The position numbers and the translations under genes are program-made. Source: a virus. From it: DNA of 64,000 nt. How positions within the stretch are numbered: the first letter of the stretch is position 1; every line of letters starts with the position of its first letter. The notes beneath the pieces are model-generated. The model was not told the DNA's origin. It saw only the letters and a program-made list of their open reading frames with translations, and ran no database searches. The DNA lies in IMG/VR virus record IMGVR_UViG_3300042291_002084, positions 1 to 64,000 of that record. One strand, given 5' to 3'. Shown piece by piece: positions 1 to 64,000 of this stretch.

Positions 1-36
1 GCCAACCCAATTCCTAACCTAACTTAAAACAATATT

Positions 37-510
37 TTATTCAAGATACTCCTGTATATTAAAGTATATCTCTACTCCATTTGCAACCTTATCTTGTGCT
101 CCGCGACTAGTCCAAAACCAGTCATGTGTAAATTCTCCTTTAATCTTTTTTACCTCCTTGATAATTGGCTCGTCTCCAATATGGCCAAACACTACTTTAA
201 CTGGAGTATCGAATTCGAGCACTGCCGCGTCTTCCCAATCCTTGTCTCTAATAATCGTGCACTGATCGTACTTAATTTTTAGTTTATTCTTTTTTCTGGT
301 TAACCCATTAAGGAATCTGTATACTCCATCATTTTCAATCTTATTAACAAATCGAGTCCAGTCACTAACTCTAGGAAAAGAGCCATTGTCTGTGTCTTGA
401 TGCACGTCAAATATAATTGCATTATTTACATGGTTAGAATGGTGTAGAGTTATTGGAAGTAATGGTGTTCCTTCATCTAATAATACCCAAATACAGTGTG
501 TAGTGTCCAT
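37..510 (-). CDS. hypothetical protein, 157 aa, first cassette of the early region
   Basis: I do not recognise this 157-residue protein. It has no signal peptide, membrane segment or familiar motif, and its composition is that of a soluble, mildly charged globular protein with several Trp. It sits in its own cassette: the AT-rich leader shared by neighbouring genes lies just upstream of the ATG, and its 3' flank resembles the 3' flank of the gene at 7510-7731. Probably an early, host-directed function by context only. Confidence 0.75.
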   Translation of the reverse strand: MDTTHCIWVLLDEGTPLLPITLHHSNHVNNAIIFDVHQDTDNGSFPRVSDWTRFVNKIENDGVYRFLNGLTRKKNKLKIKYDQCTIIRDKDWEDAAVLEFDTPVKVVFGHIGDEPIIKEVKKIKGEFTHDWFWTSRGAQDKVANGVEIYFNIQEYLE

Positions 511-526
511 AGTCTTTTAGTTTTTA

Positions 527-546
527 AGTTATAAGTAAATATAACT
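527..546 (-). promoter_or_regulatory. cassette leader/putative early promoter, copy 1
   Basis: Read on the minus strand this is GTTATATTTACTTATAACTT followed by AAAAAC and the ATG. It is one of at least 14 near-identical boxes upstream of small early genes; the arms GTTATA and TATAAC are inverted repeats. Promoter function is inferred. Confidence 0.55.
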
Positions 547-609
547 ATTACTTCTTAATCTTGACAATTCTACAGGATAAAAAGTCAAGAGACACGGTGT
601 CATGACTGG

Positions 610-1161
610 CTAGCAGTATTGGATAACGCCGTCTTCTTTTGCTATTTCACAAGCACGAGTAAAGTCATCGTATACTCTAATAAAGTATTCAAGTGTATCT
701 TCGTCAAGAGTAGGTATATTATCAAACTCTAATTCAAATGCAAGCGGGTCTTCAGTCTCTTTAGATAAGTCAGGCTCGTGTTTAAGATTTCGGATAACTC
801 GTTCTCTATTCTCAACAAATTGAGTATGTAATATTTGAGATACACTTGGACCGATCGTACCCTCACAATCACTGAAGTTTATTATATAATAAAATGGAAG
901 ACTGGTCGATATATCTGGTGTTTCCCAGACATCCGAATCAAGCATACCATTTGCAGCCAAACTTAGTAATTTACGAAATTGATTATATGTTCCATATGAG
1001 CCTGCTCTAAAACTGTGGTATTGTCCAGTAGATTCATATTGACCTTCCTCTAAGTCACAGTAATCAAAGTCATCATGTACAATATTGATGACTCCATCAT
1101 TATCCCAATCAACTTTGCCAATTCTCTTCAATCTACCGGTTGCGCATATATCAAGTCCCAT
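610..1161 (-). CDS. MGLDI-type hypothetical protein, 183 aa
   Basis: The N-terminus reads Met-Gly-Leu-Asp-Ile, a start I recall in a group of uncharacterised phage and bacterial proteins; no biochemical role is known to me. The middle is rich in Tyr, Asp and Glu (residues 30-75) and the C-terminal half is acidic and helical. It is monocistronic, with the shared leader upstream. Soluble; likely an early accessory protein. Family assignment comes from the N-terminal signature only. Confidence 0.75.
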   Translation of the reverse strand: MGLDICATGRLKRIGKVDWDNDGVINIVHDDFDYCDLEEGQYESTGQYHSFRAGSYGTYNQFRKLLSLAANGMLDSDVWETPDISTSLPFYYIINFSDCEGTIGPSVSQILHTQFVENRERVIRNLKHEPDLSKETEDPLAFELEFDNIPTLDEDTLEYFIRVYDDFTRACEIAKEDGVIQYC

Positions 1162-1175
1162 AATTTCTTGTTTTA

Positions 1176-1197
1176 AAGTTATAATACAAATATAACC
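1176..1197 (-). promoter_or_regulatory. cassette leader/putative early promoter, copy 2
   Basis: Same box as upstream of the other small genes, with one substitution in the central part (TTTGTATTATAAC on the minus strand). It lies 15-35 nt from the ATG at 1161. Confidence 0.5.
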
Positions 1198-1262
1198 ATA
1201 ATCTTTTAATCCTAATAATTCTCAGATACTAAAAGTCTAGAGACACTTGGTATATCTGCAAG

Positions 1263-1287
1263 AAAAAGGGCCGACTCTCGCCGACCC
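1263..1287 (-). terminator. intrinsic terminator
   Basis: On the minus strand a GC-rich stem (GGGTCGG with TCGGCCC) is followed by a run of T. It closes the unit containing genes 2006-1444 and the tRNA-like gene. Confidence 0.75.
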
Positions 1288-1308
1288 AATCTCAACCTAA
1301 AAACGAGT

Positions 1309-1425
1309 AGTCAGGACAGGATTCGAACCTGTATTTACACTTTACTTGTATTAGCTGTGTCCGATGGATTGGGTATCAATACATTTCCCTCACCACCTGC
1401 TCTTAACCATTAGAGCTACCTAACT
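1309..1425 (-). tRNA. tRNA-like gene with enlarged centre (117 nt)
   Basis: The minus strand shows a good tRNA frame: acceptor AGTTAGG with CCTGACT (seven pairs including one G-U), D-stem GCTC/GAGC, and T-arm ACAGG-TTCGAAT-CCTGT. Between the D- and T-arms lie about 67 nt instead of the usual 22 or so. GGTGG can pair with CCATC around a 25-nt loop, leaving a roughly 30-nt variable region in which ACAC and GTGT can pair. No normal seven-base anticodon loop is obvious, so isotype cannot be given. The gene at 41007-41125 has nearly the same ends, D-stem and length. It could be a tRNA with a small insertion or a tRNA mimic; a standard functional tRNA is less likely. Confidence 0.6.
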
Positions 1426-1443
1426 GTCACTACGGAGTAAACT

Positions 1444-1695
1444 CTATTTGAGTAATTTAGCTCCATTATAAATCTCTTCTGCTCTTACGTAATCAAATGC
1501 CGCTGCACTTAAGGCTCCGAATTCCTGTGCAAAATTGTCTCTGAAAAACTTTAAGTTTGCTGGAGTTTCAGCGACCCATGGCATGCAATCATGAAGAAGA
1601 GGTAGTCTATCCTTAAGGCTGAGCCTCTTAAGATACTGACGTACCTTAAGCTGTGCTCCTACCTGGATTAATCTATGTATTTCTATTGCTGTCAT
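1444..1695 (-). CDS. hypothetical protein, 83 aa
   Basis: Unrecognised small, mostly alpha-helical protein with no motif or membrane segment. Its ATG overlaps the stop of the upstream gene (1692-2006) by four bases, so the two are probably translationally coupled. The tRNA-like gene at 1309-1425 follows directly in the same direction and may be co-transcribed. Confidence 0.7.
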   Translation of the reverse strand: MTAIEIHRLIQVGAQLKVRQYLKRLSLKDRLPLLHDCMPWVAETPANLKFFRDNFAQEFGALSAAAFDYVRAEEIYNGAKLLK

Positions 1696-2006
1696 TCGAT
1701 ATATCCTTGATTATAAATTAATGATACATAGAATCGGATACACTTTAAATTAATAATATCTGCTCTATTAAATGTTTCCATTAAGTTGTTATCGATAATT
1801 GCTTTTACGAAACTCCCTCCATCAAAACCAATACCCCATCTGTTAGCTAAGATGCTGGTACCAATCCTAACAATATGGTCTCGGTTTTCTTCTGAATATG
1901 CGGTTAGTACAAAATCAGTGTCACGGCCTTCTACGGAGTAGCTCTCGATTCTCTTACGAACAGCTTCTTGGATTCTCTCTTCTTGTCCTTTTTCAAATGG
2001 TGTCAT
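1692..2006 (-). CDS. hypothetical protein, 104 aa
   Basis: Unrecognised soluble protein. The N-terminal 25 residues are rich in Glu, Arg and Gln and probably helical; the rest is a mixed fold. It is the first gene of a two-gene unit with 1444-1695, overlapping it by four bases. Only a partial form of the shared leader is present upstream, so it may also be read from the promoter of the gene ending at 2414. Confidence 0.7.
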   Translation of the reverse strand: MTPFEKGQEERIQEAVRKRIESYSVEGRDTDFVLTAYSEENRDHIVRIGTSILANRWGIGFDGGSFVKAIIDNNLMETFNRADIINLKCIRFYVSLIYNQGYIE

Positions 2007-2042
2007 CTCTTTAGTTTTTAAGTTAGGGTTATAATACTTTAA

Positions 2043-2414
2043 TTATCTAAACTTTTGTATAAATTCATGCTCTTTATGGAATTTAGCTACCTGACCTATC
2101 TGGTCTCTGTTGAATCCCATTGAGTGAAGAGCTCTTTCAAACGGGGTCCATGGATTTTCAATCTTTTCTTGGCCGCCGCCGCATCCAATATAGTCTCTTG
2201 TTCCCCATACTGCCGCAACTGCTTTGGCTCTACGTACCAATTTTACAGGATCCTTGATCAGCTTTGCCTGCTTCTCTGCCAAGCTCTGGATAGGAGATCC
2301 ATTACCATAAAACCAGTTTCGCATACCGCTCTTGTAGAAGTCCATTTGAGTAGCTCTTTTATAGTCCTTGTCTTGTGGCTCAATATTAACAATTACAATA
2401 TCTAATAAATTCAT
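2043..2414 (-). CDS. hypothetical protein, 123 aa
   Basis: Unrecognised basic protein (many Lys and Arg between residues 15 and 65) with a short Gly-Gly-Gly turn near residue 79. No signal peptide or membrane segment. The shared cassette leader is immediately upstream. Role unknown; by position one of the early small proteins. Confidence 0.7.
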   Translation of the reverse strand: MNLLDIVIVNIEPQDKDYKRATQMDFYKSGMRNWFYGNGSPIQSLAEKQAKLIKDPVKLVRRAKAVAAVWGTRDYIGCGGGQEKIENPWTPFERALHSMGFNRDQIGQVAKFHKEHEFIQKFR

Positions 2415-2428
2415 AGTCTTTTTGTTAT

Positions 2429-2450
2429 TAGGTTATAAGTAAATATAACC
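2429..2450 (-). promoter_or_regulatory. cassette leader/putative early promoter, copy 3
   Basis: GGTTATATTTACTTATAACC on the minus strand, a near-perfect inverted repeat, 15-35 nt upstream of the ATG at 2414. Confidence 0.55.
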
Positions 2451-2526
2451 ATTAAGTTTGAATTCTGAAAATCCTGAGGAATTATTTTTGCACAAAAGTC
2501 TAGAGACGCTTGGCCGAACCCCAAAG

Positions 2527-2546
2527 AAAAAGCGGATTACTCCGCC
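2527..2546 (-). terminator. intrinsic terminator
   Basis: Minus-strand hairpin GGCGGA-gtaa-TCCGC followed by TTTTT, just after the stop of gene 2552-2983. Confidence 0.75.
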
Positions 2547-2551
2547 TTGGT

Positions 2552-2983
2552 TTACTCATCTTCATCGTCTTCCCAGTCATCGTCATCATCGTCTTCATCC
2601 TCGTCTTGATAAAAGAAACCTTGATGCGGACATGACGTAGGGTTAGGAAGGCTCGAATATAATCTAGCAATCTTTTCTAAACTCGCTGATTCAGATAGTT
2701 CTTCAACCAGTTTTGGATACACTACTCCCGGTGAATCGTCTCCACTCACATTGTCCTTGAAACAAAGGCTTATACCCGCGCTTCGGTCTGGCTCTAGTCC
2801 GTTTAGTTCCGCAAGTAACTCATAGAAATCCTTACTTCCAAAGACTCCGTATCCTTCGTAGCTAGCCTCTCTAAAAGCTCGGCCATCAGGCGTTATCATC
2901 GCTACCTGAAAAGTATCACGATTTGAATAGCTACTAGGAATACTCTCTCCTGTATCACATGTCATCCAACTAAAAAATCCCAT
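2552..2983 (-). CDS. MGFFSW-type hypothetical protein with acidic tail, 143 aa
   Basis: The N-terminus MGFFSW followed by Thr-Cys-Asp-Thr resembles a family of uncharacterised phage proteins that I recall only by this signature. Residues 25-110 look globular. The last 20 or so residues are almost entirely Asp and Glu, which could mimic nucleic acid or bind a basic partner; that is inference. It is followed by its own terminator and sits 20 nt downstream of gene 3004-3249. Confidence 0.75.
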   Translation of the reverse strand: MGFFSWMTCDTGESIPSSYSNRDTFQVAMITPDGRAFREASYEGYGVFGSKDFYELLAELNGLEPDRSAGISLCFKDNVSGDDSPGVVYPKLVEELSESASLEKIARLYSSLPNPTSCPHQGFFYQDEDEDDDDDDWEDDEDE

Positions 2984-3003
2984 AGTTCTTCTTTTTTAAT
3001 GGT

Positions 3004-3249
3004 TTATAAATAAATCTCTCTAAGGATACTCACACTTCTCCACTCTTTTTTCTCGATGTCAAAGAATCTAACCGCTTTTTCTGACGGGTTTCCTGTGCCC
3101 TTTGGATGACTCTCTGCGGGAATCGTAGTAAGGTTGGTAGTTCCTACTGCGGTTCTTAAAGTTCCATCTACTTTTTTGAAAGCAAATTGAACTACTCCAT
3201 CTCTTAAACGAGTTCTTAATTGTTCTGGTGTTACTGGTGTTAATGTCAT
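3004..3249 (-). CDS. DUF2693-like SH3-fold protein, 81 aa
   Basis: The pattern Phe-x-Lys-x-Asp-Gly-Thr-x-Arg-x-Ala-x-Gly-Thr (residues 23-38), then Ile-Pro, Pro-Lys-Gly-x-Gly and Phe-Phe-Asp followed by Trp-Arg-Ser near the end, fits DUF2693. Members are small proteins common in Bacteroidetes phages and mobile elements and predicted to adopt a small beta-barrel. The biochemical role of the family is unknown. The shared leader is upstream and the gene runs into 2552-2983 without an obvious terminator, so the two are probably one transcript. Confidence 0.8.
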   Translation of the reverse strand: MTLTPVTPEQLRTRLRDGVVQFAFKKVDGTLRTAVGTTNLTTIPAESHPKGTGNPSEKAVRFFDIEKKEWRSVSILREIYL

Positions 3250-3263
3250 AGTGTATTTGTTTT

Positions 3264-3284
3264 AAGGTTATAAGTAAATATAAC
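3264..3284 (-). promoter_or_regulatory. cassette leader/putative early promoter, copy 4
   Basis: GGTTATATTTACTTATAACC on the minus strand. The upstream 35 nt (3297-3331) recur almost unchanged at 3751-3785, upstream of the next cassette. Confidence 0.55.
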
Positions 3285-3360
3285 CATAATCTTTTGATAT
3301 AAAAAACTTTTAGTAAAAATAATTGTATAAACGTCTAGAGACGCCCAGCCTATCTGCAAG

Positions 3361-3382
3361 AAAAAACCCGATCTCTCGGGTT
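3361..3382 (-). terminator. intrinsic terminator
   Basis: Minus-strand hairpin AACCCGA-gaga-TCGGGTT running into a T tract. The same CCCGA/TCGGG core is reused at 6517, 6829 and 7118. Confidence 0.8.
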
Positions 3383-3388
3383 AATTTA

Positions 3389-3703
3389 TTATAATCCTAA
3401 TTCCCCAATTAAATCGATTACTAATATAAATTCATCTGACTTGTGTTCTCCAGTTTCTCGATCCTTTTGGGAAATTCTAAGAAACTCGTTTATCTTGGAT
3501 TCAAGTTCAATATCCCCATCTGTATTGTAAGCTGAGAAACCATCTCTTTTATTTCCGTAACCTTCTACAAATTCATCCAATACGTGGAAATCTGGATTAT
3601 CAATGTAAAACTCAATATCCAATGGTTCACCAGTCTCTCTTAAGAACTGTAATACTTTTAACTCTAACTCTGTTCTGGATTCCATAAATTTTTCAGTTGT
3701 CAT
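3389..3703 (-). CDS. hypothetical acidic protein, 104 aa
   Basis: Unrecognised, strongly acidic, predicted mixed helix/strand. No catalytic motif or membrane segment. Complete single-gene cassette with leader at 3718-3739 and terminator at 3361-3382. Confidence 0.7.
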   Translation of the reverse strand: MTTEKFMESRTELELKVLQFLRETGEPLDIEFYIDNPDFHVLDEFVEGYGNKRDGFSAYNTDGDIELESKINEFLRISQKDRETGEHKSDEFILVIDLIGELGL

Positions 3704-3717
3704 AATCGTTTTGTTTT

Positions 3718-3739
3718 TAAGTTATAGTTAAATATAACC
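3718..3739 (-). promoter_or_regulatory. cassette leader/putative early promoter, copy 5
   Basis: GGTTATATTTAACTATAACTT on the minus strand, directly upstream of the ATG at 3703. Confidence 0.55.
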
Positions 3740-3835
3740 AATTACTTTTAATATAAAAAACTTTTAGTAAAAATAATTGTATAAAAGTCTAGAGACTCGC
3801 CCAGACCCGAGGTATCCAAAAAGAATCCAATCACC

Positions 3836-4000
3836 ATGAATGAAGAAGCTATTAGAGTAGTTAGAGAAATTGAGAAAAAGTATGAGGCTATATGGGGAGA
3901 GATACAGCCATGCTGTCGTCTGTATCAAAACTATTGTGTTTGCAAAAACCAAGAGACGCTTGACCAGACACCAGGCCAGGAACAGGTCACTACGGAGTAA
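3836..4000 (+). CDS. possible small Cys-rich protein on the opposite strand, 54 aa
   Basis: An ATG-to-TAA frame of 55 codons opposite to all neighbours, in a 350-bp gap with no convincing minus-strand gene. The product has a charged helical first half and a cluster of four Cys (residues 26, 27, 34 and 36). No plus-strand promoter is evident and the stop lies in a short repeated motif (CTACGGAGTAA). It may be real or chance; codon use looks protein-like. Confidence 0.35.
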   Translation: MNEEAIRVVREIEKKYEAIWGEIQPCCRLYQNYCVCKNQETLDQTPGQEQVTTE

Positions 4001-4012
4001 ACAGATTAAACG

Positions 4013-4036
4013 AAAAAGGGAGCCTTTTGAGCTCCC
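4013..4036 (-). terminator. intrinsic terminator
   Basis: Minus-strand hairpin GGGAGC-tcaaaa-GGCTCCC followed by TTTTT, after the stop of gene 4060-4296. Confidence 0.8.
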
Positions 4037-4059
4037 CTAATCATAACTTAAAAACTATG

Positions 4060-4296
4060 CTAGCCGAATGCTTGCTCCCATCCAGCCGGCGAGATTCCTG
4101 ATTTAAGGAACTCTCTGTTATCTACACTAACATCACTAAGAGCTACTTGAATATATTCTCCTCCTAGCCACGACTGTAATCCAGCGGTCGGTACAGTACA
4201 TGAATACTCTTCTCCAGTAATTATACATTTACCAGTTACTCTTGACAGGTCTCCTCCATCTAAAAGAGTTACAGTTAAGTTAGGTTTAGTTATCAT
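4060..4296 (-). CDS. hypothetical protein, 78 aa
   Basis: Unrecognised, mostly beta-strand composition with Gly turns, soluble. It is the last gene of a chain of tiny overlapping frames (4690 to 4060); its start overlaps the end of 4286-4399 by 11 bases. Ends at a strong terminator. Confidence 0.7.
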   Translation of the reverse strand: MITKPNLTVTLLDGGDLSRVTGKCIITGEEYSCTVPTAGLQSWLGGEYIQVALSDVSVDNREFLKSGISPAGWEQAFG

Positions 4297-4399
4297 TGCT
4301 CTTATGTTTAGATTTACGAGTATATTTCTTTTTATTCTTATAGATACTTGGTCGAGTCGCTGACCATATCTCTTCTTGGGTTATCTCTATCTTTTTCAT
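4286..4399 (-). CDS. tiny basic protein, 37 aa
   Basis: ATG frame of 37 codons. The product begins with an acidic helix and ends in a Lys/Arg-rich tail (about ten basic residues in the last 18). It overlaps the downstream gene start and follows 4410-4532 after ten bases. Supported by tight packing rather than by any family match. Confidence 0.45.
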   Translation of the reverse strand: MKKIEITQEEIWSATRPSIYKNKKKYTRKSKHKSNDN

Positions 4400-4409
4400 C
4401 ACTACGGAG

Positions 4410-4532
4410 TTAATTGTGTCGAGCGACATAGTCGACAAGAAGAGCTGCCATGACCTGGTGGAATCTGCTCCATTTAAGCTGGTTAACCTGTTCCCTAGCT
4501 GTGAGTCTCTTCTTGTCGCTTCTACCTAACAT
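4410..4532 (-). CDS. tiny basic protein, 40 aa
   Basis: ATG frame of 40 codons whose start overlaps the stop of the upstream tiny gene. The product is basic and helical, with no recognised motif. The chained overlaps (stop and start sharing bases) argue that these frames are translated. Confidence 0.45.
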   Translation of the reverse strand: MLGRSDKKRLTAREQVNQLKWSRFHQVMAALLVDYVARHN

Positions 4533-4690
4533 CCCTCTTCTAGATTTATTGGTGAATACTTGATTGCAATCATGTCCAAAAATTGCGACTCTGCTCGGGC
4601 CTTAACTCTTTGGATTTTACTTGTTATCATCACATCAACAGTTTTGATAAATTCTCTGGTTTTTACTCTTGAAACTTTCATGCTTATCAT
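4526..4690 (-). CDS. tiny basic protein, 54 aa
   Basis: ATG frame, with a second in-frame ATG three codons later. Predicted amphipathic helical and rich in Lys and Arg. First member of the chain 4690-4060 and eight bases downstream of gene 4699-4911, so probably on that gene's transcript. Confidence 0.45.
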   Translation of the reverse strand: MISMKVSRVKTREFIKTVDVMITSKIQRVKARAESQFLDMIAIKYSPINLEEGC

Positions 4691-4698
4691 TTTATTAT

Positions 4699-4911
4699 TT
4701 AATTACGTTGAACTAACTCTTTGTTAATTTCGTCAATCTCTGTCATCCAGTCAAGTTTTAGGATGGCATCTTCGATTAGACCTAATCCAGTTTTCTCATA
4801 AAGAAGTTCTTCTAAACGAGATCGAGTGCCTCTTAATAACTCTGTCTCCAAGTAGAAGTAAGGACGGTCGAGTAAGATAAACTGATGGGTGGTGATAATA
4901 AGCTTTTCCAT
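4699..4911 (-). CDS. hypothetical protein, 70 aa
   Basis: Unrecognised small protein: a hydrophobic first 20 residues without a typical signal peptide, then a charged helical half. It heads the multi-gene unit 4911-4060, with the shared leader just upstream. Confidence 0.65.
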   Translation of the reverse strand: MEKLIITTHQFILLDRPYFYLETELLRGTRSRLEELLYEKTGLGLIEDAILKLDWMTEIDEINKELVQRN

Positions 4912-4924
4912 AATCTGTTTGTTT

Positions 4925-4948
4925 TAAGGTTATAAGTAAATATAACTA
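4925..4948 (-). promoter_or_regulatory. cassette leader/putative early promoter, copy 6
   Basis: Minus strand GTTATATTTACTTATAACC, then TTAAAAC and the ATG at 4911. Confidence 0.55.
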
Positions 4949-5016
4949 TAAAGTTTTAATTTAGGAAACTTTTTTTGAAACTTTTTTGTAAAAAGTCCAG
5001 AGATACTTTTTAAATC

Positions 5017-5059
5017 ATGACAATTTTATGACAGCTATGTGACAACTATACGATGTCGC
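5017..5059. repeat. 11-bp tandem imperfect repeat (iteron-like)
   Basis: Three units of 11 bp in a row share the core TGACA (ATGACAATTTT, ATGACAGCTAT, GTGACAACTAT), followed by a diverged fourth. The period matches one helical turn, as in protein-binding iterons; no function is shown. Confidence 0.4.
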
Positions 5060-5117
5060 AAAACAACTACCTGATTGGTCGCGTCTCTTAGAATTTCTAG
5101 AGACAGCCCGACTAGCA

Positions 5118-5414
5118 CTAAACTCCGAATTCGCGGTAGCGAGTATTCAAATCTACACGCAAATCGCGGATGGCTGCGCATTTCTCGTACTCTTCAATGG
5201 AGACAAAACGGGATTCTAATTGATCTAGTTCAATCAAGTGTTCCATACACTCCTGCTTAAGAAAGTCAGGTCGAGCACTAAAATATTCCAGAGCCTCGCT
5301 TAATCGGGATTCATACTCGTCCTCGAGAGTCCAGTGAAAAAACTCAATTGAATCTCGATCTATTATTATCTCGAGTTCAAGTTCCATTGCCCATTCTTGA
5401 AAAGACCGTCTCAT
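5118..5414 (-). CDS. hypothetical protein, 98 aa
   Basis: Unrecognised, highly charged and largely helical. The second half (Glu-Tyr-Glu-Lys-Cys-Ala-Ala-Ile-Arg-Asp) is reminiscent of UvrB/UvrC-type helical hairpins, which typically read E-x-A-A-x-x-R-D; that likeness is weak. Its ATG shares a base with the stop of 5414-5605 (TAATG), so the pair is coupled. Confidence 0.7.
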   Translation of the reverse strand: MRRSFQEWAMELELEIIIDRDSIEFFHWTLEDEYESRLSEALEYFSARPDFLKQECMEHLIELDQLESRFVSIEEYEKCAAIRDLRVDLNTRYREFGV

Positions 5415-5605
5415 TACTTTAATTCGGTTATTATAGTTTCAACATCTGTTGTAATACTCTTTACTGTGACAGTTCCTTTACCTTCTCTCCAACGAATACA
5501 CAGGATTCCTGCATCAAGAGACTCGTCAAGAATCTGGATGTCTGTGACAAGTGGTCGATCGTAGTTGTAGTATTGGTCAATTACCTTGTTTATTTCTGCG
5601 TCCAT
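5414..5605 (-). CDS. hypothetical protein, about 63 aa
   Basis: Unrecognised. I prefer the ATG at 5605 (product starting Met-Asp-Ala-Glu) because the upstream 12 in-frame codons from 5641 lie in AT-rich leader-like sequence. Coupled to the downstream gene by a one-base stop/start overlap. No motif. Confidence 0.65.
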   Translation of the reverse strand: MDAEINKVIDQYYNYDRPLVTDIQILDESLDAGILCIRWREGKGTVTVKSITTDVETIITELK

Positions 5606-5660
5606 GATTAATATCTTTTTTACTTTTATTATAATACTCAATATCCAGAAAAAGTTCCAT

Positions 5661-5687
5661 AAAAAAATCCAGCTTGTTAGGCTGGAT
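5661..5687 (-). terminator. intrinsic terminator
   Basis: Minus-strand hairpin ATCCAGC-ctaacaa-GCTGGAT followed by seven T, after gene 5709-5921. Confidence 0.85.
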
Positions 5688-5708
5688 CGGGACTACGGAG
5701 TAGTCTCT

Positions 5709-5921
5709 CTAGTCTTCAATAAGATCGTTCTCCTCTAACTCGTACCAGAAACGTTCTTTCCAACGATCAACACTTGCTCCCTCAATCTGGGTTACTCCAT
5801 TAAGAGTCAATTGACTAAGGATTACTAGTCCCATATTCAGGTTATTTGAAGCGCTGATGTTATCTCCTTTGATTAAGCACTCTTTTGCCTTAATCATTAT
5901 TGCTCTTACTCTAGTTGTCAT
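5709..5921 (-). CDS. hypothetical helical protein, 70 aa
   Basis: Unrecognised, predicted all-helical, with an acidic C-terminus. Single-gene cassette with the shared leader and a strong terminator. Confidence 0.7.
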   Translation of the reverse strand: MTTRVRAIMIKAKECLIKGDNISASNNLNMGLVILSQLTLNGVTQIEGASVDRWKERFWYELEENDLIED

Positions 5922-5934
5922 AATCTTTTGTTTT

Positions 5935-5959
5935 TAAGTTATAATATAAATTTAACCAA
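5935..5959 (-). promoter_or_regulatory. cassette leader/putative early promoter, copy 7
   Basis: Minus strand GGTTAAATTTATATTATAAC then TTAAAAAC and the ATG at 5921. Confidence 0.55.
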
Positions 5960-5960
5960 T

Positions 5961-6194
5961 TTAGTGACACGTTGTATTCGTCTCTTGATATTTTTTAGAT
6001 AAATCTTCAGGTAATCCAATACCTTCAAAATTAAGGTTACCTCTGGAAACGTGAGCGTATTCTTCATCCCTAGCCCTCTTAAAATCAGGGTGGGCTCTCT
6101 CCTCGTCAACGCATGGCATACATATCATTTGAGTGTTAAACATTGAGAACCCAAATGAGTGGCTCTCATCTCCGCATCTGTGACAATTTGACAT
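5961..6194 (-). CDS. small zinc-ribbon-like protein, 77 aa
   Basis: Two Cys-x-x-Cys pairs (residues 4/7 and 26/29) separated by about 18 residues form a likely zinc knuckle; the remaining 45 residues are charged and helical. Similar small zinc-binding proteins occur in early regions of many phages and often bind nucleic acid or host enzymes. The zinc site is seen as a motif; the function is not known. Leader directly upstream. Confidence 0.75.
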   Translation of the reverse strand: MSNCHRCGDESHSFGFSMFNTQMICMPCVDEERAHPDFKRARDEEYAHVSRGNLNFEGIGLPEDLSKKYQETNTTCH

Positions 6195-6207
6195 AGTGTT
6201 TTAGTTT

Positions 6208-6232
6208 TTAAGTTATAATATAAATTTAACCA
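6208..6232 (-). promoter_or_regulatory. cassette leader/putative early promoter, copy 8
   Basis: Same sequence as copy 7 (GGTTAAATTTATATTATAAC), upstream of the ATG at 6194. Confidence 0.55.
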
Positions 6233-6283
6233 ATTAAAGGATACGATGTATGCGTTTCCTAAAATATTTTACAAGAGGTACTG

Positions 6284-6412
6284 TCAGATTTCTAGACAGG
6301 AAGTTGAACAAATTCCAACGGAAATTATTGAATAGGTAACAATCGCACAAATAATTAGGATTAAACTATATCCTACTTTAATTAAGGTCTCTTCAAATTT
6401 TCTAGTTTTCAT
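6284..6412 (-). CDS. small single-pass membrane protein, 42 aa
   Basis: A 43-codon ATG frame in its own cassette. The product has a short charged start and then about 20 hydrophobic residues (roughly 14-33) that form a transmembrane segment, ending in a Cys-rich tail. Supported by the perfect cassette leader upstream. Tiny membrane proteins in early phage regions often act on host envelope proteins; the role here is unknown. Confidence 0.6.
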   Translation of the reverse strand: MKTRKFEETLIKVGYSLILIICAIVTYSIISVGICSTSCLEI

Positions 6413-6420
6413 AGTATTTA

Positions 6421-6499
6421 AGTTTTTAAGTTATATAGTAAATATAACCAATCTTTAGATTAGTTTGTAGAACCGCCAATAATAAAAGTCCAGAGACTC
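6421..6499. repeat. long direct repeat R1, copy a (leader plus box A)
   Basis: About 78 nt match 6734-6812 with two or three differences. The repeat includes the leader and the GTCCAGAGAC box, so whole promoter modules have been duplicated. Confidence 0.85.
6426..6449 (-). promoter_or_regulatory. cassette leader/putative early promoter, copy 9
   Basis: Minus strand GGTTATATTTACTATATAAC then TTAAAAAC, upstream of the ATG at 6412. Confidence 0.55.
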
Positions 6500-6516
6500 A
6501 GTAAATCTAGATAAAT

Positions 6517-6539
6517 AAAAAGCCCGATTTCTCGGGCTC
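6517..6539 (-). terminator. intrinsic terminator
   Basis: Minus-strand hairpin AGCCCGA-gaaa-TCGGGCT followed by TTTT, after gene 6546-6731. Confidence 0.8.
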
Positions 6540-6545
6540 AATCAT

Positions 6546-6731
6546 TTAATATCCGCGTTTAATAATTTGTTTAGTCTCATTAACTAATTCTTTTGCCTCT
6601 TCCTTAACCTTCTCTAAATTAGAATCAGGATGGTTCTGACGAAAGAATGTTACTATCTTAGGAACGTTTAACATTCCTGCATTGATTAATTCTGCGATCT
6701 CTGCTCTAATGTTTGTAGTTGTCATAATCAT
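6546..6731 (-). CDS. hypothetical helical protein, 61 aa
   Basis: Unrecognised; predicted two helices with a charged second half. Possible start at residue 1 or 3. Single-gene cassette with leader and terminator. Confidence 0.65.
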   Translation of the reverse strand: MIMTTTNIRAEIAELINAGMLNVPKIVTFFRQNHPDSNLEKVKEEAKELVNETKQIIKRGY

Positions 6732-6733
6732 TT

Positions 6734-6812
6734 AGTTTTTAAGTTATATAGTAAATATAACCAATCTTTAGATTAGTTTGTAGAATCGACAATAATAAAA
6801 GTCCAGAGACTC
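6734..6812. repeat. long direct repeat R1, copy b
   Basis: Second copy of the roughly 78-nt module at 6421-6499, again immediately upstream of an early gene. Confidence 0.85.
6738..6762 (-). promoter_or_regulatory. cassette leader/putative early promoter, copy 10
   Basis: Identical to copy 9; upstream of the ATG at 6731. Confidence 0.55.
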
Positions 6813-6828
6813 GATATAAATCTTCATG

Positions 6829-6849
6829 AAAAAACCCGATTTCTCGGGT
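6829..6849 (-). terminator. intrinsic terminator
   Basis: Minus-strand hairpin ACCCGA-gaaa-TCGGGT followed by a T tract, after gene 6858-7013. Confidence 0.8.
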
Positions 6850-6857
6850 CTGGTGAA

Positions 6858-7013
6858 TTACATTTGGATGAGGTCGACCACTTCTTCGCCGGTCGCTCGC
6901 CCGTCTCTGATAATCCCATAGTTTGGGTCCATTCCAGAAAGAATAACATCTTCGATGAGTGCCTCTAGCGTTGGGAACTCTTTAGTGTAGTAGTCGCAAT
7001 TTAAAGAATACAT
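6858..7013 (-). CDS. small acidic protein, 51 aa
   Basis: A 52-codon ATG frame that fills the gap between a perfect leader and a terminator, which is the main support. The product is acidic (Glu/Asp-rich helix at residues 15-24) with a central Gly-Met-Asp-Pro-Asn-Tyr-Gly loop. No family recognised. Confidence 0.65.
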   Translation of the reverse strand: MYSLNCDYYTKEFPTLEALIEDVILSGMDPNYGIIRDGRATGEEVVDLIQM

Positions 7014-7020
7014 AGTAGTT

Positions 7021-7090
7021 TAGTTTTTAAGTTATAATATAAATATAACCAATTACTCTTATTCGATAATGCGTTTATAATAATAAAAAG
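7021..7090. repeat. long direct repeat R2, copy a
   Basis: About 70 nt appear identical to 7365-7434. Contains a leader and the AT-rich spacer up to box A. Confidence 0.85.
7027..7050 (-). promoter_or_regulatory. cassette leader/putative early promoter, copy 11
   Basis: Minus strand GGTTATATTTATATTATAAC then TTAAAAAC, upstream of the ATG at 7013. Confidence 0.55.
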
Positions 7091-7117
7091 CTAGAGACCC
7101 TTGGCCAGTCTGCAAAG

Positions 7118-7137
7118 AAAAACCCGATCTCTCGGGC
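7118..7137 (-). terminator. intrinsic terminator
   Basis: Minus-strand hairpin CCCGA-gaga-TCGGG followed by TTTTTC, after gene 7145-7357. Confidence 0.75.
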
Positions 7138-7144
7138 TTAATTA

Positions 7145-7357
7145 TTACTTGGATAGGATTAACATTCCACCACTTGCTTTGATTTTAAATCCAGCTTCTT
7201 TTAGGATTAGTGTGATCTCTCTCCTTACGTTCGATGCTGGAACAATTGATCTGGATACGCTTCTAAAATGATATGAGTGACCTGGTGCAGAATCCGGTAA
7301 ATCATTACCATCAATAAATCCTTTAGCGTTTAATAATTGGATTGCTTCTTTTAACAT
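7145..7357 (-). CDS. hypothetical small basic protein, 70 aa
   Basis: Unrecognised. The order helix, loop, helix with Arg-Arg-Glu-Ile-Thr-Leu-Ile-Leu-Lys-Glu, then a short beta hairpin at the end, resembles small DNA- or RNA-binding folds, but no signature is decisive. Single-gene cassette. Confidence 0.7.
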   Translation of the reverse strand: MLKEAIQLLNAKGFIDGNDLPDSAPGHSYHFRSVSRSIVPASNVRREITLILKEAGFKIKASGGMLILSK

Positions 7358-7364
7358 AGTTATT

Positions 7365-7434
7365 TAGTTTTTAAGTTATAATATAAATATAACCAATTAC
7401 TCTTATTCGATAATGCGTTTATAATAATAAAAAG
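7365..7434. repeat. long direct repeat R2, copy b
   Basis: Second copy of the 70-nt module at 7021-7090. Confidence 0.85.
7371..7394 (-). promoter_or_regulatory. cassette leader/putative early promoter, copy 12
   Basis: Identical to copy 11; upstream of the ATG at 7357. Confidence 0.55.
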
Positions 7435-7462
7435 CGGGAGACTCGCTAACTAGCGGACAAAA

Positions 7463-7487
7463 GAAAGGGTCAACCTTCGCCGACCCA
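7463..7487 (-). terminator. intrinsic terminator (weak tail)
   Basis: Minus-strand hairpin with arms GGGTC and GACCC around an imperfect inner stem, then CTTTCTTTT. Follows gene 7510-7731. Confidence 0.55.
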
Positions 7488-7509
7488 ATCCCTAACTTAA
7501 AACAATATC

Positions 7510-7731
7510 TTATCTTTCCAAGATTACCCAGTCTCCAAAGTGTCGATCAAATACTTGAAGAAGATTTTCATAATCACCTGACATCATCTCTTCAACGATT
7601 GGATCAGGATTATCTCCACTGTCTCGAATGAATACTCTCGCTAATCCAATTAAATGGAAGGCATTACCCTCTGGTCCAGTTAAGTCAATAACTAGGGGTC
7701 CTTTCTCTTTTAATTCTTTTTTTCTAATCAT
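7510..7731 (-). CDS. conserved hypothetical phage protein, 73 aa
   Basis: The stretch Pro-Leu-Val-Ile-Asp-Leu-Thr-Gly-Pro-Glu-Gly-Asn-Ala-Phe (residues 12-25) is a motif I recall in uncharacterised proteins of several phages. The rest is acidic. Role unknown. Cassette with leader at 7743-7766. Confidence 0.7.
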   Translation of the reverse strand: MIRKKELKEKGPLVIDLTGPEGNAFHLIGLARVFIRDSGDNPDPIVEEMMSGDYENLLQVFDRHFGDWVILER

Positions 7732-7742
7732 CTTATTTGTTG

Positions 7743-7766
7743 TTAGGTTATATAGTAAATATAACT
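7743..7766 (-). promoter_or_regulatory. cassette leader/putative early promoter, copy 13
   Basis: Minus strand GTTATATTTACTATATAACC, upstream of the ATG at 7731. Confidence 0.55.
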
Positions 7767-7863
7767 ATTATACTCTAATGGGTAATGCGTCAACTAACAA
7801 AAAAGTCCAGAGACCACAAAGGCAAGTCATGATCAGACCTGCCTAGTAATTTTGGATTTGGGA

Positions 7864-8457
7864 TTAGTTTTTTCTTACCATACCAAGTTTGGAGATAATC
7901 GTGTTGATTACTGATCCAATTAGAGACCCTCCATTTACTGTAGCAACCTGGCCATTTACACCGGTTGGAGCTCCTTTTGCTGGTGCCTTTTCAATTGGAA
8001 TAGCAGCCAACTTTGGGTCTGCGCTTAGGTGTTGAGTAAGAGCATCGATAACTCCTTGATCGATCATAGCGTCCTTTGCAAAAGGCTTCGCGATAGTAAT
8101 AATAGCATTCATTAAACCCGAATCAAGTTTATCGTAGAGGCTAAGAATCACCTGACCTTGAGACATCTTGTTATCTACTGCCATACGATCAATCATACCC
8201 ATCGTACTTGCATACACTGGTTGCATGATTGCATCAACAGCTGCCTTGTTCTCTGGAGATCCTTTAGTATATTTCGGATCATCATTATCCCCAACCTGAG
8301 CGTTTAGGATTTTCGCTTTTTCACTGCCCGCAGTATTAGCACTAATCGAATCGATCAGACCTTTAAAGTCGTCTCTATATCGAGTTACTAATTTCAAGAA
8401 TCCAATACTTTTAGATTCAAATAACTGATGAGCATCTCTAGTTAATAGGTGTTTCAT
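7864..8457 (-). CDS. tagged putative virion-internal protein, 197 aa
   Basis: Residues 1-14 (MKHLLTRDAHQLFE, then Ser) fit the window-wide tag: a short basic/aromatic start ending in Leu/Ile/Phe-x-Glu. The body is helical (residues 20-150), followed by an Ala/Pro/Gly-rich linker and a hydrophobic C-terminal segment (about 175-192). Unlike its early neighbours it has a GATAAATAA late-type promoter and no cassette leader, so it is probably expressed late. By analogy with T4 internal proteins the tag may direct it into the prohead and be removed after Glu14. Body function unknown. Confidence 0.7.
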   Translation of the reverse strand: MKHLLTRDAHQLFESKSIGFLKLVTRYRDDFKGLIDSISANTAGSEKAKILNAQVGDNDDPKYTKGSPENKAAVDAIMQPVYASTMGMIDRMAVDNKMSQGQVILSLYDKLDSGLMNAIITIAKPFAKDAMIDQGVIDALTQHLSADPKLAAIPIEKAPAKGAPTGVNGQVATVNGGSLIGSVINTIISKLGMVRKN

Positions 8458-8473
8458 AGTAATAGTTTTCTTA

Positions 8474-8482
8474 TTATTTATC
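8474..8482 (-). promoter_or_regulatory. late promoter GATAAATAA
   Basis: Matches the T4 late -10 box (TATAAATA) with G at position 1. It lies about 17 nt upstream of the ATG at 8457. Confidence 0.65.
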
Positions 8483-8504
8483 TAGAGACCGGCTAGGATA
8501 AGAC

Positions 8505-8529
8505 AAAAAGAAACCGGATTACTCCGGTC
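8505..8529 (-). terminator. intrinsic terminator
   Basis: Minus-strand hairpin ACCGGA-gtaa-TCCGGT then TTCTTTTTG, after gene 8536-8883. Confidence 0.7.
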
Positions 8530-8535
8530 TATCAC

Positions 8536-8883
8536 TTAATAGAAAAGACTAAGTAGTCCAGCCACTTCTTCCTCACTTGCTCTTCTAAAAGAGTCCCGAT
8601 CCGGAGTCAGGCTAGGATGAGCACTAACCGCTTGGTGATAAGCTTCTTCTAGACTAGTCGCCCATTCCTGATTCCAACCACCCTCTTCAAAATTATAGGT
8701 CCACTCTACCTTGGTAACGGGTCCCGATCCTAGGTGACTCAGCTGACGAGCAACAAAATACTCTAGACTTTCAGCAGCTTTCCTGATTCCTGCCCTGTCT
8801 CCAGCTTGGGTAGCCTCAACCAACTTACCACTCCAGTATTCTATCTTCTTAGCATACCCGTTTTCATAATTAAATTTTTTCAT
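8536..8883 (-). CDS. hypothetical protein, 115 aa
   Basis: Unrecognised soluble protein. Residues 1-48 are probably helical; residues 62-75 hold a Trp-rich strand segment; the end is helical and acidic. Leader-type promoter upstream and its own terminator. Confidence 0.7.
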   Translation of the reverse strand: MKKFNYENGYAKKIEYWSGKLVEATQAGDRAGIRKAAESLEYFVARQLSHLGSGPVTKVEWTYNFEEGGWNQEWATSLEEAYHQAVSAHPSLTPDRDSFRRASEEEVAGLLSLFY

Positions 8884-8896
8884 AGTCTTTAAGTCT

Positions 8897-8920
8897 TTAA
8901 GTTATACTATAAATATAACC
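8897..8920 (-). promoter_or_regulatory. cassette leader/putative early promoter, copy 14
   Basis: Minus strand GGTTATATTTATAGTATAAC, upstream of the ATG at 8883. Confidence 0.55.
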
Positions 8921-8986
8921 ATAATACTCTAATGGATAATGCGTTTACTAAGATAAATTTAATAAATGTCTAGAGACACTTTTGGA

Positions 8987-9190
8987 TTAACCAATAGTGT
9001 AGGGAAGTTGCGCGCCACTTTGGTCAAGTACACTAGCCGCTTTTACTAGAGTCGAGATTCGGTTATACATACCCGTTGCATACTTCTTCATGCCCTCTAC
9101 AACTTCTGCACTTGGATCTTTTATATCCTTCAACATGTCTAATACCATGCCATTAATAAATTGCTCTTTTACTTCATCTGTTATTGCCAT
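8987..9190 (-). CDS. hypothetical helical protein, 67 aa
   Basis: Unrecognised, mostly helical. It has no standard cassette leader; instead the ATG follows a purine-rich stretch (AGAAGAGAGAAAAAAGAAG) adjoining the GC-rich region. Last minus-strand gene before the transcription switch. Confidence 0.6.
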   Translation of the reverse strand: MAITDEVKEQFINGMVLDMLKDIKDPSAEVVEGMKKYATGMYNRISTLVKAASVLDQSGAQLPYTIG

Positions 9191-9199
9191 CTTTCTTCT

Positions 9200-9800
9200 T
9201 TTTTCTCTCTTCTACTCTCTCCTAACCTAGAGTTTTCAAGAGACGGTATAGGACAGACAAAAAACGGGTCCAACTGGTCGAACTTCCCAAACAGAGACGC
9301 TACAGGATTAAAGATGTCTAGCTTAGACGTCTGGCCGAACGCCTGAGACCGGTTAACTAGATAGCTAGCTAGCCAGACTAGTCGAATACTGGCTCCAGGT
9401 ACCGGCCAGGCTAGGTCAGCCCGACCAGCCGAGGAGATATCTGCCCCAGGAGACAAAAATCGGCCCCTGGCTGCCCCCAGGAGCGCCTGGCCGAGCGCCT
9501 GCTAGATAGGCTAGATAGGGCTAGACAGACAGGCTAGCAAAATAATGATGAAAAAGATGATTTCAAATTAAATTTTGTAACTATAGGCCACTCCTGCCCC
9601 GAAAAAAGTCCTCCTCCCCGAGCCCCGAGACTCCCCCATGGCCATGAGTCCTTCTCCAGGTAAATTACTCCCCGTGTACCCGCCCGTGTATACCTTTATA
9701 TAAGACTCGTGGTGACACTCAACCCCTCTTCCCCTAGTAAAATGTCCCCTCTTCTCTAGACAAAAAATCCCCCAGGAAAATTATATATTTTTTTCCTTTC
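9200..9800. other. GC- and CTAG-rich noncoding switch region
   Basis: About 600 bp without a convincing gene, lying between minus-strand early genes and plus-strand late genes. The first part is far richer in G and C than the rest of the window. About ten CTAG tetramers fall within 9310-9540, some in tandem near 9355-9375 and 9510-9535. The second part (9590-9780) is a C-rich, strand-biased stretch. It may hold an origin, a genome-end or packaging signal, or control sites; the sequence alone does not decide. Confidence 0.6.
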
Positions 9801-9805
9801 TTAAG

Positions 9806-9814
9806 TATAAATAA
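9806..9814 (+). promoter_or_regulatory. late promoter TATAAATAA
   Basis: Exact match to the T4 late -10 box, 16 nt before the ATG at 9830. First late promoter of the plus-strand block. Confidence 0.75.
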
Positions 9815-9829
9815 TAAAAAATTTAGATT

Positions 9830-10225
9830 ATGAAAAATAATGTAAAAAACTTTAGTCAATTCGTGAATGAAAGCGGACTGGGATATGGCTGGGCAAATCG
9901 TAAAGACCTACGTAAAGAACTAGTTGGAGGTAAAGGTCAAAAAAGAGAATATGATGAGCTTTCAGAACCAGATAGAATGGAGCTAGAAGGTCTATTTGCT
10001 AGTATTAACTTACGTGGAGAAGAAAGAGCAAAGTTAATACTTGCTAACTTTACTAATAAACTTTCAAAATTTAACACACTTGAAGAAATTAAGGCTGCAC
10101 TTGAAATTGCTCGTGAAGAGTTAGATACTAAGTTCGCGCCTGGAGATAATGAAGAGTCAAACTGGAGTGGTCGTGACTCTTCAGCAGGTGAAGAAGGATA
10201 TTATGACCAAGAAGAAGAATATTAA
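9830..10225 (+). CDS. tagged putative internal protein, 131 aa
   Basis: Begins with the tag MKNNVKNFSQFVNE followed by Ser. The tag closely resembles those of the next genes, while the bodies differ. Body: charged, helical from residue 35 to 105, with an acidic Glu/Tyr-rich tail. Transcribed from a TATAAATAA late promoter, apparently with the following three genes. Probably packaged in the capsid with cleavage after Glu14; body function unknown. Confidence 0.75.
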   Translation: MKNNVKNFSQFVNESGLGYGWANRKDLRKELVGGKGQKREYDELSEPDRMELEGLFASINLRGEERAKLILANFTNKLSKFNTLEEIKAALEIAREELDTKFAPGDNEESNWSGRDSSAGEEGYYDQEEEY

Positions 10226-10245
10226 ATAAATAAAAAATTTAGATT

Positions 10246-10626
10246 ATGAAAAACAGGGTAAAGAGATTTGGTCAATTCATCAATGAAAACATGCATGATG
10301 AAGATATGGAATTTACACCTAGACAACAGGAATATCTGGACTCATATGCAAACGATCGCCATAGCGAATATAATGAGTTAAAAGGAGAACTTGGAAGAGA
10401 ACAAGGAGCTAGACCAAAAGCAGCTATTATCTGGAACCCTGAGACAAAGGATATAGAGATAATTTTTATGTCTGATCCTACTCGCGATCAACACGGTTTC
10501 GAAGACGAAAAAGAAGCAAACCCTGAGGTTGAGATCTACTTTGTAGAATTCGATGAGACTGCGTCAATCAGAACAGTCGGTGGAGAGCTTGATCTAGAAG
10601 ACGTTAAAGTATTAGGAAGGCTGTAA
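10246..10626 (+). CDS. tagged putative internal protein, 126 aa
   Basis: Tag MKNRVKRFGQFINE followed by Asn. The body starts with an acidic stretch and a Tyr-rich helix and contains several beta-type segments (residues 60-115). An AATAAATA box and the leader AAAAATTTAGATTATG are repeated upstream, as before 9830. No known domain recognised. Confidence 0.75.
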   Translation: MKNRVKRFGQFINENMHDEDMEFTPRQQEYLDSYANDRHSEYNELKGELGREQGARPKAAIIWNPETKDIEIIFMSDPTRDQHGFEDEKEANPEVEIYFVEFDETASIRTVGGELDLEDVKVLGRL

Positions 10627-10641
10627 AAAAATATTCAAGTA

Positions 10642-11130
10642 ATGATACTAGGATTTAATGATTTTATAAATGAGGAAACTCAAGAAAATAGAAATTATCG
10701 CTGGGCTGGGATAAAAAAAGATAGAGCAGATCAATTTATGCGGCAGGCAATGAGCAACAATCGTGATTCTAGATATTTAGCAGCTAAAAGTAAATATTGT
10801 AATGAGGAAGGTTTACGTATATTAATGAATGATCGCGACCCAAGTATTCGAAGAAGAGTAGCATTGAATCCATATACCCCAGCGAGTATTTTAAAAGATA
10901 TGTTGCACGATGAAAAACTTCACCTATTAATCGCATCTAATCCTAATGCTTCACCGGAAATTCTTCGTGAACTATCAAGCTCAACTGATGATCAAGTTAT
11001 ATCTAAAATTGCTGGAAATAGAAATGCGCCAATTGACCTACTACTTAAATTGGAAAACTATCCAGATGGGGTAACTAGAGGAAATGCTAAACGTAACAAG
11101 ACGCATATTGCCTGGAGAGCTGCTCAATGA
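10642..11130 (+). CDS. tagged LRV-repeat protein, 162 aa
   Basis: Tag MILGFNDFINE, then about four helical repeats of the LRV type (Val-Ala-x-Asn-Pro-x-Thr-Pro-x-x-x-Leu) from residue 45 to 150. Recognisable units begin near Ala-Leu-Asn-Pro, Ala-Ser-Asn-Pro and Ala-Gly-Asn-Arg. LRV repeats form short right-handed solenoids that probably bind partners. The gene at 13477-13992 is a second tagged LRV protein. Sixteen bases separate it from the upstream gene, so it is in the same late operon. Confidence 0.75.
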   Translation: MILGFNDFINEETQENRNYRWAGIKKDRADQFMRQAMSNNRDSRYLAAKSKYCNEEGLRILMNDRDPSIRRRVALNPYTPASILKDMLHDEKLHLLIASNPNASPEILRELSSSTDDQVISKIAGNRNAPIDLLLKLENYPDGVTRGNAKRNKTHIAWRAAQ

Positions 11131-11164
11131 TCTATAATAAATAAATAAATAAAAAATTTAAGTT

Positions 11165-11524
11165 ATGAAAAATAATGTAAAACGATTCGGTCAATTCATC
11201 AATGAAGGATATCGAGAAGACGGGAGTCATAGTGGCTACCAAGAAATGAAAGGTCAGCGTGGAGAACCAACTAAAGGAATAGCAGTTTGGGAATTTGGTG
11301 AGGGCTTTGGAGCAGAATGGTCAACAGTTTCGTATGCTGGAAAAGAAATGGACGTTCCATTCGACGGTGACGAAGATTATGCTGACGACGGTAACTTTAC
11401 ACAAGAAGGATTTAGTAAAATCTTTAAATGTGCTGAAGAACTTGGCGCTGATCCAGAGATGGTGTATTCAGCGGAAGATGGTAAACTTATATATTCAGAC
11501 CAGGATGTAAGTCAAGGTATATAA
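11165..11524 (+). CDS. tagged putative internal protein, 119 aa
   Basis: Tag MKNNVKRFGQFINE followed by Gly, nearly the same as in 9830 and 10246. The body is acidic with aromatic residues and no recognised motif. Last gene of the first late operon, followed by a strong terminator. Confidence 0.75.
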   Translation: MKNNVKRFGQFINEGYREDGSHSGYQEMKGQRGEPTKGIAVWEFGEGFGAEWSTVSYAGKEMDVPFDGDEDYADDGNFTQEGFSKIFKCAEELGADPEMVYSAEDGKLIYSDQDVSQGI

Positions 11525-11542
11525 TTAAAACCCAAATTTATT

Positions 11543-11570
11543 AAGGGACTCTAATCGGGGTCCCTTTTTT
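11543..11570 (+). terminator. intrinsic terminator
   Basis: AGGGACT-ctaatc-GGGGTCCCT followed by six T. Confidence 0.85.
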
Positions 11571-11587
11571 ATTTTCAAGACTTTAAG

Positions 11588-11596
11588 TATAAATAA
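11588..11596 (+). promoter_or_regulatory. late promoter TATAAATAA
   Basis: Exact T4-type late box, 17 nt before the ATG at 11613. Confidence 0.75.
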
Positions 11597-11612
11597 TAAA
11601 AAGTATCCAACT

Positions 11613-12182
11613 ATGAAATACCTTACTCGCTATCCTAAACCTCTATTGGAAAATGATGATGAAGATGATAGTGATCTTCTACTTGATTTTGAAGCGTTAG
11701 GTCTCCTAAAGCCAGAACAGATGGCAGAATCCCGACGCGCCAAATTTATCCAGAGTCTAGTAGATCTATTTAGTAGAGTAGGTATTGAGTGGAGAGATAC
11801 TGCCTCAAGTCAATCCCGAAGTCGTGGTACCCAAGTTCCTCGACTAACTGAAGAGGAAGCCTATCAATTGGTTATGAGTGCCGCACCTGATATTATCCAG
11901 AGTTTAAGCCGTAATCGAGCTACGAAATTAACTCGTATCCATCAGGAGATCTCTTCATTAGGGGATTGGACTCGACCTGATAATCCCTTAACCTATTGGA
12001 TTCAACCAGCTGGGGTACGAACACAATATTATGGCAGATTCTCCCCAACTACCCCTAAGCCAACAGTCTCAAGTTTTATTAAATTTAATGGTGAACTTAC
12101 CCCAAAGGAGATGATTGCACTCTTTGTAAATCAAGTGGCTATTGACTTGTCACCTCGACTAATCCACCGATCCCAAAGGTAA
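11613..12182 (+). CDS. tagged hypothetical protein, 189 aa
   Basis: N-terminus MKYLTRYPKPLLE followed by Asn fits the tag, though it lacks the usual Phe. Next comes an Asp-rich patch (residues 15-24) and a helical, Arg-rich body with no recognised domain. It has its own late promoter. About 115 bp of noncoding sequence follow before the next promoter. Confidence 0.7.
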   Translation: MKYLTRYPKPLLENDDEDDSDLLLDFEALGLLKPEQMAESRRAKFIQSLVDLFSRVGIEWRDTASSQSRSRGTQVPRLTEEEAYQLVMSAAPDIIQSLSRNRATKLTRIHQEISSLGDWTRPDNPLTYWIQPAGVRTQYYGRFSPTTPKPTVSSFIKFNGELTPKEMIALFVNQVAIDLSPRLIHRSQR

Positions 12183-12267
12183 GGGTGACGGCCTCGCCCC
12201 CTTATAATATAGCGACTCTTCTCTGGAATCTTATCCAAACAATTTGAGGAGTCCCTCTTTAGCCAAG

Positions 12268-12276
12268 GATAAATAA
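12268..12276 (+). promoter_or_regulatory. late promoter GATAAATAA
   Basis: Late-type box 22 nt before the ATG at 12298. Confidence 0.65.
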
Positions 12277-12297
12277 CTAAAATAAATTAGCTATTTT

Positions 12298-13461
12298 ATG
12301 TTGCATATCCAGGATTATTGGCACTTTATTAGTGAACAGGAAAAGTTTAGTCTTGACCCTAAACAGCTACCCCAAAAGTCAGATCGACTAGGTAAAGGTG
12401 GAAGTTTCGAGACAAGTCTCTATGGTAACAAGACTAAAGAGGAATATTTCAAAATACTTAAAGCCAAAGACCCCAAAACAATTAAGAGGATACGTTTGAT
12501 CTTTCCTGGTAATAACTGGGAAGTGATTGCCCTAAAATTGGTTAAAACACTAGGCGTAGTTACTGGAGTATTTACCAATATTGAGACTGCTAATAGATTT
12601 ATTAATGGATTAGTAAGCAAAGGCGTAACTGCAGACGAATTAGTAATTGGTTCACATGGCCAATATGGACAATTGTTGTCACCTAAACAGGGAGACTCAT
12701 ACTATTTTGACAATAGCTTTCTTAAATCATTTAAACCACTGGTTCACAAAGGCACAAAAGTATTTTTTACTGCCTGTCATGGAGCAGATTATCTAGATTC
12801 ACTTAAGGATGCATCCGAAAAACTTGGAGTGCCGGTATATGGCTCAGCAGGTATCTATAACTATATAACCAATGCAAGTGAAAAAGGTTTCTATCTTTGT
12901 TTTCCTGCAAAATTTGAAACGGGCAAGGAAAAGTCAATTTCCGCAGTCTACTTGGATAGTGAAACAAACGGTTATCGAATTACCTGGAAAGAGGGCGACA
13001 CTCAGGGAGTAACTGGAGAAAAGGTAAGAGTAACACTAGACCCTTCTATATTTGGAATAAAACTTGCACCAATTACAATTGGAACTCAACCAATAAATAT
13101 AGAAACCGCTCGAACTTCCGAAGTTCGCGCAGCTAATTCAGTAATGAGAGTAGATGTTGACCTATTGCAAGAACTAGAAAAATCAATGTATACTGACCCA
13201 GCAATATATGCTAAATTTAAAGCTAAGCTTAATAGGATGCCAGGTAACGATAAGTGGGACAAGCAGGTAGCACTTCAAAAATCCCTAATTGATAATTTCA
13301 ACAAGGGCCTAGTTAAGATTGAAATTAGTAAAGCTTCTAATTGGGTAAATATCAAGACACTAAAGGATGTAACCTTCTATAAAGAAATAGACAATCAATA
13401 TCTTTTAAATCATGGGCTATGTAAAAGATACGATAATCCACCAGTGAGCTGGCTAGACTAA
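12298..13461 (+). CDS. tagged caspase-like (clan CD) cysteine protease, 387 aa
   Basis: Tag MLHIQDYWHFISE, then a domain with the two hallmarks of clan CD peptidases. A hydrophobic strand runs into His-Gly (Leu-Val-Ile-Gly-Ser-His120-Gly). A second strand ends in Ala-Cys-x-Gly (Val-Phe-Phe-Thr-Ala-Cys160-His-Gly). These match the His/Cys dyad of caspases, gingipains and DUF4347-type domains. After Cys160 the sequence Val-Pro-Val-Tyr-Gly-Ser resembles the next strand of that fold. Residues 200-387 are an unassigned C-terminal region. If the tag works as in T4, this protease is carried in the capsid and delivered to the host. Activity and substrate are unknown. Confidence 0.75.
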   Translation: MLHIQDYWHFISEQEKFSLDPKQLPQKSDRLGKGGSFETSLYGNKTKEEYFKILKAKDPKTIKRIRLIFPGNNWEVIALKLVKTLGVVTGVFTNIETANRFINGLVSKGVTADELVIGSHGQYGQLLSPKQGDSYYFDNSFLKSFKPLVHKGTKVFFTACHGADYLDSLKDASEKLGVPVYGSAGIYNYITNASEKGFYLCFPAKFETGKEKSISAVYLDSETNGYRITWKEGDTQGVTGEKVRVTLDPSIFGIKLAPITIGTQPINIETARTSEVRAANSVMRVDVDLLQELEKSMYTDPAIYAKFKAKLNRMPGNDKWDKQVALQKSLIDNFNKGLVKIEISKASNWVNIKTLKDVTFYKEIDNQYLLNHGLCKRYDNPPVSWLD

Positions 13462-13476
13462 AATAATAAGTGGTAA

Positions 13477-13992
13477 ATGAAATATATTAAAGGATACAGA
13501 CTATTTGAAAATAAGTTGCTTAGTGAGTGGACTCCTGAAGAGATTAGGCCTACTCAAGATATCTCAGTAGAATTATTAGCTCAACTTTCAAAAAGCGAAG
13601 ATGACACTATTAAATATGCAGTCGCACAACATCCAAATACGCCAATGAGTGTATTAGAGGAGATGTTGGATACAACTGACTCTAATTTTATCTCTATTGA
13701 ATACTATGTAGCTAAGAATCCAAACTTATCACCAGAACTTGCAGTTAGGATAAGTCAATCTACTAGTGATAGTGTACGTGCGCAAATTGCAAAAAATCCA
13801 AATCTTCCTCTAGAAAATTTTGAAGAACTTGCCCAAGATCCTGACTGGTATGTTAGGTCAGTAATTGCACTAAGCGATAGAGTGTCAGATGAGATACTTT
13901 CAAAATTAGTTAGTGATGGCAACGAGCACGTAGTAAAGAGCGCGCGTATAGTAATTGATCATCGATTCCAAAGATTACTTAGTGAATTTTAA
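13477..13992 (+). CDS. tagged LRV-repeat protein, 171 aa
   Basis: Tag MKYIKGYRLFE followed by Asn, then about four LRV repeats (residues 48-150). Units read Val-Ala-Gln-His-Pro-Asn-Thr-Pro, Val-Ala-Lys-Asn-Pro-Asn-Leu-Ser-Pro and Ile-Ala-Lys-Asn-Pro-Asn-Leu-Pro. Solenoid repeats of this kind are binding scaffolds. It directly follows the protease gene (15 bp) and could be its partner or adaptor; that is inference. Confidence 0.75.
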   Translation: MKYIKGYRLFENKLLSEWTPEEIRPTQDISVELLAQLSKSEDDTIKYAVAQHPNTPMSVLEEMLDTTDSNFISIEYYVAKNPNLSPELAVRISQSTSDSVRAQIAKNPNLPLENFEELAQDPDWYVRSVIALSDRVSDEILSKLVSDGNEHVVKSARIVIDHRFQRLLSEF

Positions 13993-14006
13993 AATTAGAT
14001 TAGTCA

Positions 14007-14351
14007 ATGAGTGTAGATGTAGAGATATTATGGGTGCCATGTGGAGCACAGGACTTGGAATCGTGGATTGCACTAGTAGATCACGAGGTAGTTGGCCATA
14101 TCTATTTACTTCATGAAAGAGACGATCGTCTTAAATTCCTAGACGCCTGGGTGCATCCAGAATGGAGACGTAAAGGAATATTTAGAAAACTTTGGGAAGC
14201 CCGCTGGGAAAGCGTTCAAGCTCGATATTCAGGAAAGGTTGCCTATGCTTGGTGTAAGCCAGGTTCCTTACCTCTACTCCTAGAAAAAGGATTTGAAACT
14301 GGCGAAATATGTACATACGTAGAGTTAACTGTTCCTAGTAGAGATAAATAA
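14007..14351 (+). CDS. GNAT-family N-acetyltransferase, 114 aa
   Basis: Compact GNAT fold: a strand with Val-Val-Gly-His-Ile (residues 28-32), then Val-His-Pro-Glu-Trp-Arg-Arg-Lys-Gly-Ile-Phe (49-59). This is the acetyl-CoA pyrophosphate-binding motif A (Arg-x-x-Gly-x-Gly/Ala type), followed by a helix and the C-terminal strands around Leu-Glu-Lys-Gly-Phe. Transfers acetyl groups to an unknown amine. It has no tag and sits 14 bp after the LRV gene in the same operon. Confidence 0.8.
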   Translation: MSVDVEILWVPCGAQDLESWIALVDHEVVGHIYLLHERDDRLKFLDAWVHPEWRRKGIFRKLWEARWESVQARYSGKVAYAWCKPGSLPLLLEKGFETGEICTYVELTVPSRDK

Positions 14352-14369
14352 TAAAAATAAATAAAAATT

Positions 14370-14603
14370 ATGCTTTACTTTAAACATAAAAACATTGATC
14401 TTTACTCTAAATTCAATGAAGAAACTGGAGAATTAACTCACATGTCAATACATAATACTGATTTTTCTACATCTCTACAGGTAATTGAAGAGTCACAAAG
14501 AGAACTTTTAAAATCTGAACTTGCATCAAATGCAGACCCTATTGAAGCTGAAGCATTTGAAACAGCGGTTACACCAATTCGATTAAAATTAGGAACTGTG
14601 TAA
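14370..14603 (+). CDS. hypothetical protein, 77 aa (possible weak tag)
   Basis: Unrecognised small acidic protein. The first 17 residues end Ser-Lys-Phe-Asn-Glu and could be a diverged form of the tag, but the evidence is weak. Last gene before a terminator. Confidence 0.65.
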   Translation: MLYFKHKNIDLYSKFNEETGELTHMSIHNTDFSTSLQVIEESQRELLKSELASNADPIEAEAFETAVTPIRLKLGTV

Positions 14604-14624
14604 ATATTATTTGATATTAAAACA

Positions 14625-14655
14625 AATGTCTAAACAAAAGTTTAGACATTTTTTG
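14625..14655 (+). terminator. intrinsic terminator
   Basis: AATGTCTAAA-caaaag-TTTAGACATT followed by TTTT. Confidence 0.85.
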
Positions 14656-14659
14656 TTTA

Positions 14660-14668
14660 GATAAATAA
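14660..14668 (+). promoter_or_regulatory. late promoter GATAAATAA
   Basis: Late-type box directly after the terminator, 20 nt before the ATG at 14688. Starts the tail-fibre block. Confidence 0.65.
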
Positions 14669-14687
14669 CTAAAATAAAAACAATAAT

Positions 14688-16184
14688 ATGTCATTTATTA
14701 ATTGGGGATCAGAGTCTCCCAAACAAAAAGAAAATCGTCGAAGATTTGAAGAAGAGCAAATGTTATATGAGCAGGCTATTAGATTCTCTAGAACGACTGG
14801 TTCAATGGCAGGAGCAGCGGGTTCAGGATCAGTTGCAGATAAACCACCTATCGAATTATCTGCACATCAGTGTACTATCGCTGGATTCAAGATTAGATGT
14901 TCTTCAGGAGAAGAACCAGTTAAGATTTCAGTTGATTGGGGAGATGATTTTAAAGAAGACATTATAATATCTGATTCAATCGACTATACTTATTCTCATG
15001 AATATGGTGCAGGTTCTCCAGGAGAATATACTATTTTGATTAAGAGTAAACAACTTGATCGAATATCTAAATTTACAATCGACGGTGGGGTTACAAATTG
15101 GAATAAATTCCTTAGCGGAATTACTGGACTTCCTCTATTAATTAATCTAGTTGAACTTGAATTAACTTATACTTATTTAACTAATTTTGATACTGAGGCA
15201 CCGTTAGCGGCTACTCTTAATAGTCTATATCTTAATGAAAATTATGATTTAAATGAATTTAATCCAACTTATCCTTTGCCTGCAACTCTTAGTGAATTAA
15301 TTATACTATCTGGCTCAATTGATTCATTTAATTTAACTCATCCGTTGCCTGCATCAGTACAATCGCTTTCTCTAAACGGAAATGGAATGACTTCGTTTAA
15401 TTTAAACATAGAGCCAAATAACAATTTACTATTTTTAAGACTATATGGTAATCAACTCACTCAATTTACAAGCGACTTAAGTGCAGCAACAAACTTATAT
15501 AGGCTTGAACTAGATGGTAATCAAATGACATTGTTTAACCCAAGTGCACCTCTACCGAATAGTTTAAGAGTATTGTCATTATCCCAAAATCAGTTAGCTT
15601 CATTTAACCCAACTTATCAATTACCACCGCTAAATACTCTTAATTTAGGATCAAATAGGTTAACAACATTTGGATATTCTCATCCATGGCCACAGTATTT
15701 AACGTATTTATATTTACAAAATAATTTATTAACTTCGTTTAACCCTACTTACCGAGTTACAAGTGCTGAAGTTTTTCAACTTAGTGATAACATGTTAACA
15801 TCATTTGACTATTCCCATGTATTGCCAAGCAATATACAGCACCTTTCATTATATGGAAATAGATTAACGTCATTTTCATTAATTCAACCTTTTCCAGCAA
15901 ACGGGCGAAGTATCTATGTATATGGAAATAATCAGCTGACTTCAGTAGATCTTTCAAATGTTACTAATCCAACTGACCAGCTAAATTCAGTATGGTTTGC
16001 TTGGTGTAAACTTCCATCATCTGAAATAAATGAGATACTTATCCATTGTAATACAATAATGACAACTAGTAAAAGTCGCCAAATTCGATTAGATGGACAA
16101 TCCCCTGCTGCTCCACCGAGTGGTGCTGGACTTAGCGCTAAGACTTCTTTACAAGCAAAAGGGGTTTACGTATATACAGATTAA
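14688..16184 (+). CDS. tail-associated PKD/LRR protein, 498 aa
   Basis: Residues 1-45 (Ile-Asn-Trp-Gly-x-Glu-Ser, then a charged helix and Thr-Gly-rich turn) match the start of the protein at 16574-16969. They are probably a virion attachment module. Residues 60-125 look like a PKD-type beta domain (Val-Asp-Trp-Gly-Asp, then Tyr-Ser-His-Glu-Tyr and Gly-Glu-Tyr-Thr). Residues 145-450 are irregular leucine-rich repeats of about 22 residues with the recurring unit Leu-Thr-Ser-Phe-Asn-Pro-Thr-Tyr. LRRs of this kind bind host surfaces or proteins, so a receptor-binding role is likely. The frame is followed directly by 16192. Confidence 0.75.
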   Translation: MSFINWGSESPKQKENRRRFEEEQMLYEQAIRFSRTTGSMAGAAGSGSVADKPPIELSAHQCTIAGFKIRCSSGEEPVKISVDWGDDFKEDIIISDSIDYTYSHEYGAGSPGEYTILIKSKQLDRISKFTIDGGVTNWNKFLSGITGLPLLINLVELELTYTYLTNFDTEAPLAATLNSLYLNENYDLNEFNPTYPLPATLSELIILSGSIDSFNLTHPLPASVQSLSLNGNGMTSFNLNIEPNNNLLFLRLYGNQLTQFTSDLSAATNLYRLELDGNQMTLFNPSAPLPNSLRVLSLSQNQLASFNPTYQLPPLNTLNLGSNRLTTFGYSHPWPQYLTYLYLQNNLLTSFNPTYRVTSAEVFQLSDNMLTSFDYSHVLPSNIQHLSLYGNRLTSFSLIQPFPANGRSIYVYGNNQLTSVDLSNVTNPTDQLNSVWFAWCKLPSSEINEILIHCNTIMTTSKSRQIRLDGQSPAAPPSGAGLSAKTSLQAKGVYVYTD

Positions 16185-16191
16185 TAAAATT

Positions 16192-16554
16192 ATGAAAGAT
16201 CTAATATTTGCATATTCTCAATTTATTAATGAGTCTAGAACAGCTGGGCTAAATTTTATTGAATTCTCAAAAGCTCGACTTGAAGGTGCCTCTAAGATTA
16301 CCAAAATGGCTAAGGAGAAGGGCGGATCTGCCTTATTAACATATCAACATTTTGTAGTTAAGTTACCTTATTATAAGAAGGCCTCACTTGGAAAATTTGA
16401 TAGTTCCATAATGCAAACGGAGCTTTCTAAACTAGTAAAAGACTTAGCTCGAGGGACCTCAAATAAAATTAGACTTGAGCAGGTAGAATTTCAAAGATTA
16501 GTTGGTAAAATTGAGGTAATTGGAGAGTTATTAATTAAGTTCCAAGATAAATAA
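16192..16554 (+). CDS. tagged hypothetical protein, 120 aa
   Basis: I place the start at the ATG at 16192, because it gives the tag MKDLIFAYSQFINE followed by Ser; an earlier in-frame ATG at 16093 would lie inside the previous gene. The body is basic and helical, with no recognised domain. It is the only tagged gene inside the fibre block. Confidence 0.75.
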   Translation: MKDLIFAYSQFINESRTAGLNFIEFSKARLEGASKITKMAKEKGGSALLTYQHFVVKLPYYKKASLGKFDSSIMQTELSKLVKDLARGTSNKIRLEQVEFQRLVGKIEVIGELLIKFQDK

Positions 16555-16573
16555 TTAAAATTAACCAAGAGTA

Positions 16574-16969
16574 ATGGGGCAAATAAATTGGGGCATAGAA
16601 TCTAACGCTCAAAGAAAAGCTCGTCGTAAACAATACGAAGAGGATGAACTTTGGATGAGGGCTGTACAATTAGCTAGAATTACAGGAGCAGTTGGATTTA
16701 ATGCAGTAACTGGTGCAGGTGGAGAAGTTCCACCACGTCAACCAGCAATGGTCAATAAGTCAACTCCTGCAGGTTTAGTAGACGGCTTAAATACTCAATT
16801 TATCTTGGAATATGAACCTATTCCAGGCAGTGACCACCTATATATGAATGGACTTTTACAAGATAACGAATTTGGAGGAGATTACATGATAAATAAGAAT
16901 ATAATTACATTCGATGAACCTCCAATAATAGGTTCAGTTATTAAATGTACTTACATGATATTTATTTAA
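16574..16969 (+). CDS. small tail-fibre accessory protein, 131 aa
   Basis: Two modules. Residues 1-45 resemble the N-terminus of the LRR protein at 14688 (Ile-Asn-Trp-Gly-x-Glu-Ser and Thr-Gly). Residues 62-131 resemble the last 70 residues of the 1905-aa fibre (Leu-Tyr-Met-Asn-Gly-Leu-Leu versus Ile-Tyr-Ile-Ser-Gly-Leu-Leu, with a similar ending). A minimal two-module protein of this kind could be a linker or chaperone for the fibres. Confidence 0.7.
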   Translation: MGQINWGIESNAQRKARRKQYEEDELWMRAVQLARITGAVGFNAVTGAGGEVPPRQPAMVNKSTPAGLVDGLNTQFILEYEPIPGSDHLYMNGLLQDNEFGGDYMINKNIITFDEPPIIGSVIKCTYMIFI

Positions 16970-16988
16970 AATTACAATATACACTAAA

Positions 16989-17219
16989 ATGGAGGAAGCT
17001 AAATATTCAACATCTGATCTATACTTAAGCGCATTCTTAAAATCGAATGGACAAAAAATGAGTGTTGTTAAAAATAAGAACAAGGCAACTTTTGTTTTTG
17101 ACGAAACTCAAGAATTAAATACCTTAGTAAATAACTATTTAACTGATGATGCTCAGTGTAATCCATTAAGTTTTGCAAACGCAATAAAAAATATTAAAAA
17201 TTTATTATATAATCTCTAA
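16989..17219 (+). CDS. hypothetical protein, 76 aa
   Basis: Unrecognised; Asn- and Lys-rich, likely alpha/beta. It ends just before the structured leader of the giant fibre gene. Possibly a fibre chaperone by position. Confidence 0.6.
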   Translation: MEEAKYSTSDLYLSAFLKSNGQKMSVVKNKNKATFVFDETQELNTLVNNYLTDDAQCNPLSFANAIKNIKNLLYNL

Positions 17220-17264
17220 CTTTTTAAAAATCAGTTAGATATATAATATAGAGAACACTTTTAT

Positions 17265-17500
17265 AATATTTATATCAACGGTAAATCCGTTTAATTATTT
17301 AAATTAATAACATACTTAAGGAAGGCTATCATAGCTTTCGTATATTTTATTAAAATTTATCCCCTTATCTAGTGATGATTCATATCTATTGAAGTATAAC
17401 AAACGTTGTATTGAATCATCAGTATTCCAACATTTAGATTAATATTTAACAAGGCGGCAACTGTTCCGTCCGCATCGTCATATTTTAATATCTATGAAAA
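17265..17500 (+). ncRNA. structured leader or small RNA upstream of the giant fibre gene
   Basis: This 326-bp gap has no gene but several hairpins: AAACGGATT-type arms near 17278-17293, GAAGGCTAT/ATAGCTTTC (17321-17339), a 10-bp stem at 17373-17382 with 17412-17421, and GCGG/CCGC near 17455-17483. Such density of stems in an AT-rich genome suggests a regulatory 5' UTR or an RNA gene. Function unknown. Confidence 0.4.
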
Positions 17501-17545
17501 TAATCGGTGTGTAAATTTACAGTCATAAAAATAAATTAAAAAAAT

Positions 17546-20500
17546 ATGGCAAAAACTAAAATTATATTAAATCGCCAATCTGATTTAATACTTAATAGTG
17601 CACAAATAGTTCAGCCAGTAGGAATCGTAAAATCAGATTTACCAGGATTAGTAGATGATCTATCTTCTCTAGGAACGGCAATTGATGCTGAGGAATCATC
17701 TAGGATTGCGGCGATTAGCTCTGAAGAGACTGCGCGTATTGCAGCAGATTCAGGTTTATCTTCTGAAATTTCAGTAGAACGTGTTCGTATTAACACAATC
17801 CTTAGTGGATCCGATGTTAATTTAAACCAGTTTAAGGAAGTAGTCGATTTTGTTAACTCTATTGATTTAGCTAATGATAATGCATTATTGGCCGCAGTTA
17901 CTGATATTACATCTGACCTTACTGCTGAATCTGCAAGAGCGCTTGCTGCTGAATCTACATTAACTACTGACTTATCATCTGAGGTGTCTGCACGAATTTC
18001 TGCAGTATCTGATGAAGAATCTGCTAGAATTGCTGGAGATAATTCACTAGCTTCTGATTTAGCTGATGAGATGTCTGCTCGTATTGCAGCAGATGACCAA
18101 TTATCTTCTGATCTAGCTGATTTACAGACATACGTCGATACTACTGTTAATTCTGCTATTAGTACTCTGACTTCTGACTTAACTGATGAGACCTCTGCTC
18201 GTATTGCTGATGTTAATGCTGAAGAGACTAGAGCTCTTGCTGCTGAGGCTGCTTTACAATCTGCTATTGATGCAGAAACTGCTGCAAGAATTGCTGCTGA
18301 TGAAACTCTAGATGATAAAATTGCTGATATTATCTCTAATAGTAATGCTCCTATAGTTGACTCGTTTACTGAAATGGTGGCTAGTTTAGAAGCTGAAATC
18401 ACTAGAGCTGAAGCCGCAGAAATGGAAATTTCTATCAATTTAACAGAAGAAGAAACACGTGCTCTTGCTGCTGAAGTTGTATTACAAGATGCTATCGATG
18501 CTGAAGAGACTCGTGCTACTGCGGCTGAAGCTGTATTACAGGCTGCTATTGATGCTGAAACCGCTGCTCGTATTGCTGCTGATGAAACTCTTGACGATAA
18601 AATCGCAGATATTATCTCTAATACTAATGCTCCTATCGTTGACTCATTCACTGAAATGGTTGCTAGTTTAGATACTGAAATTGCTAGAGCTGAAGCTGCT
18701 GAAGATGTATTAACTAACAATTTAGATGCGGAAGTTACTCGTGCTACTGATGCTGAAGCTGCATTGGATGCCGCTAAATTAAATTTAGCAGGTGGTACTA
18801 TGTCTGGTGCTATTGATATGAATGGTAATAGCATCAATGACGTTAATAATATTACAGCAAATAATACTACTTCAGGTACTGTAAGTGTTAATAATTTATT
18901 TGATTTAGATGCCGGTGCTATCTATTTTGGAAATAACTTAGATGGTGATAATGCTCAAACTATTATCAACCTTCCACTACCAACAAATGGAGGTGATGCT
19001 GCTAATAAAGCTTATGTCGATGCTCAAGCTTTAAGAATCGATGCTATCCTTGAAGGATCTGATGTTGACTTGAATCAATTCAAAGAGGTAGTTGATTTTG
19101 TACAATCTATTGACTTAAGTAACGATGAAGCATTAATGAATGCTATGATTAATATCGAAACGTCAATTGCTCAAGAAACTGCTGATCGTGAAACTGCTGA
19201 TTCTGTAATCGAAGATATAATTTCAACTTTAGATCAAACGTTAACTTCTAACATTTCTACTTTAACATCTACATTAGATACTGAAATCTCAGAAAGAATA
19301 TCTGCGATTGACTCGGTTGAGTCTAGTATTTCAGATCTTTCTGATTCTTTAGATTCATCGGTTATTACTATTAATGATTCTATTAATGGAGTTTCTATCG
19401 ACTTATCTGATGAAGTTATTAGAGCTACTGCTGCTGAAACCTTACTTCAATCTAATATTGATGACCAAGCACTAAGAATTACTACTATCCTTGAAGGTTC
19501 TGACGTTGACTTGAATCAATTCAAAGAAGTAGTTGACTTTGTTAACTCTATAGATTTGACAAACGATGAAGCATTAATGAATGCGATGATTAATATCGAG
19601 GATTCTATTGCTCAAGAAACTTCTAGTAGAGAATCTGCTGATTTAGTAATTGAAGATATGATTTCTTCTTTAGATCTATCGTTATCTTCTAATATGTCTA
19701 TATTAACTAATACGGTAGATACTGAAATTGCAGATAGAATATCCGCTATTGAAACGGTTGAGACTAGTATTTCTGATCTTACTACTACTTTAGATGCTTC
19801 AATTATGACTATTAATGATTCTATTAATGGTGTTGCATCTGATGTATCTGCGGAAGAAGCTAGAGCTATTGCTGCTGAAACCGCACTTCAAACTAGTATT
19901 AACACTCAAGCTGAAGCAATTTCTGCTATTCTTGAAGGATCTGATGTTGACTTAAATCAATTTCGTGAAGTAGTTGCTTTTGTTGAAAGTATTGATTTAA
20001 CAAATGATGAAGCATTAATGAATGCAGTTGTTAATATTGAAACATCAATTTCTCAAGAAACTGGTGATCGTGAAGCTGCTGATTCTGTAATTTCTGATAC
20101 TATTTCTTCTTTAGATCAAACGTTAACTTCTAACATTTCTACTTTAACATCTACATTAGATACTGAAATTGCAGATAGAATATCTGCTATTGAATCAGTT
20201 GAGGATGCTATCTCGGATGTTTCTGATTCATTAGATTCTTCAGTTATATTTATTAATGATTCTATTAATGGTAAATTAGACGTAACTGGTGGTTATATGA
20301 CTGGTGATATCAACATGAGTGGTGGTTATAATATTAACAATGCATTTAGGGTTAATGCTGATGGAATTAATACAAATAAGTTAAATAGCCCTAATAATAA
20401 TATTGAGTTAGCTGTACCTTTAAATACGCAAGGTAATGCTATTACTAACTTGCCAGCACCTACAAACGGAGGAGACGCAGCTAACAAGACTTATGTTGAT

Positions 20501-23263
20501 AGTGCTGATGCTACATTACAATCTAATATTGATGAACAAGCTGCAAAAATTGAAGCTATTCTTGAAGGATCTGATGTTGACTTAAATCAATTTCGTGAAG
20601 TAGTTGCTTTTGTTGAAAGTATTGATTTAACAAATGATGATGCTTTATTGACTGCTATTACTAATATCAATTCTGCGATTGATTCCGAAGTTGCTGATAG
20701 AGTTGCTGATGTTGATGCTGAAGAAGCTAGAGCTATTGCTGCTGAAGCTGCATTGGATGCCGCTAAATTAAATTTAGCTGGTGGTACTATGAGTGGTGGT
20801 ATTAATATGGCTGAAAATACTATTGACAATGTATCAGTATTAACAACTAATGATTTTTATACTAATGGTATCGCATCAAAAGCTGTAGGAGGAGAAGTAT
20901 ATTTGCTTTCACCAGTTAATGCTAATGGTAATAGTATTGTTTCGTTACCAGCACCAACTAACGATGGTGATGCTGCTAACAAATTGTATGTTGATACAGA
21001 ATCTACAAGAGCACTTGCTGCTGAAGCTGCTAAATTAAATTTAGCTGGTGGTACAATGACTGGTGGTATTAATCTGGGTGGGAATGCTATTAGTGATATT
21101 TATGAACTATATTCGCAATACATATATACAAAAGGATTAAGGGCACTTGTTGGTAGTAATATTTTCCTTTCTGACAATTTAGATGCTGGTGAATATAGGA
21201 GAGTAATCAACTTACCTGCGCCAATTAACGGTGGAGATGCTACTAATAAAACTTATGTTGATGCTGTCGATGCTCAATTATCTTCCGACTTAGCTGACTT
21301 ACAAACTTATGTTGATACAACAGTTGATTCTGCTATTACTACGTTAACGACTGATTTAGCTACTGAAACTGCTGCAAGAATCGCTGACGTTGATGCTGAA
21401 GAAGCTAGAGCTATCGCTGCTGAAGGTGTATTAGATGCTGCATTAGATGCTTATAAACTTTCTACTGACTCTACTATTTCACAAGTACATAGTTTACATA
21501 CTGCTGCTGAAGGTGTATTACAATCTAATATTACTGCTGAAGCTAATGAAAGAGCTGCAGAAGATATCACTTTACAAGGTAATATTGATATTGAAGCTAC
21601 GAGAGCACAAGCTGCAGAAACTGCTATTGCTTCTGACTTAGGTACAGAAACTGCTGCAAGAATTGCTGGAGATTCTGCTGAAGAGGCTAGAGCAACTGCT
21701 GCTGAATTCTTATTAACTTCTAATTTATCTAATGAAGTTTCTAGAGCTACTGCAGCTGAAGGAGTATTACAATCTAATATTGATACTGAAACTGCAAGAA
21801 TAGATGCTATACTTGTTGGTGCTTCTGCTAATGCTGATAATTTCGCTAAAATCGTTACGTTAATCAATTCTGTTGATACTGAAAACGATACTGCATTTGC
21901 TTCGTATGTACTTGCTAACGATGCTGCTTTATCTGCTGAAGTTACTAGAGCAACTACTGCTGAAGGAGTATTATCTACTGATTTAACGACTGAAGTTACT
22001 CGTGCTACTGCTGCGGAAGGTGTACTAACTACTGATTTAGCTACTGAAGTTACTCGCGCTACTGCTGCTGACGCTACATTAACTGCTGCGATATCTGCTG
22101 AAGAAGTTTCAAGAATTGCTGGAGATTCTGCTTTACAATCATCATTGAATAATGAAATTGCAGATAGGATCGCTGCTGCACAAGCTGCACAAGTTGCTAT
22201 TGGTGCTGAAGTTACTAGAGCAACTGCTGCGGAAGGAGTATTAACTTCTGCTGTGTCTGCGGAAATCGCTAGAGCTGAAGCTGCTGAATCGGTATTAACT
22301 ACTAATTTAGCTACTGAAGTTACTGCTAGAGGAGTTGCAGATTCTGAATTATCTAACCGCATTTCCCCTATGGAAGAAATTCTTGAATTTAAAAAAGAAT
22401 TTATTTACGAAAATAATGCACAAGTATTTGCTAACGGCCAACCAGGCTTAGAAGATGCTCAACTACGTGATGGTTGGTACTATCAGAACACGGTTGCAGG
22501 TCAAAAAATTAACTGGTACTTCTTTGATGGTGTAAACCATGCAAACATTGCTTTAGGTAATTTCTCAGCATATGCGGTAATGACTTTTGATTCTGATGCT
22601 AGTTCACCAATCTTGTCTGTATACACAATGCCAACAGGCTCAGGTGATGTTATCCCTGGATTTGCACATTCAAGCCTAGCCTATGGTAATCTAAACGCGA
22701 CTCCAGTTGTTGGTAAAAAATACCTAGTCTACTTTGGTCAAAACCCTACAATTAACCCAGAGCTTCCGAGAATTCAGCTTTCACTTTCAGTAGGATCCTC
22801 TAATGGTGATATGAATCCATTAGAAAGAGTTTCAACCGCAGCGTTTGGTTCTAATTCAGGTGCAGCTGTAAATAATGTTAAGTTTATGGTTGAGTCTGTA
22901 GGTGTATATTCTCCAGATTTTAAAGGAGAAGCTAAACTTAGAATTAGAAAAGCAAGTTTTACTAATTTAGCTACAGAAGTTGCTAGAGCTCAAGCTGCTG
23001 AATTAATACTAACAAATGATTTTGCTAATATCTATAGTAAAAAAGTTGCAATTACTGGAACACCAAATGGAGTTTTAACTACGTTCACATTAGCATTACC
23101 TGTTAGAATTGGATCAGAGATGATTTATATAAGCGGTTTGTTAATGGAAGAAGGCGCAGATTATACTACGATTATCACTTCTGGTAAAGTTACTGGCGTC
23201 GAATTCCTAGATGCACCATCTACTGAAATGAAAGTTAGAGCATACGGTGTTTGTGGAATTTAA
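17546..23263 (+). CDS. giant tail-fibre protein, 1905 aa
   Basis: Very long repetitive protein. Most of residues 40-1560 are Ala/Glu-rich heptad-like coiled coil (recurrent Ala-Ala-Glu, Ala-Arg-Ile-Ala). A 35-residue module (Ile-Leu-Glu-Gly-Ser-Asp-Val-Asp-Leu-Asn-Gln-Phe) occurs five times plus one diverged copy. Four copies of a beta module run from Leu-Asn-Leu-Ala-Gly-Gly-Thr-Met to Asn-Gly-Gly-Asp-Ala-Ala-Asn-Lys. Residues 1600-1830 form a non-repetitive, lectin-like globular domain, and a short end domain is shared with 16574-16969. This is typical of trimeric long tail fibres; the globular end probably contacts the receptor. Near-identical DNA repeats allow length change by recombination. 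Confidence 0.85.
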   Translation: MAKTKIILNRQSDLILNSAQIVQPVGIVKSDLPGLVDDLSSLGTAIDAEESSRIAAISSEETARIAADSGLSSEISVERVRINTILSGSDVNLNQFKEVVDFVNSIDLANDNALLAAVTDITSDLTAESARALAAESTLTTDLSSEVSARISAVSDEESARIAGDNSLASDLADEMSARIAADDQLSSDLADLQTYVDTTVNSAISTLTSDLTDETSARIADVNAEETRALAAEAALQSAIDAETAARIAADETLDDKIADIISNSNAPIVDSFTEMVASLEAEITRAEAAEMEISINLTEEETRALAAEVVLQDAIDAEETRATAAEAVLQAAIDAETAARIAADETLDDKIADIISNTNAPIVDSFTEMVASLDTEIARAEAAEDVLTNNLDAEVTRATDAEAALDAAKLNLAGGTMSGAIDMNGNSINDVNNITANNTTSGTVSVNNLFDLDAGAIYFGNNLDGDNAQTIINLPLPTNGGDAANKAYVDAQALRIDAILEGSDVDLNQFKEVVDFVQSIDLSNDEALMNAMINIETSIAQETADRETADSVIEDIISTLDQTLTSNISTLTSTLDTEISERISAIDSVESSISDLSDSLDSSVITINDSINGVSIDLSDEVIRATAAETLLQSNIDDQALRITTILEGSDVDLNQFKEVVDFVNSIDLTNDEALMNAMINIEDSIAQETSSRESADLVIEDMISSLDLSLSSNMSILTNTVDTEIADRISAIETVETSISDLTTTLDASIMTINDSINGVASDVSAEEARAIAAETALQTSINTQAEAISAILEGSDVDLNQFREVVAFVESIDLTNDEALMNAVVNIETSISQETGDREAADSVISDTISSLDQTLTSNISTLTSTLDTEIADRISAIESVEDAISDVSDSLDSSVIFINDSINGKLDVTGGYMTGDINMSGGYNINNAFRVNADGINTNKLNSPNNNIELAVPLNTQGNAITNLPAPTNGGDAANKTYVDSADATLQSNIDEQAAKIEAILEGSDVDLNQFREVVAFVESIDLTNDDALLTAITNINSAIDSEVADRVADVDAEEARAIAAEAALDAAKLNLAGGTMSGGINMAENTIDNVSVLTTNDFYTNGIASKAVGGEVYLLSPVNANGNSIVSLPAPTNDGDAANKLYVDTESTRALAAEAAKLNLAGGTMTGGINLGGNAISDIYELYSQYIYTKGLRALVGSNIFLSDNLDAGEYRRVINLPAPINGGDATNKTYVDAVDAQLSSDLADLQTYVDTTVDSAITTLTTDLATETAARIADVDAEEARAIAAEGVLDAALDAYKLSTDSTISQVHSLHTAAEGVLQSNITAEANERAAEDITLQGNIDIEATRAQAAETAIASDLGTETAARIAGDSAEEARATAAEFLLTSNLSNEVSRATAAEGVLQSNIDTETARIDAILVGASANADNFAKIVTLINSVDTENDTAFASYVLANDAALSAEVTRATTAEGVLSTDLTTEVTRATAAEGVLTTDLATEVTRATAADATLTAAISAEEVSRIAGDSALQSSLNNEIADRIAAAQAAQVAIGAEVTRATAAEGVLTSAVSAEIARAEAAESVLTTNLATEVTARGVADSELSNRISPMEEILEFKKEFIYENNAQVFANGQPGLEDAQLRDGWYYQNTVAGQKINWYFFDGVNHANIALGNFSAYAVMTFDSDASSPILSVYTMPTGSGDVIPGFAHSSLAYGNLNATPVVGKKYLVYFGQNPTINPELPRIQLSLSVGSSNGDMNPLERVSTAAFGSNSGAAVNNVKFMVESVGVYSPDFKGEAKLRIRKASFTNLATEVARAQAAELILTNDFANIYSKKVAITGTPNGVLTTFTLALPVRIGSEMIYISGLLMEEGADYTTIITSGKVTGVEFLDAPSTEMKVRAYGVCGI

Positions 23264-23345
23264 AAATACTTTGTATAAAATAATTCACACAAATAGTTTG
23301 ACTATTTAAAGTCAAATTTTAAATAAATAAAAAAAACATTTAAAA

Positions 23346-25919
23346 ATGGAAAATTTTAACACTTACCAACAAGTGATTGATGCATTAAAAGCAGCTTACG
23401 TTGATGCTAGAAATATTAAACGTTTAGCTAACGCTAAAAAAAGACAAGTAAATAATGCAGGTTCTTTTTTGACTAGAAAAGAAAATGAGAAGGAGTCTTT
23501 AGAAAGTAAAGCTAATTCTGTTAAACAAGTAATGAATAGCAATACGAGTAGCTCTTTTACTGATATTCAGGATTCTAAAAACTCAATATTTAGAGAAGAT
23601 TTAACTGCATTAAGATCTAGATTAGTAGAGATCGAAAAGGAAAAGCTAAAGCTTGATGCTCGTGCACTATTAGATACTGAAGTTACGCCGGACGACTATA
23701 ATGCACTGACTGCTACTCAACTACAAACTATTGGAATGATCCAAAATATGATTGTAACTGCAATAGGCCAAACAGATACAATTTATTCTGATACTTATAC
23801 TAGTGGGAATTATTATAACCTAAAATCATCTGCAATTCCTAATTATAGTGGAGGTAATCATGGAGATGTAGAAGATTATTATATGCAATTAGTGGCGAAA
23901 TTCGAAAATTTATGTGTTGATACACAAACAAAATTCGAAGATTTAATGCAAGCGTATTTTGGGATAACTACTAGTTGTAGAGATAAAAAAGAGGATATTT
24001 ATTATTTCGTTACTGGTATTGAAGTTACTAAAGGTCAATTAGCTTTATTATTAGAAAATGGAGGTACTGAATCAGAGATATCCGCTAAAGAAACTGAGAT
24101 TGATGCATATAAAAATAATATATTAATTGCTGCAGAATATTTAAAAATGGATATCGAAGCTTTTGACTTGTTTGATAGTAAATTCGTTTTACTTGTTGAA
24201 GAATATTTCGATGCTATATCAGATGCCTATACAGATTTATTATCTTATTGGCAAAATAATGAAAGCTATATAACTCACAAGGGATTTAGAGATCCTCAAA
24301 TGAAATCCCAAGAATTATTATTTGATATTATTGGAGTGTTTTTTAATAAAATGGAAACTATTTTCGGACAGGTCAATGGTATATCTCCTTATACTTATAT
24401 GGAAGATAAATTAAAATGGGCATTAGAATTAGATACTGATGCAAAAAGAGAGTTTGAAAGTAAATCATTAGATCAATATCATCTTGTATCTCCATATAAT
24501 TTGACTGAGAATTATAATGAAAATGGAGTGGAAGGAAGAAGAATTCGTAGAGAGGTTCCTATGGACAAGGCTGCGGCTATACTTCACTATGTCGGATCCT
24601 TACACGATGCATTCAGTGATTATATTCAAACAGAAGCGGAACGTCAGCAATATACGTCCAACTTAAATCTGTGGATAAATGAATATTCCGGTGCATTGAG
24701 TGAATGGAATACAATAAGTACTGCACATGCGGCGAGTGTATTAGAATACTTGAATACTGACGATGAAACTATGAAATTAGCTAATCGTAGATATACTGGT
24801 ACTCCTGAACAAGAAGCTGCTCTTCAAGCTGCTACTGAAGCTAAAATTAATGCTCAACTTGATTTGTTATATGCGGATAATTCGGTAACAGAAACTGCTA
24901 GTAGTCGTGCTCGATATATGGCGATATTCCCTGAGTTTTATTCTACATTTACTCCATTGTATGCGGATTGGAGACCTTCTTTAGAAGCTAGACTATTATT
25001 GACACCAACTCATAATTCTTTACTCGATGCAAAGAATACTGCAGAATCCACATTAAATTCCATAATTGATACTGTAGGTGTAGATGGACCTGGATATGCT
25101 GAAGCACTTCAAAATTTCACAGAAGCTGAAGCTGCATATGCTGCATTTGTTATTATAGGTGGTGAATGGGATTCTACTTACCAATTTGAGATAGCTAAAT
25201 TTCAACCATTAAGAGATTATATAAATAGTGTTGAATTACCTGAATACTCAAATTTAGGCTTTGTGACAGGTCAGGCCCTTCTTCATATCGAAGATTTATA
25301 TGAAGATGTTCAAAAAGCTAAAGCTGCTACTGATGTTGATTTAACGCAAAAAATTGTCGAAGTTTCCACGCTTGAAAGTAATATGACTGCTATATATGCA
25401 TCTGGCGCAGATATGCTTTCCGCTTTCAGAACGTTACGTCCTGAGTTAAATAGAATAGAGAAGCTAACTCAAGATTTAAGTAAATTAAGATTTGCGCAAG
25501 AACGTTATTTAGGCGAAATCGTTGCTAAACTTGGTGGACATGTTAACTTATTGAATAATTTACCATCTACTGAAGTTATGTTACAAAATGGAATAGATTT
25601 CCTTACATCTGAAAGTAATTATGCATTCAATACGCATAAAGATAAAGTTGCTACTTACTTCAATACAGCTAAAGCAGAATCAATTCATTATAGTTACTTT
25701 CCTATGCAAAATGAATTATGTCCTTCTGAATTGCCTGCAAATTTGATACTTGATGGAGATATTCTACTTTATATTAAAAACAACCAAGGATTATCTAGAA
25801 TTAACGTGAATTATCGTGAAACTTTAAAAACGTATACTCGACAATCGGTTAGCGTCAATTTTGCAAATCAAGCTATCGCATATGTTAATGATGGAGGATC
25901 ATTTACTGCATGGTCATAA
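23346..25919 (+). CDS. large fibre-associated protein, 857 aa (paralogue A)
   Basis: Starts MENFN-TYQQVI and is homologous along much of its length to the next gene (1179 aa). Composition is helical and charged, rich in Ala, Glu, Asn and Tyr, with no signal peptide, and looks like a long rod or coiled structure. A shared landmark, Tyr-Thr-Gly-Thr-x-Glu-Gln, lies near residue 484. Its end has beta character. Following the fibre gene in the same direction, it is probably a second fibre, tail-sheath appendage or host-adhesion protein; no family recognised. Confidence 0.65.
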   Translation: MENFNTYQQVIDALKAAYVDARNIKRLANAKKRQVNNAGSFLTRKENEKESLESKANSVKQVMNSNTSSSFTDIQDSKNSIFREDLTALRSRLVEIEKEKLKLDARALLDTEVTPDDYNALTATQLQTIGMIQNMIVTAIGQTDTIYSDTYTSGNYYNLKSSAIPNYSGGNHGDVEDYYMQLVAKFENLCVDTQTKFEDLMQAYFGITTSCRDKKEDIYYFVTGIEVTKGQLALLLENGGTESEISAKETEIDAYKNNILIAAEYLKMDIEAFDLFDSKFVLLVEEYFDAISDAYTDLLSYWQNNESYITHKGFRDPQMKSQELLFDIIGVFFNKMETIFGQVNGISPYTYMEDKLKWALELDTDAKREFESKSLDQYHLVSPYNLTENYNENGVEGRRIRREVPMDKAAAILHYVGSLHDAFSDYIQTEAERQQYTSNLNLWINEYSGALSEWNTISTAHAASVLEYLNTDDETMKLANRRYTGTPEQEAALQAATEAKINAQLDLLYADNSVTETASSRARYMAIFPEFYSTFTPLYADWRPSLEARLLLTPTHNSLLDAKNTAESTLNSIIDTVGVDGPGYAEALQNFTEAEAAYAAFVIIGGEWDSTYQFEIAKFQPLRDYINSVELPEYSNLGFVTGQALLHIEDLYEDVQKAKAATDVDLTQKIVEVSTLESNMTAIYASGADMLSAFRTLRPELNRIEKLTQDLSKLRFAQERYLGEIVAKLGGHVNLLNNLPSTEVMLQNGIDFLTSESNYAFNTHKDKVATYFNTAKAESIHYSYFPMQNELCPSELPANLILDGDILLYIKNNQGLSRINVNYRETLKTYTRQSVSVNFANQAIAYVNDGGSFTAWS

Positions 25920-25938
25920 ATTAATCTAATAAGCAAAA

Positions 25939-25968
25939 AGAGTGGAGTTTTAAACTCCACTCCTTTTT
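25939..25968 (+). terminator. intrinsic terminator
   Basis: AGTGGAGTTT-aa-AACTCCACT type perfect stem followed by CCTTTTT. Confidence 0.85.
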
Positions 25969-25987
25969 AAAATAAAAAAACCATAAA

Positions 25988-28900
25988 ATGGAAAATTTTA
26001 ACAATTATCAACAAGTTATTAATGCTCTTAAAGCTGAGTATGTTAATGCTAGAAATCTTAAAAGAGTAGCTAACACTGCGCGCAGAGCAACTATAAACGC
26101 GGCTTCATTTAAAAATAGAAAAGAAAATGAGAAAACGACATTAGAAAATAGAGTAGATTCTATTGAAACTGCTTTGAATAGTACGTTATCTAATGCTATT
26201 AGTGAAGCTGATCTAAAAAAATGGGCAGATTTAAAATCTAAATTATCCGAACTGAAGGGTAAATTAGAACATATAGAGAACGAAGAGTATTTATTAGTAC
26301 GATCATTTGACGTGGCTCCTTGGGATTATTCAGAAGTTTCTGATATAGATTCTAATAGTTTTACTATGCTTAAAAATCTATTAACTACTGCTATCAGTGA
26401 TGCTGAAATAGCTATAAATAATGCATATGGAGAGGATTATTATGATATTCAACAATCAACAAAATTCCGTTATTCTGATAAAAAGTTTACTGATTCCGAA
26501 CTTATGTCTAAGCATAGCGAAAAGAAAGCTGTTTTAGATGGATTATTTCAAAAAGCTGAAGATGCAATTACTGAATATACAGAAGATATGTTTGATAAAG
26601 CTAATACGGTTAACATCCTGTTTAATGATTGTGTGGATTTATCTACATCGTTGGCTGGCGCTAAAGAATATTTAGCAAACTTATTAGTTTCTGGTGGAGC
26701 TCAATCCTATATAGATGATGCAGAAGAAGATATTGAATCATATAAATCGCAAATGATTAATCGTGCACATGAATTAAAATTAGCTAAAGAAAAATTGATT
26801 GAGTGGACAGTAGCTAGATTTAATATTGTTGCTGAATATATTGAAGATGCAAGAGATTATGCTAATCAGGAATATTATGATTTTGTAGATGATAATAGTC
26901 AACTCCTAAGAGATGAAGTAGCAGGTAGACCTGAATACTTAGATTGGAGAACTACTAAACTTTATTATTCTTTATTCGATTCATTAGCTACATCTTCTAA
27001 TATCCAAGGATTAAACCTAAATGAATTCAATGAAATTCAATCGCAGTTGGATTCTGTTAGAACCGACCTATTTAATGTAGATAATCGTGTGGTTAAAAAT
27101 TCACAGAGAATAGGCATTTTACAAAATCCTAATAGTATGATAATAGAAAATAATGGTAAATTTGAGTTTAGTTCTGATTTTCATACATCGGATATTATTT
27201 TTTATAAGGAGCATAATGCAGCTCTAAATAGTGCGACTAGTGAATATATAACTCAAAATGTGACAAGAAATTTTAGAAAATCGGAGGTAAGAGATCTATT
27301 CTTTATTAAATCTGGTATAGCGTTAGAAAAAGCATTAAATATTACAGGGAGTATTAGAGAAGCTAAATTTGTATTGAGAAGAGCGAATAAGGAGCTTATC
27401 TGGAGTACTGAATATTACACCGGAACTCAAGAGCAACAATCCGAGTATAATAATTTTATATCAGAACATAATCCTGACTTTCAACTTTTTAATCAAAGTG
27501 AACAATCATATCATTACAATAATGCGATATATCAGTTTAATTTAGGTATTTTTGAGAACGAGTTTAACTTATTAAATACGTTAGCTGCTACAAAAACTAG
27601 CACAGAAGATTATATATCATCTCTTACTAGCTTAGAAGCAGGTGTAATTGACCAATCTTTTGCTTATGGAAACGGGTTTAATGCTCTCATTTTTTCAACG
27701 GCTATTCAATCTGATGGTAAAATATTAGTTGGTGGTCAATTTGCTGATTACAATGGAATAGGTGCAAATGGAATTACTCGATTAAACACAGATGGTTCAA
27801 TAGACACTTCTTTTGTTTACGGAACAGGGTTTAATAATTTTGTTCAGTCAATCGCTATTCAATCTGATGGTAAAATATTAGTTGGTGGTAGTTTTACAAC
27901 TTACAACGGAACAAGTGCTAATAATATAATTCGATTAAATTCAGATGGTTCAATAGACACTTCTTTTGTTTATGGTACAGGATTTAATTTAGAAGTTGAA
28001 TCAATCGCTATTCAATCTGATGGTAAAATATTAGTTGGTGGTGGTTTTACAAATTACAATGGAACAAGTGCAAATTATATTATTCGATTAAATACGGATG
28101 GTTCAGTTGATACTTCTTTTGTTTATGGTACAGGGTTTAATGCTAAAGTTAAATCAATTGATATTCAATCTGATGGTAAAGTATTATTTGGTGGTCAATT
28201 TACAACTTACAACGGAACAGGGGCATATCGTATTATTAGATTAAACTCTGATGGTTCAGTGGATACTTCTTTTGTTTATGGTACAGGGTTTGATTCTACT
28301 GTTTATTCAATGGCTATTCAATCTGATGGTAAAATAGTAGTTGCAGGTTATTTTACAGGTTACAATGGAATAGGTGCAAATGGAATTACTCGATTAAACA
28401 CAGATGGTTCAATAGACACTTCTTTCGTTTATGGTACAGGGTTTAATGGTGGTGCTTTATCAATCGCTATTCAATCTGATGGTAAAATAGTAGTTGGTGG
28501 TGATTTTTCATCTTACAACGGAACAAGTGCTAATAATATAATTCGATTAAATTCAGATGGTTCAATAGACACTTCTTTTGTTTATGGTACAGGATTTAAT
28601 TTCTATATTTTTTCAATCGCTATTCAATCTAATGGAAATATATTAGCTGGTGGTCAATTTACGACTTACAATGGAGTAAGTGCAAGTAAAATTGTAAGTT
28701 TAAATTCTATTACTGTATTTGAAAGTGATGAAGCTGAAGCAGCTTATCCAGAGGCCTTAATTTCTAGAAATGCTGCGGTAGAACAATATAATTTATTCTT
28801 AGATACTGAATTAGGAGAAAAATTGTTCGAGGAGAACTGGAATGGTAACGGCCGATCTCTTTTAGATATTAAGCGTACTTATGATAATAGCTATGCGAAT

Positions 28901-29527
28901 TATACTGCAGCTGAGGCGGCATGGAATGCTGCATTAGCTGAATTCGAAGTTCTTAAATCTCAAATGACTTTAGGTGAGCCTAGTGAATGGAGTAAAAGAC
29001 AGGCAATTAAAATAGGAACGTTTGTTAGTCTTGCAGAAGACCGATTATCAAATTTAGAAACTCTTAAGTCTGGCCATGGTTCATATTTAAATTCATTAAA
29101 GGCTAGAATAATAAATTTAATGTTAGACGTACTGTCGGTTACTGACGAGCAATTTGCGGAAAATCAACATTCTATTCTTAATAATGCGGTTAAGGATTTC
29201 TTAGAAAATGCCAACAACAATAATAAGTTAGCAATATCTATAGTAGAAAAACTACACACCGAATCAATTAAGACGACTTGCGAAGATAGGTTGTTAGCGA
29301 TGAGCTACGGGTTTAATAATACATATGAAATACCGTATAGAACATCTGGCTTATTCAGCTCAGATCAAGGACAACAACTTGGTATATTAACTGATGGTAG
29401 TTTAAGAGTTCACTATGCGACAAGTTTACTGAATATAATTAACACAAAAGTTCTTAGATTCAATCCAGACTCATTCGCTGATGCTATTATAGCTGAAGCT
29501 ACTAATGGAACTCCATTAGTACCGTAA
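25988..29527 (+). CDS. large fibre-associated protein with inserted seven-bladed beta-propeller, 1179 aa (paralogue B)
   Basis: Paralogue of the 857-aa protein: the first 60 residues align closely (MENFN-NYQQVI) and the two share the Tyr-Thr-Gly-Thr-x-Glu-Gln landmark. Residues about 551-907 are seven tandem repeats of roughly 49 residues with the core Ile-Gln-Ser-Asp-Gly-Lys-Ile-x-Val-Gly-Gly-x-Phe and Asp-Thr-Ser-Phe-x-Tyr-Gly-Thr-Gly-Phe. These are delta-60-type repeats, which build beta-propellers; seven copies would close one ring. Paralogue A lacks them. The rest is helical. Probably a surface adhesin whose propeller binds a host ligand. Confidence 0.75.
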   Translation: MENFNNYQQVINALKAEYVNARNLKRVANTARRATINAASFKNRKENEKTTLENRVDSIETALNSTLSNAISEADLKKWADLKSKLSELKGKLEHIENEEYLLVRSFDVAPWDYSEVSDIDSNSFTMLKNLLTTAISDAEIAINNAYGEDYYDIQQSTKFRYSDKKFTDSELMSKHSEKKAVLDGLFQKAEDAITEYTEDMFDKANTVNILFNDCVDLSTSLAGAKEYLANLLVSGGAQSYIDDAEEDIESYKSQMINRAHELKLAKEKLIEWTVARFNIVAEYIEDARDYANQEYYDFVDDNSQLLRDEVAGRPEYLDWRTTKLYYSLFDSLATSSNIQGLNLNEFNEIQSQLDSVRTDLFNVDNRVVKNSQRIGILQNPNSMIIENNGKFEFSSDFHTSDIIFYKEHNAALNSATSEYITQNVTRNFRKSEVRDLFFIKSGIALEKALNITGSIREAKFVLRRANKELIWSTEYYTGTQEQQSEYNNFISEHNPDFQLFNQSEQSYHYNNAIYQFNLGIFENEFNLLNTLAATKTSTEDYISSLTSLEAGVIDQSFAYGNGFNALIFSTAIQSDGKILVGGQFADYNGIGANGITRLNTDGSIDTSFVYGTGFNNFVQSIAIQSDGKILVGGSFTTYNGTSANNIIRLNSDGSIDTSFVYGTGFNLEVESIAIQSDGKILVGGGFTNYNGTSANYIIRLNTDGSVDTSFVYGTGFNAKVKSIDIQSDGKVLFGGQFTTYNGTGAYRIIRLNSDGSVDTSFVYGTGFDSTVYSMAIQSDGKIVVAGYFTGYNGIGANGITRLNTDGSIDTSFVYGTGFNGGALSIAIQSDGKIVVGGDFSSYNGTSANNIIRLNSDGSIDTSFVYGTGFNFYIFSIAIQSNGNILAGGQFTTYNGVSASKIVSLNSITVFESDEAEAAYPEALISRNAAVEQYNLFLDTELGEKLFEENWNGNGRSLLDIKRTYDNSYANYTAAEAAWNAALAEFEVLKSQMTLGEPSEWSKRQAIKIGTFVSLAEDRLSNLETLKSGHGSYLNSLKARIINLMLDVLSVTDEQFAENQHSILNNAVKDFLENANNNNKLAISIVEKLHTESIKTTCEDRLLAMSYGFNNTYEIPYRTSGLFSSDQGQQLGILTDGSLRVHYATSLLNIINTKVLRFNPDSFADAIIAEATNGTPLVP
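27640..28710 (+). repeat. seven tandem ~150-bp coding repeats (delta-60 propeller)
   Basis: The seven units inside the 1179-aa gene are nearly identical even at DNA level (for example the shared string ATTCAATCTGATGGTAAAAT), pointing to recent expansion or active gene conversion. Confidence 0.85.
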
Positions 29528-29570
29528 ATGAAGTCTAATCGTAAATTAATTTTACTAATATTAAACAGAA

Positions 29571-29602
29571 AAGAGACCTTTTACGAGGTCTCTTTTTTTT
29601 TT
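29571..29602 (+). terminator. intrinsic terminator
   Basis: AGAGACC-ttttacga-GGTCTCT followed by ten T. Ends the fibre block and faces the minus-strand J-domain gene. Confidence 0.9.
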
Positions 29603-29780
29603 AAAGTTATTTAGATAGTTTAAAATTTTAGTATGTAAATAGAAAATACTCCAAGGTATTTGAACATTACATATTATAGTTATATGTGGAATTATATTAA
29701 GGCTATATGGAAAGGCATAATTAAATATAAGTTGAATAATATAAGCAATGTCACTAGGCATTTTATAGATACTATTTGAT

Positions 29781-30350
29781 TTAGTGACCATACGTTTTTT
29801 CAACAAATAACTTAACGATCTCTAATTTTTCTTCTTCAGAATTAGAGGTTGACCATAGCCACAAATATGATTTTTCTACTTGACCACTTCTTTTTCGCTT
29901 GTCTTCAATAATCCTATTAAATGTTACAATATCTGAATCATCTACTTCAACATCAATCTTTAAATTATCACAAAGATAAAATAACTCCATTATATCATTA
30001 TGATAATAAGCGTCCTTTGCCTCTATATAGATTAGGTTAAGTTCAGGATCTTCTACTTTATCTGGATGAGTAATTTTTACAATCTCACGATAAATCTTCT
30101 TCATTTTTAATTTAGTAGATTCAGTAAACTCTGCAAGATTATAGTTCTTAGATTTAGGTTTATTTGATTCATTAGGGGTGCCCTGAGTACTTTCAGATGA
30201 GATATTTGACTCCTTCATAAAATCATTTATCTGTTTTAAGAAATCCGGAGTATTAACTGTAATAATTTCTGAAACATACTCGTCATTTGTTTTAATAAGT
30301 GAGTATTCCTTAACTATTTTCTTAAGCTCAAGCTTTTTTAATTTGTTCAT
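29781..30350 (-). CDS. J-domain (DnaJ-like) protein, 189 aa
   Basis: Residues 72-120 form a J-domain: a helix with Lys-Ile-Tyr-Arg-Glu-Ile-Val-Lys, the invariant His95-Pro96-Asp97 loop, then a helix with Ala-Lys-Asp-Ala-Tyr. J-domains stimulate the ATPase of DnaK/Hsp70. The N-terminal 60 residues are charged and disordered; the C-terminal 60 are unassigned. There is no Gly/Phe region or zinc finger, so it is a specialised J-protein, perhaps recruiting the host chaperone to virion assembly or to a target. About 180 bp between its end and the fibre terminator show no convincing gene. Confidence 0.85.
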   Translation of the reverse strand: MNKLKKLELKKIVKEYSLIKTNDEYVSEIITVNTPDFLKQINDFMKESNISSESTQGTPNESNKPKSKNYNLAEFTESTKLKMKKIYREIVKITHPDKVEDPELNLIYIEAKDAYYHNDIMELFYLCDNLKIDVEVDDSDIVTFNRIIEDKRKRSGQVEKSYLWLWSTSNSEEEKLEIVKLFVEKTYGH

Positions 30351-30426
30351 TTAGAATACTCCTATATTTTCAGTATATAGTTATTTATTTACACACCACT
30401 TAGTAAAAATTTGTGAAATTCGCTAA

Positions 30427-30435
30427 GATAAATAA
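30427..30435 (+). promoter_or_regulatory. late promoter GATAAATAA
   Basis: Late-type box 16 nt before the GTG start at 30451. Confidence 0.65.
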
Positions 30436-30450
30436 AATAAAAGATATCCA

Positions 30451-30852
30451 GTGAAGACTAAACATATCATACATTTTCCAAAATGGACAAATATCACTAA
30501 GCTTAATGAAAGTTTAGAGGATTATAATATAGTAAAGGCCGAAGCTCAAGCTTTAACTACTGAATTAAATGAAAAAATTGGACCTTCTCTTACTACTGCT
30601 GAATTAATGAAGTGGTTTAAAGGACTACTTAACTTATATAACCAAGGAAAATATCAAACCTTTATCTATATTCAAATGCAAAATGTTGTTGTGCCGAATT
30701 ATACTACATTTGAGAGAATCTTTACTAAAAAAAATACTGATCTTAAACTTGATGATATTGAAGCGATTAAATTCTTTAAGGGTCTAACTCAAATTGAACC
30801 GACACATATTCGTGACACTAATGCCAAACTCAAAGAGTTAGGTTTTATTTAA
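30451..30852 (+). CDS. tagged hypothetical protein, 133 aa (GTG start)
   Basis: The start codon is GTG, positioned as expected after the late promoter. The N-terminal 20 residues end in Ile-Thr-Lys-Leu-Asn-Glu followed by Ser, a long version of the tag. The body is helical, with no recognised domain. Single-gene unit closed by the terminator at 30886. Confidence 0.7.
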   Translation: MKTKHIIHFPKWTNITKLNESLEDYNIVKAEAQALTTELNEKIGPSLTTAELMKWFKGLLNLYNQGKYQTFIYIQMQNVVVPNYTTFERIFTKKNTDLKLDDIEAIKFFKGLTQIEPTHIRDTNAKLKELGFI

Positions 30853-30885
30853 TACTTGCCTGCTACCTTAGGCAAATTATAGTTG

Positions 30886-30916
30886 GCCCGGACGAGAGTT
30901 CGGGTTTTCTTTTTTA
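30886..30916 (+). terminator. intrinsic terminator
   Basis: CCCGgacgagagttCGGG followed by TTTTCTTTTTT. A second hairpin (30920-30947) overlaps the end of the facing sigma gene. Confidence 0.8.
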
Positions 30917-30924
30917 AGAGAATC

Positions 30925-31809
30925 CTAAATCTCGTGATTTAGGATTCTATCAGAAGTCAAACTAGCTTTAGCTAATTTAGATTTCATTATTTTTAATGCT
31001 TTAGAATATACTAATCTTGCCCATTCTGACGTTTTGCCATAACTTTGAGAAATAGTTGAAAAAGTTTCAGGTATACCATATGTTATTCCAATACGTCGAC
31101 ATACTATATCTTTCTGTACTGCCGTTAGTCTGCTTAGTGCAATCATTGCAGTTGTTTGGATATCAGTATCATCAACTATTTCGCTAGCCGTTGATCCACT
31201 CGCGATCCAACTCATTGGTGCAAAAGTTTCTTCTGGATCATTTGATTCTAGCGGAACGCTTCTATGATCTGAATTGACTACTCTTTTAATATTCGTTAAA
31301 GTCATATCATATCCTAATTTAATCAACTCTTCATGAATCTCTTCAAATGTTCCAGGTCGACCTTCATCTTGTTGAATCCTTTCATCAACTCGTTTTATTT
31401 TGGCAAGGTCAGTTATTATATTTTGAGGAAGTCGTACTGGTCTTGAATCAGTATTAAGATATAACATTATTTCTTTTCTAATATGCCATACTGCAAATGA
31501 GATAAATTTAAATCCTCGAGTAGGATCAAATAGTCTAGCTGCATCACAAAGTCCAATATTTCCTTGACTAATTAACTCTTCCATTGAAATGTAAGCATTT
31601 GAATATTGTTTAGCAACAGATATTACAAATCTTAAGTTTGCAGAAATAAGTTGCTGAATTGCCTCCTCATCTCCTTTTTGAGCTCTGATGCCTATCTCAA
31701 ATTCCTCATCTGCACTTAATAAAGGAACACTATCTACTTCACTAAAGTAACGATTGATGTTACCTGTTCTAGTAGTTATCTTTTCCTTTGCAATTTTTAG
31801 CTGTCTCAC
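30925..31809 (-). CDS. sigma-70-family RNA polymerase sigma factor, 294 aa
   Basis: Starts Met-Arg-Gln-Leu-Lys-Ile, as Bacteroidetes RpoD does. It contains region 1.2 (Leu-Leu-Ser-Ala-Asp-Glu-Glu, residues 30-38) and region 2 (Ala-Asn-Leu-Arg-Phe-Val-Ile-Ser-Val-Ala; Gly-Phe-Lys-Phe-Ile-Ser-Phe-Ala-Val-Trp). It continues with region 3 (Arg-Pro-Val-Arg-Leu-Pro) and a region 4 helix-turn-helix (residues 240-280). The -35 recognition helix is altered: host proteins have an Arg-Glu-Arg-Val-Arg-Gln type core, this one Ser-Glu-Trp-Ala-Arg-Leu. Region 2.4 has Trp-His-Ile-Arg-Lys in place of Trp-Trp-Ile-Arg-Gln. It probably redirects host polymerase to phage promoters. It is a group-1-like sigma, not a T4 gp55-type factor. 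Confidence 0.92.
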   Translation of the reverse strand: MRQLKIAKEKITTRTGNINRYFSEVDSVPLLSADEEFEIGIRAQKGDEEAIQQLISANLRFVISVAKQYSNAYISMEELISQGNIGLCDAARLFDPTRGFKFISFAVWHIRKEIMLYLNTDSRPVRLPQNIITDLAKIKRVDERIQQDEGRPGTFEEIHEELIKLGYDMTLTNIKRVVNSDHRSVPLESNDPEETFAPMSWIASGSTASEIVDDTDIQTTAMIALSRLTAVQKDIVCRRIGITYGIPETFSTISQSYGKTSEWARLVYSKALKIMKSKLAKASLTSDRILNHEI

Positions 31810-31922
31810 GATCTTTTTAAATTAGTTGCTGATTGCTCAGCATGGTTTATAAAAATAATTAGTTAGTTGTATATAATAAAGAACTAAAAAAAATTGAATA
31901 GTTAAATAAAATAAACAAAAAT

Positions 31923-32270
31923 ATGAGATTTACAGATTCAGAAAGGCTAGATTTTTTAGAAAAATGGGAAACTAGCTCACATAGTAACACATGGTTTACT
32001 ATTTTAACACAACATGTTAATAAACAAGATTATCCAACACTAAGAGAGTTTTGTGACTATTCAATTGATTTTGAAAAGATGATTGACTCTAATGGACTTG
32101 ATGTAATTGCATGGCATCATATACCAGTACATATACAAGAAATTGTAATTGGAGTTTGGGAAAACGAAAATCGTATACTTACTGATGATGAAAAGGCTTC
32201 TATTCAAACTGAATCTAATTCTTACTGGAAGGAAGTATGGGAATTAGAGGAATCTATCGAAGATAAATAA
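31923..32270 (+). CDS. hypothetical protein, 115 aa
   Basis: Unrecognised acidic, Trp-rich soluble protein, predicted mostly helical. Divergent from the sigma gene across about 110 bp; an AT-rich AAATAAAATAAAC stretch precedes the ATG. Followed after 20 bp by the tagged gene 32291. Confidence 0.65.
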   Translation: MRFTDSERLDFLEKWETSSHSNTWFTILTQHVNKQDYPTLREFCDYSIDFEKMIDSNGLDVIAWHHIPVHIQEIVIGVWENENRILTDDEKASIQTESNSYWKEVWELEESIEDK

Positions 32271-32290
32271 TAAAAACATTTTAATTACTA

Positions 32291-33499
32291 ATGTCATATA
32301 TTAAGAATTATTCAAACTGGCTTAGATTATTTGAGCAGGTGACAGTTGCACCAGCAGTTACCACTTCTCCAGGTGGAGTGACTACTGAAAAGTCAAAATA
32401 TGGAGAGTATACATTTAACCAGCTTTTTCCAGACAACATGATTACACCAAAGCCTGAGAGCTATGCTTCAGTAATTCAACGAATGGGTGCAGATCTTAAA
32501 AAAGCACTGTCAGAGGGTAGGAACTTAACTGATATTAAAATTAACGTTGAATCAAGTGCAAGTTCACAGAGGCCTACTACAAATGTCCCTAAGGGATATA
32601 CGAAACTAGATCATAATTATGGCGGTGGTCAACCAAGTAATGAATTTCTTGCAAAGAATCGAGGTATTAATATGAAGAATGTAATTGTTCAAGAACTTTC
32701 AAAACTAGGAATTCAAGTACCTGCAGAAAATATTAATGTTGTACCTAGACCAGACGGTAAATGGGTTGCTACTTCTGAAGATGAATCTGAGCAATATGTA
32801 AAAGTAAAAATCGAAGGTCTTTTTGAGAAACCTAAGACAGATATTCCAGAAAAACCAACTCCAGTTTATGAATATTCAATTGTATATTCATGGTATCAAG
32901 TAGGAGAATCAAATAAAAAATATGTATTAGTAAATAATCCATTATCTTATAAAACTAGCTATTCACCAGATGAATTAAAATATAGGAAACTTGATCACGG
33001 AACAGTTAAAAATAGTGACGATTTTAGAGCAGCTGTTCAAGATTCCCCTGAAGATATTACAATTGCTGGATATGGATATACTGCACCAGAAGGAGTTGAA
33101 TTCTTTGCTTTCGGTGAATTAAGTAATTATAAAACAGTTAAAGGAAATATTTTCTATTATGCAGATGAAGAATCTTGGAAAAAAGATGTACTTACTATAA
33201 ATAAACTTAATCCAACTCAATGGGAAGTTAAAGCAGGTACATTACAAAAACCTGGTGAAAAACTTCCTTTTACAGTTCATGCAAAAGGAAATTGGAATTT
33301 AGGAAAAGGCGCTCAAGCTAATTTTGAACATGGTACAGGAAACTTTAGTCGATCTATCTATACACTTAAACCAAAAGGTGATGAGCTTAAAAAAGATAAA
33401 AAAGGAAAAGAATATTATTCTGAAATTAAAATAAAGCAATGGAGTGGTTCTACTGAAGAGCCTACGGCTAAACCTGATAATACACGAGAGGCACAATAA
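32291..33499 (+). CDS. tagged protein with OmpA-like region, 402 aa
   Basis: Tag MSYIKNYSNWLRLFE followed by Gln. Residues 80-145 resemble the OmpA C-terminal peptidoglycan-binding fold: a strand Ile-Lys-Ile-Asn-Val, then Asn-x-x-Leu-Ala-x-x-Arg-Gly-x-x-Met-Lys and a helix ending Leu-Gly-Ile. Residues 165-380 are beta-rich. Packaged proteins that bind peptidoglycan could help genome entry through the wall. The last residues (Asp-Asn-Thr-Arg-Glu-Ala-Gln) nearly match the end of the membrane protein 37318-37623. The stop lies within a terminator hairpin. Confidence 0.7.
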   Translation: MSYIKNYSNWLRLFEQVTVAPAVTTSPGGVTTEKSKYGEYTFNQLFPDNMITPKPESYASVIQRMGADLKKALSEGRNLTDIKINVESSASSQRPTTNVPKGYTKLDHNYGGGQPSNEFLAKNRGINMKNVIVQELSKLGIQVPAENINVVPRPDGKWVATSEDESEQYVKVKIEGLFEKPKTDIPEKPTPVYEYSIVYSWYQVGESNKKYVLVNNPLSYKTSYSPDELKYRKLDHGTVKNSDDFRAAVQDSPEDITIAGYGYTAPEGVEFFAFGELSNYKTVKGNIFYYADEESWKKDVLTINKLNPTQWEVKAGTLQKPGEKLPFTVHAKGNWNLGKGAQANFEHGTGNFSRSIYTLKPKGDELKKDKKGKEYYSEIKIKQWSGSTEEPTAKPDNTREAQ

Positions 33500-33512
33500 G
33501 CCTCTCTTTTAT
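33486..33512 (+). terminator. intrinsic terminator overlapping the stop codon
   Basis: GAGAGGC-acaataa-GCCTCTC followed by TTTTATTT; the hairpin includes the last codons of the 402-aa gene. Confidence 0.75.
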
Positions 33513-33988
33513 TTAAAACAGGTTGTTGCTTTTATATAATAATTAAATATACCAATCGACAGGAATTTACTTTGTTCTTTAATATAGAAATTAACACTTG
33601 TTCCAATATAAGTAAATTGAGTATCTAGTATAAGTGCACGGTGTCCTGGAGAACCCATCCATCCTTTTACAATATCTTTAGCTAGTTCAATATACATCAT
33701 ACTACTATTACACTGAGTTAATGCACATATTTCGCCAAGCCCACTATGTGAATGCTCAAACTTATTAAACTTAATCATCCAAGTATTATGCTTGGTTGCA
33801 GCATCTGATATTGTTTGAGATACTGTAAGTTTAGGTAACCCCTTAATTGATCTTTCATGGTTTATCAAGTCTATTACTAGGCTATTTAATAACTTAGTAT
33901 TTATTGAATCACCTCCAATTTTACTAGTCGATATTTGAGAATAACCTAAAGTTGTAAATAAGACAAATACTAAAATTATGAGTTTCAT
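33509..33988 (-). CDS. secreted CAP/SCP-domain protein, 159 aa
   Basis: Signal peptide residues 1-17, ending Gly-Tyr-Ser then Gln, a typical flavobacterial pattern. The rest is a CAP (SCP/PR-1) domain: Ile-Asn-His-Glu-Arg (42-46), His-Ser-His-Ser-Gly-Leu-Gly-Glu, and Trp-Met-Gly-Ser-Pro-Gly-His-Arg with Ile-Leu near residue 115. These His and Glu residues form the conserved CAP cavity. It acts outside the inner membrane; CAP proteins bind lipids, metals or partners. Unusual for a phage; perhaps modifies the infected cell's envelope. Confidence 0.85.
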   Translation of the reverse strand: MKLIILVFVLFTTLGYSQISTSKIGGDSINTKLLNSLVIDLINHERSIKGLPKLTVSQTISDAATKHNTWMIKFNKFEHSHSGLGEICALTQCNSSMMYIELAKDIVKGWMGSPGHRALILDTQFTYIGTSVNFYIKEQSKFLSIGIFNYYIKATTCFK

Positions 33989-34077
33989 TTTTTAAATATT
34001 AAAGGGTTATTGATTTATTATACATAGTTTCATATCTATATAAAACAAAAAAGGCTATTAAAAGTATAAATCTTTGA

Positions 34078-34086
34078 GATAAATAA
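34078..34086 (+). promoter_or_regulatory. late promoter GATAAATAA
   Basis: Late-type box 17 nt before the ATG at 34103. Confidence 0.65.
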
Positions 34087-34102
34087 TAAAAATAATATTT
34101 AG

Positions 34103-35965
34103 ATGAGTATGCATATTATTCAAGATTTCAGTAAATGGAAAAAAATAAATGAACAGGCTTTACCTCCTAGAGAAAGAGAAAGAGGTGTTGAAAATAATAA
34201 AATAGTTGCAATTCCACTTGATGCAACATCATTAAAACTAAAAATTGTTAATGACACAGATGTAATTGATGCAAATGGTAAATTAACAAATATGACCTTC
34301 ACGTTCATTATGGACTGGCTTAAGAAACAAACAGCTATTTGGAATTATTATAAAGCTAAATTAGGTGATCTTTCAACAAATGTTGTAGTATACTCAATTG
34401 CAAAAGATAATTCAAGAAAACAGGTAATTGTATTTAACATATATTCTAAGACTGCATTAAAACAGCAGGATCCAACTAAGCCTGGAATAAATCCAGCAGT
34501 TCAATTTATTAGAGAAGATGAAATATCTTCTGCATTAGATGGAAAGATCTTAGGTTCAGGCGCACAAGTTAATCAAACACAACAAGCTGACCAAACTACG
34601 TTAAACTTACCTATTAAATCAGCTGACATTATTAATTCAACAAGTACACCTTTAATTACATTTATTAAAGATACTTATAATAAAGTTAAAGCAAAAGTTA
34701 CTGGAAATCCTATTCTTGCAACAGTTAAGTCTGAAGTAGTTGCTTCAAAACTTGGAACTGGTTCCCAAACTTTTGTTAAAGCATTAAATTCTGGCTTTGG
34801 AATACTTGATGCTACCTTTAATGAAGATACTGAAACAAATATTACACAAAGCCTAGTTGATAAATTAGTTAAACCTGAAGAATTAAATGTTGACTTATTT
34901 AATAAAGTTGCAAGCGTAACTCAACCAATTAGCGCTGGTGATATTAAAGTACCTGCTGGAGGATTTAGGGAAGGAATTCAAGGAGATCCTGAATTGAAAA
35001 AAGTACAAGATTTATTAGCTAAAAAATTAGCTCGTCATCTTAGAGACCATGCAACATACCAAGCATTTGTAAAAGCTGGTAAAAATGGGTTTGTTGGTAA
35101 TTATGGACCATTGACTCATAATTTAGTTGTACTATTAAAAAGTATTGCTGAAAATCCACCATATCCAAATAAAGATGGTTCGATAATTGAACAAGATTTT
35201 GTACAAATGATTCAAGAAATAAATGAATCTTTCTATATTGGATTAGACGGGTCTACTCTAATTACTGAATCTACTTTTAATTTCAGTAATGCTGAAGCAA
35301 TTCAACCAAGTGCACCAGCTGCAACTCAAGACAAGAGTACGCCAGCTAAAAAAAAAATTAAATCTTCTACAAGTCCAACGTCAACTAAGCCAGAAGGTCT
35401 AGATGTTAAAGCATTTCAAAAATGGATGGTAGCTTCTGGAAAAGATGGATGGTCTAACTCCGATATTGATAATATTTGGGGACCTAAAACGTCTACTGCC
35501 TGGAATAAATGGAGTGATGAGTGGTCTCAATATACTATTCCATTAGAAGGAGAGGATACTGATAAAGTAGATGTAGCAGATCAACCAAGCAAAGATGCAG
35601 TTGATAAAATGTTTGATAGTTTAGTACAAAACATTGAGAAGTATGTTGAGAATTCTATGAATTTTGAAAAATACTTTAATTCGGCTGATGCTTGGAATAA
35701 AGGAATTGCTCAAGAGTGGAAAAACGCATGGTATCCAGAGTATACAAAAATTAAAAAAGTGGTTGCCTCACTTGACCAAAATGATAGTGATACTAGTAGA
35801 TATACCACAAATTTAAGTAGAATATTAAAAATGTTTAAAGGATATAAATTTATGAATACTTGGAATGGTCATACTGACGATGATAGTTTTTACATAAACA
35901 TATTATATCATGCAACTAGGGCAGGTGGAAACTATCGTGCATATAAAATAACTTGCGATTTTTAA
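34103..35965 (+). CDS. tagged multidomain protein with peptidoglycan-binding-like region, 620 aa
   Basis: Tag of 17 residues ending Phe-Ser-Lys-Trp-Lys-Lys-Ile-Asn-Glu, followed by Gln. Residues 20-150 are alpha/beta and residues 150-400 mainly helical. Residues 432-475 resemble a small peptidoglycan-binding unit (Val-Lys-Ala-Phe-Gln-Lys-Trp, then Ile-Trp-Gly-Pro-Lys-Thr-Ser-Thr-Ala-Trp). The C-terminal 120 residues are helical and Trp-rich. A second candidate cleavage site (Leu-Ile-Thr-Glu-Ser) lies near residue 393. First of three consecutive tagged genes almost without spacers, so one operon. Confidence 0.7.
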   Translation: MSMHIIQDFSKWKKINEQALPPRERERGVENNKIVAIPLDATSLKLKIVNDTDVIDANGKLTNMTFTFIMDWLKKQTAIWNYYKAKLGDLSTNVVVYSIAKDNSRKQVIVFNIYSKTALKQQDPTKPGINPAVQFIREDEISSALDGKILGSGAQVNQTQQADQTTLNLPIKSADIINSTSTPLITFIKDTYNKVKAKVTGNPILATVKSEVVASKLGTGSQTFVKALNSGFGILDATFNEDTETNITQSLVDKLVKPEELNVDLFNKVASVTQPISAGDIKVPAGGFREGIQGDPELKKVQDLLAKKLARHLRDHATYQAFVKAGKNGFVGNYGPLTHNLVVLLKSIAENPPYPNKDGSIIEQDFVQMIQEINESFYIGLDGSTLITESTFNFSNAEAIQPSAPAATQDKSTPAKKKIKSSTSPTSTKPEGLDVKAFQKWMVASGKDGWSNSDIDNIWGPKTSTAWNKWSDEWSQYTIPLEGEDTDKVDVADQPSKDAVDKMFDSLVQNIEKYVENSMNFEKYFNSADAWNKGIAQEWKNAWYPEYTKIKKVVASLDQNDSDTSRYTTNLSRILKMFKGYKFMNTWNGHTDDDSFYINILYHATRAGGNYRAYKITCDF

Positions 35966-35966
35966 T

Positions 35967-36326
35967 ATGCAAAATAGAGCAAAAACATACAAACAATTTA
36001 TTCTTGAAGCTTACATAGATGATTCTGGTGAGCTTCAGGATTTTAATTCTCCTAATGATGATGATTATGATGCCAAACTAATTGATGAGGCTCAGCGTAT
36101 TCAGGAATTCCTAGAAGATCTTGGAGCAACTGATGTCCAATTAACAGTACGCGAACCATATATTAGATTTAAGTTTATATACGGAGATTATAAATATTAT
36201 ATGGGCGTAGATCTAGATAATGGAACAGTTAGAATCTACACAGATAGTTCTGAACTATACGCAGATTCAATGGAAAGTTTTATTGATGTAGTAAATGCAA
36301 ATGGATTGGATTTTTTAAATTATTAA
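35967..36326 (+). CDS. tagged putative internal protein, 119 aa
   Basis: The tag Thr-Tyr-Lys-Gln-Phe-Ile-Leu-Glu, followed by Ala, is the copy most like the T4 internal-protein sequence (MKTYQEFIAEA). The body is acidic alpha/beta, with no recognised family. It starts two bases after the previous stop and ends five bases before the next start. Confidence 0.75.
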   Translation: MQNRAKTYKQFILEAYIDDSGELQDFNSPNDDDYDAKLIDEAQRIQEFLEDLGATDVQLTVREPYIRFKFIYGDYKYYMGVDLDNGTVRIYTDSSELYADSMESFIDVVNANGLDFLNY

Positions 36327-36330
36327 TGGG

Positions 36331-37278
36331 ATGGAATTATTAGACTTTAATTATTGGACAAGCATAGTTGAGAGTGCAGCAAATCAACAAGTAAATAAAG
36401 TATTTACAATTGGGCCTGACTTCAATACTTTAGTCACAGATACTTATTACCAAGTAGCCGACTCAGTTTTAAGTGAATTCGCAAACGGTTTTGAATATGA
36501 ACTTCACTTAAATCCTAGTGAGTTATCAATTAAAATAGTATTTGGTGACGATGACGATGATATTCGATCAAGTATATATGGAGTAGCTGAATCATTTAAT
36601 GTAGTATTGAAGTCATTAATTTATATAGAGGGCTATTATGGAAGTGGAAGTCATCTCTTATCTAGTACAAATTTGCCTAAATTACTTCAGGTGCAATTTC
36701 GTAATGAAATTATAGATAAATCAAATGACACAACTACTATTCGAGTAAGCGCAAGACCTGATGATTTTGAATTAAAATTAAATAATATTGCTAAAATTGT
36801 TGGCGCTGGTTCAAATGCATGGTCATCAATGAGTGCTGATTTTACAGCCCCAACAATCGCTGAATATTTAGCAGCAGTTAGACCAAAGGAAGAAACAGAT
36901 AAAGAAGAAGCAATCAAAGTACTTGCTAATAAGTTAAATAACAGTATTCGATATCAAACAGCTCTTGAAGTATTTAAAATAATTGTATCTGATCTTAACT
37001 TAAATATTGATGAACTAGTTTCCCAAATTTCTGAGAAAACAGAGTCATTTAAAGCAATAGATTTAGATAAATTACCAGAAGATGAAAAGAAGAAAACTCT
37101 TACTGAGATCTTAAAATTTCAAAACTATCTACTGAACTTGTCAAATCCACGTAAAATTCAAGAATCTAAAATTGCAGTCGACTCACTAATTGATATATTT
37201 AGAATACTGATTAAACAGGTCGGCGATCTTAAAACAGTCAAAAAAGAACTTACTGCGGTTGCTAGACTTCCTCGCTAG
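36331..37278 (+). CDS. tagged hypothetical protein, 315 aa
   Basis: Tag MELLDFNYWTSIVE followed by Ser. The body is alpha/beta up to residue 180 with an Asp-rich loop (Gly-Asp-Asp-Asp-Asp-Asp at 71-76), then long helices to the end. No recognised domain. Last gene of the operon, converging with the membrane protein gene at 37318. Confidence 0.7.
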   Translation: MELLDFNYWTSIVESAANQQVNKVFTIGPDFNTLVTDTYYQVADSVLSEFANGFEYELHLNPSELSIKIVFGDDDDDIRSSIYGVAESFNVVLKSLIYIEGYYGSGSHLLSSTNLPKLLQVQFRNEIIDKSNDTTTIRVSARPDDFELKLNNIAKIVGAGSNAWSSMSADFTAPTIAEYLAAVRPKEETDKEEAIKVLANKLNNSIRYQTALEVFKIIVSDLNLNIDELVSQISEKTESFKAIDLDKLPEDEKKKTLTEILKFQNYLLNLSNPRKIQESKIAVDSLIDIFRILIKQVGDLKTVKKELTAVARLPR

Positions 37279-37317
37279 AGGATCCTTTCTTAAGTCGCAT
37301 AATAACCAATAATTATT

Positions 37318-37623
37318 TTATTGAGCCTCTCCAGTATTATCAGAAGGCACTGACTTTTCTTTTTGTATATGATTAATAATATATCCTGAAATTGCAAACT
37401 CAATACTTGCCCAAATAGCAAGATCAGAAGTAGACATAGTGGATATTTTAGTAAGAAGGAAAAATATCATTCCCCATTGCGCAATGATAAAGGCTATTCC
37501 AGATTCAATTCTTTTCTTAGAGAATAAGGAAGGCTTAGAGCTATAGATTTTACTAAATTCGGAAGTTATCCATTTAATGTTGCTCCAACCAAAGAAATAT
37601 TTTTTTGTTTTTTCAGGTGCCAT
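37318..37623 (-). CDS. holin-like two-pass membrane protein, 101 aa
   Basis: Two hydrophobic segments (about residues 43-61 and 67-84) separated by a short polar turn, with a basic N-terminal arm and a polar C-terminus. Size and layout fit a class II holin, and expression from a GATAAATAA late promoter agrees with a lysis role. No sequence family was recognised, so other small membrane roles remain possible. Confidence 0.6.
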   Translation of the reverse strand: MAPEKTKKYFFGWSNIKWITSEFSKIYSSKPSLFSKKRIESGIAFIIAQWGMIFFLLTKISTMSTSDLAIWASIEFAISGYIINHIQKEKSVPSDNTGEAQ

Positions 37624-37646
37624 CTCATAATATTATTTTTATACTA

Positions 37647-37655
37647 TTATTTATC
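37647..37655 (-). promoter_or_regulatory. late promoter GATAAATAA
   Basis: Late-type box on the minus strand, 24 nt upstream of the ATG at 37623. Confidence 0.65.
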
Positions 37656-37687
37656 TGGTACACTTTACTTTGAGTGGATATTGGTGG

Positions 37688-37810
37688 TTATCGTGATTGC
37701 ACAGATAGATAAGCAGAATATGCTTTATTAGTTATTATAGTATCTACTTTATTTTGACTGAATAAAGAAGTACGTATAATAATTAATAACAATACTAATA
37801 GATTTTTCAT
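37688..37810 (-). pseudogene. remnant of a secreted endonuclease gene, 40 codons
   Basis: An ATG frame encodes a signal peptide (about residues 1-18, ending Leu-Phe-Ser-Gln). The following residues, Asn-Lys-Ala-Tyr-Ser-Ala-Tyr, align with the mature start of the endonuclease at 49071-49721 (Asn-Ala-Ala-Tyr-Thr-Ser-Tyr). It then meets a stop. The catalytic part is absent. Either a decayed paralogue left by duplication or a tiny secreted peptide. Confidence 0.5.
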
Positions 37811-38049
37811 TAATTTTGATTTTTGTTTTTATATATCAAATTAATTACTTTTCCAAATAGTTGATCTATCTTTTTTGATTTAGTGAATGATTGAAATGAT
37901 TGTATTTCATCTAAACTAATGGTATCGATAACCGATTGGAAATCTATTTCATCTAAGAAATATTTATCCAGTAATTCTGTATCAATTAACTTTTTATTTT
38001 CAATTAGATATTGAATGTATTCTCTTTCGTATTTAAATTCTCTTTTCAT
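37810..38049 (-). CDS. hypothetical protein, 79 aa
   Basis: Unrecognised charged, helical protein. Its end touches the start of the endonuclease remnant (37688-37810). Divergent from the P-loop gene at 38099. Confidence 0.6.
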   Translation of the reverse strand: MKREFKYEREYIQYLIENKKLIDTELLDKYFLDEIDFQSVIDTISLDEIQSFQSFTKSKKIDQLFGKVINLIYKNKNQN

Positions 38050-38098
38050 TTTATAAATATTATATATAATATATAATTATATAAAAAAAAATAGAATT

Positions 38099-39019
38099 AT
38101 GAAATATATTAAATTATACGAACAATTTAGACTTATCTTAGAACAATTGGATAGTCAAGGAAAACAATTATTTTTACTATGTGGACCAAGTGCAACTGGT
38201 AAAACTTATTTAGCTGGTCAAATCGGAATTGAACACTGGGTGAAATCAACAGATTTTAAAGGTAATTGTCTAATCACAACTGATAATGAAGATGGTGAAC
38301 AAGAAAAAATTACTGAGTTATTGGAAGCAAAAGGTTGTCCTAAGTTAGCAGAGATATCAAAATCTGATATAAAAGATATTGGTGGAGTTTTTTTGATTGC
38401 TTATGTAGGTGATGGTGTAGATAAAAAATGGTTTGACCAGTGGAAGAATGAAGCTGATGAAGAAGAAAAGAATATTCTAAATCCATTATTTGAGATTCTT
38501 ACTAAAGAAAATACTTTTTGTCCACAAACGATTACACAACAAGATAGTAGAGTTTTAAAACTAGCACTAATTTCTTATTTATGGGGACCTGGTACAATTT
38601 TATTTGATGATGTTAGACCAACAATCACTAAGTTTTATGATGATATAACAGAGTATATTATTTACACACCTATTACTACTTATTTAAGTGATAATTTAGT
38701 GAAGAGATTGGTAAAAGAACCTGATATGAATATAAAAGGTAAGATTGAAAAGTTTTTTGAATGGTTTCAATTATCAGAAACTGTTGATACTTCATTTCCT
38801 GATGATAAAAAATACACATTGGACGAGATTGAAGAATCTATGATAGAATTGAATGAAAAACTAAAAACAAAAATAACTATTGAAGATTTTATCACTATTT
38901 CTAAAATTAATGATAAAATGAAAGAAGATGGTTTCTACTTTAAAAGTGGTGGAATTCAAGGAGATAAAGATAAAAGTAAAGTGTTTAATTCAAGAAGTGG
39001 TGAGAAGTTAAGTTTATAA
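38099..39019 (+). CDS. tagged P-loop NTPase/kinase-like protein, 306 aa
   Basis: N-terminal segment MKYIKLYEQFRLILE, followed by Gln, fits the tag and closely resembles that of the LRV protein at 13477. Walker A is Gly29-Pro-Ser-Ala-Thr-Gly-Lys-Thr36; a Walker-B-like Thr-Ile-Leu-Phe-Asp-Asp lies near residue 167. The order resembles zeta-toxin or small-molecule kinases, but the substrate is unclear. The C-terminal 90 residues are charged and helical. A tagged NTP-dependent enzyme could act on host components after injection. Confidence 0.7.
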   Translation: MKYIKLYEQFRLILEQLDSQGKQLFLLCGPSATGKTYLAGQIGIEHWVKSTDFKGNCLITTDNEDGEQEKITELLEAKGCPKLAEISKSDIKDIGGVFLIAYVGDGVDKKWFDQWKNEADEEEKNILNPLFEILTKENTFCPQTITQQDSRVLKLALISYLWGPGTILFDDVRPTITKFYDDITEYIIYTPITTYLSDNLVKRLVKEPDMNIKGKIEKFFEWFQLSETVDTSFPDDKKYTLDEIEESMIELNEKLKTKITIEDFITISKINDKMKEDGFYFKSGGIQGDKDKSKVFNSRSGEKLSL

Positions 39020-39025
39020 AGTTAT

Positions 39026-39211
39026 TTAAATTCCAAGTTCTTCTAGTTTTCTATGTCTAATAGTTGAAATATTATCAACCATAAATAAATATAAATTATA
39101 ATCACCTTGTACTTCGTGACATTTTACAAAATAAAATGTATAAATTTCTTTCTCTAAAAATTCAATCATTAAATCATAACTACTAAACGATAATAAATCA
39201 CTAGTTTTCAT
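39026..39211 (-). CDS. hypothetical protein, 61 aa
   Basis: Unrecognised small protein with aromatic-rich central strands. Convergent with the P-loop gene, seven bases apart. Modest support. Confidence 0.5.
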   Translation of the reverse strand: MKTSDLLSFSSYDLMIEFLEKEIYTFYFVKCHEVQGDYNLYLFMVDNISTIRHRKLEELGI

Positions 39212-39300
39212 AAGTGATTGTAATTGTTTATTTGGACCATCATCTTCTAAGTAGAAAAGGGTTTCGACAGGATTTGAATAGTTTATTCTATCACCAAAAT

Positions 39301-39372
39301 GATCTACTATGGACTCGAACCACCGACACCTAGTTTTGGAGACTAGTGCTCTACCGACTGAGCTATCTCTGT
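39301..39372 (-). tRNA. tRNA-Trp-like (CCA), acceptor stem not formed
   Basis: The minus strand shows D-arm GCTC-AGTCGGTA-GAGC, anticodon stem CTAGT/ACTAG with loop CTCCAAA (anticodon CCA, Trp), and a T-loop TTCGAGT. The 5' acceptor ACAGAGA has no matching 3' strand: after the T-arm comes ATAGTAGATC instead of TCTCTGT, and the T-stem also weakens. Probably a decayed tRNA-Trp or one repaired by editing. Confidence 0.6.
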
Positions 39373-39375
39373 ATA

Positions 39376-39512
39376 AAAAAGGAGAAGTCGTCGGGTCTTT
39401 CAGGGTTTCTGGTTACTATCTTTAAAAGGAGGTGGGTGCACTGTCTACTCTAAACCCTTTTTCGACCTTCATCCACCTGGAAAAATAACTACAGCTTCAC
39501 TAACTTCTCCCC
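39376..39512 (-). ncRNA. candidate pseudoknotted small RNA
   Basis: On the minus strand a closing stem GGAGAAGT/ACTTCTCC (39503-39510 with 39381-39388) is followed by TTTTTT. Inside, AGGTGG/CCACCT (39430-39435 with 39473-39478) and AGGGTTT/AAACCCT (39402-39408 with 39452-39458) are perfect pairings that cross each other, which gives a pseudoknot. It lies just upstream of the tRNA-Trp-like gene. No known RNA family recognised. Confidence 0.45.
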
Positions 39513-39518
39513 TATTTT

Positions 39519-39671
39519 TTATTTTACCTCATCTAAATCAAATACTCGTACTAGTTTAGTAAATCGAGTATATACTATTTTTACTGAGGATAAAGGTTTT
39601 CTTCTTTTTCTCCCCTTAGAAGGCTTTTTAATTTTAGAAGATGGGAGATCTCCTTTTATTACTACTCTCAT
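39519..39671 (-). CDS. small very basic protein, 50 aa
   Basis: ATG frame coupled to the upstream gene through an ATGA overlap at 39668-39671. The product is highly basic (Lys/Arg cluster at residues 14-26), suggesting nucleic-acid binding. No family recognised. Confidence 0.6.
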   Translation of the reverse strand: MRVVIKGDLPSSKIKKPSKGRKRRKPLSSVKIVYTRFTKLVRVFDLDEVK

Positions 39672-39862
39672 GTTTTTCCTAGATCTTCTTTTTTACGCAG
39701 GATGTTAATTGAACCGTTTGCCCAGTGTTCTACGATATTGCCATCCTTCATGTAGATTTTAGGTAGACCTTTGCCCCAAGTATCAGCAGTTACTTGATCA
39801 TCAAATGCCTTCTTAAATTCTTCAGATTTTAAGTATTCATGTAACTCATCCATACTATACAT
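39668..39862 (-). CDS. hypothetical protein, 64 aa
   Basis: Unrecognised. Acidic helical start, then a strand-rich segment (Lys-Ile-Tyr-Met-Lys-Asp-Gly-Asn). Overlaps the next gene by four bases (ATGA), a good sign that both are expressed. Lies within the tRNA array. Confidence 0.65.
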   Translation of the reverse strand: MYSMDELHEYLKSEEFKKAFDDQVTADTWGKGLPKIYMKDGNIVEHWANGSINILRKKEDLGKT

Positions 39863-39876
39863 AATTATTATTTAAG

Positions 39877-39949
39877 CGGACTCAGTAGGATTCGAACCTA
39901 CGACCAATAGATTAACAGTCTACTGCTCTACCGACTGAGCTATGAGTCC
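39877..39949 (-). tRNA. tRNA-Asn (GTT)
   Basis: Complete cloverleaf: acceptor GGACTCA/TGAGTCC, D-arm GCTC-AGTCGGTA-GAGC, anticodon loop CTGTTAA, T-arm GTAGG-TTCGAAT-CCTAC, discriminator G. Confidence 0.95.
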
Positions 39950-40002
39950 AAATGAGGAAGACAGAAGCCTAGGACTTCTGTCATCAATAGTTATACTATT
40001 GA

Positions 40003-40074
40003 CAGGTAATAGATGAATCGAACATCTGTCATCAAGAAAACATCTCGATATCCTAGCCGCTAGACGAATTACCC
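40003..40074 (-). tRNA. tRNA, isotype uncertain (loop ATGTTTT, anticodon would be GTT)
   Basis: Acceptor GGGTAAT/ATTACCT, D-arm GTCTAGCGGCTAGGAT in the style of Glu/Asp tRNAs, T-arm AGATG-TTCGATT-CATCT. The anticodon stem TCGAG/CTTGA leaves the loop ATGTTTT, with an unusual T at position 37. A shifted pairing is possible, so the isotype is left open. Confidence 0.75.
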
Positions 40075-40107
40075 ATAACGTCTGTAACTATTGTTCCAAT
40101 AAGATAG

Positions 40108-40180
40108 CGGTCCTGAAGGGATTCGAACCCTCGATCTCCGCCGTGACAGGGCAGCGTCCACTCCGCTGGACCGCAGGACC
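40108..40180 (-). tRNA. tRNA-Asp (GTC)
   Basis: Acceptor GGTCCTG/CAGGACC, D-stem GTCC/GGAC, anticodon loop CTGTCAC, T-arm GAGGG-TTCGAAT-CCCTT, discriminator G. Confidence 0.95.
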
Positions 40181-40183
40181 ATT

Positions 40184-40219
40184 AAAAAGAGCCGGCTTAC
40201 ATTCCATCTTCCGGCTCTT
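40184..40219 (-). terminator. intrinsic terminator inside the tRNA array
   Basis: AAGAGCCGG with CCGGCTCTT, followed by TTTT on the minus strand. The 225 bp upstream (40220-40445) hold a further hairpin (AGAGTTT/AAACTCT) but no convincing gene. Confidence 0.75.
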
Positions 40220-40445
40220 GTACTCAATCTTCTCGCTAGCATCCGATTGAAGGTAGAGTTTAGCTCCCAAACTCTTCCACTCTCTAAAAGGCATTACACT
40301 ATTATGGAATACGTAAGCAAGACCCTTAGTTTTATAGCCAACTAAGATAAACTGCTATTTAGCGCATAACTGCGGGAATATTTTTTAGTTATGTAAACTC
40401 TATTAATATTATACCATACTTTAATTAGAAGTTTCACAGCATTTG

Positions 40446-40521
40446 TAGAATAGGTTGGATTCGAACCAACGTGATCCTGTTCCCAAAACAGGCGAGATAA
40501 ACCAGACTCCTCTACTACTCT
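40446..40521 (-). tRNA. tRNA-Pro (TGG)
   Basis: Acceptor AGAGTAG/CTATTCT, anticodon stem CCTGT/ACAGG with loop TTTGGGA, T-arm GTTGG-TTCGAAT-CCAAC, discriminator A. Confidence 0.92.
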
Positions 40522-40523
40522 AT

Positions 40524-40568
40524 AAAAAACCCAAGCAGTAATTCTTGATCAGGGACACTTGCTTGGGG
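40524..40568 (-). terminator. intrinsic terminator after the ncRNA
   Basis: CCCCAAGCA with TGCTTGGG followed by TTTTTT on the minus strand. Ends the structured RNA at 40526-40868. Confidence 0.75.
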
Positions 40569-40868
40569 TTGATACTAGTTATAAAGTTGTCTATAAAGGT
40601 AACGTCTTACACGTATAGATCAGGTCTCATTTCCCAGCACCAGAGAACGACCAGGAGAGTGAGCAGTTCTTATGGTATGCCCCCAGGTCAATGGCTGCTG
40701 ATACTATCAGCAGCCGGCAAACGACCCATCCTGGGACGCTGTTCTTATGGGTAGCGTGATGGGTACGGTTATAATAAGTTGGGCAGGATCAGACGCGTTC
40801 TGCCTGCCGGGACCTCGTCGTTGTTATTCTCCGAAGATTATGAATAACAGAGCGGACCGAGACACTAG
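40526..40868 (-). ncRNA. candidate structured RNA (~340 nt) within the tRNA array
   Basis: No gene fits here, yet stems are dense and GC-rich: a perfect hairpin GGCTGCTGATA/TATCAGCAGCC (40693-40715), GTTATTC/GAATAAC (about 40830-40855), GGCAG/CTGCC (about 40782-40808), and a terminator at the 3' end. A module with ends AACGACC and GTTCTTATGG occurs twice (40646-40677 and 40720-40752) with different inner sequence, as repeated RNA domains do. Large ornate RNAs (for example GOLLD) are known beside phage tRNAs; I cannot match this one to any family. Confidence 0.55.
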
Positions 40869-40869
40869 G

Positions 40870-40943
40870 TGGTCCTTCTAGGGATCGAACCTAGGACCTA
40901 CTGATTATGAGTCAGTTGCTCTAACCAACTGAGCTAAAGGACC
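40870..40943 (-). tRNA. tRNA-Met (CAT), elongator-type
   Basis: Acceptor GGTCCTT/AAGGACC, D-arm GCTC-AGTTGGTTA-GAGC, anticodon loop CTCATAA, T-arm CTAGG-TTCGATC-CCTAG, discriminator A. A CAT anticodon could also be tRNA-Ile2 (lysidine-modified). Confidence 0.92.
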
Positions 40944-41006
40944 TGGTGGAACTTATAAAACCCATCTTTTTCAAGGTAAGGAAACACGGCCCCTAGTTTT
41001 TTGCGT

Positions 41007-41125
41007 AGTTAGGACAGGGCTCGAACCTGCAACCTATCGGCAAGATTTACTTTGATACCTTCAGGTCATGACTCCTTATCTTCTCAACACTCGCCAATCG
41101 CTCTCACCAATTGAGCTACCTGACT
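41007..41125 (-). tRNA. tRNA-like gene with ~46-nt insertion in the anticodon loop (119 nt)
   Basis: Acceptor AGTCAGG/CCTAACT (one mismatch), D-arm GCTC-AATTGGTGA-GAGC, T-arm GCAGG-TTCGAGC-CCTGT, variable loop AGGTT. The anticodon stem ATTGG/CCGAT is perfect, but about 53 nt lie between its arms where 7 are expected. The insert is too short for a group I intron with a core. It shares acceptor, D-arm and a CAA(A)GTAAA string with 1309-1425. Isotype unknown. Confidence 0.65.
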
Positions 41126-41130
41126 AAATT

Positions 41131-41238
41131 ACTGGGGATTTGGCCTCAGGTACCCCAGTGTCGTAAGTTAACCTTTACTTACACCACCATCCGTGACACT
41201 TAGCTTTGTCCGATAGTTGTTGTTGTCCTAGTGCTAAG
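41131..41238 (-). ncRNA. structured spacer between tRNA genes
   Basis: About 110 nt with no gene and several perfect stems: ACTGGGG/CCCCAGT (41131-41137 with 41153-41159), AGTGTC/GACACT (41157-41162 with 41195-41200), GTAAG/CTTAC and CTTAGC/GCTAAG (41199-41204 with 41233-41238). Some stems compete, as in a switch. Could be a processed array segment or an RNA gene. Confidence 0.35.
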
Positions 41239-41253
41239 TTCAAACAACGGCTG

Positions 41254-41335
41254 TACTTCCGGAGAGACTCGAACTCTCACACCTCGCGATACTAGCTCCT
41301 AAGGCTAGCGTGTCTACCAATTCCACCACGAAAGC
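41254..41335 (-). tRNA. tRNA-Leu (TAG)
   Basis: Acceptor GCTTTCG/CGGAAGT, D-loop with GGT, anticodon stem CTAGC/GCTAG with loop CTTAGGA, a class II extra arm, T-arm GAGAG-TTCGAGT-CTCTC, discriminator A. Confidence 0.93.
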
Positions 41336-41344
41336 AAAGTATGG

Positions 41345-41418
41345 TGATTCCACCAGGATTCTAACCTGGAACCTATGCCTTAGAAGGGCAGTGCTCTATA
41401 CAGTTGAGCTATGGAACC
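41345..41418 (-). tRNA. tRNA-Arg (TCT) with swapped 19-56 pair
   Basis: Acceptor GGTTCCA/TGGAATC, anticodon loop CTTCTAA, T-arm CCAGG-TTAGAAT-CCTGG. The T-loop has A at position 56 (normally C) and the D-loop AACTGTATA has T at position 19 (normally G). The tertiary G19-C56 pair is therefore replaced by U19-A56, suggesting a maintained, functional tRNA. Confidence 0.9.
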
Positions 41419-41493
41419 TTTTTTAAATTAATCCAATATGTCAAAGAACTTTGGTTAAGTAGGCAAACTTAATTACCTACCAGAACCTGGTTG

Positions 41494-41566
41494 TAGCGAG
41501 GGAGGGACTCGAACCCCCAACCTTTGGGTTATGAGCCCACTGAGCAGCCAATTGCTCCTCCTCGCA
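41494..41566 (-). tRNA. initiator tRNA-fMet (CAT)
   Basis: Anticodon loop CTCATAA is flanked by GGG and CCC, the initiator hallmark. The first acceptor pair is a T1-T72 mismatch (TGCGAGG/CCTCGCT), matching the unpaired end that initiators need. D-stem GAGC/GCTC, T-arm ending TTCGAGT. First tRNA of the array in transcription order. Confidence 0.88.
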
Positions 41567-41604
41567 ATATAAAGTTATTATACTCTTTTTCTAACTACAT
41601 TAAA

Positions 41605-41638
41605 ACAAAAAACCTCAACTGAACAAGTTGAGGTTTAA
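41605..41638 (-). terminator. intrinsic terminator
   Basis: CCTCAACTT-gttc-AGTTGAGG followed by TTTTTTG on the minus strand. Separates the LamG gene from the tRNA array. Confidence 0.85.
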
Positions 41639-41800
41639 TATTTAATTATATTAGATCACTCAACTTTTTAACAAGACTCTATAATCACCCGATTCCATTG
41701 GAAGGGCAAGATTAAGTATAGAATTATTTGTTAATTGTTTCATTGAAAGTATTAGCTGTTTATTTTACTTTATTATTTATACTAAAATTTTAAAAAGGTT

Positions 41801-43162
41801 TCACTTTTTAGAAAAATTAAATATTTTTTTAATTAGTGAGTCTTGCTCAACTACTCCATATAGTTCATCAACGTCAGTTTGATTTAATTCAAGGCCATCC
41901 CAAGTTTGTATTGAACTTAATTTAAAGCCAGCAACATTCACTAAATATTGCGGTGAATTTAAAGAATAATAACTTGCACCAATATACGCTAGGTTATTAT
42001 CTGTATATACTGGATTATTTGGATTAGTGTTTTCTACAGCAAGCTCACGCTCAACATAAATTCGAGTAGCTCCAGATTCTTGTCTAGTTACTACTACATG
42101 TGCCCATCTATCTTTTATTAAAAACTCAGTAAATGTAAAGTTTGGACTTTCTGAATATGCCATTGCAATTCCAACATTAATAGTATTATTACTATAGTTA
42201 ATATAGAAACCAAAATATTTATCGTGTTTAAATCTATTATCAAAGGAACTTAATATAACAATTCCTTTTTTCCCAACCGATGATGGAACAAATAATCTAA
42301 AACTAATAGAAAAATCCCCTTTGAAATTTAATGAATTTTCAGGTAAACTAATAAAGTTATTGCCATCTGACTCAAAATAGAGAGAGCCATCTGATGATTC
42401 ACCAAAATCCATTTGGGAAGGCATGATTCCATCTTTAGTAGGAGTAACAATCATTCCATCAAACCCACTAATTGAATCAGTGGTGTCGCCATCAAGTATC
42501 CAAGCAGATTTAGATATTACCTTTTCAATATCATCAGTTGGCTCTAATAGAGTAGGAATATCGACTGATTCAAATATTTCAATTGGCTCAAGTTCTGGCG
42601 CTTTAGGTTTATCTAGTAATTCAGATTGTAATTTTACTTTAGCAAGGCTTGCACGGTATTCAGAAACTTTTCTTTGTCTCTCAAGTTCAACCATTCGTCT
42701 TTCCTCTGCTTCTAGTGCAAGTTGATCAATTCTAGATTTATCGAATGCCTCTTTAGCAGCTTTATTTTTTGCAATTAATCGAGCAACTTCTAAATTATTT
42801 TGAGGCAGCTTAGTAATAATTTCAGGTTGAGATCTTTTAAAAAGAGAAAGATATTTATGGGTAGCTGATAAAATAGTTGATTTTACCTTTTTAAAAATAT
42901 CAGAAATCTTACTGTTTGATTCTATACTTTTCTCCCAATCTTCACAAGATTCAACTCGAGCCAATAGTTCTCGATATATTGATATTTGTTGAAGAGTCTC
43001 AATATCGTCCTCTTGATAATATCGATACTGTCTTATTTTTAATAAATTCGATACGATTAAATTTACTTCAGTTAGCGCAGAATCTTTATTTGGATGATCT
43101 ATAAGTAGAGAAGAAAAGGTTGATTCAAAATTTGATCTATTTAGAAGATTCATTTTTAGCAA
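41801..43162 (-). CDS. LamG/concanavalin-like lectin-domain protein, 453 aa
   Basis: Residues 1-135 are helical and residues 135-180 an Arg/Glu-rich coiled coil. Residues 235-425 form a LamG-type jelly roll: Phe-Ser-Ile-Ser-Phe-Arg-Leu-Phe, Trp-Ala-His-Val-Val-Val-Thr-Arg, Arg-Ile-Tyr-Val-Glu and Ala-Tyr-Ile-Gly-Ala. Such domains bind sugars or proteins, so this is a candidate virion surface decoration or adhesin. Starts at 43162 or 43153 overlap the upstream gene. The end of the second start (Ser-Asn-Phe-Glu-Ser) is only vaguely like the tag. Confidence 0.7.
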   Translation of the reverse strand: MLKMNLLNRSNFESTFSSLLIDHPNKDSALTEVNLIVSNLLKIRQYRYYQEDDIETLQQISIYRELLARVESCEDWEKSIESNSKISDIFKKVKSTILSATHKYLSLFKRSQPEIITKLPQNNLEVARLIAKNKAAKEAFDKSRIDQLALEAEERRMVELERQRKVSEYRASLAKVKLQSELLDKPKAPELEPIEIFESVDIPTLLEPTDDIEKVISKSAWILDGDTTDSISGFDGMIVTPTKDGIMPSQMDFGESSDGSLYFESDGNNFISLPENSLNFKGDFSISFRLFVPSSVGKKGIVILSSFDNRFKHDKYFGFYINYSNNTINVGIAMAYSESPNFTFTEFLIKDRWAHVVVTRQESGATRIYVERELAVENTNPNNPVYTDNNLAYIGASYYSLNSPQYLVNVAGFKLSSIQTWDGLELNQTDVDELYGVVEQDSLIKKIFNFSKK

Positions 43163-43412
43163 GGTTAAATTTAATCAGCATTTCATTTCTAAGAACTAGG
43201 GCATGTCTGCGCTGAGTAAAGGTTGAACCTAATTCAAGGTTGCCTAGTGCACCAAGAAATATATTTAACTCAGAGTCAGTTGCAGATTCAGCAATAAAAT
43301 CATATTCATCATCTGTAATATTGAATAGGACTTTAATTACGTTATCAAACATATCTTGAAGTCCTCCTCCACTTAATACACAAGCATCAACTTCTGGTCT
43401 TAATATTTTCAT
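43137..43412 (-). CDS. hypothetical protein, 91 aa
   Basis: Unrecognised, helical and acidic, with a Gly-Gly-Gly turn near residue 16. It overlaps the LamG gene by about 25 bases and probably shares its transcript. Confidence 0.65.
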   Translation of the reverse strand: MKILRPEVDACVLSGGGLQDMFDNVIKVLFNITDDEYDFIAESATDSELNIFLGALGNLELGSTFTQRRHALVLRNEMLIKFNLAKNESSK

Positions 43413-43417
43413 AGTTT

Positions 43418-44083
43418 TTATTTTTTAAAGTTAAATCCAATACCTATTGTTAATGTGTGCATCCATTTTACTGAACTTACACTTCTAAAGTTAATGTTAT
43501 CAGATATTGTAAAATTTATTTTTTTATTTTGAAATAGAGATATTTTAGTATTTCCATAGACTATTGCATCTTGTATTCTTAATAGATTAGGTTGATAATA
43601 ATATTCACAAGATATTGAGAATCTAGAATGTAAATAAGTAGATTTTAATCTAACCGAATGTCGTATTACCTCCTTATGTGGAAGTTTTACATAATTTGTA
43701 TTTTGATACAGAGTAGCATAGCTTAGCGAAAAATATTTCCATGATTTACCGAATCCTAGTCCAATTGAATGATCGCTAGTTATACTTCGGGTTAATGAAT
43801 AATTAAATACGTGTAAAATAAATGTTTTTCTATAATTAATATTAGTCTTTTGTTGTAATTCATTAGCTATTATCTTATTACTGTATGAAATAGAGTATGT
43901 AGTATTTGTATTAAATTTTAATTTATTTCTACTTATTGTATTATCTCCAGAATATGCTGCATTAATTTGAGTAGTACTATTTTTTAAATATACTCCAGTA
44001 ATACTATTTATTGAGGCACCAAAGATTGAGTCTTGTGAATAACTAAATACTGGTATAAAAAAAATAAGTAGTAATAGTTTCAC
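43418..44083 (-). CDS. putative outer-membrane beta-barrel protein, 221 aa
   Basis: Signal peptide residues 1-16 (ending Phe-Ser-Tyr-Ser then Gln). The rest alternates polar and hydrophobic residues in about ten strands, with frequent Tyr/Ser/Asn and a final strand ending Gly-Phe-Asn-Phe-Lys-Lys, the layout of a small outer-membrane barrel. A phage-encoded barrel could mask receptors and block further infection; that is inference. It abuts gene 44084-44266. Confidence 0.65.
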   Translation of the reverse strand: MKLLLLIFFIPVFSYSQDSIFGASINSITGVYLKNSTTQINAAYSGDNTISRNKLKFNTNTTYSISYSNKIIANELQQKTNINYRKTFILHVFNYSLTRSITSDHSIGLGFGKSWKYFSLSYATLYQNTNYVKLPHKEVIRHSVRLKSTYLHSRFSISCEYYYQPNLLRIQDAIVYGNTKISLFQNKKINFTISDNINFRSVSSVKWMHTLTIGIGFNFKK

Positions 44084-44266
44084 CTATTCATTTATAATTT
44101 TTATTTCTCTATTTGGATTATCTGAGTGTTCCCATAAATCTCTAGTAAGTGTACCAACTACCCAATTACACATTTCTTCACTATACGTCTCGCATATCTT
44201 AACAAATGGATATTTCTCACCAGTGTCTGGATTGATATCAACAAATCCAATACTATATTTCTCCAT
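44084..44266 (-). CDS. hypothetical protein, 60 aa
   Basis: Small soluble protein with Asp-x-Asn-Pro-Asp-Thr-Gly-Glu near the start, of unknown family. Directly upstream of the barrel gene (no gap). Confidence 0.6.
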   Translation of the reverse strand: MEKYSIGFVDINPDTGEKYPFVKICETYSEEMCNWVVGTLTRDLWEHSDNPNREIKIINE

Positions 44267-44336
44267 AAATTAATTTTGTTAGTTGGTATATTGATGGAGC
44301 ACCAATTTCTCCAAATTCTCTAAATATTTCTAGCAT
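44253..44336 (-). CDS. possible tiny protein, 27 aa
   Basis: ATG frame of 27 codons overlapping the start of 44084-44266 by 14 bases. Amphipathic. Support is only the tight packing. Confidence 0.25.
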   Translation of the reverse strand: MLEIFREFGEIGAPSIYQLTKLIYGEI

Positions 44337-44351
44337 ATTCTTTTTATTTTT

Positions 44352-44465
44352 TTACATTCGCCCGCTTATTGTTAGATTCCTAGCCTTTTGACAGTGCTTC
44401 TCAATTTCAATTAGCCACTTAACTATTGATATAATACTTACTTTTTTAAGACTGTTCTTGAGCAT
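44352..44465 (-). CDS. possible tiny basic protein, 37 aa
   Basis: ATG frame of 37 codons in the gap between the lipoprotein gene and 44253. Basic, with a hydrophobic central stretch. May be chance. Confidence 0.3.
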   Translation of the reverse strand: MLKNSLKKVSIISIVKWLIEIEKHCQKARNLTISGRM

Positions 44466-44476
44466 AGTTAAAATTT

Positions 44477-44713
44477 TTATTTTATATTTCGAATATCTGA
44501 TACTTTATTTGAACTGAATGGATAATATCGAATAACATATATTTGATTATTTATCGTATCTTCCACCATAACTTCATATCCATCCCTAGCTAATAAACTA
44601 GTCGTTGGCTGTATGATGCACTTTGGATATTTTCTTTGCGCATCATTTAATCGATCTATTTGATTAACACAACTAGTTAATCCAATTAAGCTAAGTAATA
44701 ATAATTTTTTCAT
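44477..44713 (-). CDS. small lipoprotein, 78 aa
   Basis: A lipoprotein signal (Lys-Lys-Leu-Leu-Leu-Leu, then the lipobox Leu-Thr-Ser-Cys15) means cleavage and lipid attachment at Cys15 by the host. The mature 64 residues are mixed. Envelope-located. Together with the barrel, the CAP protein and the nuclease it suggests envelope modification during infection. Confidence 0.75.
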   Translation of the reverse strand: MKKLLLLSLIGLTSCVNQIDRLNDAQRKYPKCIIQPTTSLLARDGYEVMVEDTINNQIYVIRYYPFSSNKVSDIRNIK

Positions 44714-44718
44714 AATTT

Positions 44719-45669
44719 TTAATTTGATATTTGTGCTTTAATTATTGGGTGTGATTGATAATCTAATATTTTAAACATATCAATCTCTAATTTATCTAAT
44801 TCATAATCTAACATATCAGGATGAATGTCTAATTTAGATAACGTAAAAGGTTCTCTTGATCTTTTTGGTATGTTTCTGGTGACTAATTTAGATTCTAACC
44901 ATTCGTCATCTTTTACTTCCATACCTGGTGTAAATTCATTCTCGTATAGTTTTTTTCTTTCTTCTTTAGTAAGTTCTCTGCCAATCTGTTCCGTTGCTTG
45001 CTCAACGTGGTTTGAATATAAATGAACATCACCTAAATTACCAATCAATTCATCTGGAACCATATTAACAACTTTAGCAATGATTTCCAATAACAATCCG
45101 TAAGATGCAATATTGAATGGTAAACCTAAGAATGTATCTACTGAACGTTGATTCCACATAAGCGAGATTGCTCTGGTTGGAATATTTAATTCATTCATCC
45201 TACTAGCTAATGCTAATTCAAAATCTAAACCAATTGATTCGTATTGTTCTTTATTAGATAGAGCTTTATTATACTCATCATCACTTTTGTTAACAAAAAA
45301 TAATCGTTCTTTAACACTCAATTCTCTTGTATACATTTGAAACCCATAATGACACGGTGGAAGAACCATTGAATCCAATTCTCCAACATTCCAAGCATTT
45401 ACCATCAAACGTCTTGAATCTGGATTTGTTTTAAGGTCTTGAATTAGTTTTTCTATTTGGTCACATTTTGGAATATCTTTAAAATGTGTTACAGCACCAT
45501 GATGCCAACCAGATGGAACTTGTTGAACACCACACCATGCTCTCCATTGCTTACCATATACTGGACCGAGTTCTCCGAATTTATCACTAAACGCTTTGTC
45601 ATTTTTTATTTTTTCTATAAATTGTTCTTTAGAAAAAGGTGTGCCGTCTTCATTGATGTATTCTTTCAT
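44719..45669 (-). CDS. thyA: thymidylate synthase, C-terminal part, 316 aa
   Basis: Continues the thymidylate synthase fold from [10 protein letters not shown] (residues 34-43). It includes the dUMP-binding Arg-Arg, the catalytic Cys106 in Leu-Pro-Pro-Cys-His-Tyr-Gly-Phe-Gln, and Gly-Asp-Val-His-Leu-Tyr near residue 217. It makes dTMP from dUMP with methylene-tetrahydrofolate. It starts with its own ATG, which overlaps the stop of the HNH gene (ATGA). The N-terminal part is encoded separately at 46285-46602. The two halves must associate to be active. Confidence 0.9.
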
Positions 45670-46316
45670 TCTTCTAATTTTTTAAGTTTTCGTATTTCCC
45701 AAGCTTTCTTTAAAGACTCGGATGCTTTTCGATTATGTTCTTCACTATTGATTTTACCCTTTCTACCAGAAACTTTTCCTTTTCGATCTTCGCTCATTTT
45801 CTTTATAGTTTCTTCTGAATGTTTAAATCCAGTAAGAGTATTTTTGATTTTTTCTCTGGTTTCAAGAGAATGATTTTTCGCATAGAAACCATTTTTTTCA
45901 CCAATACGTTCTTTGGCTTTTTTGGACATTTTATTCTTTGCATCTTCCGAATGTTTCTTATTATAGTTAGGGTTATTTACACCTTTAACTGATTCAGAAT
46001 ATTCCAATCTTATCATTTCATATAATTTAGAATTTGGAATATATCTCTGTTGGTTTTTATCTTTTACATTTAACATCATCCAAAGAGCTAACCTCAATCC
46101 TTTATGATTAGGGTATATTCTACATAAAAGTAAATGAGCTATAAAATGTTCTCTTGCAGTTAAAACTACTAGATTCTCGATATCTTCACTTCCATTTAAA
46201 CATCGCGGTATAATATGATGCCTTTCTGTATATCCTTCAATTTTTCTTGTTTTTGCTCTTTCGATTAATTGAAGATAAATCTTATTATAATCCATTATTT
46301 TCTTTCCATTTTTCAT
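45666..46316 (-). CDS. HNH homing endonuclease inserted in thymidylate synthase, 216 aa
   Basis: Residues 26-60 carry an HNH-type core (Glu-Arg-His-His-Ile-Ile-Pro-Arg, Asn-Leu-Val-Val-Leu, then Glu-His-Phe-Ile-Ala-His). Residues 110-200 hold repeated Lys/Ser/Glu motifs of the NUMOD3 type (Asn-Pro-x-Tyr-x-Lys; His-Ser-Glu-Glu-Thr-Ile-Lys-Lys) that bind DNA in homing enzymes. The frame fills essentially the whole gap between the two thymidylate synthase parts, overlapping the first by 32 bases and the second by four. There is no room for an intron ribozyme. Confidence 0.88.
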
Positions 46317-46602
46317 ACTCTTTTAAGTATGCGTTATAAGCATCTCCATCCCAAATGTGACAATCATTGTCTACAAGGAATTTAATGTTTGTATCACCAC
46401 GTAAGAACCAGATTAATTCGGTTGCTATAAGTCGGAACGGCATTCGTTTTGTCGTGAGCAATGGAAACCCATCTTTCATATTGTGACGGATCTGTCTACC
46501 ATATACTGAAATCGTTCCTGTTCCTGTGCGGTCACCTTTCTGATGTCCATTATCAAGTATGTCTTGAAGAAGTACTTGATAGTCTTTGTCTAATTTATTC
46601 AT
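46285..46602 (-). CDS. thyA: thymidylate synthase, N-terminal part, 105 aa
   Basis: Contains the conserved start of thymidylate synthase: Asp-Arg-Thr-Gly-Thr-Gly-Thr (residues 24-30), then Phe-Pro-Leu-Leu-Thr-Thr-Lys-Arg, Glu-Leu-Ile-Trp-Phe-Leu-Arg-Gly-Asp-Thr-Asn, and Ile-Trp-Asp-Gly. It stops after [10 protein letters not shown]; the last residues are encoded by the 5' end of the HNH gene. The break falls in a variable surface loop of the enzyme, where a split could be tolerated. Confidence 0.9.
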   Translation of the reverse strand: MNKLDKDYQVLLQDILDNGHQKGDRTGTGTISVYGRQIRHNMKDGFPLLTTKRMPFRLIATELIWFLRGDTNIKFLVDNDCHIWDGDAYNAYLKEYEKWKENNGL

Positions 46603-46859
46603 ACAAATTTTACATTAAGGTTCGTTCTTAGTTTATTTGCTAAAAATTCAAGATTATCTTTAATGATTGGATTATCTTTAAATGCTTTTCCAATTACTAG
46701 TAAAGTTCTCATGATTCCATTATCATCGGTATTTAGATGATTATTTAAATAATTGTTAAACTCATTTAGTTTTTCATCTAGTCGCCGATCTCCTTTAAAA
46801 ATTTCTCTACAATCGTTGTGTATTTTTTCATACTTCAACATATTTTCTGTTTTATCCAT
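46599..46859 (-). CDS. hypothetical protein, 86 aa
   Basis: Unrecognised helical, charged protein. Its stop overlaps the thymidylate synthase start by four bases (ATGA), so it is in the same operon and probably coupled. Confidence 0.7.
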   Translation of the reverse strand: MDKTENMLKYEKIHNDCREIFKGDRRLDEKLNEFNNYLNNHLNTDDNGIMRTLLVIGKAFKDNPIIKDNLEFLANKLRTNLNVKFV

Positions 46860-46862
46860 GCT

Positions 46863-47279
46863 TTATATTTTTAACTTTCTTTTCATTCGTCTTATTTCTA
46901 GATTTAGCTTATCTCTCTCTTCTATTGCGATCGAAAGCCTCATAGCTAATGGAAGACCATATAATTTAAGGTCTTTAAATCTAGAATCAATTTGAGTAAA
47001 TTTTTGTTTAAACTCCTTATCTACATCACAAATATCGCTTACTTTAGTACGATAATAGATAATACTTGAATGATCTAATCCGCCGGTCACTGAACCAATT
47101 TCATTAAGTGTATATAATGAATTTCTTCGCAAAGCCTCACATAGCATCATACGAGCATCTGTAACCTTTCGTAATCTGCTTCCATTATTGATTTGTTCTT
47201 TAGTTATACCAGTAACTTCAGTAACTATTCCAAATAATAGAGAAGCATCTTGAACAAGTGATTTATCTAAGCCTTTCAT
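46863..47279 (-). CDS. stand-alone DnaA domain IV-like DNA-binding protein, 138 aa
   Basis: Residues 20-90 match DnaA domain IV: Ala-Arg-x-Met-Leu-Cys-Glu-Ala-Leu, then the Ser-Leu-Tyr-Thr-Leu-Asn-Glu-Ile-Gly helix-turn and the signature Gly-Gly-Leu-Asp-His-Ser-Ser-Ile-Ile-Tyr-Tyr (67-77). That domain binds DnaA boxes. The ATPase domain is absent; residues 95-138 form a charged helix, perhaps for dimerisation. It could occupy host oriC or phage origin boxes, but the target is not shown. Confidence 0.85.
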   Translation of the reverse strand: MKGLDKSLVQDASLLFGIVTEVTGITKEQINNGSRLRKVTDARMMLCEALRRNSLYTLNEIGSVTGGLDHSSIIYYRTKVSDICDVDKEFKQKFTQIDSRFKDLKLYGLPLAMRLSIAIEERDKLNLEIRRMKRKLKI

Positions 47280-47288
47280 AGAGAATAA

Positions 47289-47528
47289 TTATTGGATTAT
47301 TTCATATTTACCACAAATGATTTTATTCGACCCTTCATATTCAAACATAATACACTCACCACTAACACTAGTCGTATATGAACGAACGATAAATTCTTCA
47401 CTATTAGTTTTAATAACTATATCTGAATGCTTAGATCTAGTGAGTGAGTAGATTGAAATTATCCCAATCATAATTATTATTATATACATTATGATTCCAT
47501 CATCAATTGAGCGATTAAATATTTTCAT
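47289..47528 (-). CDS. small single-pass membrane protein, 79 aa
   Basis: A hydrophobic segment at residues 12-30 follows a basic N-terminus; the rest is a small beta-type domain with two Cys. Unrecognised. In the operon upstream of thymidylate synthase. Confidence 0.65.
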   Translation of the reverse strand: MKIFNRSIDDGIIMYIIIIMIGIISIYSLTRSKHSDIVIKTNSEEFIVRSYTTSVSGECIMFEYEGSNKIICGKYEIIQ

Positions 47529-47534
47529 TAGTTT

Positions 47535-47726
47535 TTAATTAGAAGGTTTAACTGAGTATGCATCGAATTCTTCACTAAAATAAAAAACAAAAATTTCATT
47601 ATGATTAAATTCTTCAATTGAAATATCCATTGATTTACAATATCTCTGTATTGCATCTTCATTTGAAATATTTAAATAACATTTCATCATTCCTAGAGCG
47701 CCAATTGAAATTAATTTATTTTCCAT
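47535..47726 (-). CDS. hypothetical protein, 63 aa
   Basis: Unrecognised small acidic protein with aromatic residues near the end. Packed two or three bases from its neighbours, so co-transcribed. Confidence 0.6.
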   Translation of the reverse strand: MENKLISIGALGMMKCYLNISNEDAIQRYCKSMDISIEEFNHNEIFVFYFSEEFDAYSVKPSN

Positions 47727-47728
47727 TT

Positions 47729-48091
47729 TTATTTTTTTAAGTATGAATCAATTCTGTTTGTACTAATTGCAATTAAAATAACTGCGCTTAATCCTCCAAG
47801 TACCCAAATAGGATTATCGTGTTCTACTGATATTATACTCGATAAAACTAAAATTAAAAGCCCAGCGCCTATTAAAATAGGAATAGTTGCTTTTTTCTCA
47901 GTAACCGATTCAATACGTTCATTCCATACTAGCCTTTCAATTGCATCTTGCATATCTTTACCATATGCCGGTACAACATGTTCAGAGCCATCAATTTCTC
48001 GAATTGTTATATTATATCTATAGTATCCTGGATTATCTTTACTTTCCCTAACGAGTTCAGCATATACTGCTCTTCTTCTTTCTTTTTTCAT
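47729..48091 (-). CDS. two-pass membrane protein, 120 aa
   Basis: Residues 1-67 are a soluble, strand-rich domain (Tyr-Arg-Tyr-Asn-Ile-Thr-Ile-Arg-Glu-Ile-Asp-Gly). Two transmembrane segments follow (about 70-86 and 94-111). Family not recognised. Start overlaps the upstream stop by four bases. Confidence 0.65.
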   Translation of the reverse strand: MKKERRRAVYAELVRESKDNPGYYRYNITIREIDGSEHVVPAYGKDMQDAIERLVWNERIESVTEKKATIPILIGAGLLILVLSSIISVEHDNPIWVLGGLSAVILIAISTNRIDSYLKK

Positions 48092-48291
48092 TTTTCTATT
48101 CTTGTTAAAATTGATTTAATTATAACCAATTCTGCTTCTAATTCTGATTTTAATTGTACTGAATCCCACGTGCCATTCATGTCCATTTTAATGACTCTAT
48201 CTTTCCATGTATTTAAACGATCTTGCATATGATTTGCTTGATAAATTGTTTTAAGATCGTCGATAAAGTTAATTATATCAATTGATTCCAT
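48088..48291 (-). CDS. hypothetical protein, 67 aa
   Basis: Unrecognised helical acidic protein, coupled to the membrane protein by an ATGA overlap. First gene after the terminator of the vWA gene. Confidence 0.6.
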   Translation of the reverse strand: MESIDIINFIDDLKTIYQANHMQDRLNTWKDRVIKMDMNGTWDSVQLKSELEAELVIIKSILTRIEK

Positions 48292-48323
48292 TTTTGTTTA
48301 TTAATTAATAATATAATAATACT

Positions 48324-48352
48324 AAAAAAGCCGAGACTTTTAATCTCGGCTT
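48324..48352 (-). terminator. intrinsic terminator
   Basis: GCCGAGAtt-aaaag-TCTCGGC followed by six T on the minus strand; ends the vWA gene unit. Confidence 0.88.
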
Positions 48353-48370
48353 CTTAAATAGTTAGTTTAA

Positions 48371-49063
48371 TTATTTGTTGATATCTTTACGATCTTCTTC
48401 GTTAAAATCTAAAGTTTGTGAAGATATGTTTAAATCAAGTCCTGCAAATTTAGAAGAACGGAAAGAAGATACTTTACTAGATACATTAGAGTAAAGAGTA
48501 TTTACTGAATCGGTAGTTGCATTGTAATTTACTGAATTACTTGCAGAGATACCCATAGAAGCACCAGCTTTAATTGCATCTTGATTAGCACCTAAAAATA
48601 AGAAATTCCAACCCATTTTTTTCTTTTCTTCAATTAATCCAAATACTTTATTTTTATCGTATTCTCTACTTGCATTTTCATGACCATCAGTAATAATAAC
48701 AAAAATAACGTCATCCGTAGTATTCAAATCATTAATTGTTTTACCGACTGCATCAAAAAGTGCAGTAGTTCCATTAGGGCGGAATGTTTCACCATTAATT
48801 AAGTCTTTAACTTCATTGATAGGTCTAGCAGTATAATCAATTTGATATTCATGATCGAATTGAACAAGAGTCATTGTTGCATCGCCTTTAGCATTTCTTT
48901 GTTCTTTAATAAAAGAATTAAGTCCTTCAACTGTAGGTCTTGCAATAGAATCCATAGATCCTGAACGATCTAAAACTACTACAATTTGCGTAGGTTTTTG
49001 ATCAACGGTTGTTTCAGTTACAACCGTTGTAGTTGTGGTAGTTATTACTTTTTTCTTAGCCAT
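48371..49063 (-). CDS. von Willebrand factor A domain protein, 230 aa
   Basis: A Thr-rich disordered start (residues 1-24) precedes a vWA domain with the MIDAS metal site Asp32-x-Ser34-x-Ser36, plus Pro-Asn-Gly-Thr-Thr-Ala (the MIDAS Thr) and Ile-Ile-Thr-Asp-Gly-His-Glu. Such domains bind protein ligands through a Mg ion; phage and tellurium-resistance vWA proteins are similar. The C-terminal 60 residues are Ser/Asn-rich. No signal peptide, so cytoplasmic or virion. Partner unknown. Confidence 0.88.
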   Translation of the reverse strand: MAKKKVITTTTTTVVTETTVDQKPTQIVVVLDRSGSMDSIARPTVEGLNSFIKEQRNAKGDATMTLVQFDHEYQIDYTARPINEVKDLINGETFRPNGTTALFDAVGKTINDLNTTDDVIFVIITDGHENASREYDKNKVFGLIEEKKKMGWNFLFLGANQDAIKAGASMGISASNSVNYNATTDSVNTLYSNVSSKVSSFRSSKFAGLDLNISSQTLDFNEEDRKDINK

Positions 49064-49070
49064 ATTGATT

Positions 49071-49721
49071 TTATTTTTTGGTTTTTATTTTTTTCTTATT
49101 TACCGTAGGTGATATTAACTTATATCCAAGTAACGATTCTAGGTTTTCTTTAGATGTTGAATACATTACTGCAGTTTCATCATTTGTATAAATATAACCA
49201 GATATTAATTTACCAGTAGTTAAACTATATACTAATTTCCAACATCTAGTCGGCACATACAGGCCTTTTATTATCTTAACGTTAGAGTCCCAATATCCGC
49301 CACATATTATCCATAATGAATCCTTTTGAGATAGTGATCGAATTAAGGTTTCCTGCTTTTTCCAAACTCCGCGATTTAAACTTTTAGTTTGAGGAAGTCG
49401 ATTATAGTACATAAAAGTTAAAGAATCTAGATGGCAATTATATGCAAAGTCTTCTGCATTTGCTAAGTGCCCTCTTTCATAGCCAGAGTTAGAATAGGAC
49501 GACTCACCAACAAGTTGATACTTTGAATCATTTGTCCAACGATTAGCTCTTTCGCATGGTCCGCCGCCGCGATAAAGTCGATATTCGACGTATACTGGCA
49601 TCTCAATCGTAGTATCAATATATGAAGTATACGCTGCATTTTTAATAACTGCATTTGGTTTTACTTGAGATAATCCAACCAGGGATATTAAAACTAAACT
49701 TACAGTACTTAAGATTTTCAT
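49071..49721 (-). CDS. secreted DNA/RNA non-specific endonuclease, 216 aa
   Basis: Signal peptide residues 1-18 (ending Gly-Leu-Ser then Gln). The catalytic motif is Glu-Arg83-Gly84-His85-Leu-Ala of the NucA/EndoG beta-beta-alpha-metal family; metal ligand Asn116 sits in Lys-Ser-Leu-Asn-Arg-Gly-Val-Trp. It cuts DNA or RNA in the periplasm or outside the cell, perhaps to degrade incoming rival phage DNA or released host DNA. A decayed relative lies at 37688-37810. Confidence 0.88.
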   Translation of the reverse strand: MKILSTVSLVLISLVGLSQVKPNAVIKNAAYTSYIDTTIEMPVYVEYRLYRGGGPCERANRWTNDSKYQLVGESSYSNSGYERGHLANAEDFAYNCHLDSLTFMYYNRLPQTKSLNRGVWKKQETLIRSLSQKDSLWIICGGYWDSNVKIIKGLYVPTRCWKLVYSLTTGKLISGYIYTNDETAVMYSTSKENLESLLGYKLISPTVNKKKIKTKK

Positions 49722-49732
49722 AAAATCATTGA

Positions 49733-50155
49733 CTATTTTCTAGATATTAATTTTGGATTATCTTCAAGGATTTTTACAATTGATTCAACTATCTCTCGTG
49801 GACCAAATGTTGTTTTCCAATCATGTGATTCGCTTACTTTGTGAACCCAGTCAATATACTTTAAGTACACCTCATCCGTATCTATTGAGTAACTATCCCC
49901 AATAAATTCAAGTATATCTGGGATGTTTAGTTTCATACCAGTAGAGATATTAGGATACGACCATACTTGATTTTGACTATCGATTATATCAAGATTTCCT
50001 TCAATAAACTGTATGATTTCATCTCTAGTTAAAGTTGTAATTTTAACTTTCCATTCATCAATTACAGTAAATCCAGTATTTGATTTAATTAATTTAAGGA
50101 TTGGGCCTTCACTATTTAATAAGTCAATTGATCTAGTTGAGTTTAAATTTTTCAT
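49733..50155 (-). CDS. hypothetical protein, 140 aa
   Basis: Unrecognised soluble alpha/beta protein. No motif or signal peptide. Same operon as the nuclease (12-bp gap). Confidence 0.65.
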   Translation of the reverse strand: MKNLNSTRSIDLLNSEGPILKLIKSNTGFTVIDEWKVKITTLTRDEIIQFIEGNLDIIDSQNQVWSYPNISTGMKLNIPDILEFIGDSYSIDTDEVYLKYIDWVHKVSESHDWKTTFGPREIVESIVKILEDNPKLISRK

Positions 50156-50167
50156 AACTTTATTTTT

Positions 50168-50686
50168 TTATCTTTCAATTCCTAATTCTTTGAATGTTAC
50201 TGGAGTATAGTCTACATGTTCACATGATACGCAGTGGTATCTATCATCAGGTACCCATTCATCCTTAAATCCATTTTCTTCTAATTTCATTATTTGATTC
50301 TCATGAATATGCCCGTGTATGTTTCTAGGAACTCTGAATTCTAATTCTCGTTCATGTACCGGACAATGTGACAACCAGATGCCTTTGTATTTAACCATAC
50401 CAGATACTCCTTGTACATATTGCAATAACGCCGGAATATCCTTCATCATATCATGGTTGCCTAATACTACTTTCTTCATACCGTTTAAACGGTTTAGTAA
50501 TGGATATGATTTGCTAGATTCCATTGTTACATCACCTAAGATCCAAACTACATCTCGTTTGTTAACTTTCTTATTCCATTGTGAAATAATATGCTCATCA
50601 TGTTCTTCAACAGTATTGAACCCACGTTTAAGAGCCATATTGGTGTGACCAAAGTGTAAATCTGCTATAAAATGGACAACGCTCAT
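50168..50686 (-). CDS. calcineurin-like metallophosphoesterase, 172 aa
   Basis: Full set of motifs: Asp9-x-His11, Gly-Asp52, Gly-Asn77-His78-Asp79, His107 and Gly-His126-x-His128. These bind two metals and hydrolyse phosphoesters. Small stand-alone members act on nucleotides or phosphoproteins; substrate unknown. Overlaps the upstream gene by four bases. Confidence 0.9.
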   Translation of the reverse strand: MSVVHFIADLHFGHTNMALKRGFNTVEEHDEHIISQWNKKVNKRDVVWILGDVTMESSKSYPLLNRLNGMKKVVLGNHDMMKDIPALLQYVQGVSGMVKYKGIWLSHCPVHERELEFRVPRNIHGHIHENQIMKLEENGFKDEWVPDDRYHCVSCEHVDYTPVTFKELGIER

Positions 50687-51111
50687 AATCGTATTAAATT
50701 TATTCTTTTTTCTGGGCGGACTGTTCTCTCAATAGTAAACATTGGAGAAGAGTATGCGGATAATATCTTTTGGGCAGTATTCGGCCCAGGAATCCCATTT
50801 ATTTGTTTGTTATGTAGAGTTCCACCTTCAAATGTAACTCCCATCTGACCTTCAACTTGAGTTAAAGGGCTTGAGTATTTAAAAATGAGAGCGCTGTGTA
50901 CTCCACTTGCGCTCTCAAGATTAAAACCTTTAAAATCCCATTCTTTTTCATGAATAAAATCAAGTAATTCTTTTCCAAGTTCACCAGTAAAAATAATTTG
51001 ATTTGGAAGTTTATCATGTTCAATAACTAAATCTGAAACATGCTCAGATATGATTGAAAAAAGTTTTTGAGAAAATTCTAAATCTTTTTTTAATGGTACT
51101 CGAAATGTCAT
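50683..51111 (-). CDS. hypothetical protein, 142 aa
   Basis: Unrecognised alpha/beta protein. It shares one base with the neighbouring stop and overlaps the phosphoesterase start (ATGA), so it is translationally coupled at both ends. No motif. Confidence 0.65.
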   Translation of the reverse strand: MTFRVPLKKDLEFSQKLFSIISEHVSDLVIEHDKLPNQIIFTGELGKELLDFIHEKEWDFKGFNLESASGVHSALIFKYSSPLTQVEGQMGVTFEGGTLHNKQINGIPGPNTAQKILSAYSSPMFTIERTVRPEKRINLIRL

Positions 51112-51395
51112 TAGGCAACAGTTTTTTGAGAAGAGAGTTCTTCAGACATTTTCCAAAGTATTCCATTTACTCGACTTGACCCAACACCCTCAACTTTCAT
51201 TTTTCCATTACTACTACAATGGAATGTACGCTTAGCATCATCCATACAAGTAAGATTGTAAGTTGATGAAGTATTAGATAAGACACCGAAATGAAAAACA
51301 AATGTCTCTTTTTCATAATAACTAGGATTCGTTTCAGCGAATTTGCAAAGCACATCATAGACACGCTCAGCAGTTTTAGTCGGCATCTTTTTCAT
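51111..51395 (-). CDS. hypothetical protein, 94 aa
   Basis: Unrecognised, basic N-terminus, small strand-rich core with two Cys. Starts two bases after the stop of 51398-51598. Confidence 0.65.
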   Translation of the reverse strand: MKKMPTKTAERVYDVLCKFAETNPSYYEKETFVFHFGVLSNTSSTYNLTCMDDAKRTFHCSSNGKMKVEGVGSSRVNGILWKMSEELSSQKTVA

Positions 51396-51397
51396 AC

Positions 51398-51598
51398 TTA
51401 TTTAACTACACCCATTATTTTTGACTCAACTACACTCACTACTGAAAACTCAGCAATTGAATCTTTAAATCTTTCTTTTAATAAATCTTCAGCTTCTGAA
51501 ATTGATCCAGCATCTACTAGATATTGCTCATAGATTTTTTTAGGTCTTCCTGTTTGATCATCAATTGTCTCAAACTTTACTTTTGCAATGTAATACAT
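51398..51598 (-). CDS. DUF4494-like protein, 66 aa
   Basis: The pattern Tyr-Tyr-Ile-Ala-Lys-Val-Lys-Phe-Glu, Lys-Lys-Ile-Tyr-Glu-Gln-Tyr-Leu-Val-Asp-Ala, Ser-Ile-Ser-Glu-Ala-Glu fits DUF4494, a small family of Bacteroidetes chromosomes and phages with no known function. It supports the host assignment. Confidence 0.75.
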   Translation of the reverse strand: MYYIAKVKFETIDDQTGRPKKIYEQYLVDAGSISEAEDLLKERFKDSIAEFSVVSVVESKIMGVVK

Positions 51599-51608
51599 AG
51601 TTATTGGT

Positions 51609-51947
51609 TTATTGGTTTACTTTATTATTTAAAGAGTCAATTACTCTTTGGATTTCTCTTAGTTCGTGCTTGTATTCTAAAATATTATTCATCATTATCA
51701 GTTTAGCCTCCTTTAAAAAAGCAATGACTAACTTATCAGTAGTTGGATTATATTCAATTGTATTTATGATTCCCATTTGGTCTAATGAATTAGCATTTTT
51801 TATAAAATCTTCCATATACTTTATTGAATCAGCTGATCCACATAGAGTATCACAATCTAGAAATTGAGTAATATATGAATTACCATATGTTTGGTGTTTA
51901 TCCCTTAATTTTTCAATATTTGGCAATCTTTTTTCTCGAGTTGACAT
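51609..51947 (-). CDS. hypothetical protein, 112 aa
   Basis: Unrecognised, largely helical, ending in a coiled-coil-like segment. Four bases downstream of the ligase stop, so in the ligase operon. Confidence 0.65.
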   Translation of the reverse strand: MSTREKRLPNIEKLRDKHQTYGNSYITQFLDCDTLCGSADSIKYMEDFIKNANSLDQMGIINTIEYNPTTDKLVIAFLKEAKLIMMNNILEYKHELREIQRVIDSLNNKVNQ

Positions 51948-51950
51948 ATT

Positions 51951-53255
51951 TTATATACTTCGTTTTTTACCATAGTTTCCTTTAAATACTGGAAACCTTA
52001 ATGAATTATTTCCATGTTGATCAGTTGTTTCTTCAAAGTACTGGACACAAATTACTGAATCAAGTATATCTGATTGATTTGAATAATAATGCCTACGTTG
52101 ATCAATAGTAAATCCACTTCCTACTTGAACCGGTGAACCTTTGTGATTAACAATAACTGCACTCAACATATCTTCTTCAATTTCCTTTCCATCTACTATT
52201 ACTCTTTGTGGGCCCATTATTAAACTAGCAACAGTATATTCTGCATCAAAAAATTCTTTAATTTTAAGCATGTGTTTAGATCTACCTGGAGAATATTGAG
52301 TATCTCTTCTTGCAATTAGCCCTTCCCAATTAGAATCTTTAGATTGACTCTTTAATTCTTCAAGAGCATCTTCATCTTTAATTCTTATTTGAGGAAGTAT
52401 TTCTAAGATAGATGATGATTTTAAATCACCTAACCATTGTGCTCTAGTTTCAATACGGGTAGAAAATAGTGGTGATTCATCTGTTCCTGCAAACTCGCCA
52501 GCTTGTAAGATATCAAAGATTTGATATCTTGGGTTTTCGATAGTATGGTCTTTACGTTGTATTTGCTTTAGGATTCCCTGGAAGTCATCTGAGCTATCTG
52601 CATTCATAAGACATAGTTCACCATCTAAAACAGAATCAGTGATCCCTAATCGTCTTATTTCCTCTGCTACTTTTCCAAGAGTTAAAAATTCTTTACCGTT
52701 TCTTGAAAAGAATCGTACTTCATCTCCATGAATAAAACAGATACATCGAACTCCATCTAATTTTCTAGACACAAACCAGGTTCCATCAAAAATATTTACA
52801 CCTTTTACTTTTGATGCATCATGTGCAAGGGCAACTTCAAAGGTTGGTATAAATTTAGGAATTACCCTATTAATAATTGTAGTAGTTGCGCGAGTTTCAA
52901 GGTTTCTATCAATTACTTGATATATTAGGTCAGTCCATTCTTCATAATCTTTAATAAACCGATTCATTGCTTCAATTGCAGAGTGGCCAGTTATATGCCT
53001 CTCATTAAAATCATTAAGCATCATAAAAAGATCATCATATACTTCATTTGATGAAATTAAGTCACTACGCTTTTTAAGATTAGTAGAAGTTAATCCAAAA
53101 TTCCAATATGGATGATATGTATAGAATAGGATCTTTTTAATAAAGGGATGATACTGATACTTAGTAAGAACGTCAACTTTATGATTAGTTGAGTTTGATG
53201 AATTCATCTCATTGACAAATTCGCGAAGTAATTTAAAATCATCAGAGTGACGCAT
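51951..53255 (-). CDS. ATP-dependent DNA ligase, 434 aa
   Basis: Nucleophile motif I is Ser-Arg-Lys165-Leu-Asp-Gly-Val-Arg. Motif III appears as Arg-Phe-Phe-Ser-Arg-Asn-Gly-Lys, motif IV as Asp-Gly-Glu-Leu, and motif V as Met-Leu-Lys-Ile-Lys. A C-terminal OB-fold region follows. The N-terminal 60 residues resemble the start of T4 gp30 ligase. It seals nicks in phage DNA during replication and repair. Length is slightly below T4 ligase (487 aa). Confidence 0.93.
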   Translation of the reverse strand: MRHSDDFKLLREFVNEMNSSNSTNHKVDVLTKYQYHPFIKKILFYTYHPYWNFGLTSTNLKKRSDLISSNEVYDDLFMMLNDFNERHITGHSAIEAMNRFIKDYEEWTDLIYQVIDRNLETRATTTIINRVIPKFIPTFEVALAHDASKVKGVNIFDGTWFVSRKLDGVRCICFIHGDEVRFFSRNGKEFLTLGKVAEEIRRLGITDSVLDGELCLMNADSSDDFQGILKQIQRKDHTIENPRYQIFDILQAGEFAGTDESPLFSTRIETRAQWLGDLKSSSILEILPQIRIKDEDALEELKSQSKDSNWEGLIARRDTQYSPGRSKHMLKIKEFFDAEYTVASLIMGPQRVIVDGKEIEEDMLSAVIVNHKGSPVQVGSGFTIDQRRHYYSNQSDILDSVICVQYFEETTDQHGNNSLRFPVFKGNYGKKRSI

Positions 53256-53282
53256 ATTTCTTTTTTTAATTATAATACATAA

Positions 53283-53720
53283 TTAAAAAGAAAGTTTACA
53301 ATCAGGGGACATATTTTTTTCGCACCAACCGGAAGGGAGCTCAACTGCAAATCGGGCAGGTTTATGACTTTGATATTTTGGAATTTGGTCATCATCTACT
53401 TCGTCAGATGGATCCATTGTTTCATGATTAATATATTCCATGTTACTATCGAAGAATATTATATCTAGTGGAAAATTTACTTTTTTCATCCAAAAAGAAA
53501 GAGGTTGATCTTCACTATATACAAAGAGTATTCCTGAATTTTCATGTGGAGCATCTAATGAATCTGAATACCCCTTAGCTTGACTTTGTGGAGTTGCTGC
53601 AACTTTTAATTTTAATGAGATATCAGAGATAGCCGCTTCTATTTCTTTACCATCAATATCATTTTTTCTACAATATTCTTCAAATAGGGGTATTGAATAG
53701 TGAAATATAGCGTGACTCAT
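53283..53720 (-). CDS. DUF192-family protein, 145 aa
   Basis: Residues 61-135 match DUF192: Gly-Ile-Leu-Phe-Val, Phe-Trp-Met-Lys-Lys-Val-Asn-Phe-Pro-Leu-Asp-Ile-Ile-Phe, then Ala-Arg-Phe-Ala-Val-Glu-Leu-Pro-Ser-Gly. The family is widespread and sometimes fused to phage structural proteins; its function is unsettled. No signal peptide, unlike many bacterial members. Shares one base with the tagged gene upstream. Confidence 0.82.
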   Translation of the reverse strand: MSHAIFHYSIPLFEEYCRKNDIDGKEIEAAISDISLKLKVAATPQSQAKGYSDSLDAPHENSGILFVYSEDQPLSFWMKKVNFPLDIIFFDSNMEYINHETMDPSDEVDDDQIPKYQSHKPARFAVELPSGWCEKNMSPDCKLSF

Positions 53721-54028
53721 TAGTTTGTTGATTTTTTAGATTCAAGATTGGAAACCCGTACGGTAAGATCATTAATCGCTGCTTCAAGCTCACGAAATGA
53801 TGATTTTTTAGTTGATTCATCATCCACATATAATTGATCTTCGCCAGTTTCTCCATAGTTACCAGCATAATAATCTGCTTGAAATGCGCTTGATCCTTCA
53901 AGTCCATTGTTTGGTGGGTTTTCACCATCTTGACCTCGTTCATCCCAATTTTTATCACTCCAATCAAGATCAGAGTTTTCATTAATTTTATAAGTCTGTA
54001 TAAATGAAGAAAAGTTTTTAACTCCCAT
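53720..54028 (-). CDS. tagged acidic putative internal protein, 102 aa
   Basis: Tag ends Phe-Ser-Ser-Phe-Ile-Gln-Thr-Tyr-Lys-Ile-Asn-Glu, followed by Asn. The body has a low-complexity Asp/Gly/Asn part and a short C-terminal coiled coil (residues 77-97). Similar in layout to the next gene (54111), so a paralogous pair. An AATAAATAA box lies upstream. Confidence 0.75.
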   Translation of the reverse strand: MGVKNFSSFIQTYKINENSDLDWSDKNWDERGQDGENPPNNGLEGSSAFQADYYAGNYGETGEDQLYVDDESTKKSSFRELEAAINDLTVRVSNLESKKSTN

Positions 54029-54057
54029 TTAATATAATCTTTTTTTTATTTATTAAA

Positions 54058-54087
54058 TAAAAAAAGCGAATGTTTCCATTCGCTTTT
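54058..54087 (-). terminator. intrinsic terminator
   Basis: AAAGCGAATG-gaaa-CATTCGCTTT followed by more T on the minus strand. Confidence 0.85.
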
Positions 54088-54110
54088 ATATAAACTTTTT
54101 TAAAGAATTT

Positions 54111-54437
54111 TTATTTTTCTTCAGCGTTTTCTTCACCTTCAGCAGGCTCTTCTCCTTCTTCACCTTCTTCAGAATCTTCCTCTTCTTCAGGCTCAAGTTT
54201 TTTAACTCTTTCAGAAAGATCATCAATCATAGATTTTAAATCTTCTAGAGTTAATTCTTCTTCTGGTTGCTCTTCATCACCTTCTTCAGAATCTTCAGCA
54301 TTCAGTGCTTCATCATCTTCTTCTGGATTTGCACCATAGTATCCAGACTCAGTGTCGTCGTTGTTGTAGTCTTCAAATCCTTCAGACTCGTTTAATGTAC
54401 GAGTTTTCATGAATCCTGCAAAGTTCTTTACTCTCAT
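54111..54437 (-). CDS. tagged, extremely acidic putative internal protein, 108 aa
   Basis: Tag ends Phe-Ala-Gly-Phe-Met-Lys-Thr-Arg-Thr-Leu-Asn-Glu, followed by Ser. The body is about half Glu and Asp, with a short coiled coil (residues 63-82) like that of 53720-54028. Small, very acidic capsid-core proteins are typical of T4-like proheads, where they counter DNA charge or act as scaffold. Own late promoter and terminator. Confidence 0.78.
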   Translation of the reverse strand: MRVKNFAGFMKTRTLNESEGFEDYNNDDTESGYYGANPEEDDEALNAEDSEEGDEEQPEEELTLEDLKSMIDDLSERVKKLEPEEEEDSEEGEEGEEPAEGEENAEEK

Positions 54438-54454
54438 TTTTAATAACTTTTTTA

Positions 54455-54463
54455 TTATTTATC
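54455..54463 (-). promoter_or_regulatory. late promoter GATAAATAA
   Basis: Late-type box 18 nt upstream of the ATG at 54437. Confidence 0.65.
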
Positions 54464-54473
54464 CTTGCTGATA

Positions 54474-54956
54474 CTATTTTTTCTCAGATTTAAACTGTTC
54501 AATCGTTTCATCAATAACTCGGATTTGTTCCATTGCTGGACGAAGTAACATCGATACTGCAAATAATCTATGTGCAGGCTCTTCACCCTTTCCTGTAACT
54601 TTACCTAGAAAGAAATTAATTGATTCTAGAGTAGTTGAAGGTAAACTAACAGTATGTCTCTCAGTTGAACGATCATCTACTTCTTTTAATTCACTAGATA
54701 ATGATAATAAAGCCATTAAGATTAAGTACGCTTCGTTTGGACCTTTCCACTCAACTTTATTGTTTAATAGATTTTTAACATATTTCAAATCAGCTGGAGA
54801 AATATTAATTTCAAAATTTCCCATTCTTCGCTGGATTAAAACATCAAGTTCAGACATAGGAGTCTCTACTTCATTTCCAAGCTGAGGCTCAACATTTTCA
54901 TTTTCGATAGTATTAACTACCTCTTGTTCTTCGATTGTGTTTGTTTCTTCTAACAT
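54474..54956 (-). CDS. hypothetical protein, 160 aa
   Basis: Residues 1-35 are Glu/Asn-rich and disordered; 40-155 are helical. No tag: the start is Met-Leu-Glu-Glu-Thr-Asn. Between tagged genes, so possibly a structural or assembly protein. Family unknown. Confidence 0.65.
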   Translation of the reverse strand: MLEETNTIEEQEVVNTIENENVEPQLGNEVETPMSELDVLIQRRMGNFEINISPADLKYVKNLLNNKVEWKGPNEAYLILMALLSLSSELKEVDDRSTERHTVSLPSTTLESINFFLGKVTGKGEEPAHRLFAVSMLLRPAMEQIRVIDETIEQFKSEKK

Positions 54957-55000
54957 AGTTTAATATTTTAAAGTATTAAACTATTGTAGTAGATAAGGTT

Positions 55001-56419
55001 TTAAGCAATAGTAAAGTTTTTTTCTATTGTTTCAGCTTTTGCAATCTCATTACTTGGAGCAGATGAACCGCCAGCATTAACCCTAACACAGGCTTCAATA
55101 GCAGACTTTTTATTAGTAAATGAATTAGGATCAATATTTAGATTCTTTAATCCGTTTATTATAAATGCAGCAGCTACTCGAGCAGAAAATTTAGGGTCAT
55201 TTAATTTATCAGGATCAGTAACAATATCAATTCCAGTTAAATCTGAATATCTTTGGTAATTTGATTTAAATGTTAATTGATTAAAACCTCTACCTCGATA
55301 TTTATAACCATCGCCTACTTTAGTATTACCAGTATTCCAACCTAAATTGTCAGTTGCAGTCGGACCATATACCTTATCGAAAAATGCAGATGGGCTAGAT
55401 TTAAGTTTAGTTAAAGCATCATCAGATAAGTCACTCACTCTAGATCCAAATAGACCTCGAATTCGCGCATTTGGGGTAGTTGCATAACTTAATTCGTTTT
55501 GTGGAATAAAATTACTCTCTTTTCCAATAGTTGATAATATCCCAATAATAGCATACTTATTAGTTACACCAAGAGATTTAATTTGACTAATTAGGGTATT
55601 AATATTTTGAGCTTGGGTACCAGTATAATTGGATTTTATTTCTTTATCTTCTAGTGCATCATCAATAAGTTCATCCGAATCTTCACTAGATAGGTCAGAC
55701 GTACCTACTTGATTTCCAGAATCGTCTAATCCAAATTTATCTTTAAACCATATAAAATGTTCTGGATGTTCAGCAAAGATATTATCTAATTCTTCTGGAG
55801 TAAGAGTAGGAGCCATATCTGGCATCATTCTAAAAAGCCAATCTAAGATTACTTGATTATTTAATATTCTTTCCCCTCGGGTTTTTCCTGGAGAGCTTTG
55901 ATATTCATCTTTTAAATCATTTGAATCATCTGAATCGCGACCAACTCGACGTACACCTATATGAATATGATCAAAGTGATCGGGTACTCGCCATCCAACT
56001 TGATATCGATATCCGCCAGAATTGAAATTAAACCATGAACCTCCTTTATATTCTGGATGACCACACCATTGCATTAAATGCGCAAGTAGAGTATCTCCAC
56101 TCTTTCCACTAGTTGCAATATCAATAGCATATGAATCATCTTGACCTTCATAGTGATCTGAGGTATTTCCGCTTGCAGTTTTTTCCTTAGATCTCTTTTG
56201 AGAAATAATAGTATTTTTTCCAACAAAATCATTAGCAATTTTAGCAAAAGCTAATGCTCTAGGCATACTTCCATCCCAGTCTCCACCCTTTCCGCCAACA
56301 TTTGCTTTACCGCTATCTAATGAGCCAACGGTTAATCCAAATGTTTTATCTGGATAGTTTGCATCAGGATCAAATGAAAATGTCTCGTTAAGTTTAACCC
56401 AATCTTTAAAAGTAATCAT
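55001..56419 (-). CDS. tagged bifunctional peptidoglycan hydrolase (M15-like peptidase plus GH19-like lysozyme), 472 aa
   Basis: Tag MITFKDWVKLNE followed by Thr. Residues 50-160 form an M15/LAS-type metallopeptidase: Ser-Asp-His89-Tyr-Glu-Gly and Asp100-Ile, then Asp-His-Phe-Asp-His151-Ile-His153-Ile-Gly supply the zinc ligands. Residues 265-470 resemble GH19 chitinase/lysozyme (Gly-Lys-Glu-Ser-Asn-Phe with candidate Glu; Tyr-Arg-Gly-Arg-Gly-Phe-Asn-Gln-Leu-Thr). The linker is acidic. Together they cut both peptide and glycan parts of the wall. The tag suggests it travels in the virion and acts at entry, though a lysis role is also possible. Confidence 0.82.
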   Translation of the reverse strand: MITFKDWVKLNETFSFDPDANYPDKTFGLTVGSLDSGKANVGGKGGDWDGSMPRALAFAKIANDFVGKNTIISQKRSKEKTASGNTSDHYEGQDDSYAIDIATSGKSGDTLLAHLMQWCGHPEYKGGSWFNFNSGGYRYQVGWRVPDHFDHIHIGVRRVGRDSDDSNDLKDEYQSSPGKTRGERILNNQVILDWLFRMMPDMAPTLTPEELDNIFAEHPEHFIWFKDKFGLDDSGNQVGTSDLSSEDSDELIDDALEDKEIKSNYTGTQAQNINTLISQIKSLGVTNKYAIIGILSTIGKESNFIPQNELSYATTPNARIRGLFGSRVSDLSDDALTKLKSSPSAFFDKVYGPTATDNLGWNTGNTKVGDGYKYRGRGFNQLTFKSNYQRYSDLTGIDIVTDPDKLNDPKFSARVAAAFIINGLKNLNIDPNSFTNKKSAIEACVRVNAGGSSAPSNEIAKAETIEKNFTIA

Positions 56420-56440
56420 TGCTTATTAATATGATTTTAA

Positions 56441-56449
56441 TTATTTATT
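56441..56449 (-). promoter_or_regulatory. possible late promoter AATAAATAA
   Basis: Weaker version of the late box, 22 nt upstream of the ATG at 56419. Confidence 0.45.
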
Positions 56450-56453
56450 TTAA

Positions 56454-56948
56454 TTATTTAGTTAAATGACGATCAATTATAATCAATTGACTTGTACTTA
56501 TTTTAGGATAAGCATCGTCTGCTGAAAGGAATCCAGCCCAATCAACTTCCTCCTCCTGTAGAGTAGATTTAGGTAATCTCTCACTATCTAATCCTATTTC
56601 AGAAAGATCTTCTATATTACATACAAAATAAATTAAGCGACCATCCGGTTTACCGTTCTTATAGAATATTACTTGGTGAGATTCTGGATCAAGTTGATCT
56701 TGTGAAAGAACAATAGAGGTCTCTTCTTCAAGTTCTCTAAGTGCAGCTAAGATTGGCTCCTCATCAGGACGATCCAATTTTCCTTTAGGAATACCTAAAG
56801 TTGGTTTTCTCCAAGAAGCATTTGTTGGGTGAACTAATAATATTTTATTATTCCAAATAATTGCAACACCTGCTGCTACTCTGTGTTCTTCTGGCATATC
56901 AATTGCCCATCGTTCATTAACGAACTCATTAAAATTTAATATTCCCAT
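56454..56948 (-). CDS. tagged Nudix hydrolase, 164 aa
   Basis: Tag MGILNFNEFVNE followed by Arg. Residues 55-79 form the Nudix box: Gly-Lys-Leu-Asp-Arg-Pro-Asp-Glu-Glu, then Arg71-Glu-Leu-Glu-Glu-Glu-Thr-Ser-Ile, with one extra residue in the first loop. It hydrolyses nucleoside diphosphates linked to another group (for example NAD, ADP-ribose, caps or dNTP derivatives). Being tagged, it may be injected to remodel host nucleotides or RNA caps at once. Substrate unknown. Confidence 0.85.
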   Translation of the reverse strand: MGILNFNEFVNERWAIDMPEEHRVAAGVAIIWNNKILLVHPTNASWRKPTLGIPKGKLDRPDEEPILAALRELEEETSIVLSQDQLDPESHQVIFYKNGKPDGRLIYFVCNIEDLSEIGLDSERLPKSTLQEEEVDWAGFLSADDAYPKISTSQLIIIDRHLTK

Positions 56949-56953
56949 TCTAA

Positions 56954-57811
56954 TTAATTTATATATTTGTTATAGTCAATTACTCCAGATGGTTTTAAGA
57001 GTAATGAGTCATAATATTTTTGTTTATAATATGGTTTAACGTGATCTTCAAACATTTTCTTTTTAAACCAGCTCGGAAGCTTGGCTGAATAGTAATCTTC
57101 ATATGCATCCTCATATAATTTTACACCTTGAGATGGCGTAAGATCAGATGACCGATTAATTGATTCTAGAAAAAGTTTTCCGTCCGATTCAATTAAGCTA
57201 ATTGAATAATATTCTGGAGACCATTTATCATTTATCTTTTTACAAATATCTAAAGCTTCACCAAGATGCTTCCAACGAGCCATATCAATATCAAAAGGAG
57301 TTTTATTAATTTTCTTTTGTACATGAATAGGTGAATCGCCTGAGGCAAGCACTTCAAATCTAGAGGAAGGTACTCTTTTTTCTTGAAAAGAGCTATATGG
57401 TTTTTCAGATTTCTTAAATTTTCCATATGTTTTAAACTCATCTTCCCCATTTGCAGAGTATCCAATAATTGGAAATTTCATCTTTTTTACAAGGGACCGA
57501 TCCTTTATTTTATTTGGAATAAATGATTCACCGTTAAATTCTGAATTTAATTCAGAGTTAGTTGGAATAGTCGATTGATTATAAACAGTACTACAAAAAC
57601 TTTCATCTATTTTATTTGATGAAAAACTAAAATTATTCCATTGAATAACAGGAATATCTTTAGGTATTTGTAGAGCAGATTCAATATTATTAACTACTTC
57701 AAACATTGGTAAATTACTTAACTTTGATGAAGCTAAGGCAATTTTCTTTTCAAAGTTTTTTGGATCCTTTGAATAATATGCAGAATAACTTTTAAAATTC
57801 TTTAAACTCAT
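56954..57811 (-). CDS. putative ATP-grasp-like protein, 285 aa
   Basis: Possible ATP-grasp features: Lys-Phe-Pro-Ile-Ile-Gly-Tyr-Ser-Ala-Asn-Gly-Glu (residues 112-123), then Phe-Gln-Glu-Lys-Arg and, late, Leu-Phe-Leu-Glu-Ser-Ile-Asn-Arg (about 220), which could be the metal-binding Glu and Asn. The N-terminus MSLKNFKSYSAYY looks like the tag but lacks the Glu site. Assignment is tentative. Five bases separate it from the Nudix gene and one from the next gene. Confidence 0.5.
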   Translation of the reverse strand: MSLKNFKSYSAYYSKDPKNFEKKIALASSKLSNLPMFEVVNNIESALQIPKDIPVIQWNNFSFSSNKIDESFCSTVYNQSTIPTNSELNSEFNGESFIPNKIKDRSLVKKMKFPIIGYSANGEDEFKTYGKFKKSEKPYSSFQEKRVPSSRFEVLASGDSPIHVQKKINKTPFDIDMARWKHLGEALDICKKINDKWSPEYYSISLIESDGKLFLESINRSSDLTPSQGVKLYEDAYEDYYSAKLPSWFKKKMFEDHVKPYYKQKYYDSLLLKPSGVIDYNKYIN

Positions 57812-57812
57812 C

Positions 57813-59654
57813 TTATTTAAACTGGGAGAAACGGCTACTTGCGCTTGGAGTAAACGACTTAGCCTCAGTTTCTTGATCAGCAGTTATTTTTTGTATATCT
57901 TTATCTAAATTATCAGCAACTTCATGATCAACTACATCACCTTCTCCTCCTCTAGTAACTTCGCCACGACCGATTGCATCAAAGAATTCGTCAAACTCAT
58001 TATCTACTTTATCTTTATCGTAGTTATCCATTACTACTCTCATAATCGCTGGTTCACCATGTAATCTAGCAAAGTGATTTTGATAATCTAATACTCTATC
58101 GTATGTTTCTTTATCTCTAGAATCAAGTTCAACATATGGCACGTATACTGCACCAGTCTCCTCTCTTTTCTTTTTAATTTGTTTATCAACCCAATCATTA
58201 TAGCCTCCATTTCCATGGCCTTCAACTTCTTTTTTAGTCCATTCGCCAGGCTTACCAGTCCATGGTTTACCGTGAATAATCTTCCAAATTTGTTTTCCTA
58301 TAAAGAATGGGAGACTTGCCATTGCTGCTTTTGGAAATTTAGGTAAAGTCTTGGTTGTCCATGAAACGAGTCGGGCACGTATTCCAGGATGAGTTGCAAT
58401 ATTTCCGATTCCTTTTTGATATGCTGCAAATTCAGCAGCTGTAGTAAATAGTTTATCTGCGCCAGCGGCTCCGCCATATCGTACCTCTTTTATTCCAGAT
58501 TTAACAAAGGACTCAGAAGGTATGCGCCCTATCATTTTTCCCTCTTTACTATATGCATATAATAATTTACCATCATCACTTAATTTAAAAGTACTACCGA
58601 CTTTTGCAGCATTATCCATTTTTTCAATAGCTTCTTTTGCAAGTCGAGTATCTAATAATTTAAATGAGTCACAAAAAGTGGTCATTTTTGTTCCAAAATT
58701 AGTAAGAGATTTTCCTAAGAACTCAAAGATCGGACGAAGCATTAATCCTAGTCCTGGAATATAATCTGTAACTTTAGCAAAGTTTTGGATAAATTTACCA
58801 AGCAGGGTTGTGCCCGATCCAATAGCTCCACCGATTAGTGATACTATCTTTCTAAGTAATCGTATAACCATACCAGATTCCTTTGTACTTAGTCGAGAAA
58901 CAGCAACTGCTGCTTCATCAACTTGACCGGCAGATAATTTAACTAGTATTGGACTCGCAGAGTGCGCACCCCATTTTAAAGGTTTTAACATATCACCGCC
59001 GCCAATTACTAAAGCAGCAATAAGTGATATTGTACCCAACATATATTTTTTACGAACAAAATATATTATTGCGTTTATTAAATCTGCAACAACGCCTACT
59101 CCTGGAAAAATAAAATCTCCGACTACTCCAATAATATCAATAACAAATTGAAGTATTCCAATAGGGGATCCATTTTCTGTACATGCAAGGTATAACTTTT
59201 TAAGAACTGACCAGAACCCACTATTTGTTCGGGCAGTATGTGGTCCACCAGTAAAAGCAGTAGTTAAATCAGCTGGGGTAAATGCATCTGATCCTGGAGC
59301 AAGAGACATATCTGACTCTGCTAAAAATAGTCCTTTTAAATAATCCTTAAATGTATCGATTGACTCAGTTATTTCTTGGGAATCTGGAAATATTTTACGA
59401 GCAGATTCTAGAATAGAATTTGTTCCAGTTGTCATTCCTCGATAATAATCTGAAATTGCATTTTTTCCTTGATCTAAGATCATTGAAAGATGCAGGTCAA
59501 ATAAGGCTGACTCTGAAATACTTGATTCAATTGAATTAATAAACATTGACTCATTAATAATTGAATCAACAGTAAGTCGATTACTTGAGTTTAATACTTT
59601 ATTTAAACTATTAAATTGTTCAATTTGACTTTCATTTATTACGAAATCTGACAT
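57813..59654 (-). CDS. tagged pore/pretoxin-like hydrophobic protein, 613 aa
   Basis: Starts MSDFVINE followed by Ser, a short version of the tag. Further candidate cleavage sites (Ile-Ile-Asn-Glu-Ser, Phe-Leu-Ala-Glu-Ser) lie within the first 115 residues. Residues 165-225 are strongly hydrophobic (Val-Val-Gly-Asp-Phe-Ile-Phe-Pro-Gly-Val-Gly-Val-Val-Ala-Asp, Ile-Tyr-Phe, then Ala-Ala-Leu-Val-Ile-Gly-Gly-Gly-Asp). They recall the pretoxin helical hairpin of polymorphic toxins; a second Gly-rich hydrophobic part spans 275-330. The acidic C-terminus is soluble. May insert into the host membrane during DNA entry. Late promoter upstream. Confidence 0.65.
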   Translation of the reverse strand: MSDFVINESQIEQFNSLNKVLNSSNRLTVDSIINESMFINSIESSISESALFDLHLSMILDQGKNAISDYYRGMTTGTNSILESARKIFPDSQEITESIDTFKDYLKGLFLAESDMSLAPGSDAFTPADLTTAFTGGPHTARTNSGFWSVLKKLYLACTENGSPIGILQFVIDIIGVVGDFIFPGVGVVADLINAIIYFVRKKYMLGTISLIAALVIGGGDMLKPLKWGAHSASPILVKLSAGQVDEAAVAVSRLSTKESGMVIRLLRKIVSLIGGAIGSGTTLLGKFIQNFAKVTDYIPGLGLMLRPIFEFLGKSLTNFGTKMTTFCDSFKLLDTRLAKEAIEKMDNAAKVGSTFKLSDDGKLLYAYSKEGKMIGRIPSESFVKSGIKEVRYGGAAGADKLFTTAAEFAAYQKGIGNIATHPGIRARLVSWTTKTLPKFPKAAMASLPFFIGKQIWKIIHGKPWTGKPGEWTKKEVEGHGNGGYNDWVDKQIKKKREETGAVYVPYVELDSRDKETYDRVLDYQNHFARLHGEPAIMRVVMDNYDKDKVDNEFDEFFDAIGRGEVTRGGEGDVVDHEVADNLDKDIQKITADQETEAKSFTPSASSRFSQFK

Positions 59655-59670
59655 TATGATTCTTTTCTTA

Positions 59671-59679
59671 TTATTTATC
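59671..59679 (-). promoter_or_regulatory. late promoter GATAAATAA
   Basis: Late-type box 17 nt upstream of the ATG at 59654. Confidence 0.65.
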
Positions 59680-59717
59680 TAGTCAGATACGAATTTCGCT
59701 TAATTTACTAGGTTCAC

Positions 59718-60797
59718 CTAAAGTAAGGCAATGAATTCGTTAGGTCTAACATTTTTTAAATAAGAGTCTATGAAATACTTATATGCTTGTTTTAATCCAT
59801 CATCATCACATTCAGATAAATATGCGTATATTTCATAAAGATCGTCAAGAGTATTAAATGAAAATGCTGAACATATCCAATCAAATTTATATGAAACTGG
59901 AATCAATCCAAATATCATAGCTTCAAATATTCTAGCTGGTATAAATTGACGTTCATCATACTTATCCTTAGTAATATTTAACATGACTCTGCCGATTTCT
60001 AAAGTATTCCAAATATGTTCACGATCATTTCTTAATACGTGATAAGTGCGTTCACGATCAAATTGTTGAAATTCTTTTTCTTTACAAATTAAATAAAATG
60101 GTACCCCTTTTGAATTAGACTCATTATTAACCCAGTCCAATGAATCAAATAAGATTGAATTCTTAGAGTTTCCAGCTTTATAATTTGAAGTATCAATATT
60201 TCCATAGAATACTGAAACTGGTCGATTTATCTTATCGTAAGTTGACATATTTACATCAACACATTCTTGTAAAAATTTATTAGATATTCCTGGAAAATCA
60301 ATAGACGGTATAATAATAGTTACAAAACATTTATATTTTTCATGAAATACTTGAGAAAGAGAAAGATCAGTATCTAAGATGAGTATTTGATGTGGTAAAT
60401 AACCAGCAGAAACGGCGGCCTCAATGATTAGCTCAAACTCGCGAGCATCTTTCCATTTCTTAGATAAAGTTGAAAGATTTCTAAATCTAGCTTTTAAATA
60501 TAATTTACTATACTCTTTATTTCGTATTTTTTCAATAACTAGATTTATATCATAATATGTATTTTCAATTAATTCCGTTTTGTATTTATTAAAAATATCG
60601 CCTCTTTCATCTGATGGAAAGGATTTAATTTGGGCAGATTCAATAACTTCTTCTGGATAATATGAATAAAAATCAAATTTATCTTCCATAAATGATTCTC
60701 TAATTGAATCAATTAATCCAAGTTGATATAGTGAGTGTCCTGGAGAATCTATATCATGTAGGTCAAGTAAACCGAAATAAGAGTATAAGCTTTTCAT
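59718..60797 (-). CDS. putative GT-B glycosyltransferase, 359 aa
   Basis: The C-terminal half has the GT-B signature region Ile-Pro-Ala-Arg-Ile-Phe-Glu-Ala-Met-Ile-Phe-Gly-Leu-Ile-Pro-Val (near 297-312), where Glu usually contacts the sugar nucleotide. Before it, Arg-Val-Met-Leu-Asn-Ile and Val-Phe-Tyr-Gly-Asn-Ile fit Rossmann strands. Could glucosylate phage DNA or decorate surface sugars. It neighbours an FkbM methyltransferase, which often works on glycans. Confidence 0.7.
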   Translation of the reverse strand: MKSLYSYFGLLDLHDIDSPGHSLYQLGLIDSIRESFMEDKFDFYSYYPEEVIESAQIKSFPSDERGDIFNKYKTELIENTYYDINLVIEKIRNKEYSKLYLKARFRNLSTLSKKWKDAREFELIIEAAVSAGYLPHQILILDTDLSLSQVFHEKYKCFVTIIIPSIDFPGISNKFLQECVDVNMSTYDKINRPVSVFYGNIDTSNYKAGNSKNSILFDSLDWVNNESNSKGVPFYLICKEKEFQQFDRERTYHVLRNDREHIWNTLEIGRVMLNITKDKYDERQFIPARIFEAMIFGLIPVSYKFDWICSAFSFNTLDDLYEIYAYLSECDDDGLKQAYKYFIDSYLKNVRPNEFIALL

Positions 60798-60889
60798 ATT
60801 TTATATTTTTAATTATAATACACTAAATTATAGTAGATATTAATATTTACATATTAATCTTTAGGTTTCATCTGGGTGAACCCTAATAT

Positions 60890-60919
60890 AAAAAATGAGC
60901 GCCTATTCAGACGCTCATT
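60890..60919 (-). terminator. intrinsic terminator
   Basis: ATGAGCG-tctgaatag-gCGCTCAT followed by TTTTTT on the minus strand; ends the methyltransferase gene. Confidence 0.85.
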
Positions 60920-60944
60920 ATGAGGTAAAGGAAAATTGAAAGTA

Positions 60945-61745
60945 TTAATTGTTTTTCAAGGCAACAATATGAGTAATAAAGTTTTTACCATACTCCACTG
61001 CATCGATTTTACGAACAACATCAAAGTTTTCTTCAAGAATAGAAACTATCTCTTGGAATTTTTCAACACGATTCGTTTTTAATGGTTTGTACATAAAGTG
61101 ATATTCAATAATAAATACTCGAACATTAGACCAATCAGTAACTGATTTGATTAATTCGTATTCAGCACCTTCAACATCCATTTTAATCGCAGTTGCTCCA
61201 TGTTCTTTAATAGCAGCATCAATATTGATTGCTGGAACATGCAAGATCTCACGACCACGAATTGGTAAAATTGAATGTTTTCCAGAGTCATTAGATATAA
61301 AAAAGTCAACCGCTTCTTCATTTCCTGGAACAATTGCTTTTTGTACAACTGTACAGTTTGACTCTACTCCATTTACTTTAATATTTTCTAGAGCAAATGA
61401 TGCATTGTGTGGAAGAGCTTCATAAGAAACTACACTTTGTATTTTTGGAAATTGTCTAGCCATACGAATAGCAAATAATCCAATATGGCCACCAATATCT
61501 AACCATTTATCTTCTTGATTAAATACTGCATTTACATCCATTTCTGGACCATATGCAGAAGAAGTAAGAGGTTTAATATATTCTCCACTTTTTGGGCTTT
61601 TTGAAACGTTTGTCCCAACGTTATACTTAACTTCATTTAATCCTTTTCGGATATAAAATTGAAAGTCACCATATTTTGTTTTCCAATCGATCAATTCTAA
61701 TTGATCGAATTTTTTAGCAGTGTTAAAGTCTATACGAGTATCCAT
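60945..61745 (-). CDS. FkbM-family methyltransferase, 266 aa
   Basis: SAM-binding motif Trp-Leu-Asp-Ile-Gly-Gly-His-Ile-Gly (residues 77-85), acidic Tyr-Glu-Ala at the end of the second strand, and the family hallmark Ile-Lys-Met-Asp-Val-Glu-Gly-Ala-Glu-Tyr-Glu-Leu (near 187-198). FkbM enzymes O-methylate sugars or other small substrates. Together with the glycosyltransferase it suggests a glycan-modification pair. Own terminator. Confidence 0.9.
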   Translation of the reverse strand: MDTRIDFNTAKKFDQLELIDWKTKYGDFQFYIRKGLNEVKYNVGTNVSKSPKSGEYIKPLTSSAYGPEMDVNAVFNQEDKWLDIGGHIGLFAIRMARQFPKIQSVVSYEALPHNASFALENIKVNGVESNCTVVQKAIVPGNEEAVDFFISNDSGKHSILPIRGREILHVPAINIDAAIKEHGATAIKMDVEGAEYELIKSVTDWSNVRVFIIEYHFMYKPLKTNRVEKFQEIVSILEENFDVVRKIDAVEYGKNFITHIVALKNN

Positions 61746-61768
61746 CTAAATATTGTTTTTATGTATTA

Positions 61769-62053
61769 TTATACTGCAGGAACTTCTTTAGTTTTAGCAG
61801 GTGATGGTTTTACTCTTTCAATTGTAAGAATACCTTGGTTAACAGATGTAGAAAAATTAATGTTTTTCTTTTTAGCATAGTACCATACTAACCCTCGAGT
61901 ATTTTGGATCTCTTGAGTAGATGTAAATCCTGAAATTTCAAAGAAAGTACCAACTTTTAATGCGTCTAATCTTTCTTTAATTACTGAAGTTACAGGTTTC
62001 ATTGCGATTTTTGCTGATTTCTTGATCGGCCCGATTTTAATAGAATTTTTCAT
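61769..62053 (-). CDS. hypothetical basic protein, 94 aa
   Basis: Basic start (Lys-rich residues 1-30), then a small domain with Gly-Leu-Val-Trp-Tyr-Tyr-Ala-Lys-Lys-Lys (54-63) and a Pro/Lys tail. Resembles small nucleic-acid-binding proteins in composition; family unknown. Confidence 0.65.
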   Translation of the reverse strand: MKNSIKIGPIKKSAKIAMKPVTSVIKERLDALKVGTFFEISGFTSTQEIQNTRGLVWYYAKKKNINFSTSVNQGILTIERVKPSPAKTKEVPAV

Positions 62054-62106
62054 AATAATTAGTTTTTATTTTTGGTTATTATACATATAAATTAAACTAA
62101 TTAAAA

Positions 62107-62136
62107 TAAAAAAGGGATATTTTTTAAATATCCCTT
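62107..62136 (-). terminator. intrinsic terminator
   Basis: AAAGGGATATTT-aaa-AAATATCCCTTT followed by TTTA on the minus strand, after gene 62140-62427. Confidence 0.85.
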
Positions 62137-62139
62137 TGA

Positions 62140-62427
62140 TTATACATTTAAATCTCGAGTAGTCGGCAGCTTTTTGCTTGTCTTCTTTACTTTATGTTTT
62201 TTAGTTAGTTCCATTTTTTCAAGACTTGACTCTTTAAATCTTTCATTTTTAAATCCAATCATAACTAGATAAGAGGATCCTTCGATTGCAGTTATCTTGC
62301 CAATTCGATCTTTGACTTTTACTGATTCGCCAATTTTAAATTTTTGAGTATTCTTGATAAATGGATCGAGCGACTCTTTTAGGGAGCCGCTCATAAAATC
62401 CTGATATGATAAAATTAAAGATTTCAT
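62140..62427 (-). CDS. putative tagged KOW/SH3-like protein, 95 aa
   Basis: N-terminus MKSLILSYQDFMSGSLKE followed by Ser has the Tyr-Gln-Asp-Phe core of the tag but a longer tail before Glu. Residues 30-65 (Phe-Lys-Ile-Gly-Glu-Ser-Val-Lys-Val-Lys-Asp-Arg-Ile-Gly-Lys-Ile) look like a small KOW/SH3-type barrel that could bind RNA or protein. Lys-rich tail. Overlaps the upstream gene by four bases. Confidence 0.6.
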   Translation of the reverse strand: MKSLILSYQDFMSGSLKESLDPFIKNTQKFKIGESVKVKDRIGKITAIEGSSYLVMIGFKNERFKESSLEKMELTKKHKVKKTSKKLPTTRDLNV

Positions 62428-64000
62428 TTAATATCTTTTTTAAATAGGTCTAAACCTACATAATCTTGTTTAAGGACAGTAAGAGTAGATTCAATAGATT
62501 CTCTAATGCCTGTTAATTTTTTAACAGCATCTGAATCAAGGTCTGGACTAGAAATAGCAGCTTGCAATTTTTCCATTGTTTGTTCTAATTTAGTAATATC
62601 TACTGAAATTGAAGATTTCTTTTCTTCTATTTTCTTATATGCGTCTTTCTTCTCATCAATTTTAGTTTTGAAGATAGGGCTAATATCATAATTGAATTTA
62701 GTCATACAAAACTCATATAATGCATGTTCATCAACTTTTTTCCAATTACGTTCTACTGTGTTTATCTTGTCGCAAATATAAAACTCTTCATTCAATTTTA
62801 AAATAGTTGCTTCAGCAAGAGTTCGGTCATTTGATAATTCTTTAATAAAATCAAGATTAAACAAGTTTTTAGAATTTTCAAATAGAGTAATTACTCTTTC
62901 TTTAATTGAAGTATTTTCCAATACTAATGCTTCCATTAAATTAATATCTTCAATATTTAAAACTTTTGATTCATTTAAATAAAGATCTAATTCACGATTT
63001 TCATTTGTTTTAAAACCAATATTGAAATTTCTAATTGAATTTGATTCAACACCAGTTCCATCAATATTTTTCTTAAATCCTAGTGTTGCAAAAGATTCAG
63101 ATACTTTATAGAATTTAGGAAACTTTTCTTTTACGTAAGCTGGATCAATTTCAGCGATTTTAAATGTTCCATCAATATAAACACTTGTCTCTTTTCCAGT
63201 AAGCCCCTTAGATTCGCGTATAGATACAAATCTATCATCCATATAAACAATTAAACCGTCTTTTGCTTTAGTTGCTGGAGTAATTAAATTAGTAACTTGC
63301 GTAAATGAATCGCCTTCACCTAATGTAAAATATCCAGTAGTTTGTGATTCTACAATACGTAGATCTGAAATTAGCTGGTTTATTACAGGGACAGTATTTC
63401 CATATTTAAGTTTAAGAATATCTGAAGTATAAGATTCGTTAATTAACATCTTTTTAAGATCTTCACTAACTTCATTATAATTTTGACTAGGCATTGAATC
63501 TAGTGAATACACTGCATTCAATAGAAGGATAACTGAACGATTTTCATTTAAGTAACGTTCAGTGTTTTTTACTTGTGTTGCAATTACTGTATCATAATTA
63601 TGAGAAGCAAATGCATTAATAAAACTTTCACATAATACAAAGTCTAAAATCCCTTCATTTAAGTAGTTTTCAAAAACTTCAACTTGAGAAGAAATTACAG
63701 GATTACTCCAAGATTTAGATTCTTTAATTGCATTTAATTTTTCTAATAAATTTGCTTTTTTAGCAATTGAATAAGTTAAAACAGTATCAGTATTTTCAAT
63801 TTTTTCAAATTGAGATACAATTGATTCTAATACTGGACTAGCAACATTTGATTTAATTGCAGCAATTCCATTTTTTAGATTAGAATAGATGCTATCTTGC
63901 GATTCGCCTAATACGATTGACTTATCAATTGACTCAGTTAACAGTTTAACCAATGGCTGTGAATTAATTGCAGTATTGCTTTTAAGTTCATTTAATATTT
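62424..64000 (-). CDS. large putative prohead or virion protein, incomplete at window end (>525 aa)
   Basis: The frame is open to position 64000 and the nearest in-frame start (a TTG at 63953) is probably not the real one, so the 5' end lies outside. The protein is soluble, mostly helical with a beta part (residues about 200-330), and ends in a coiled coil (450-500). It contains many Leu/Ile/Val-x-Glu followed by Ser, Gly or Asn (for example Leu-Leu-Thr-Glu-Ser, Tyr-Leu-Asn-Glu-Gly, Leu-Ile-Asn-Glu-Ser). That is the same pattern as the tag cleavage site, so it may be a processed scaffold or core protein. No family recognised. Confidence 0.6.
   Translation of the reverse strand, partial: ILNELKSNTAINSQPLVKLLTESIDKSIVLGESQDSIYSNLKNGIAAIKSNVASPVLESIVSQFEKIENTDTVLTYSIAKKANLLEKLNAIKESKSWSNPVISSQVEVFENYLNEGILDFVLCESFINAFASHNYDTVIATQVKNTERYLNENRSVILLLNAVYSLDSMPSQNYNEVSEDLKKMLINESYTSDILKLKYGNTVPVINQLISDLRIVESQTTGYFTLGEGDSFTQVTNLITPATKAKDGLIVYMDDRFVSIRESKGLTGKETSVYIDGTFKIAEIDPAYVKEKFPKFYKVSESFATLGFKKNIDGTGVESNSIRNFNIGFKTNENRELDLYLNESKVLNIEDINLMEALVLENTSIKERVITLFENSKNLFNLDFIKELSNDRTLAEATILKLNEEFYICDKINTVERNWKKVDEHALYEFCMTKFNYDISPIFKTKIDEKKDAYKKIEEKKSSISVDITKLEQTMEKLQAAISSPDLDSDAVKKLTGIRESIESTLTVLKQDYVGLDLFKKDIK

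Follow-up and report, generated by a model that had tools for sequence, protein, structure and literature searches.

Seventeen of the 21 proteins listed for a 64,000-nucleotide stretch of viral DNA (hereafter, the window) begin with a tag in which an aromatic pair, [FYW]xx[FYW], is followed by [LIVMF]xE. The tags are 8-20 residues long and the mature parts behind them are unrelated. At a probability of roughly 0.8, we read them from their sequence as T4-type capsid-targeting propeptides of a greatly expanded system. In general, the largest known phages apparently label dozens of unrelated proteins, which would be loaded into the head with the DNA.

The original prediction placed a tag on about 20 unrelated proteins, and all 21 starts were present as given in an ORF check of the window. 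Start 16192 is an internal ATG within a longer ORF. The claim holds for the 17 proteins with an aromatic pair, eight of them in a compact form ([FYW]xx[FYW][LIVMF]xE) and nine in a spaced form with 1-8 residues between the pair and [LI]xE. Three others (8457-, 11613 and 59654-) have only [LIF]xE before S or N, yet carry a late-promoter motif at -25, and one (13477) is doubtful, with an ambiguous motif and no promoter motif. The propeptides end in an L/I-x-E cleavage motif, with V or F instead of L/I in a few tags. The tag at 35967 had been called nearly the T4 form, and MQNRAKTYKQFILE/A is indeed almost the tag of T4 IPII/IPIII.

Positions of tagged genes, weaker candidates and late-promoter-like motifs in the window (a slash marks the predicted cut; promoter positions are relative to the start).
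Position	Strand	Feature	Tag	Motif	Promoter	Matches and orthologues
7864..8457	-	weak candidate	MKHLLTRDAHQLFE/S	loose only	-25	
9806..9814	+	late-promoter-like motif TATAAATAA of tagged gene 9830				
9830..10225	+	tagged protein	9830-9871 MKNNVKNFSQFVNE/S	compact	-24	orthologues in G001 and G003 also tagged
10246..10626	+	tagged protein	10246-10287 MKNRVKRFGQFINE/N	compact	-21	
10642..11130	+	tagged protein, LRV repeats	10642-10674 MILGFNDFINE/E	compact		Pfam LRV
11165..11524	+	tagged protein	11165-11206 MKNNVKRFGQFINE/G	compact	-29	tagged G004 orthologue
11613..12182	+	weak candidate	MKYLTRYPKPLLE/N	loose	-25	
12268..12276	+	late-promoter-like motif GATAAATAA of tagged gene 12298				
12298..13461	+	tagged protein	12298-12336 MLHIQDYWHFISE/Q	compact	-30	
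13477..13992	+	doubtful candidate, LRV/HEAT repeats	MKYIKGYRLFE/N	ambiguous	none	Pfam LRV
16192..16554	+	tagged protein	16192-16233 MKDLIFAYSQFINE/S	compact		tagged orthologues at 48-75% identity in G002, G003, G004
30451..30852	+	tagged protein (GTG start)	30451-30510 MKTKHIIHFPKWTNITKLNE/S	spaced	-24	tagged G003 orthologue
32291..33499	+	tagged protein	32291-32335 MSYIKNYSNWLRLFE/Q	spaced	-29	
34078..34086	+	late-promoter-like motif GATAAATAA of tagged gene 34103				
34103..35965	+	tagged protein	34103-34153 MSMHIIQDFSKWKKINE/Q	spaced	-25	orthologues in G002, G003, G004 also tagged
35967..36326	+	tagged protein	35967-36008 MQNRAKTYKQFILE/A	compact		G003 orthologue MIGRAKTYQQFINE
36331..37278	+	tagged protein	36331-36372 MELLDFNYWTSIVE/S	spaced		tagged G003 orthologue
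38099..39019	+	tagged protein, P-loop-like GPSATGKT	38099-38143 MKYIKLYEQFRLILE/Q	spaced		tagged G003 orthologue
53720..54028	-	tagged acidic protein	53978-54028 MGVKNFSSFIQTYKINE/N	spaced	-26	tagged orthologues
54111..54437	-	tagged acidic coiled-coil-like protein, possibly a minor core protein	54387-54437 MRVKNFAGFMKTRTLNE/S	spaced	-26	similar to 53720-54028; aromatic pair and nearby E in orthologues of G001-G005, L003, L006
54455..54463	-	late-promoter-like motif GATAAATAA of tagged gene 54437(-)				
55001..56419	-	tagged endolysin-like protein	56384-56419 MITFKDWVKLNE/T	spaced	-30	C-terminal chitinase/GH19-like domain; PHROG endolysin and chitinase matches; tagged orthologues
56454..56948	-	tagged Nudix hydrolase	56913-56948 MGILNFNEFVNE/R	compact		Pfam NUDIX; tagged orthologues in 5 other contigs
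57813..59654	-	weak candidate, no aromatic pair	MSDFVINE/S	loose	-25	closer orthologues retain [LI]xE/S: VLNE/S, TLTE/S, TLNE/S
62140..62427	-	tagged small protein	62374-62427 MKSLILSYQDFMSGSLKE/S	spaced		tag region conserved in L039, L041, L044, L045, G001, G003

The motif in its originally predicted wording, [LIVMF]xE followed by a small or polar residue, proved weak: 33 genes had it against 18 expected, which is near chance, and we dropped it as evidence by itself. Such a count, and the four of 21 candidates that rest on the loose motif or are ambiguous, would fit tags that are mostly chance occurrences of [LI]xE near the N-termini of AT-rich genes. However, the compact form was observed 7 times in the window against 0.2 expected and the combined form 15 times against 1.3. 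These two are 10-30 fold above chance, hold up in cross-validation on independent contigs, and persist in orthologues, which keep their tags at 30-83% identity. Coincidence as a general explanation is thus hardly credible, and for the core set of 17 it is already refuted.

Some individual matches were taken as chance. A DNA ligase (51951-53255, minus strand; start MRHSDDFKLLREFVNEM) is a motif look-alike that lacks a promoter of the late type, and it aligns with the phage ligase family only from residue 12 on. The gene at 37810(-) matches the motif but lacks the promoter, and RecA-like and ribonucleotide-reductase-like genes of relatives also match by chance. The 133 proteins of one alignment (A1) were picked by the motif, so their consensus is not independent evidence.

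A tag-profile search had been proposed along with the original prediction. With a profile trained on relatives and other contigs only, the window left out, it returned 9 tags in the window against 0.6-0.8 expected. When T4 was searched blind with the tag profile, ipII and ipIII ranked first. In three huge phages, 30-42 tags were found by profile per 400-462 kb, with 3 expected. The tag system is not special to the phage of the window and is common to phages of 462-735 kb. PAU, MaF61 and Lak phages had few or zero tags in this search, those of the Lak phages without a clear excess. The cultured Chryseobacterium phage MA9V-1 had about four strong tags and encodes a fused protease without the 14-mer array described below.

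The tagged genes also have a transcriptional signal in common. A late-type promoter lies ahead of 60 of 107 tagged genes vs 153 of 968 untagged genes; it is shared with structural genes and also found upstream of the gene for a protease-scaffold fusion. For the tagged genes of two contigs (W01 and W02), ATAAATAA was not clearly enriched, and the promoter link does not clearly reach them.

The S77 protease gene and other head machinery were not found in the 70 kb record that holds the window, itself a fragment; the protease was found in two of the larger relatives. A relative of the protease-scaffold fusion is encoded in 33 viral contigs. The fusion profile matches the T4 gp21 structure 5JBL (E=3e-5), and the PHROG 207 head maturation protease matches fusion residues 16-400 (E=4e-34), a span indicating that longer, fused proteases are already grouped in this family. 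One contig (L265) encodes the T4-type (S77) protease fused to the scaffold; next comes a gp23-like capsid protein that shares the cut site. From the sample of L265 there is also a contig that matches 14.5 kb of the window at 99.93% identity, and the composition match of L265 was the best among 11 tested. The propeptide of the relatives' gp23-like capsid protein ends in P[IV]LE, before G or S, in 18 of 18 contigs. Close relatives and L265 support the predicted capsid targeting at the sequence level, since they encode a protease of the gp21 family and, with the site [IV]LE/[GS] in common with the tags, a gp23-like capsid protein. Further support comes from the tags kept in orthologues, from the late-type promoter common to tagged and structural genes, and from the top ranking of ipII and ipIII.

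Alternatively, the tags could direct proteins to another compartment (tail, phage nucleus or membrane) or act as a translation leader, with the head not involved. Some tagged genes do lie near baseplate-like genes, but the tags match the cut site of the capsid protein, resemble the scaffold repeat and found their T4 counterparts blind; in a translation leader, an amino-acid pattern would not be expected to persist. We consider this explanation very improbable.

The scaffold part of the fusion consists of about 11 tandem 14-residue repeats with the unit xYxxYLAE, which resembles the tag core. The fusion was the protein richest in internal tag-like cores in all five ranked fusion-bearing relatives, with 10 in G001, 10 in G002, 12 in W01 and 4 in W02 (next protein, 2 or fewer) and 15 in W04, where the next was a tape-measure-like protein with 7, a count inflated by its repetitiveness as repetitive proteins generally are in this measure. 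For G000 and the fragments that lack a protease gene, this count had no outlier. Among the phage records listed, which rank above 252 weaker ones, alignment to the fusion through the repeats, well beyond the protease part, was confined to uncultured phages of 462-735 kb, and neither cultured nor Lak phages proved to be carriers of the array. AlphaFold modeled the repeats only as low-confidence helices, which were not usable, and the model of 12298-13461 was likewise too low in confidence for use.

What can be read directly from sequence is the set of tags and how they are conserved, the promoter, the fusion of protease and scaffold together with its repeats, and the corresponding site in the capsid protein; from here we infer docking, cutting, packaging and ejection, and a head module of the window phage resembling those of relatives. 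T4-like late promoters would drive the expression, late in the infection, of about 17-20 unrelated proteins of the 70 kb fragment, and probably of more from the whole genome. The N-terminal aromatic pair would dock this cargo onto the head-assembly core, in this clade probably one polypeptide that joins a gp21-like protease to a scaffold with about eleven repeats of 14 residues (xYxxY[LIV]xE). The S77 protease of the core would cut after [LIVMF]xE, leaving mature proteins free inside the head. There they would be packed together with the DNA and then, probably, delivered by ejection to the next host, where they may counter defences and take over the cell. Given the likeness of repeat unit and tag, cargo may take a place in the core like one more repeat of the scaffold, and the motif at which it is cut may be the one at which the scaffold itself is broken up.

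In its strongest form, this proposal makes the tag a molecular mimic of the scaffold repeat: the core would polymerise via a tandem array of 14-residue units (Y-x-x-Y-[LIV]-x-E). Any protein with a single such unit at its N-terminus would gain entry to the core and be released by the fused protease. We hold it tentatively, at slightly under even odds. Tag and repeat agree at the class level only (A vs N before Glu; in most clades, Y..Y in repeats and F..F/W in tags), and a sharp profile built from scaffold repeats alone finds tags weakly (4 vs 0.9 in the window, at the lowest cut), so we do not claim sequence identity between them. The array is not needed for tagging, since the tags of MA9V-1 and T4 do without it.

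The class-level match would also fit a shared pattern that is a protease recognition site only (P1 Glu, P3 aliphatic, upstream aromatic subsites), with tag and repeat alike as substrates and targeting left to other parts of the proteins. Scaffold repeats need cutting too, and the capsid propeptide has the same [IV]LE/G. However, that propeptide has no aromatic pair beside its site, and the 1-8 residues between pair and cut in the spaced tags would not be tolerable for a fixed subsite. Published genetic work on T4 IPIII assigns targeting to Tyr 4 and Phe 7, and processing to Ile 8 and Glu 10 (PMC9026906); the residues matching positions 4 and 7 are aromatic in 17 of the 21 listed proteins. A recognition site alone is therefore unlikely, and capsid targeting remains the preferred reading.

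Under capsid targeting, the tag is a sequence rule that would predict which proteins are injected by the largest known phages, most of whose genes lack a function, and tie this repertoire to head assembly. The predicted cargo ranges over Nudix, wall hydrolases, an ADP-ribosyltransferase and an Acb1-like protein; the list is mostly unannotated and offers candidates for proteins that counter defences or take over the host. As to what the T4 capsid-targeting sequence binds in the core, the repeat array points to a specific candidate that can be put to the test. If the mimicry is true, one short added peptide would suffice to bring any gene's product into an arsenal of dozens of injected proteins, some of them directed against host defences.

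The novelty originally claimed stands in part. The principle is already known: at least 10 internal proteins are on record for the T4-like phages taken together (PMC12373910), and 19 head proteins are cleaved in phiKZ and 201phi2-1 (PMC10052503). The novelty therefore lies in how many proteins of one genome bear a single short tag and in the proposed link to the scaffold, whose tag-like repeat unit was not reported in the literature searched. The tags resemble those of T4 IPI-III and Alt (MKTYQEFIAE/A) in length, aromatic pair and [LI]xE cut site, and the T4 head likewise combines an S77 protease with a gp23-like capsid protein having the same site, here known from relatives' genes. The fusion protease, in turn, falls with PHROG 207. 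In T4, in contrast, the tagged proteins number a handful per genome, against about 10-40 per contig here, and the gp21 protease and gp22 core protein are separate and without the 14-mer array, whereas protease and scaffold are fused here, with tag-like repeats; spaced tag variants also occur here. As in phiKZ and SPN3US, many head proteins would be substrates of a gp21-type protease and ejected. The propeptides of those phages are mostly long, exceeding 100 residues in several SPN3US proteins (PMC5694885), and no common short tag was reported there, whereas the tags described here have 8-20 residues.

All 21 protein starts that the original prediction had listed as tagged, from the window sequence alone, were confirmed as real. 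[LI]xE was not taken as sufficient: a full tag had to combine a cut site, [LIVMF]xE, with an aromatic pair, [FYW]xx[FYW]. Both parts are present in 17 of the 21, three have only a loose cut site and the promoter described below, and one is doubtful. The pair lies directly at the cut site in the fused form (FGQFINE|N, YKQFILE|A; the bar marks the predicted cut) and apart from it in the spaced form (FKDW-VK-LNE|T, FAGF-MKTRT-LNE|S, FPKW-TNITK-LNE|S). With the interior of the same proteins as the source of the expected values, the window showed weak enrichment of the loose motif alone (33 seen vs 18 expected) and 7 vs 0.2 for the compact and 15 vs 1.3 for the combined motif.

A tag profile trained on N-termini from three other contigs (G003-G005) matched nine window genes at a cut-off of at least 7 bits (0.6-0.8 expected). 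The related contigs G001 and G002 had 16 (1.0 expected) and 13 (1.3) matches, and the huge phages W02 (462 kb), W01 (636 kb, first 400 kb) and W04 (735 kb, first 400 kb) had 36 (3.4), 30 (2.7) and 42 (2.7). Phages pT24 (7; 1.8-2.0 expected) and MA9V-1 (5; 1.0) were intermediate. Among the controls, PAU had one match (1.4-1.6 expected), MaF61 none (0.5-0.6) and Lak phage W08 (Lak-B8, 400 kb) five (2.8), with no clear excess in the last. The tag is retained in orthologues of window proteins whose mature parts are down to 30-80% identical. In T4, ipII and ipIII were the two top matches and gp61.1 came third with a comparable score; from its N-terminus and score, gp61.1 is possibly a further internal protein.

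The expected gp21-like protease (PF03420) was absent from the 70,167-base IMG/VR fragment, 64 kb of which is the window, but was found in G001 and G002. There it forms a fusion of ~650 residues, in which an S77 protease with conserved DHP and SSRAAG motifs, matching T4 gp21 structure 5JBL and the PHROG head maturation protease, is followed by about eleven 14-residue repeats (for example NYTEYIKESVNGSI, KYQNYLAEELDKNI, QYTEYVAEGANRGI). Relatives of the fusion are encoded in 33 viral contigs, with longer and cleaner arrays (YSEYIAENLDKNI) in huge phages W01, W03, W04 and W07. The S77 protease gene of W08 contains in-frame TAG codons. Directly after the fusion gene lies that of a gp23-like capsid protein. 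In 18 of 18 contigs the propeptide of this protein has P[IV]LE at its end, before G or S; the corresponding T4 gp23 site is KPLLE|GEG. Contig L265, carrying both genes, comes from sample 3300049596, as does L002, which is 99.93% identical to part of the window. With a GC of 0.318 (window record, 0.329) and a tetranucleotide correlation with the window of 0.912, the highest of 11 contigs, L265 is a likely candidate for part of the window phage genome.

When tag-like cores, [FYWH]xx[FYWH][LIVMF]xE, were counted internally in all proteins, the fusion had the most in G001 (10), G002 (10), W01 (12) and W02 (4), every other protein having at most 2; in W04 it had 15, followed by a repetitive tape-measure-like protein with 7. 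The match is at class level, the repeats having Y..Y and A before Glu and most tags F..F/W and N. Residues 4 and 7 of T4 IPIII serve targeting and residues 8 and 10 processing (PMC9026906), coinciding with the aromatic pair and the I-x-E of MKTYQEFIAE. On the proposed reading, the pair would dock, and the remainder of the tag would be the cut part.

In G000-G005, 60 of 107 tagged genes but 153 of 968 others have, ~25 bases upstream, the motif [AGT]ATAAATAA, which resembles the T4 late promoter TATAAATA (odds ratio 6.8, p=9e-19); the tagged set had been picked by tag motif, independently of the promoter. Many structural genes, and the gene for the fusion, also have this promoter motif upstream; at tagged genes of W01 and W02 it was not clearly seen.

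Eight contigs supplied 133 tagged proteins, most of them without a family. The others included leucine-rich repeats (6), Nudix (5), peptidoglycan-binding (3), GH19 (2), ART-PolyVal, CHAP, polynucleotide kinase phosphatase and a 2H phosphoesterase above the Acb1 cut-off. Part of the set could reasonably serve in counter-defence, given that T4 IPI, IPII and IPIII are inhibitors of type IV restriction enzymes (PMC12373910).

A search of 50,697 phage records gave no near match to the first 20 kb of the window. For a protein in the final 6 kb of the fragment, presumably a gp26-like baseplate protein by resemblance, the best matches were in Lak phages, uncultured phages of 462-735 kb, large Bacteroidota phages (such as MA9V-1, pT24 and MaF61) and PAU; it also matched 74 loci in viral contigs. 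This suggests that the fragment is one piece of the genome of a large contractile phage of T4-like type, whose host is probably a member of the Bacteroidota. Other features are tabulated.

Positions of features in the window and in other phages
Sequence	Position	Strand	Feature
Window	23346-29527	+	Neighbouring pair of large proteins, common N-terminus MENFN.YQQVI.ALKA.YV.AR; the second with additional tandem repeats SDGKILVGG.FTTYNG
Window	30925-31809	-	Phage sigma-70-family factor (PHROG 351, E=1.5e-42), adjoining a block of tagged genes
Window	33509-33988	-	Match to a PHROG with the annotation sporulation protein (CAP/SCP-like); product looks secreted
Window	39876-41566	-	Eight clustered tRNA genes: Asn x2, Asp, Pro, Met x2, Leu, Arg
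Window	44719-46602	-	Thymidylate synthase in two ORFs (46285-46602, 44719-45669), probably interrupted by an intron or similar insertion
Window	45666-46316		HNH-like endonuclease ORF between the two
Window	49450-63973		Match to L002
Window	59718-61745	-	Glycosyltransferase-like and FkbM-like methyltransferase-like genes amid structural genes
G002	~36-52 kb		Long run of genes similar to those at 59718-61745
MA9V-1 (OR050627)	126193-130544		Tagged 86-residue protein (MKTFTCFINE|A) immediately upstream of a 1347-residue protease fusion with many INES motifs, without the 14-mer array
T4 (NC_000866; L326)	18966-19130	-	gp61.1, 54-residue hypothetical protein, N-terminus MKTFKEFIKE|D

Internal proteins number at least 10 across the T4-like phages as a group (PMC12373910), and in phiKZ-type phages 19 head proteins are cleaved (PMC10052503); no paper on capsid-targeting tags in huge phages was found in the literature searched. 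The claimed novelty holds in part: the capsid-targeting principle is already known from T4, but the number of predicted tags per genome appears from sequence to be new, as do the spaced form, the fusion of the protease to a putative scaffold made of a repeat array, and the resemblance of tag and repeat.

Follow-up and report, generated by a model that had tools for sequence, protein, structure and literature searches.

A capsid-tagged protein family with a caspase-like core in uncultivated phages: a candidate protease delivered at infection

To our knowledge, few of the proteins that phages inject into their hosts have known activities. In phage T4, an N-terminal leader sends the internal proteins into the capsid, from where they are injected together with the DNA; Ip1, Ip2 and Ip3 have only this leader in common and inhibit restriction enzymes of the host once they are injected (PMC12373910; PMC3012670), in the case of Ip1 apparently by binding to them (PMC3012670). 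The stretch of DNA analyzed here (the window, i.e., the first 64,000 nucleotides of the 70,167-base virus record IMGVR_UViG_3300042291_002084) encodes a protein that opens with a leader of this type and continues with a core in which a His and a Cys residue are placed in an order known from caspases (Table 1). This raises the question whether the phage carries a caspase-like protease in its head and releases it into the host, and which role the protein might play there. A search of the open-access literature in PMC at the level of titles and abstracts found no description of a phage-delivered caspase-like protease, and the word caspase is absent from a 2026 review of jumbo phages.

The protein and its relatives

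For the core of the window protein, no family match with a meaningful E-value was obtained in Pfam, PHROG, NCBIfam or PADLOC, and queries with the whole protein returned zero relatives. By use of the core as query, of alignments and of degenerate DNA patterns for the His and Cys motifs, 14 further distinct relatives were recovered, all of them on uncultivated viral contigs of 7 to 430 kb. The GenBank phage collection and plasmids contained no convincing relative, and in 84,980 prokaryote genomes none was found at the sensitivity of the degenerate His/Cys pattern scan. As judged from these comparisons, the window protein and its relatives constitute a new family with 15 or more distinct members.

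Table 1. Features of the tagged caspase-like protein and its gene in the window, with the evidence for each.
Feature	Coordinates	Strand	Evidence
Tagged caspase-like protein, 387 aa	12298..13461	+	ORF; family of 15 distinct proteins; dN/dS
Putative capsid-targeting tag MLHIQDYWHFISE, residues 1-13, predicted cut after Glu13	12298..12336	+	T4 ipII/ipIII layout; tag enrichment in the window; cleavage inferred
Protease-like core, conserved, residues 63-209	12484..12924	+	Alignments A3 and A5; AlphaFold model
GSHG motif, residues 118-121, with His120 as predicted catalytic His	12649..12660	+	G118, H120 and G121 15/15 in alignment; predicted strand directly before
FTAC-x-GA motif, residues 157-163, with Cys160 as predicted nucleophile	12766..12786	+	15/15 in alignment; predicted strand just before
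Cys201, second invariant Cys	12898..12900	+	15/15 in alignment
Variable insert, beta-rich then helical, about residues 213-360, between core and C-terminal tail	12934..13377	+	Predicted strands and helices
C-terminal tail, conserved, residues 365-387 (ending NQYLLNHGLCKRYDNPPVSWLD), includes Cys375	13390..13458	+	Retained in compact relatives

In the 15-row alignment (A5) the relatives are 25-41% identical to the window protein, and the invariant positions include G118, H120, G121, F157, T158, A159, C160, G162, A163 and C201. H120 is the sole invariant His and C160 and C201 are the sole invariant Cys residues; Ser119 is replaced by Ala in one of the 15 members, and the column of Cys375 is at least 90% conserved. 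The dN/dS values among three of the relatives (L107, L108 and L109) amount to approximately 0.14-0.25, showing that the protease-like gene is under purifying selection. The insert comprises about 150 residues in the window protein, whereas compact relatives, e.g., L107 and L092, lack it. The shortest relative, L107 with 217 aa, is limited to the tag, the core and a short tail at the C-terminus that includes the conserved Cys, thus core and tail form the minimal unit. The relatives L108 and L109 carry a zinc-ribbon-like CxxC...CxxC module between the tag and the protease core, which in L109 matches DUF5817 (E 0.0055). In two of the 15 members, L092 and L058, the place of the tag is taken by an untagged domain of about 170 residues at the N-terminus; these two domains resemble each other, and so do the genes upstream.

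The conservation bears on the question whether the protein is an enzyme at all. A caspase-like fold might be injected in an inactive form and act as a binding protein or inhibitor, e.g., as a decoy directed at a caspase or CHAT system of the host, and the inhibition of restriction enzymes by T4 Ip1-3 (PMC12373910), apparently via binding in the case of Ip1 (PMC3012670), would be a precedent for this. However, His120 and Cys160 are invariant in 15 proteins, some of which share no more than about 25% identity with the window protein, and pseudo-enzymes usually lose such residues, making an inactive binder improbable.

Order of the candidate catalytic residues, predicted fold and similarity to caspases

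Both the alignment and the structural model place the His before the Cys, in H-G and A-C-x-G motifs that each follow a predicted core strand. In the window protein, His120 is found in the context LVIGSHG and Cys160 in the context KVFFTACHG. Animal caspases (C14A, clan CD) likewise have His-Gly and then Ala-Cys-x-Gly, each just past a core strand, and the spacing between His and Cys is similar with 40 residues in the window protein and 43 in caspase-8. The AlphaFold model calculated from the 15 sequences has a mean pLDDT of 78.3 and a pTM of 0.65, with the core blocks mostly at pLDDT 70-92 and the lowest value of 55 around residues 124-133; a single-sequence model (pLDDT 40) was too poor for use. 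In the numbering of the model, which is the residue number of the window protein minus 13, the core is composed of strand 51-56, helix 60-71, helix 82-94, strand 99-106, helix 126-135, strand 136-144, helix 153-163 and strand 167-170, with a short extended stretch near residues 77-78. The His directly follows strand 99-106 and the Cys is located three residues past strand 136-144. The strands and helices of the model thus succeed one another as in the clan CD fold.

A fold search with the model yielded no match at E <= 0.001. Among the PDB matches listed, CED-3 had the top probability (0.63, E 0.09) with dehydrogenases close behind, and the viral fold matches listed included an unnamed protein (0.92) and, as the most probable of the named ones, a Tupanvirus clostripain (0.77, E 0.08). 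The alignments with caspase-like folds among the matches listed were poor, with a TM of at most 0.35.

In profile comparisons, a profile of caspases 1, 7, 8 and 9 aligned with the family in such a way that both the His and the Cys residues coincided; the match had E 0.028 and a probability of 1.8%, and one of 200 column-shuffled decoys scored as high. The fragments of caspases 1, 8 and 9 in this profile agree letter for letter with the PDB. A caspase set that included earlier database hits reached a probability of 59%; this set is biased since its members were picked as prior hits. A match of a two-sequence profile to the caspase structure 6wi4 (E 7e-4) was absent with a seven-sequence profile and reappeared at 0.12 with an eleven-sequence profile, and for this reason it was not relied on. 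Pfam C14 (PF00656) did not match any family member, and a profile of bacterial C14 proteins built from 12 plasmid-borne members gave no match (probability 0.2%, equalled by 21 of 60 shuffled decoys). The family thus shares with bacterial C14 caspase-family proteins the broad class defined by motif order, whereas profile comparison does not connect them. For DUF4347 (PF14252), which has SHG followed by C and in the profile alignment has both His and Cys in register, the probability was 0.8% and the score was equalled by 5 of 60 shuffled decoys, so that the family is not placed there; DUF4347 also differs in being part of large bacterial repeat proteins. In Pfam, DUF4347 was matched weakly by a single family member (E 0.18).

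Taken for themselves, the sequence comparisons make a similarity of the family to caspases suggestive and do not prove it. Both candidate catalytic residues are in register with those of animal caspases, but the similarity is too weak for membership, and the window protein differs from caspases by having a capsid tag and no recognizable p10 subunit. It is moderately likely that the family works like a clan CD peptidase; the comparisons do not establish that it belongs to the C14 caspases proper. The order of His and Cys might also occur in an enzyme with a different fold or chemistry, e.g., a hydrolase of Rossmann-like type whose substrates are small molecules or the cell wall. In favor of this, dehydrogenase folds score alongside CED-3, and one member of the alignment has a weak PG_binding_1 match (E 0.042; the whole L009 protein has none at E 0.1). 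Against this stand the position of His and Cys just past core strands, their alignment with the caspase residues in the profile comparison and the finding that amidase, NlpC/P60 and YkuD families give no match, and we give such an enzyme little credence.

These results sort the reading of the first-pass annotation, which had proposed a caspase-like protease on the basis of the clan CD order of strand-His-Gly (His120) and strand-Ala-Cys-x-Gly (Cys160). This order was borne out by the invariance in 15 of 15 proteins and by the predicted strands. The term caspase-like holds as far as the motif order and the predicted strand-helix core of the model are concerned, and it does not extend to the caspase family proper. 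The comparison of a predicted structure with caspase folds, suggested by the same annotation, returned the strand order of clan CD, with CED-3 as the most probable of the PDB matches listed but short of significance, and a profile comparison with DUF4347 stayed at the level of decoys.

The capsid tag and the head-assembly genes

The tag of the window protein reads MLHIQDYWHFISE and is followed by Q, and the leader of T4 ipII and ipIII, read from NC_000866, is MKTYQEFIAE followed by A. Like T4 ipI, ipII and ipIII, the window protein starts with a tag of about 10-13 residues that closes with Phe-Ile-x-Glu; by this comparison its leader resembles that of T4-type capsid-targeted internal proteins. 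As for the internal proteins of T4-type phages, varied bodies are found behind one kind of leader. The T4 proteins Ip1-3 are inhibitors of restriction enzymes, whereas in the window protein a conserved His/Cys pair lies within a protease-like core.

A tag-type motif is present within the first 25 residues of 19 of the 86 ORFs of the window compared to 3.8 expected (p = 5e-9), as tested for non-overlapping ATG ORFs against internal segments of the same proteins with a single regular expression that was picked after the ORFs had been seen. The capsid tag claimed by the first-pass annotation for this ORF is thereby confirmed, both by this enrichment and by the match to the ipII/ipIII leader. With a broader tag expression, enrichment was clear in the L007 and L005 contigs and not clear in the 430-kb phage (p = 0.11) and the 298-kb phage (p = 0.35). 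The genes of the window at 9830-13992, including the protease gene, open with similar tags, e.g., MKNNVKRFGQFINE, MKNRVKRFGQFINE and MILGFNDFINE. Ahead of the genes that start at 9830, 10246 and 11165 lies a very similar A/T-rich sequence (AATAAATAAATAAAAAATTTA and close variants; window 9805-11164).

Within the family, a tag or a tag-like N-terminus is found in 13 of 15 members, and the tags vary from phage to phage: the tag of the relative L002 ends in GLINE followed by QNKF, that of the window protein in FISE followed by QEKF. In the contigs L006, L113, L007 and L109 the tag of the protease is common to neighboring genes. In L006 MNLQEQITRIKEMMGVINE is found beside MNLQEQISRIKSMMGVVNE, in L113 the common tag is MKKLIITENEKFHIKKLYNLITE, and in L007 and L109 several nearby genes start with MIKLKDIL or MIKLKNLL. 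In the window, L008 and L111 the sharing of the protease tag with neighbors is little or nothing over background; the L008 phage has clear T4-like tags elsewhere in the contig, e.g., MENLKSFGEFINE.

Several further tagged products were observed. In L028, the gene at 1705-3210 (-) adjoins a protease relative and its tag closely resembles that of the relative (MKKLIITENEKFHIKKLYNLITE); its product contains an HEIQH motif, matches SprT-like proteins weakly (E 0.07) and is possibly a second tagged protease. In the window, a tag-like start MGILNFNEFVNE precedes a NUDIX domain (56454-56948, -; E 2.7e-11), possibly an injected nucleotide hydrolase. The tag nearest to the protease tag within the window, MSMHIIQDFSKWKKINEQ, starts a product at 34103-35965 (+) that weakly matches an endolysin family (phrog_2649, E 3.7e-5), and a GH19-type endolysin at 55001-56419 (-) has the tag-like start MITFKDWVKLNE and relatives in three protease-carrying loci. 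Two tagged LRV-repeat proteins of the window (10642-11130, + and 13477-13992, +; Pfam LRV E 9e-7 and 1e-10) share sequence similarity (E about 1e-13) and might be injected binding proteins. The idea that the tagged LRV protein serves as adaptor of the protease is not supported, because LRV genes are confined to the window among the loci compared; no adjoining gene is conserved together with the protease gene.

A gp21-type (S77) prohead protease and a T4-type gp23 are both encoded in 8 of the 14 records searched, and neither was found in the 70-kb record of the window or in the other five. The record of the window is a fragment, and the other five may be fragments as well. In six of the eight records (L123-L128) the N-terminal region of gp23 reads FLINE or HLINE followed by A, an order that matches tag ends such as GLINE or NIINE followed by Q; the capsid proteins of L109 (a 76-kb phage) and L008 (a 430-kb phage) have N-termini that differ from this type. 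Both the INE site of gp23 and the end of the tag are putative cleavage sites. The earlier proposal that the protein is carried in the head and released at infection agrees with this indirectly: the T4-type tag, the presence of gp21 and gp23 in eight related records and the INE site in the gp23 propeptide all point to head packaging and injection.

A head-packaged cysteine peptidase might also act inside the capsid, maturing or clearing scaffold and internal proteins instead of working after injection. The head proteins would be the first proteins that a packaged protease meets, and proteolysis is known to mature phage heads (PMC5694885). However, a head-maturation role is made less likely because a gp21-type protease is already encoded, together with gp23, in eight of these records, and the lack of conserved adjoining genes is unlike what is seen for a morphogenesis gene. 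The known prohead proteases of T4, SPN3US and phiKZ are moreover serine proteases of a different fold. We therefore assign a low probability to a function within the capsid.

Proposed role and implications

We consider it fairly probable that the window protein is a clan-CD-like cysteine peptidase that is carried as an internal head protein, is injected and cuts one or a few proteins of the host. Fourteen relatives from other large phages, mostly T4-like, retain the same two predicted catalytic residues, in most cases behind different tags, which makes it probable that an enzyme that cuts proteins enters the cell with the DNA of these phages. Several observations run against this reading: the fold search yielded no match at E <= 0.001 and poor caspase-like alignments, with dehydrogenases scoring close to CED-3; bacterial C14 caspases did not match and DUF4347 did so at decoy level; the best caspase score came from the biased set; two of the 15 members (L092 and L058) are untagged; and gp21 and gp23 are missing from the record of the window.

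Of the chain of events proposed here, the observations cover the tag, the motif with its invariance and the predicted core. By analogy to T4, the N-terminal tag would direct the protein into the prohead, where a gp21-type prohead protease might trim it after FISE. The mature enzyme, residues 14-387, would stay with the packaged DNA and be injected alongside it, as the T4 internal proteins are. At the onset of infection His120 would activate Cys160 for the cleavage of a peptide bond in one or a few host proteins, a catalysis to which the motif and its invariance point. The likeliest purpose, in analogy to T4 Ip1, Ip2 and Ip3, would be to disable a defence or regulatory protein of the host before new phage proteins appear, and the variable insert may, speculatively, set the choice of substrate. 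That the targets are immune proteins of the host, perhaps caspase, CHAT or gasdermin components of its defence, we regard as rather unlikely.

If the proposed role applies, a cysteine protease delivered by the virion would act catalytically ahead of any phage gene expression, and phages as well as bacteria would use caspase-like proteases in the conflict between phage and host. If host immune proteins were cut, the same protease fold would be turned by phage and host against each other. Moreover, the capsid tag allows the proteins that uncultured T4-like phages would inject to be catalogued by sequence alone.
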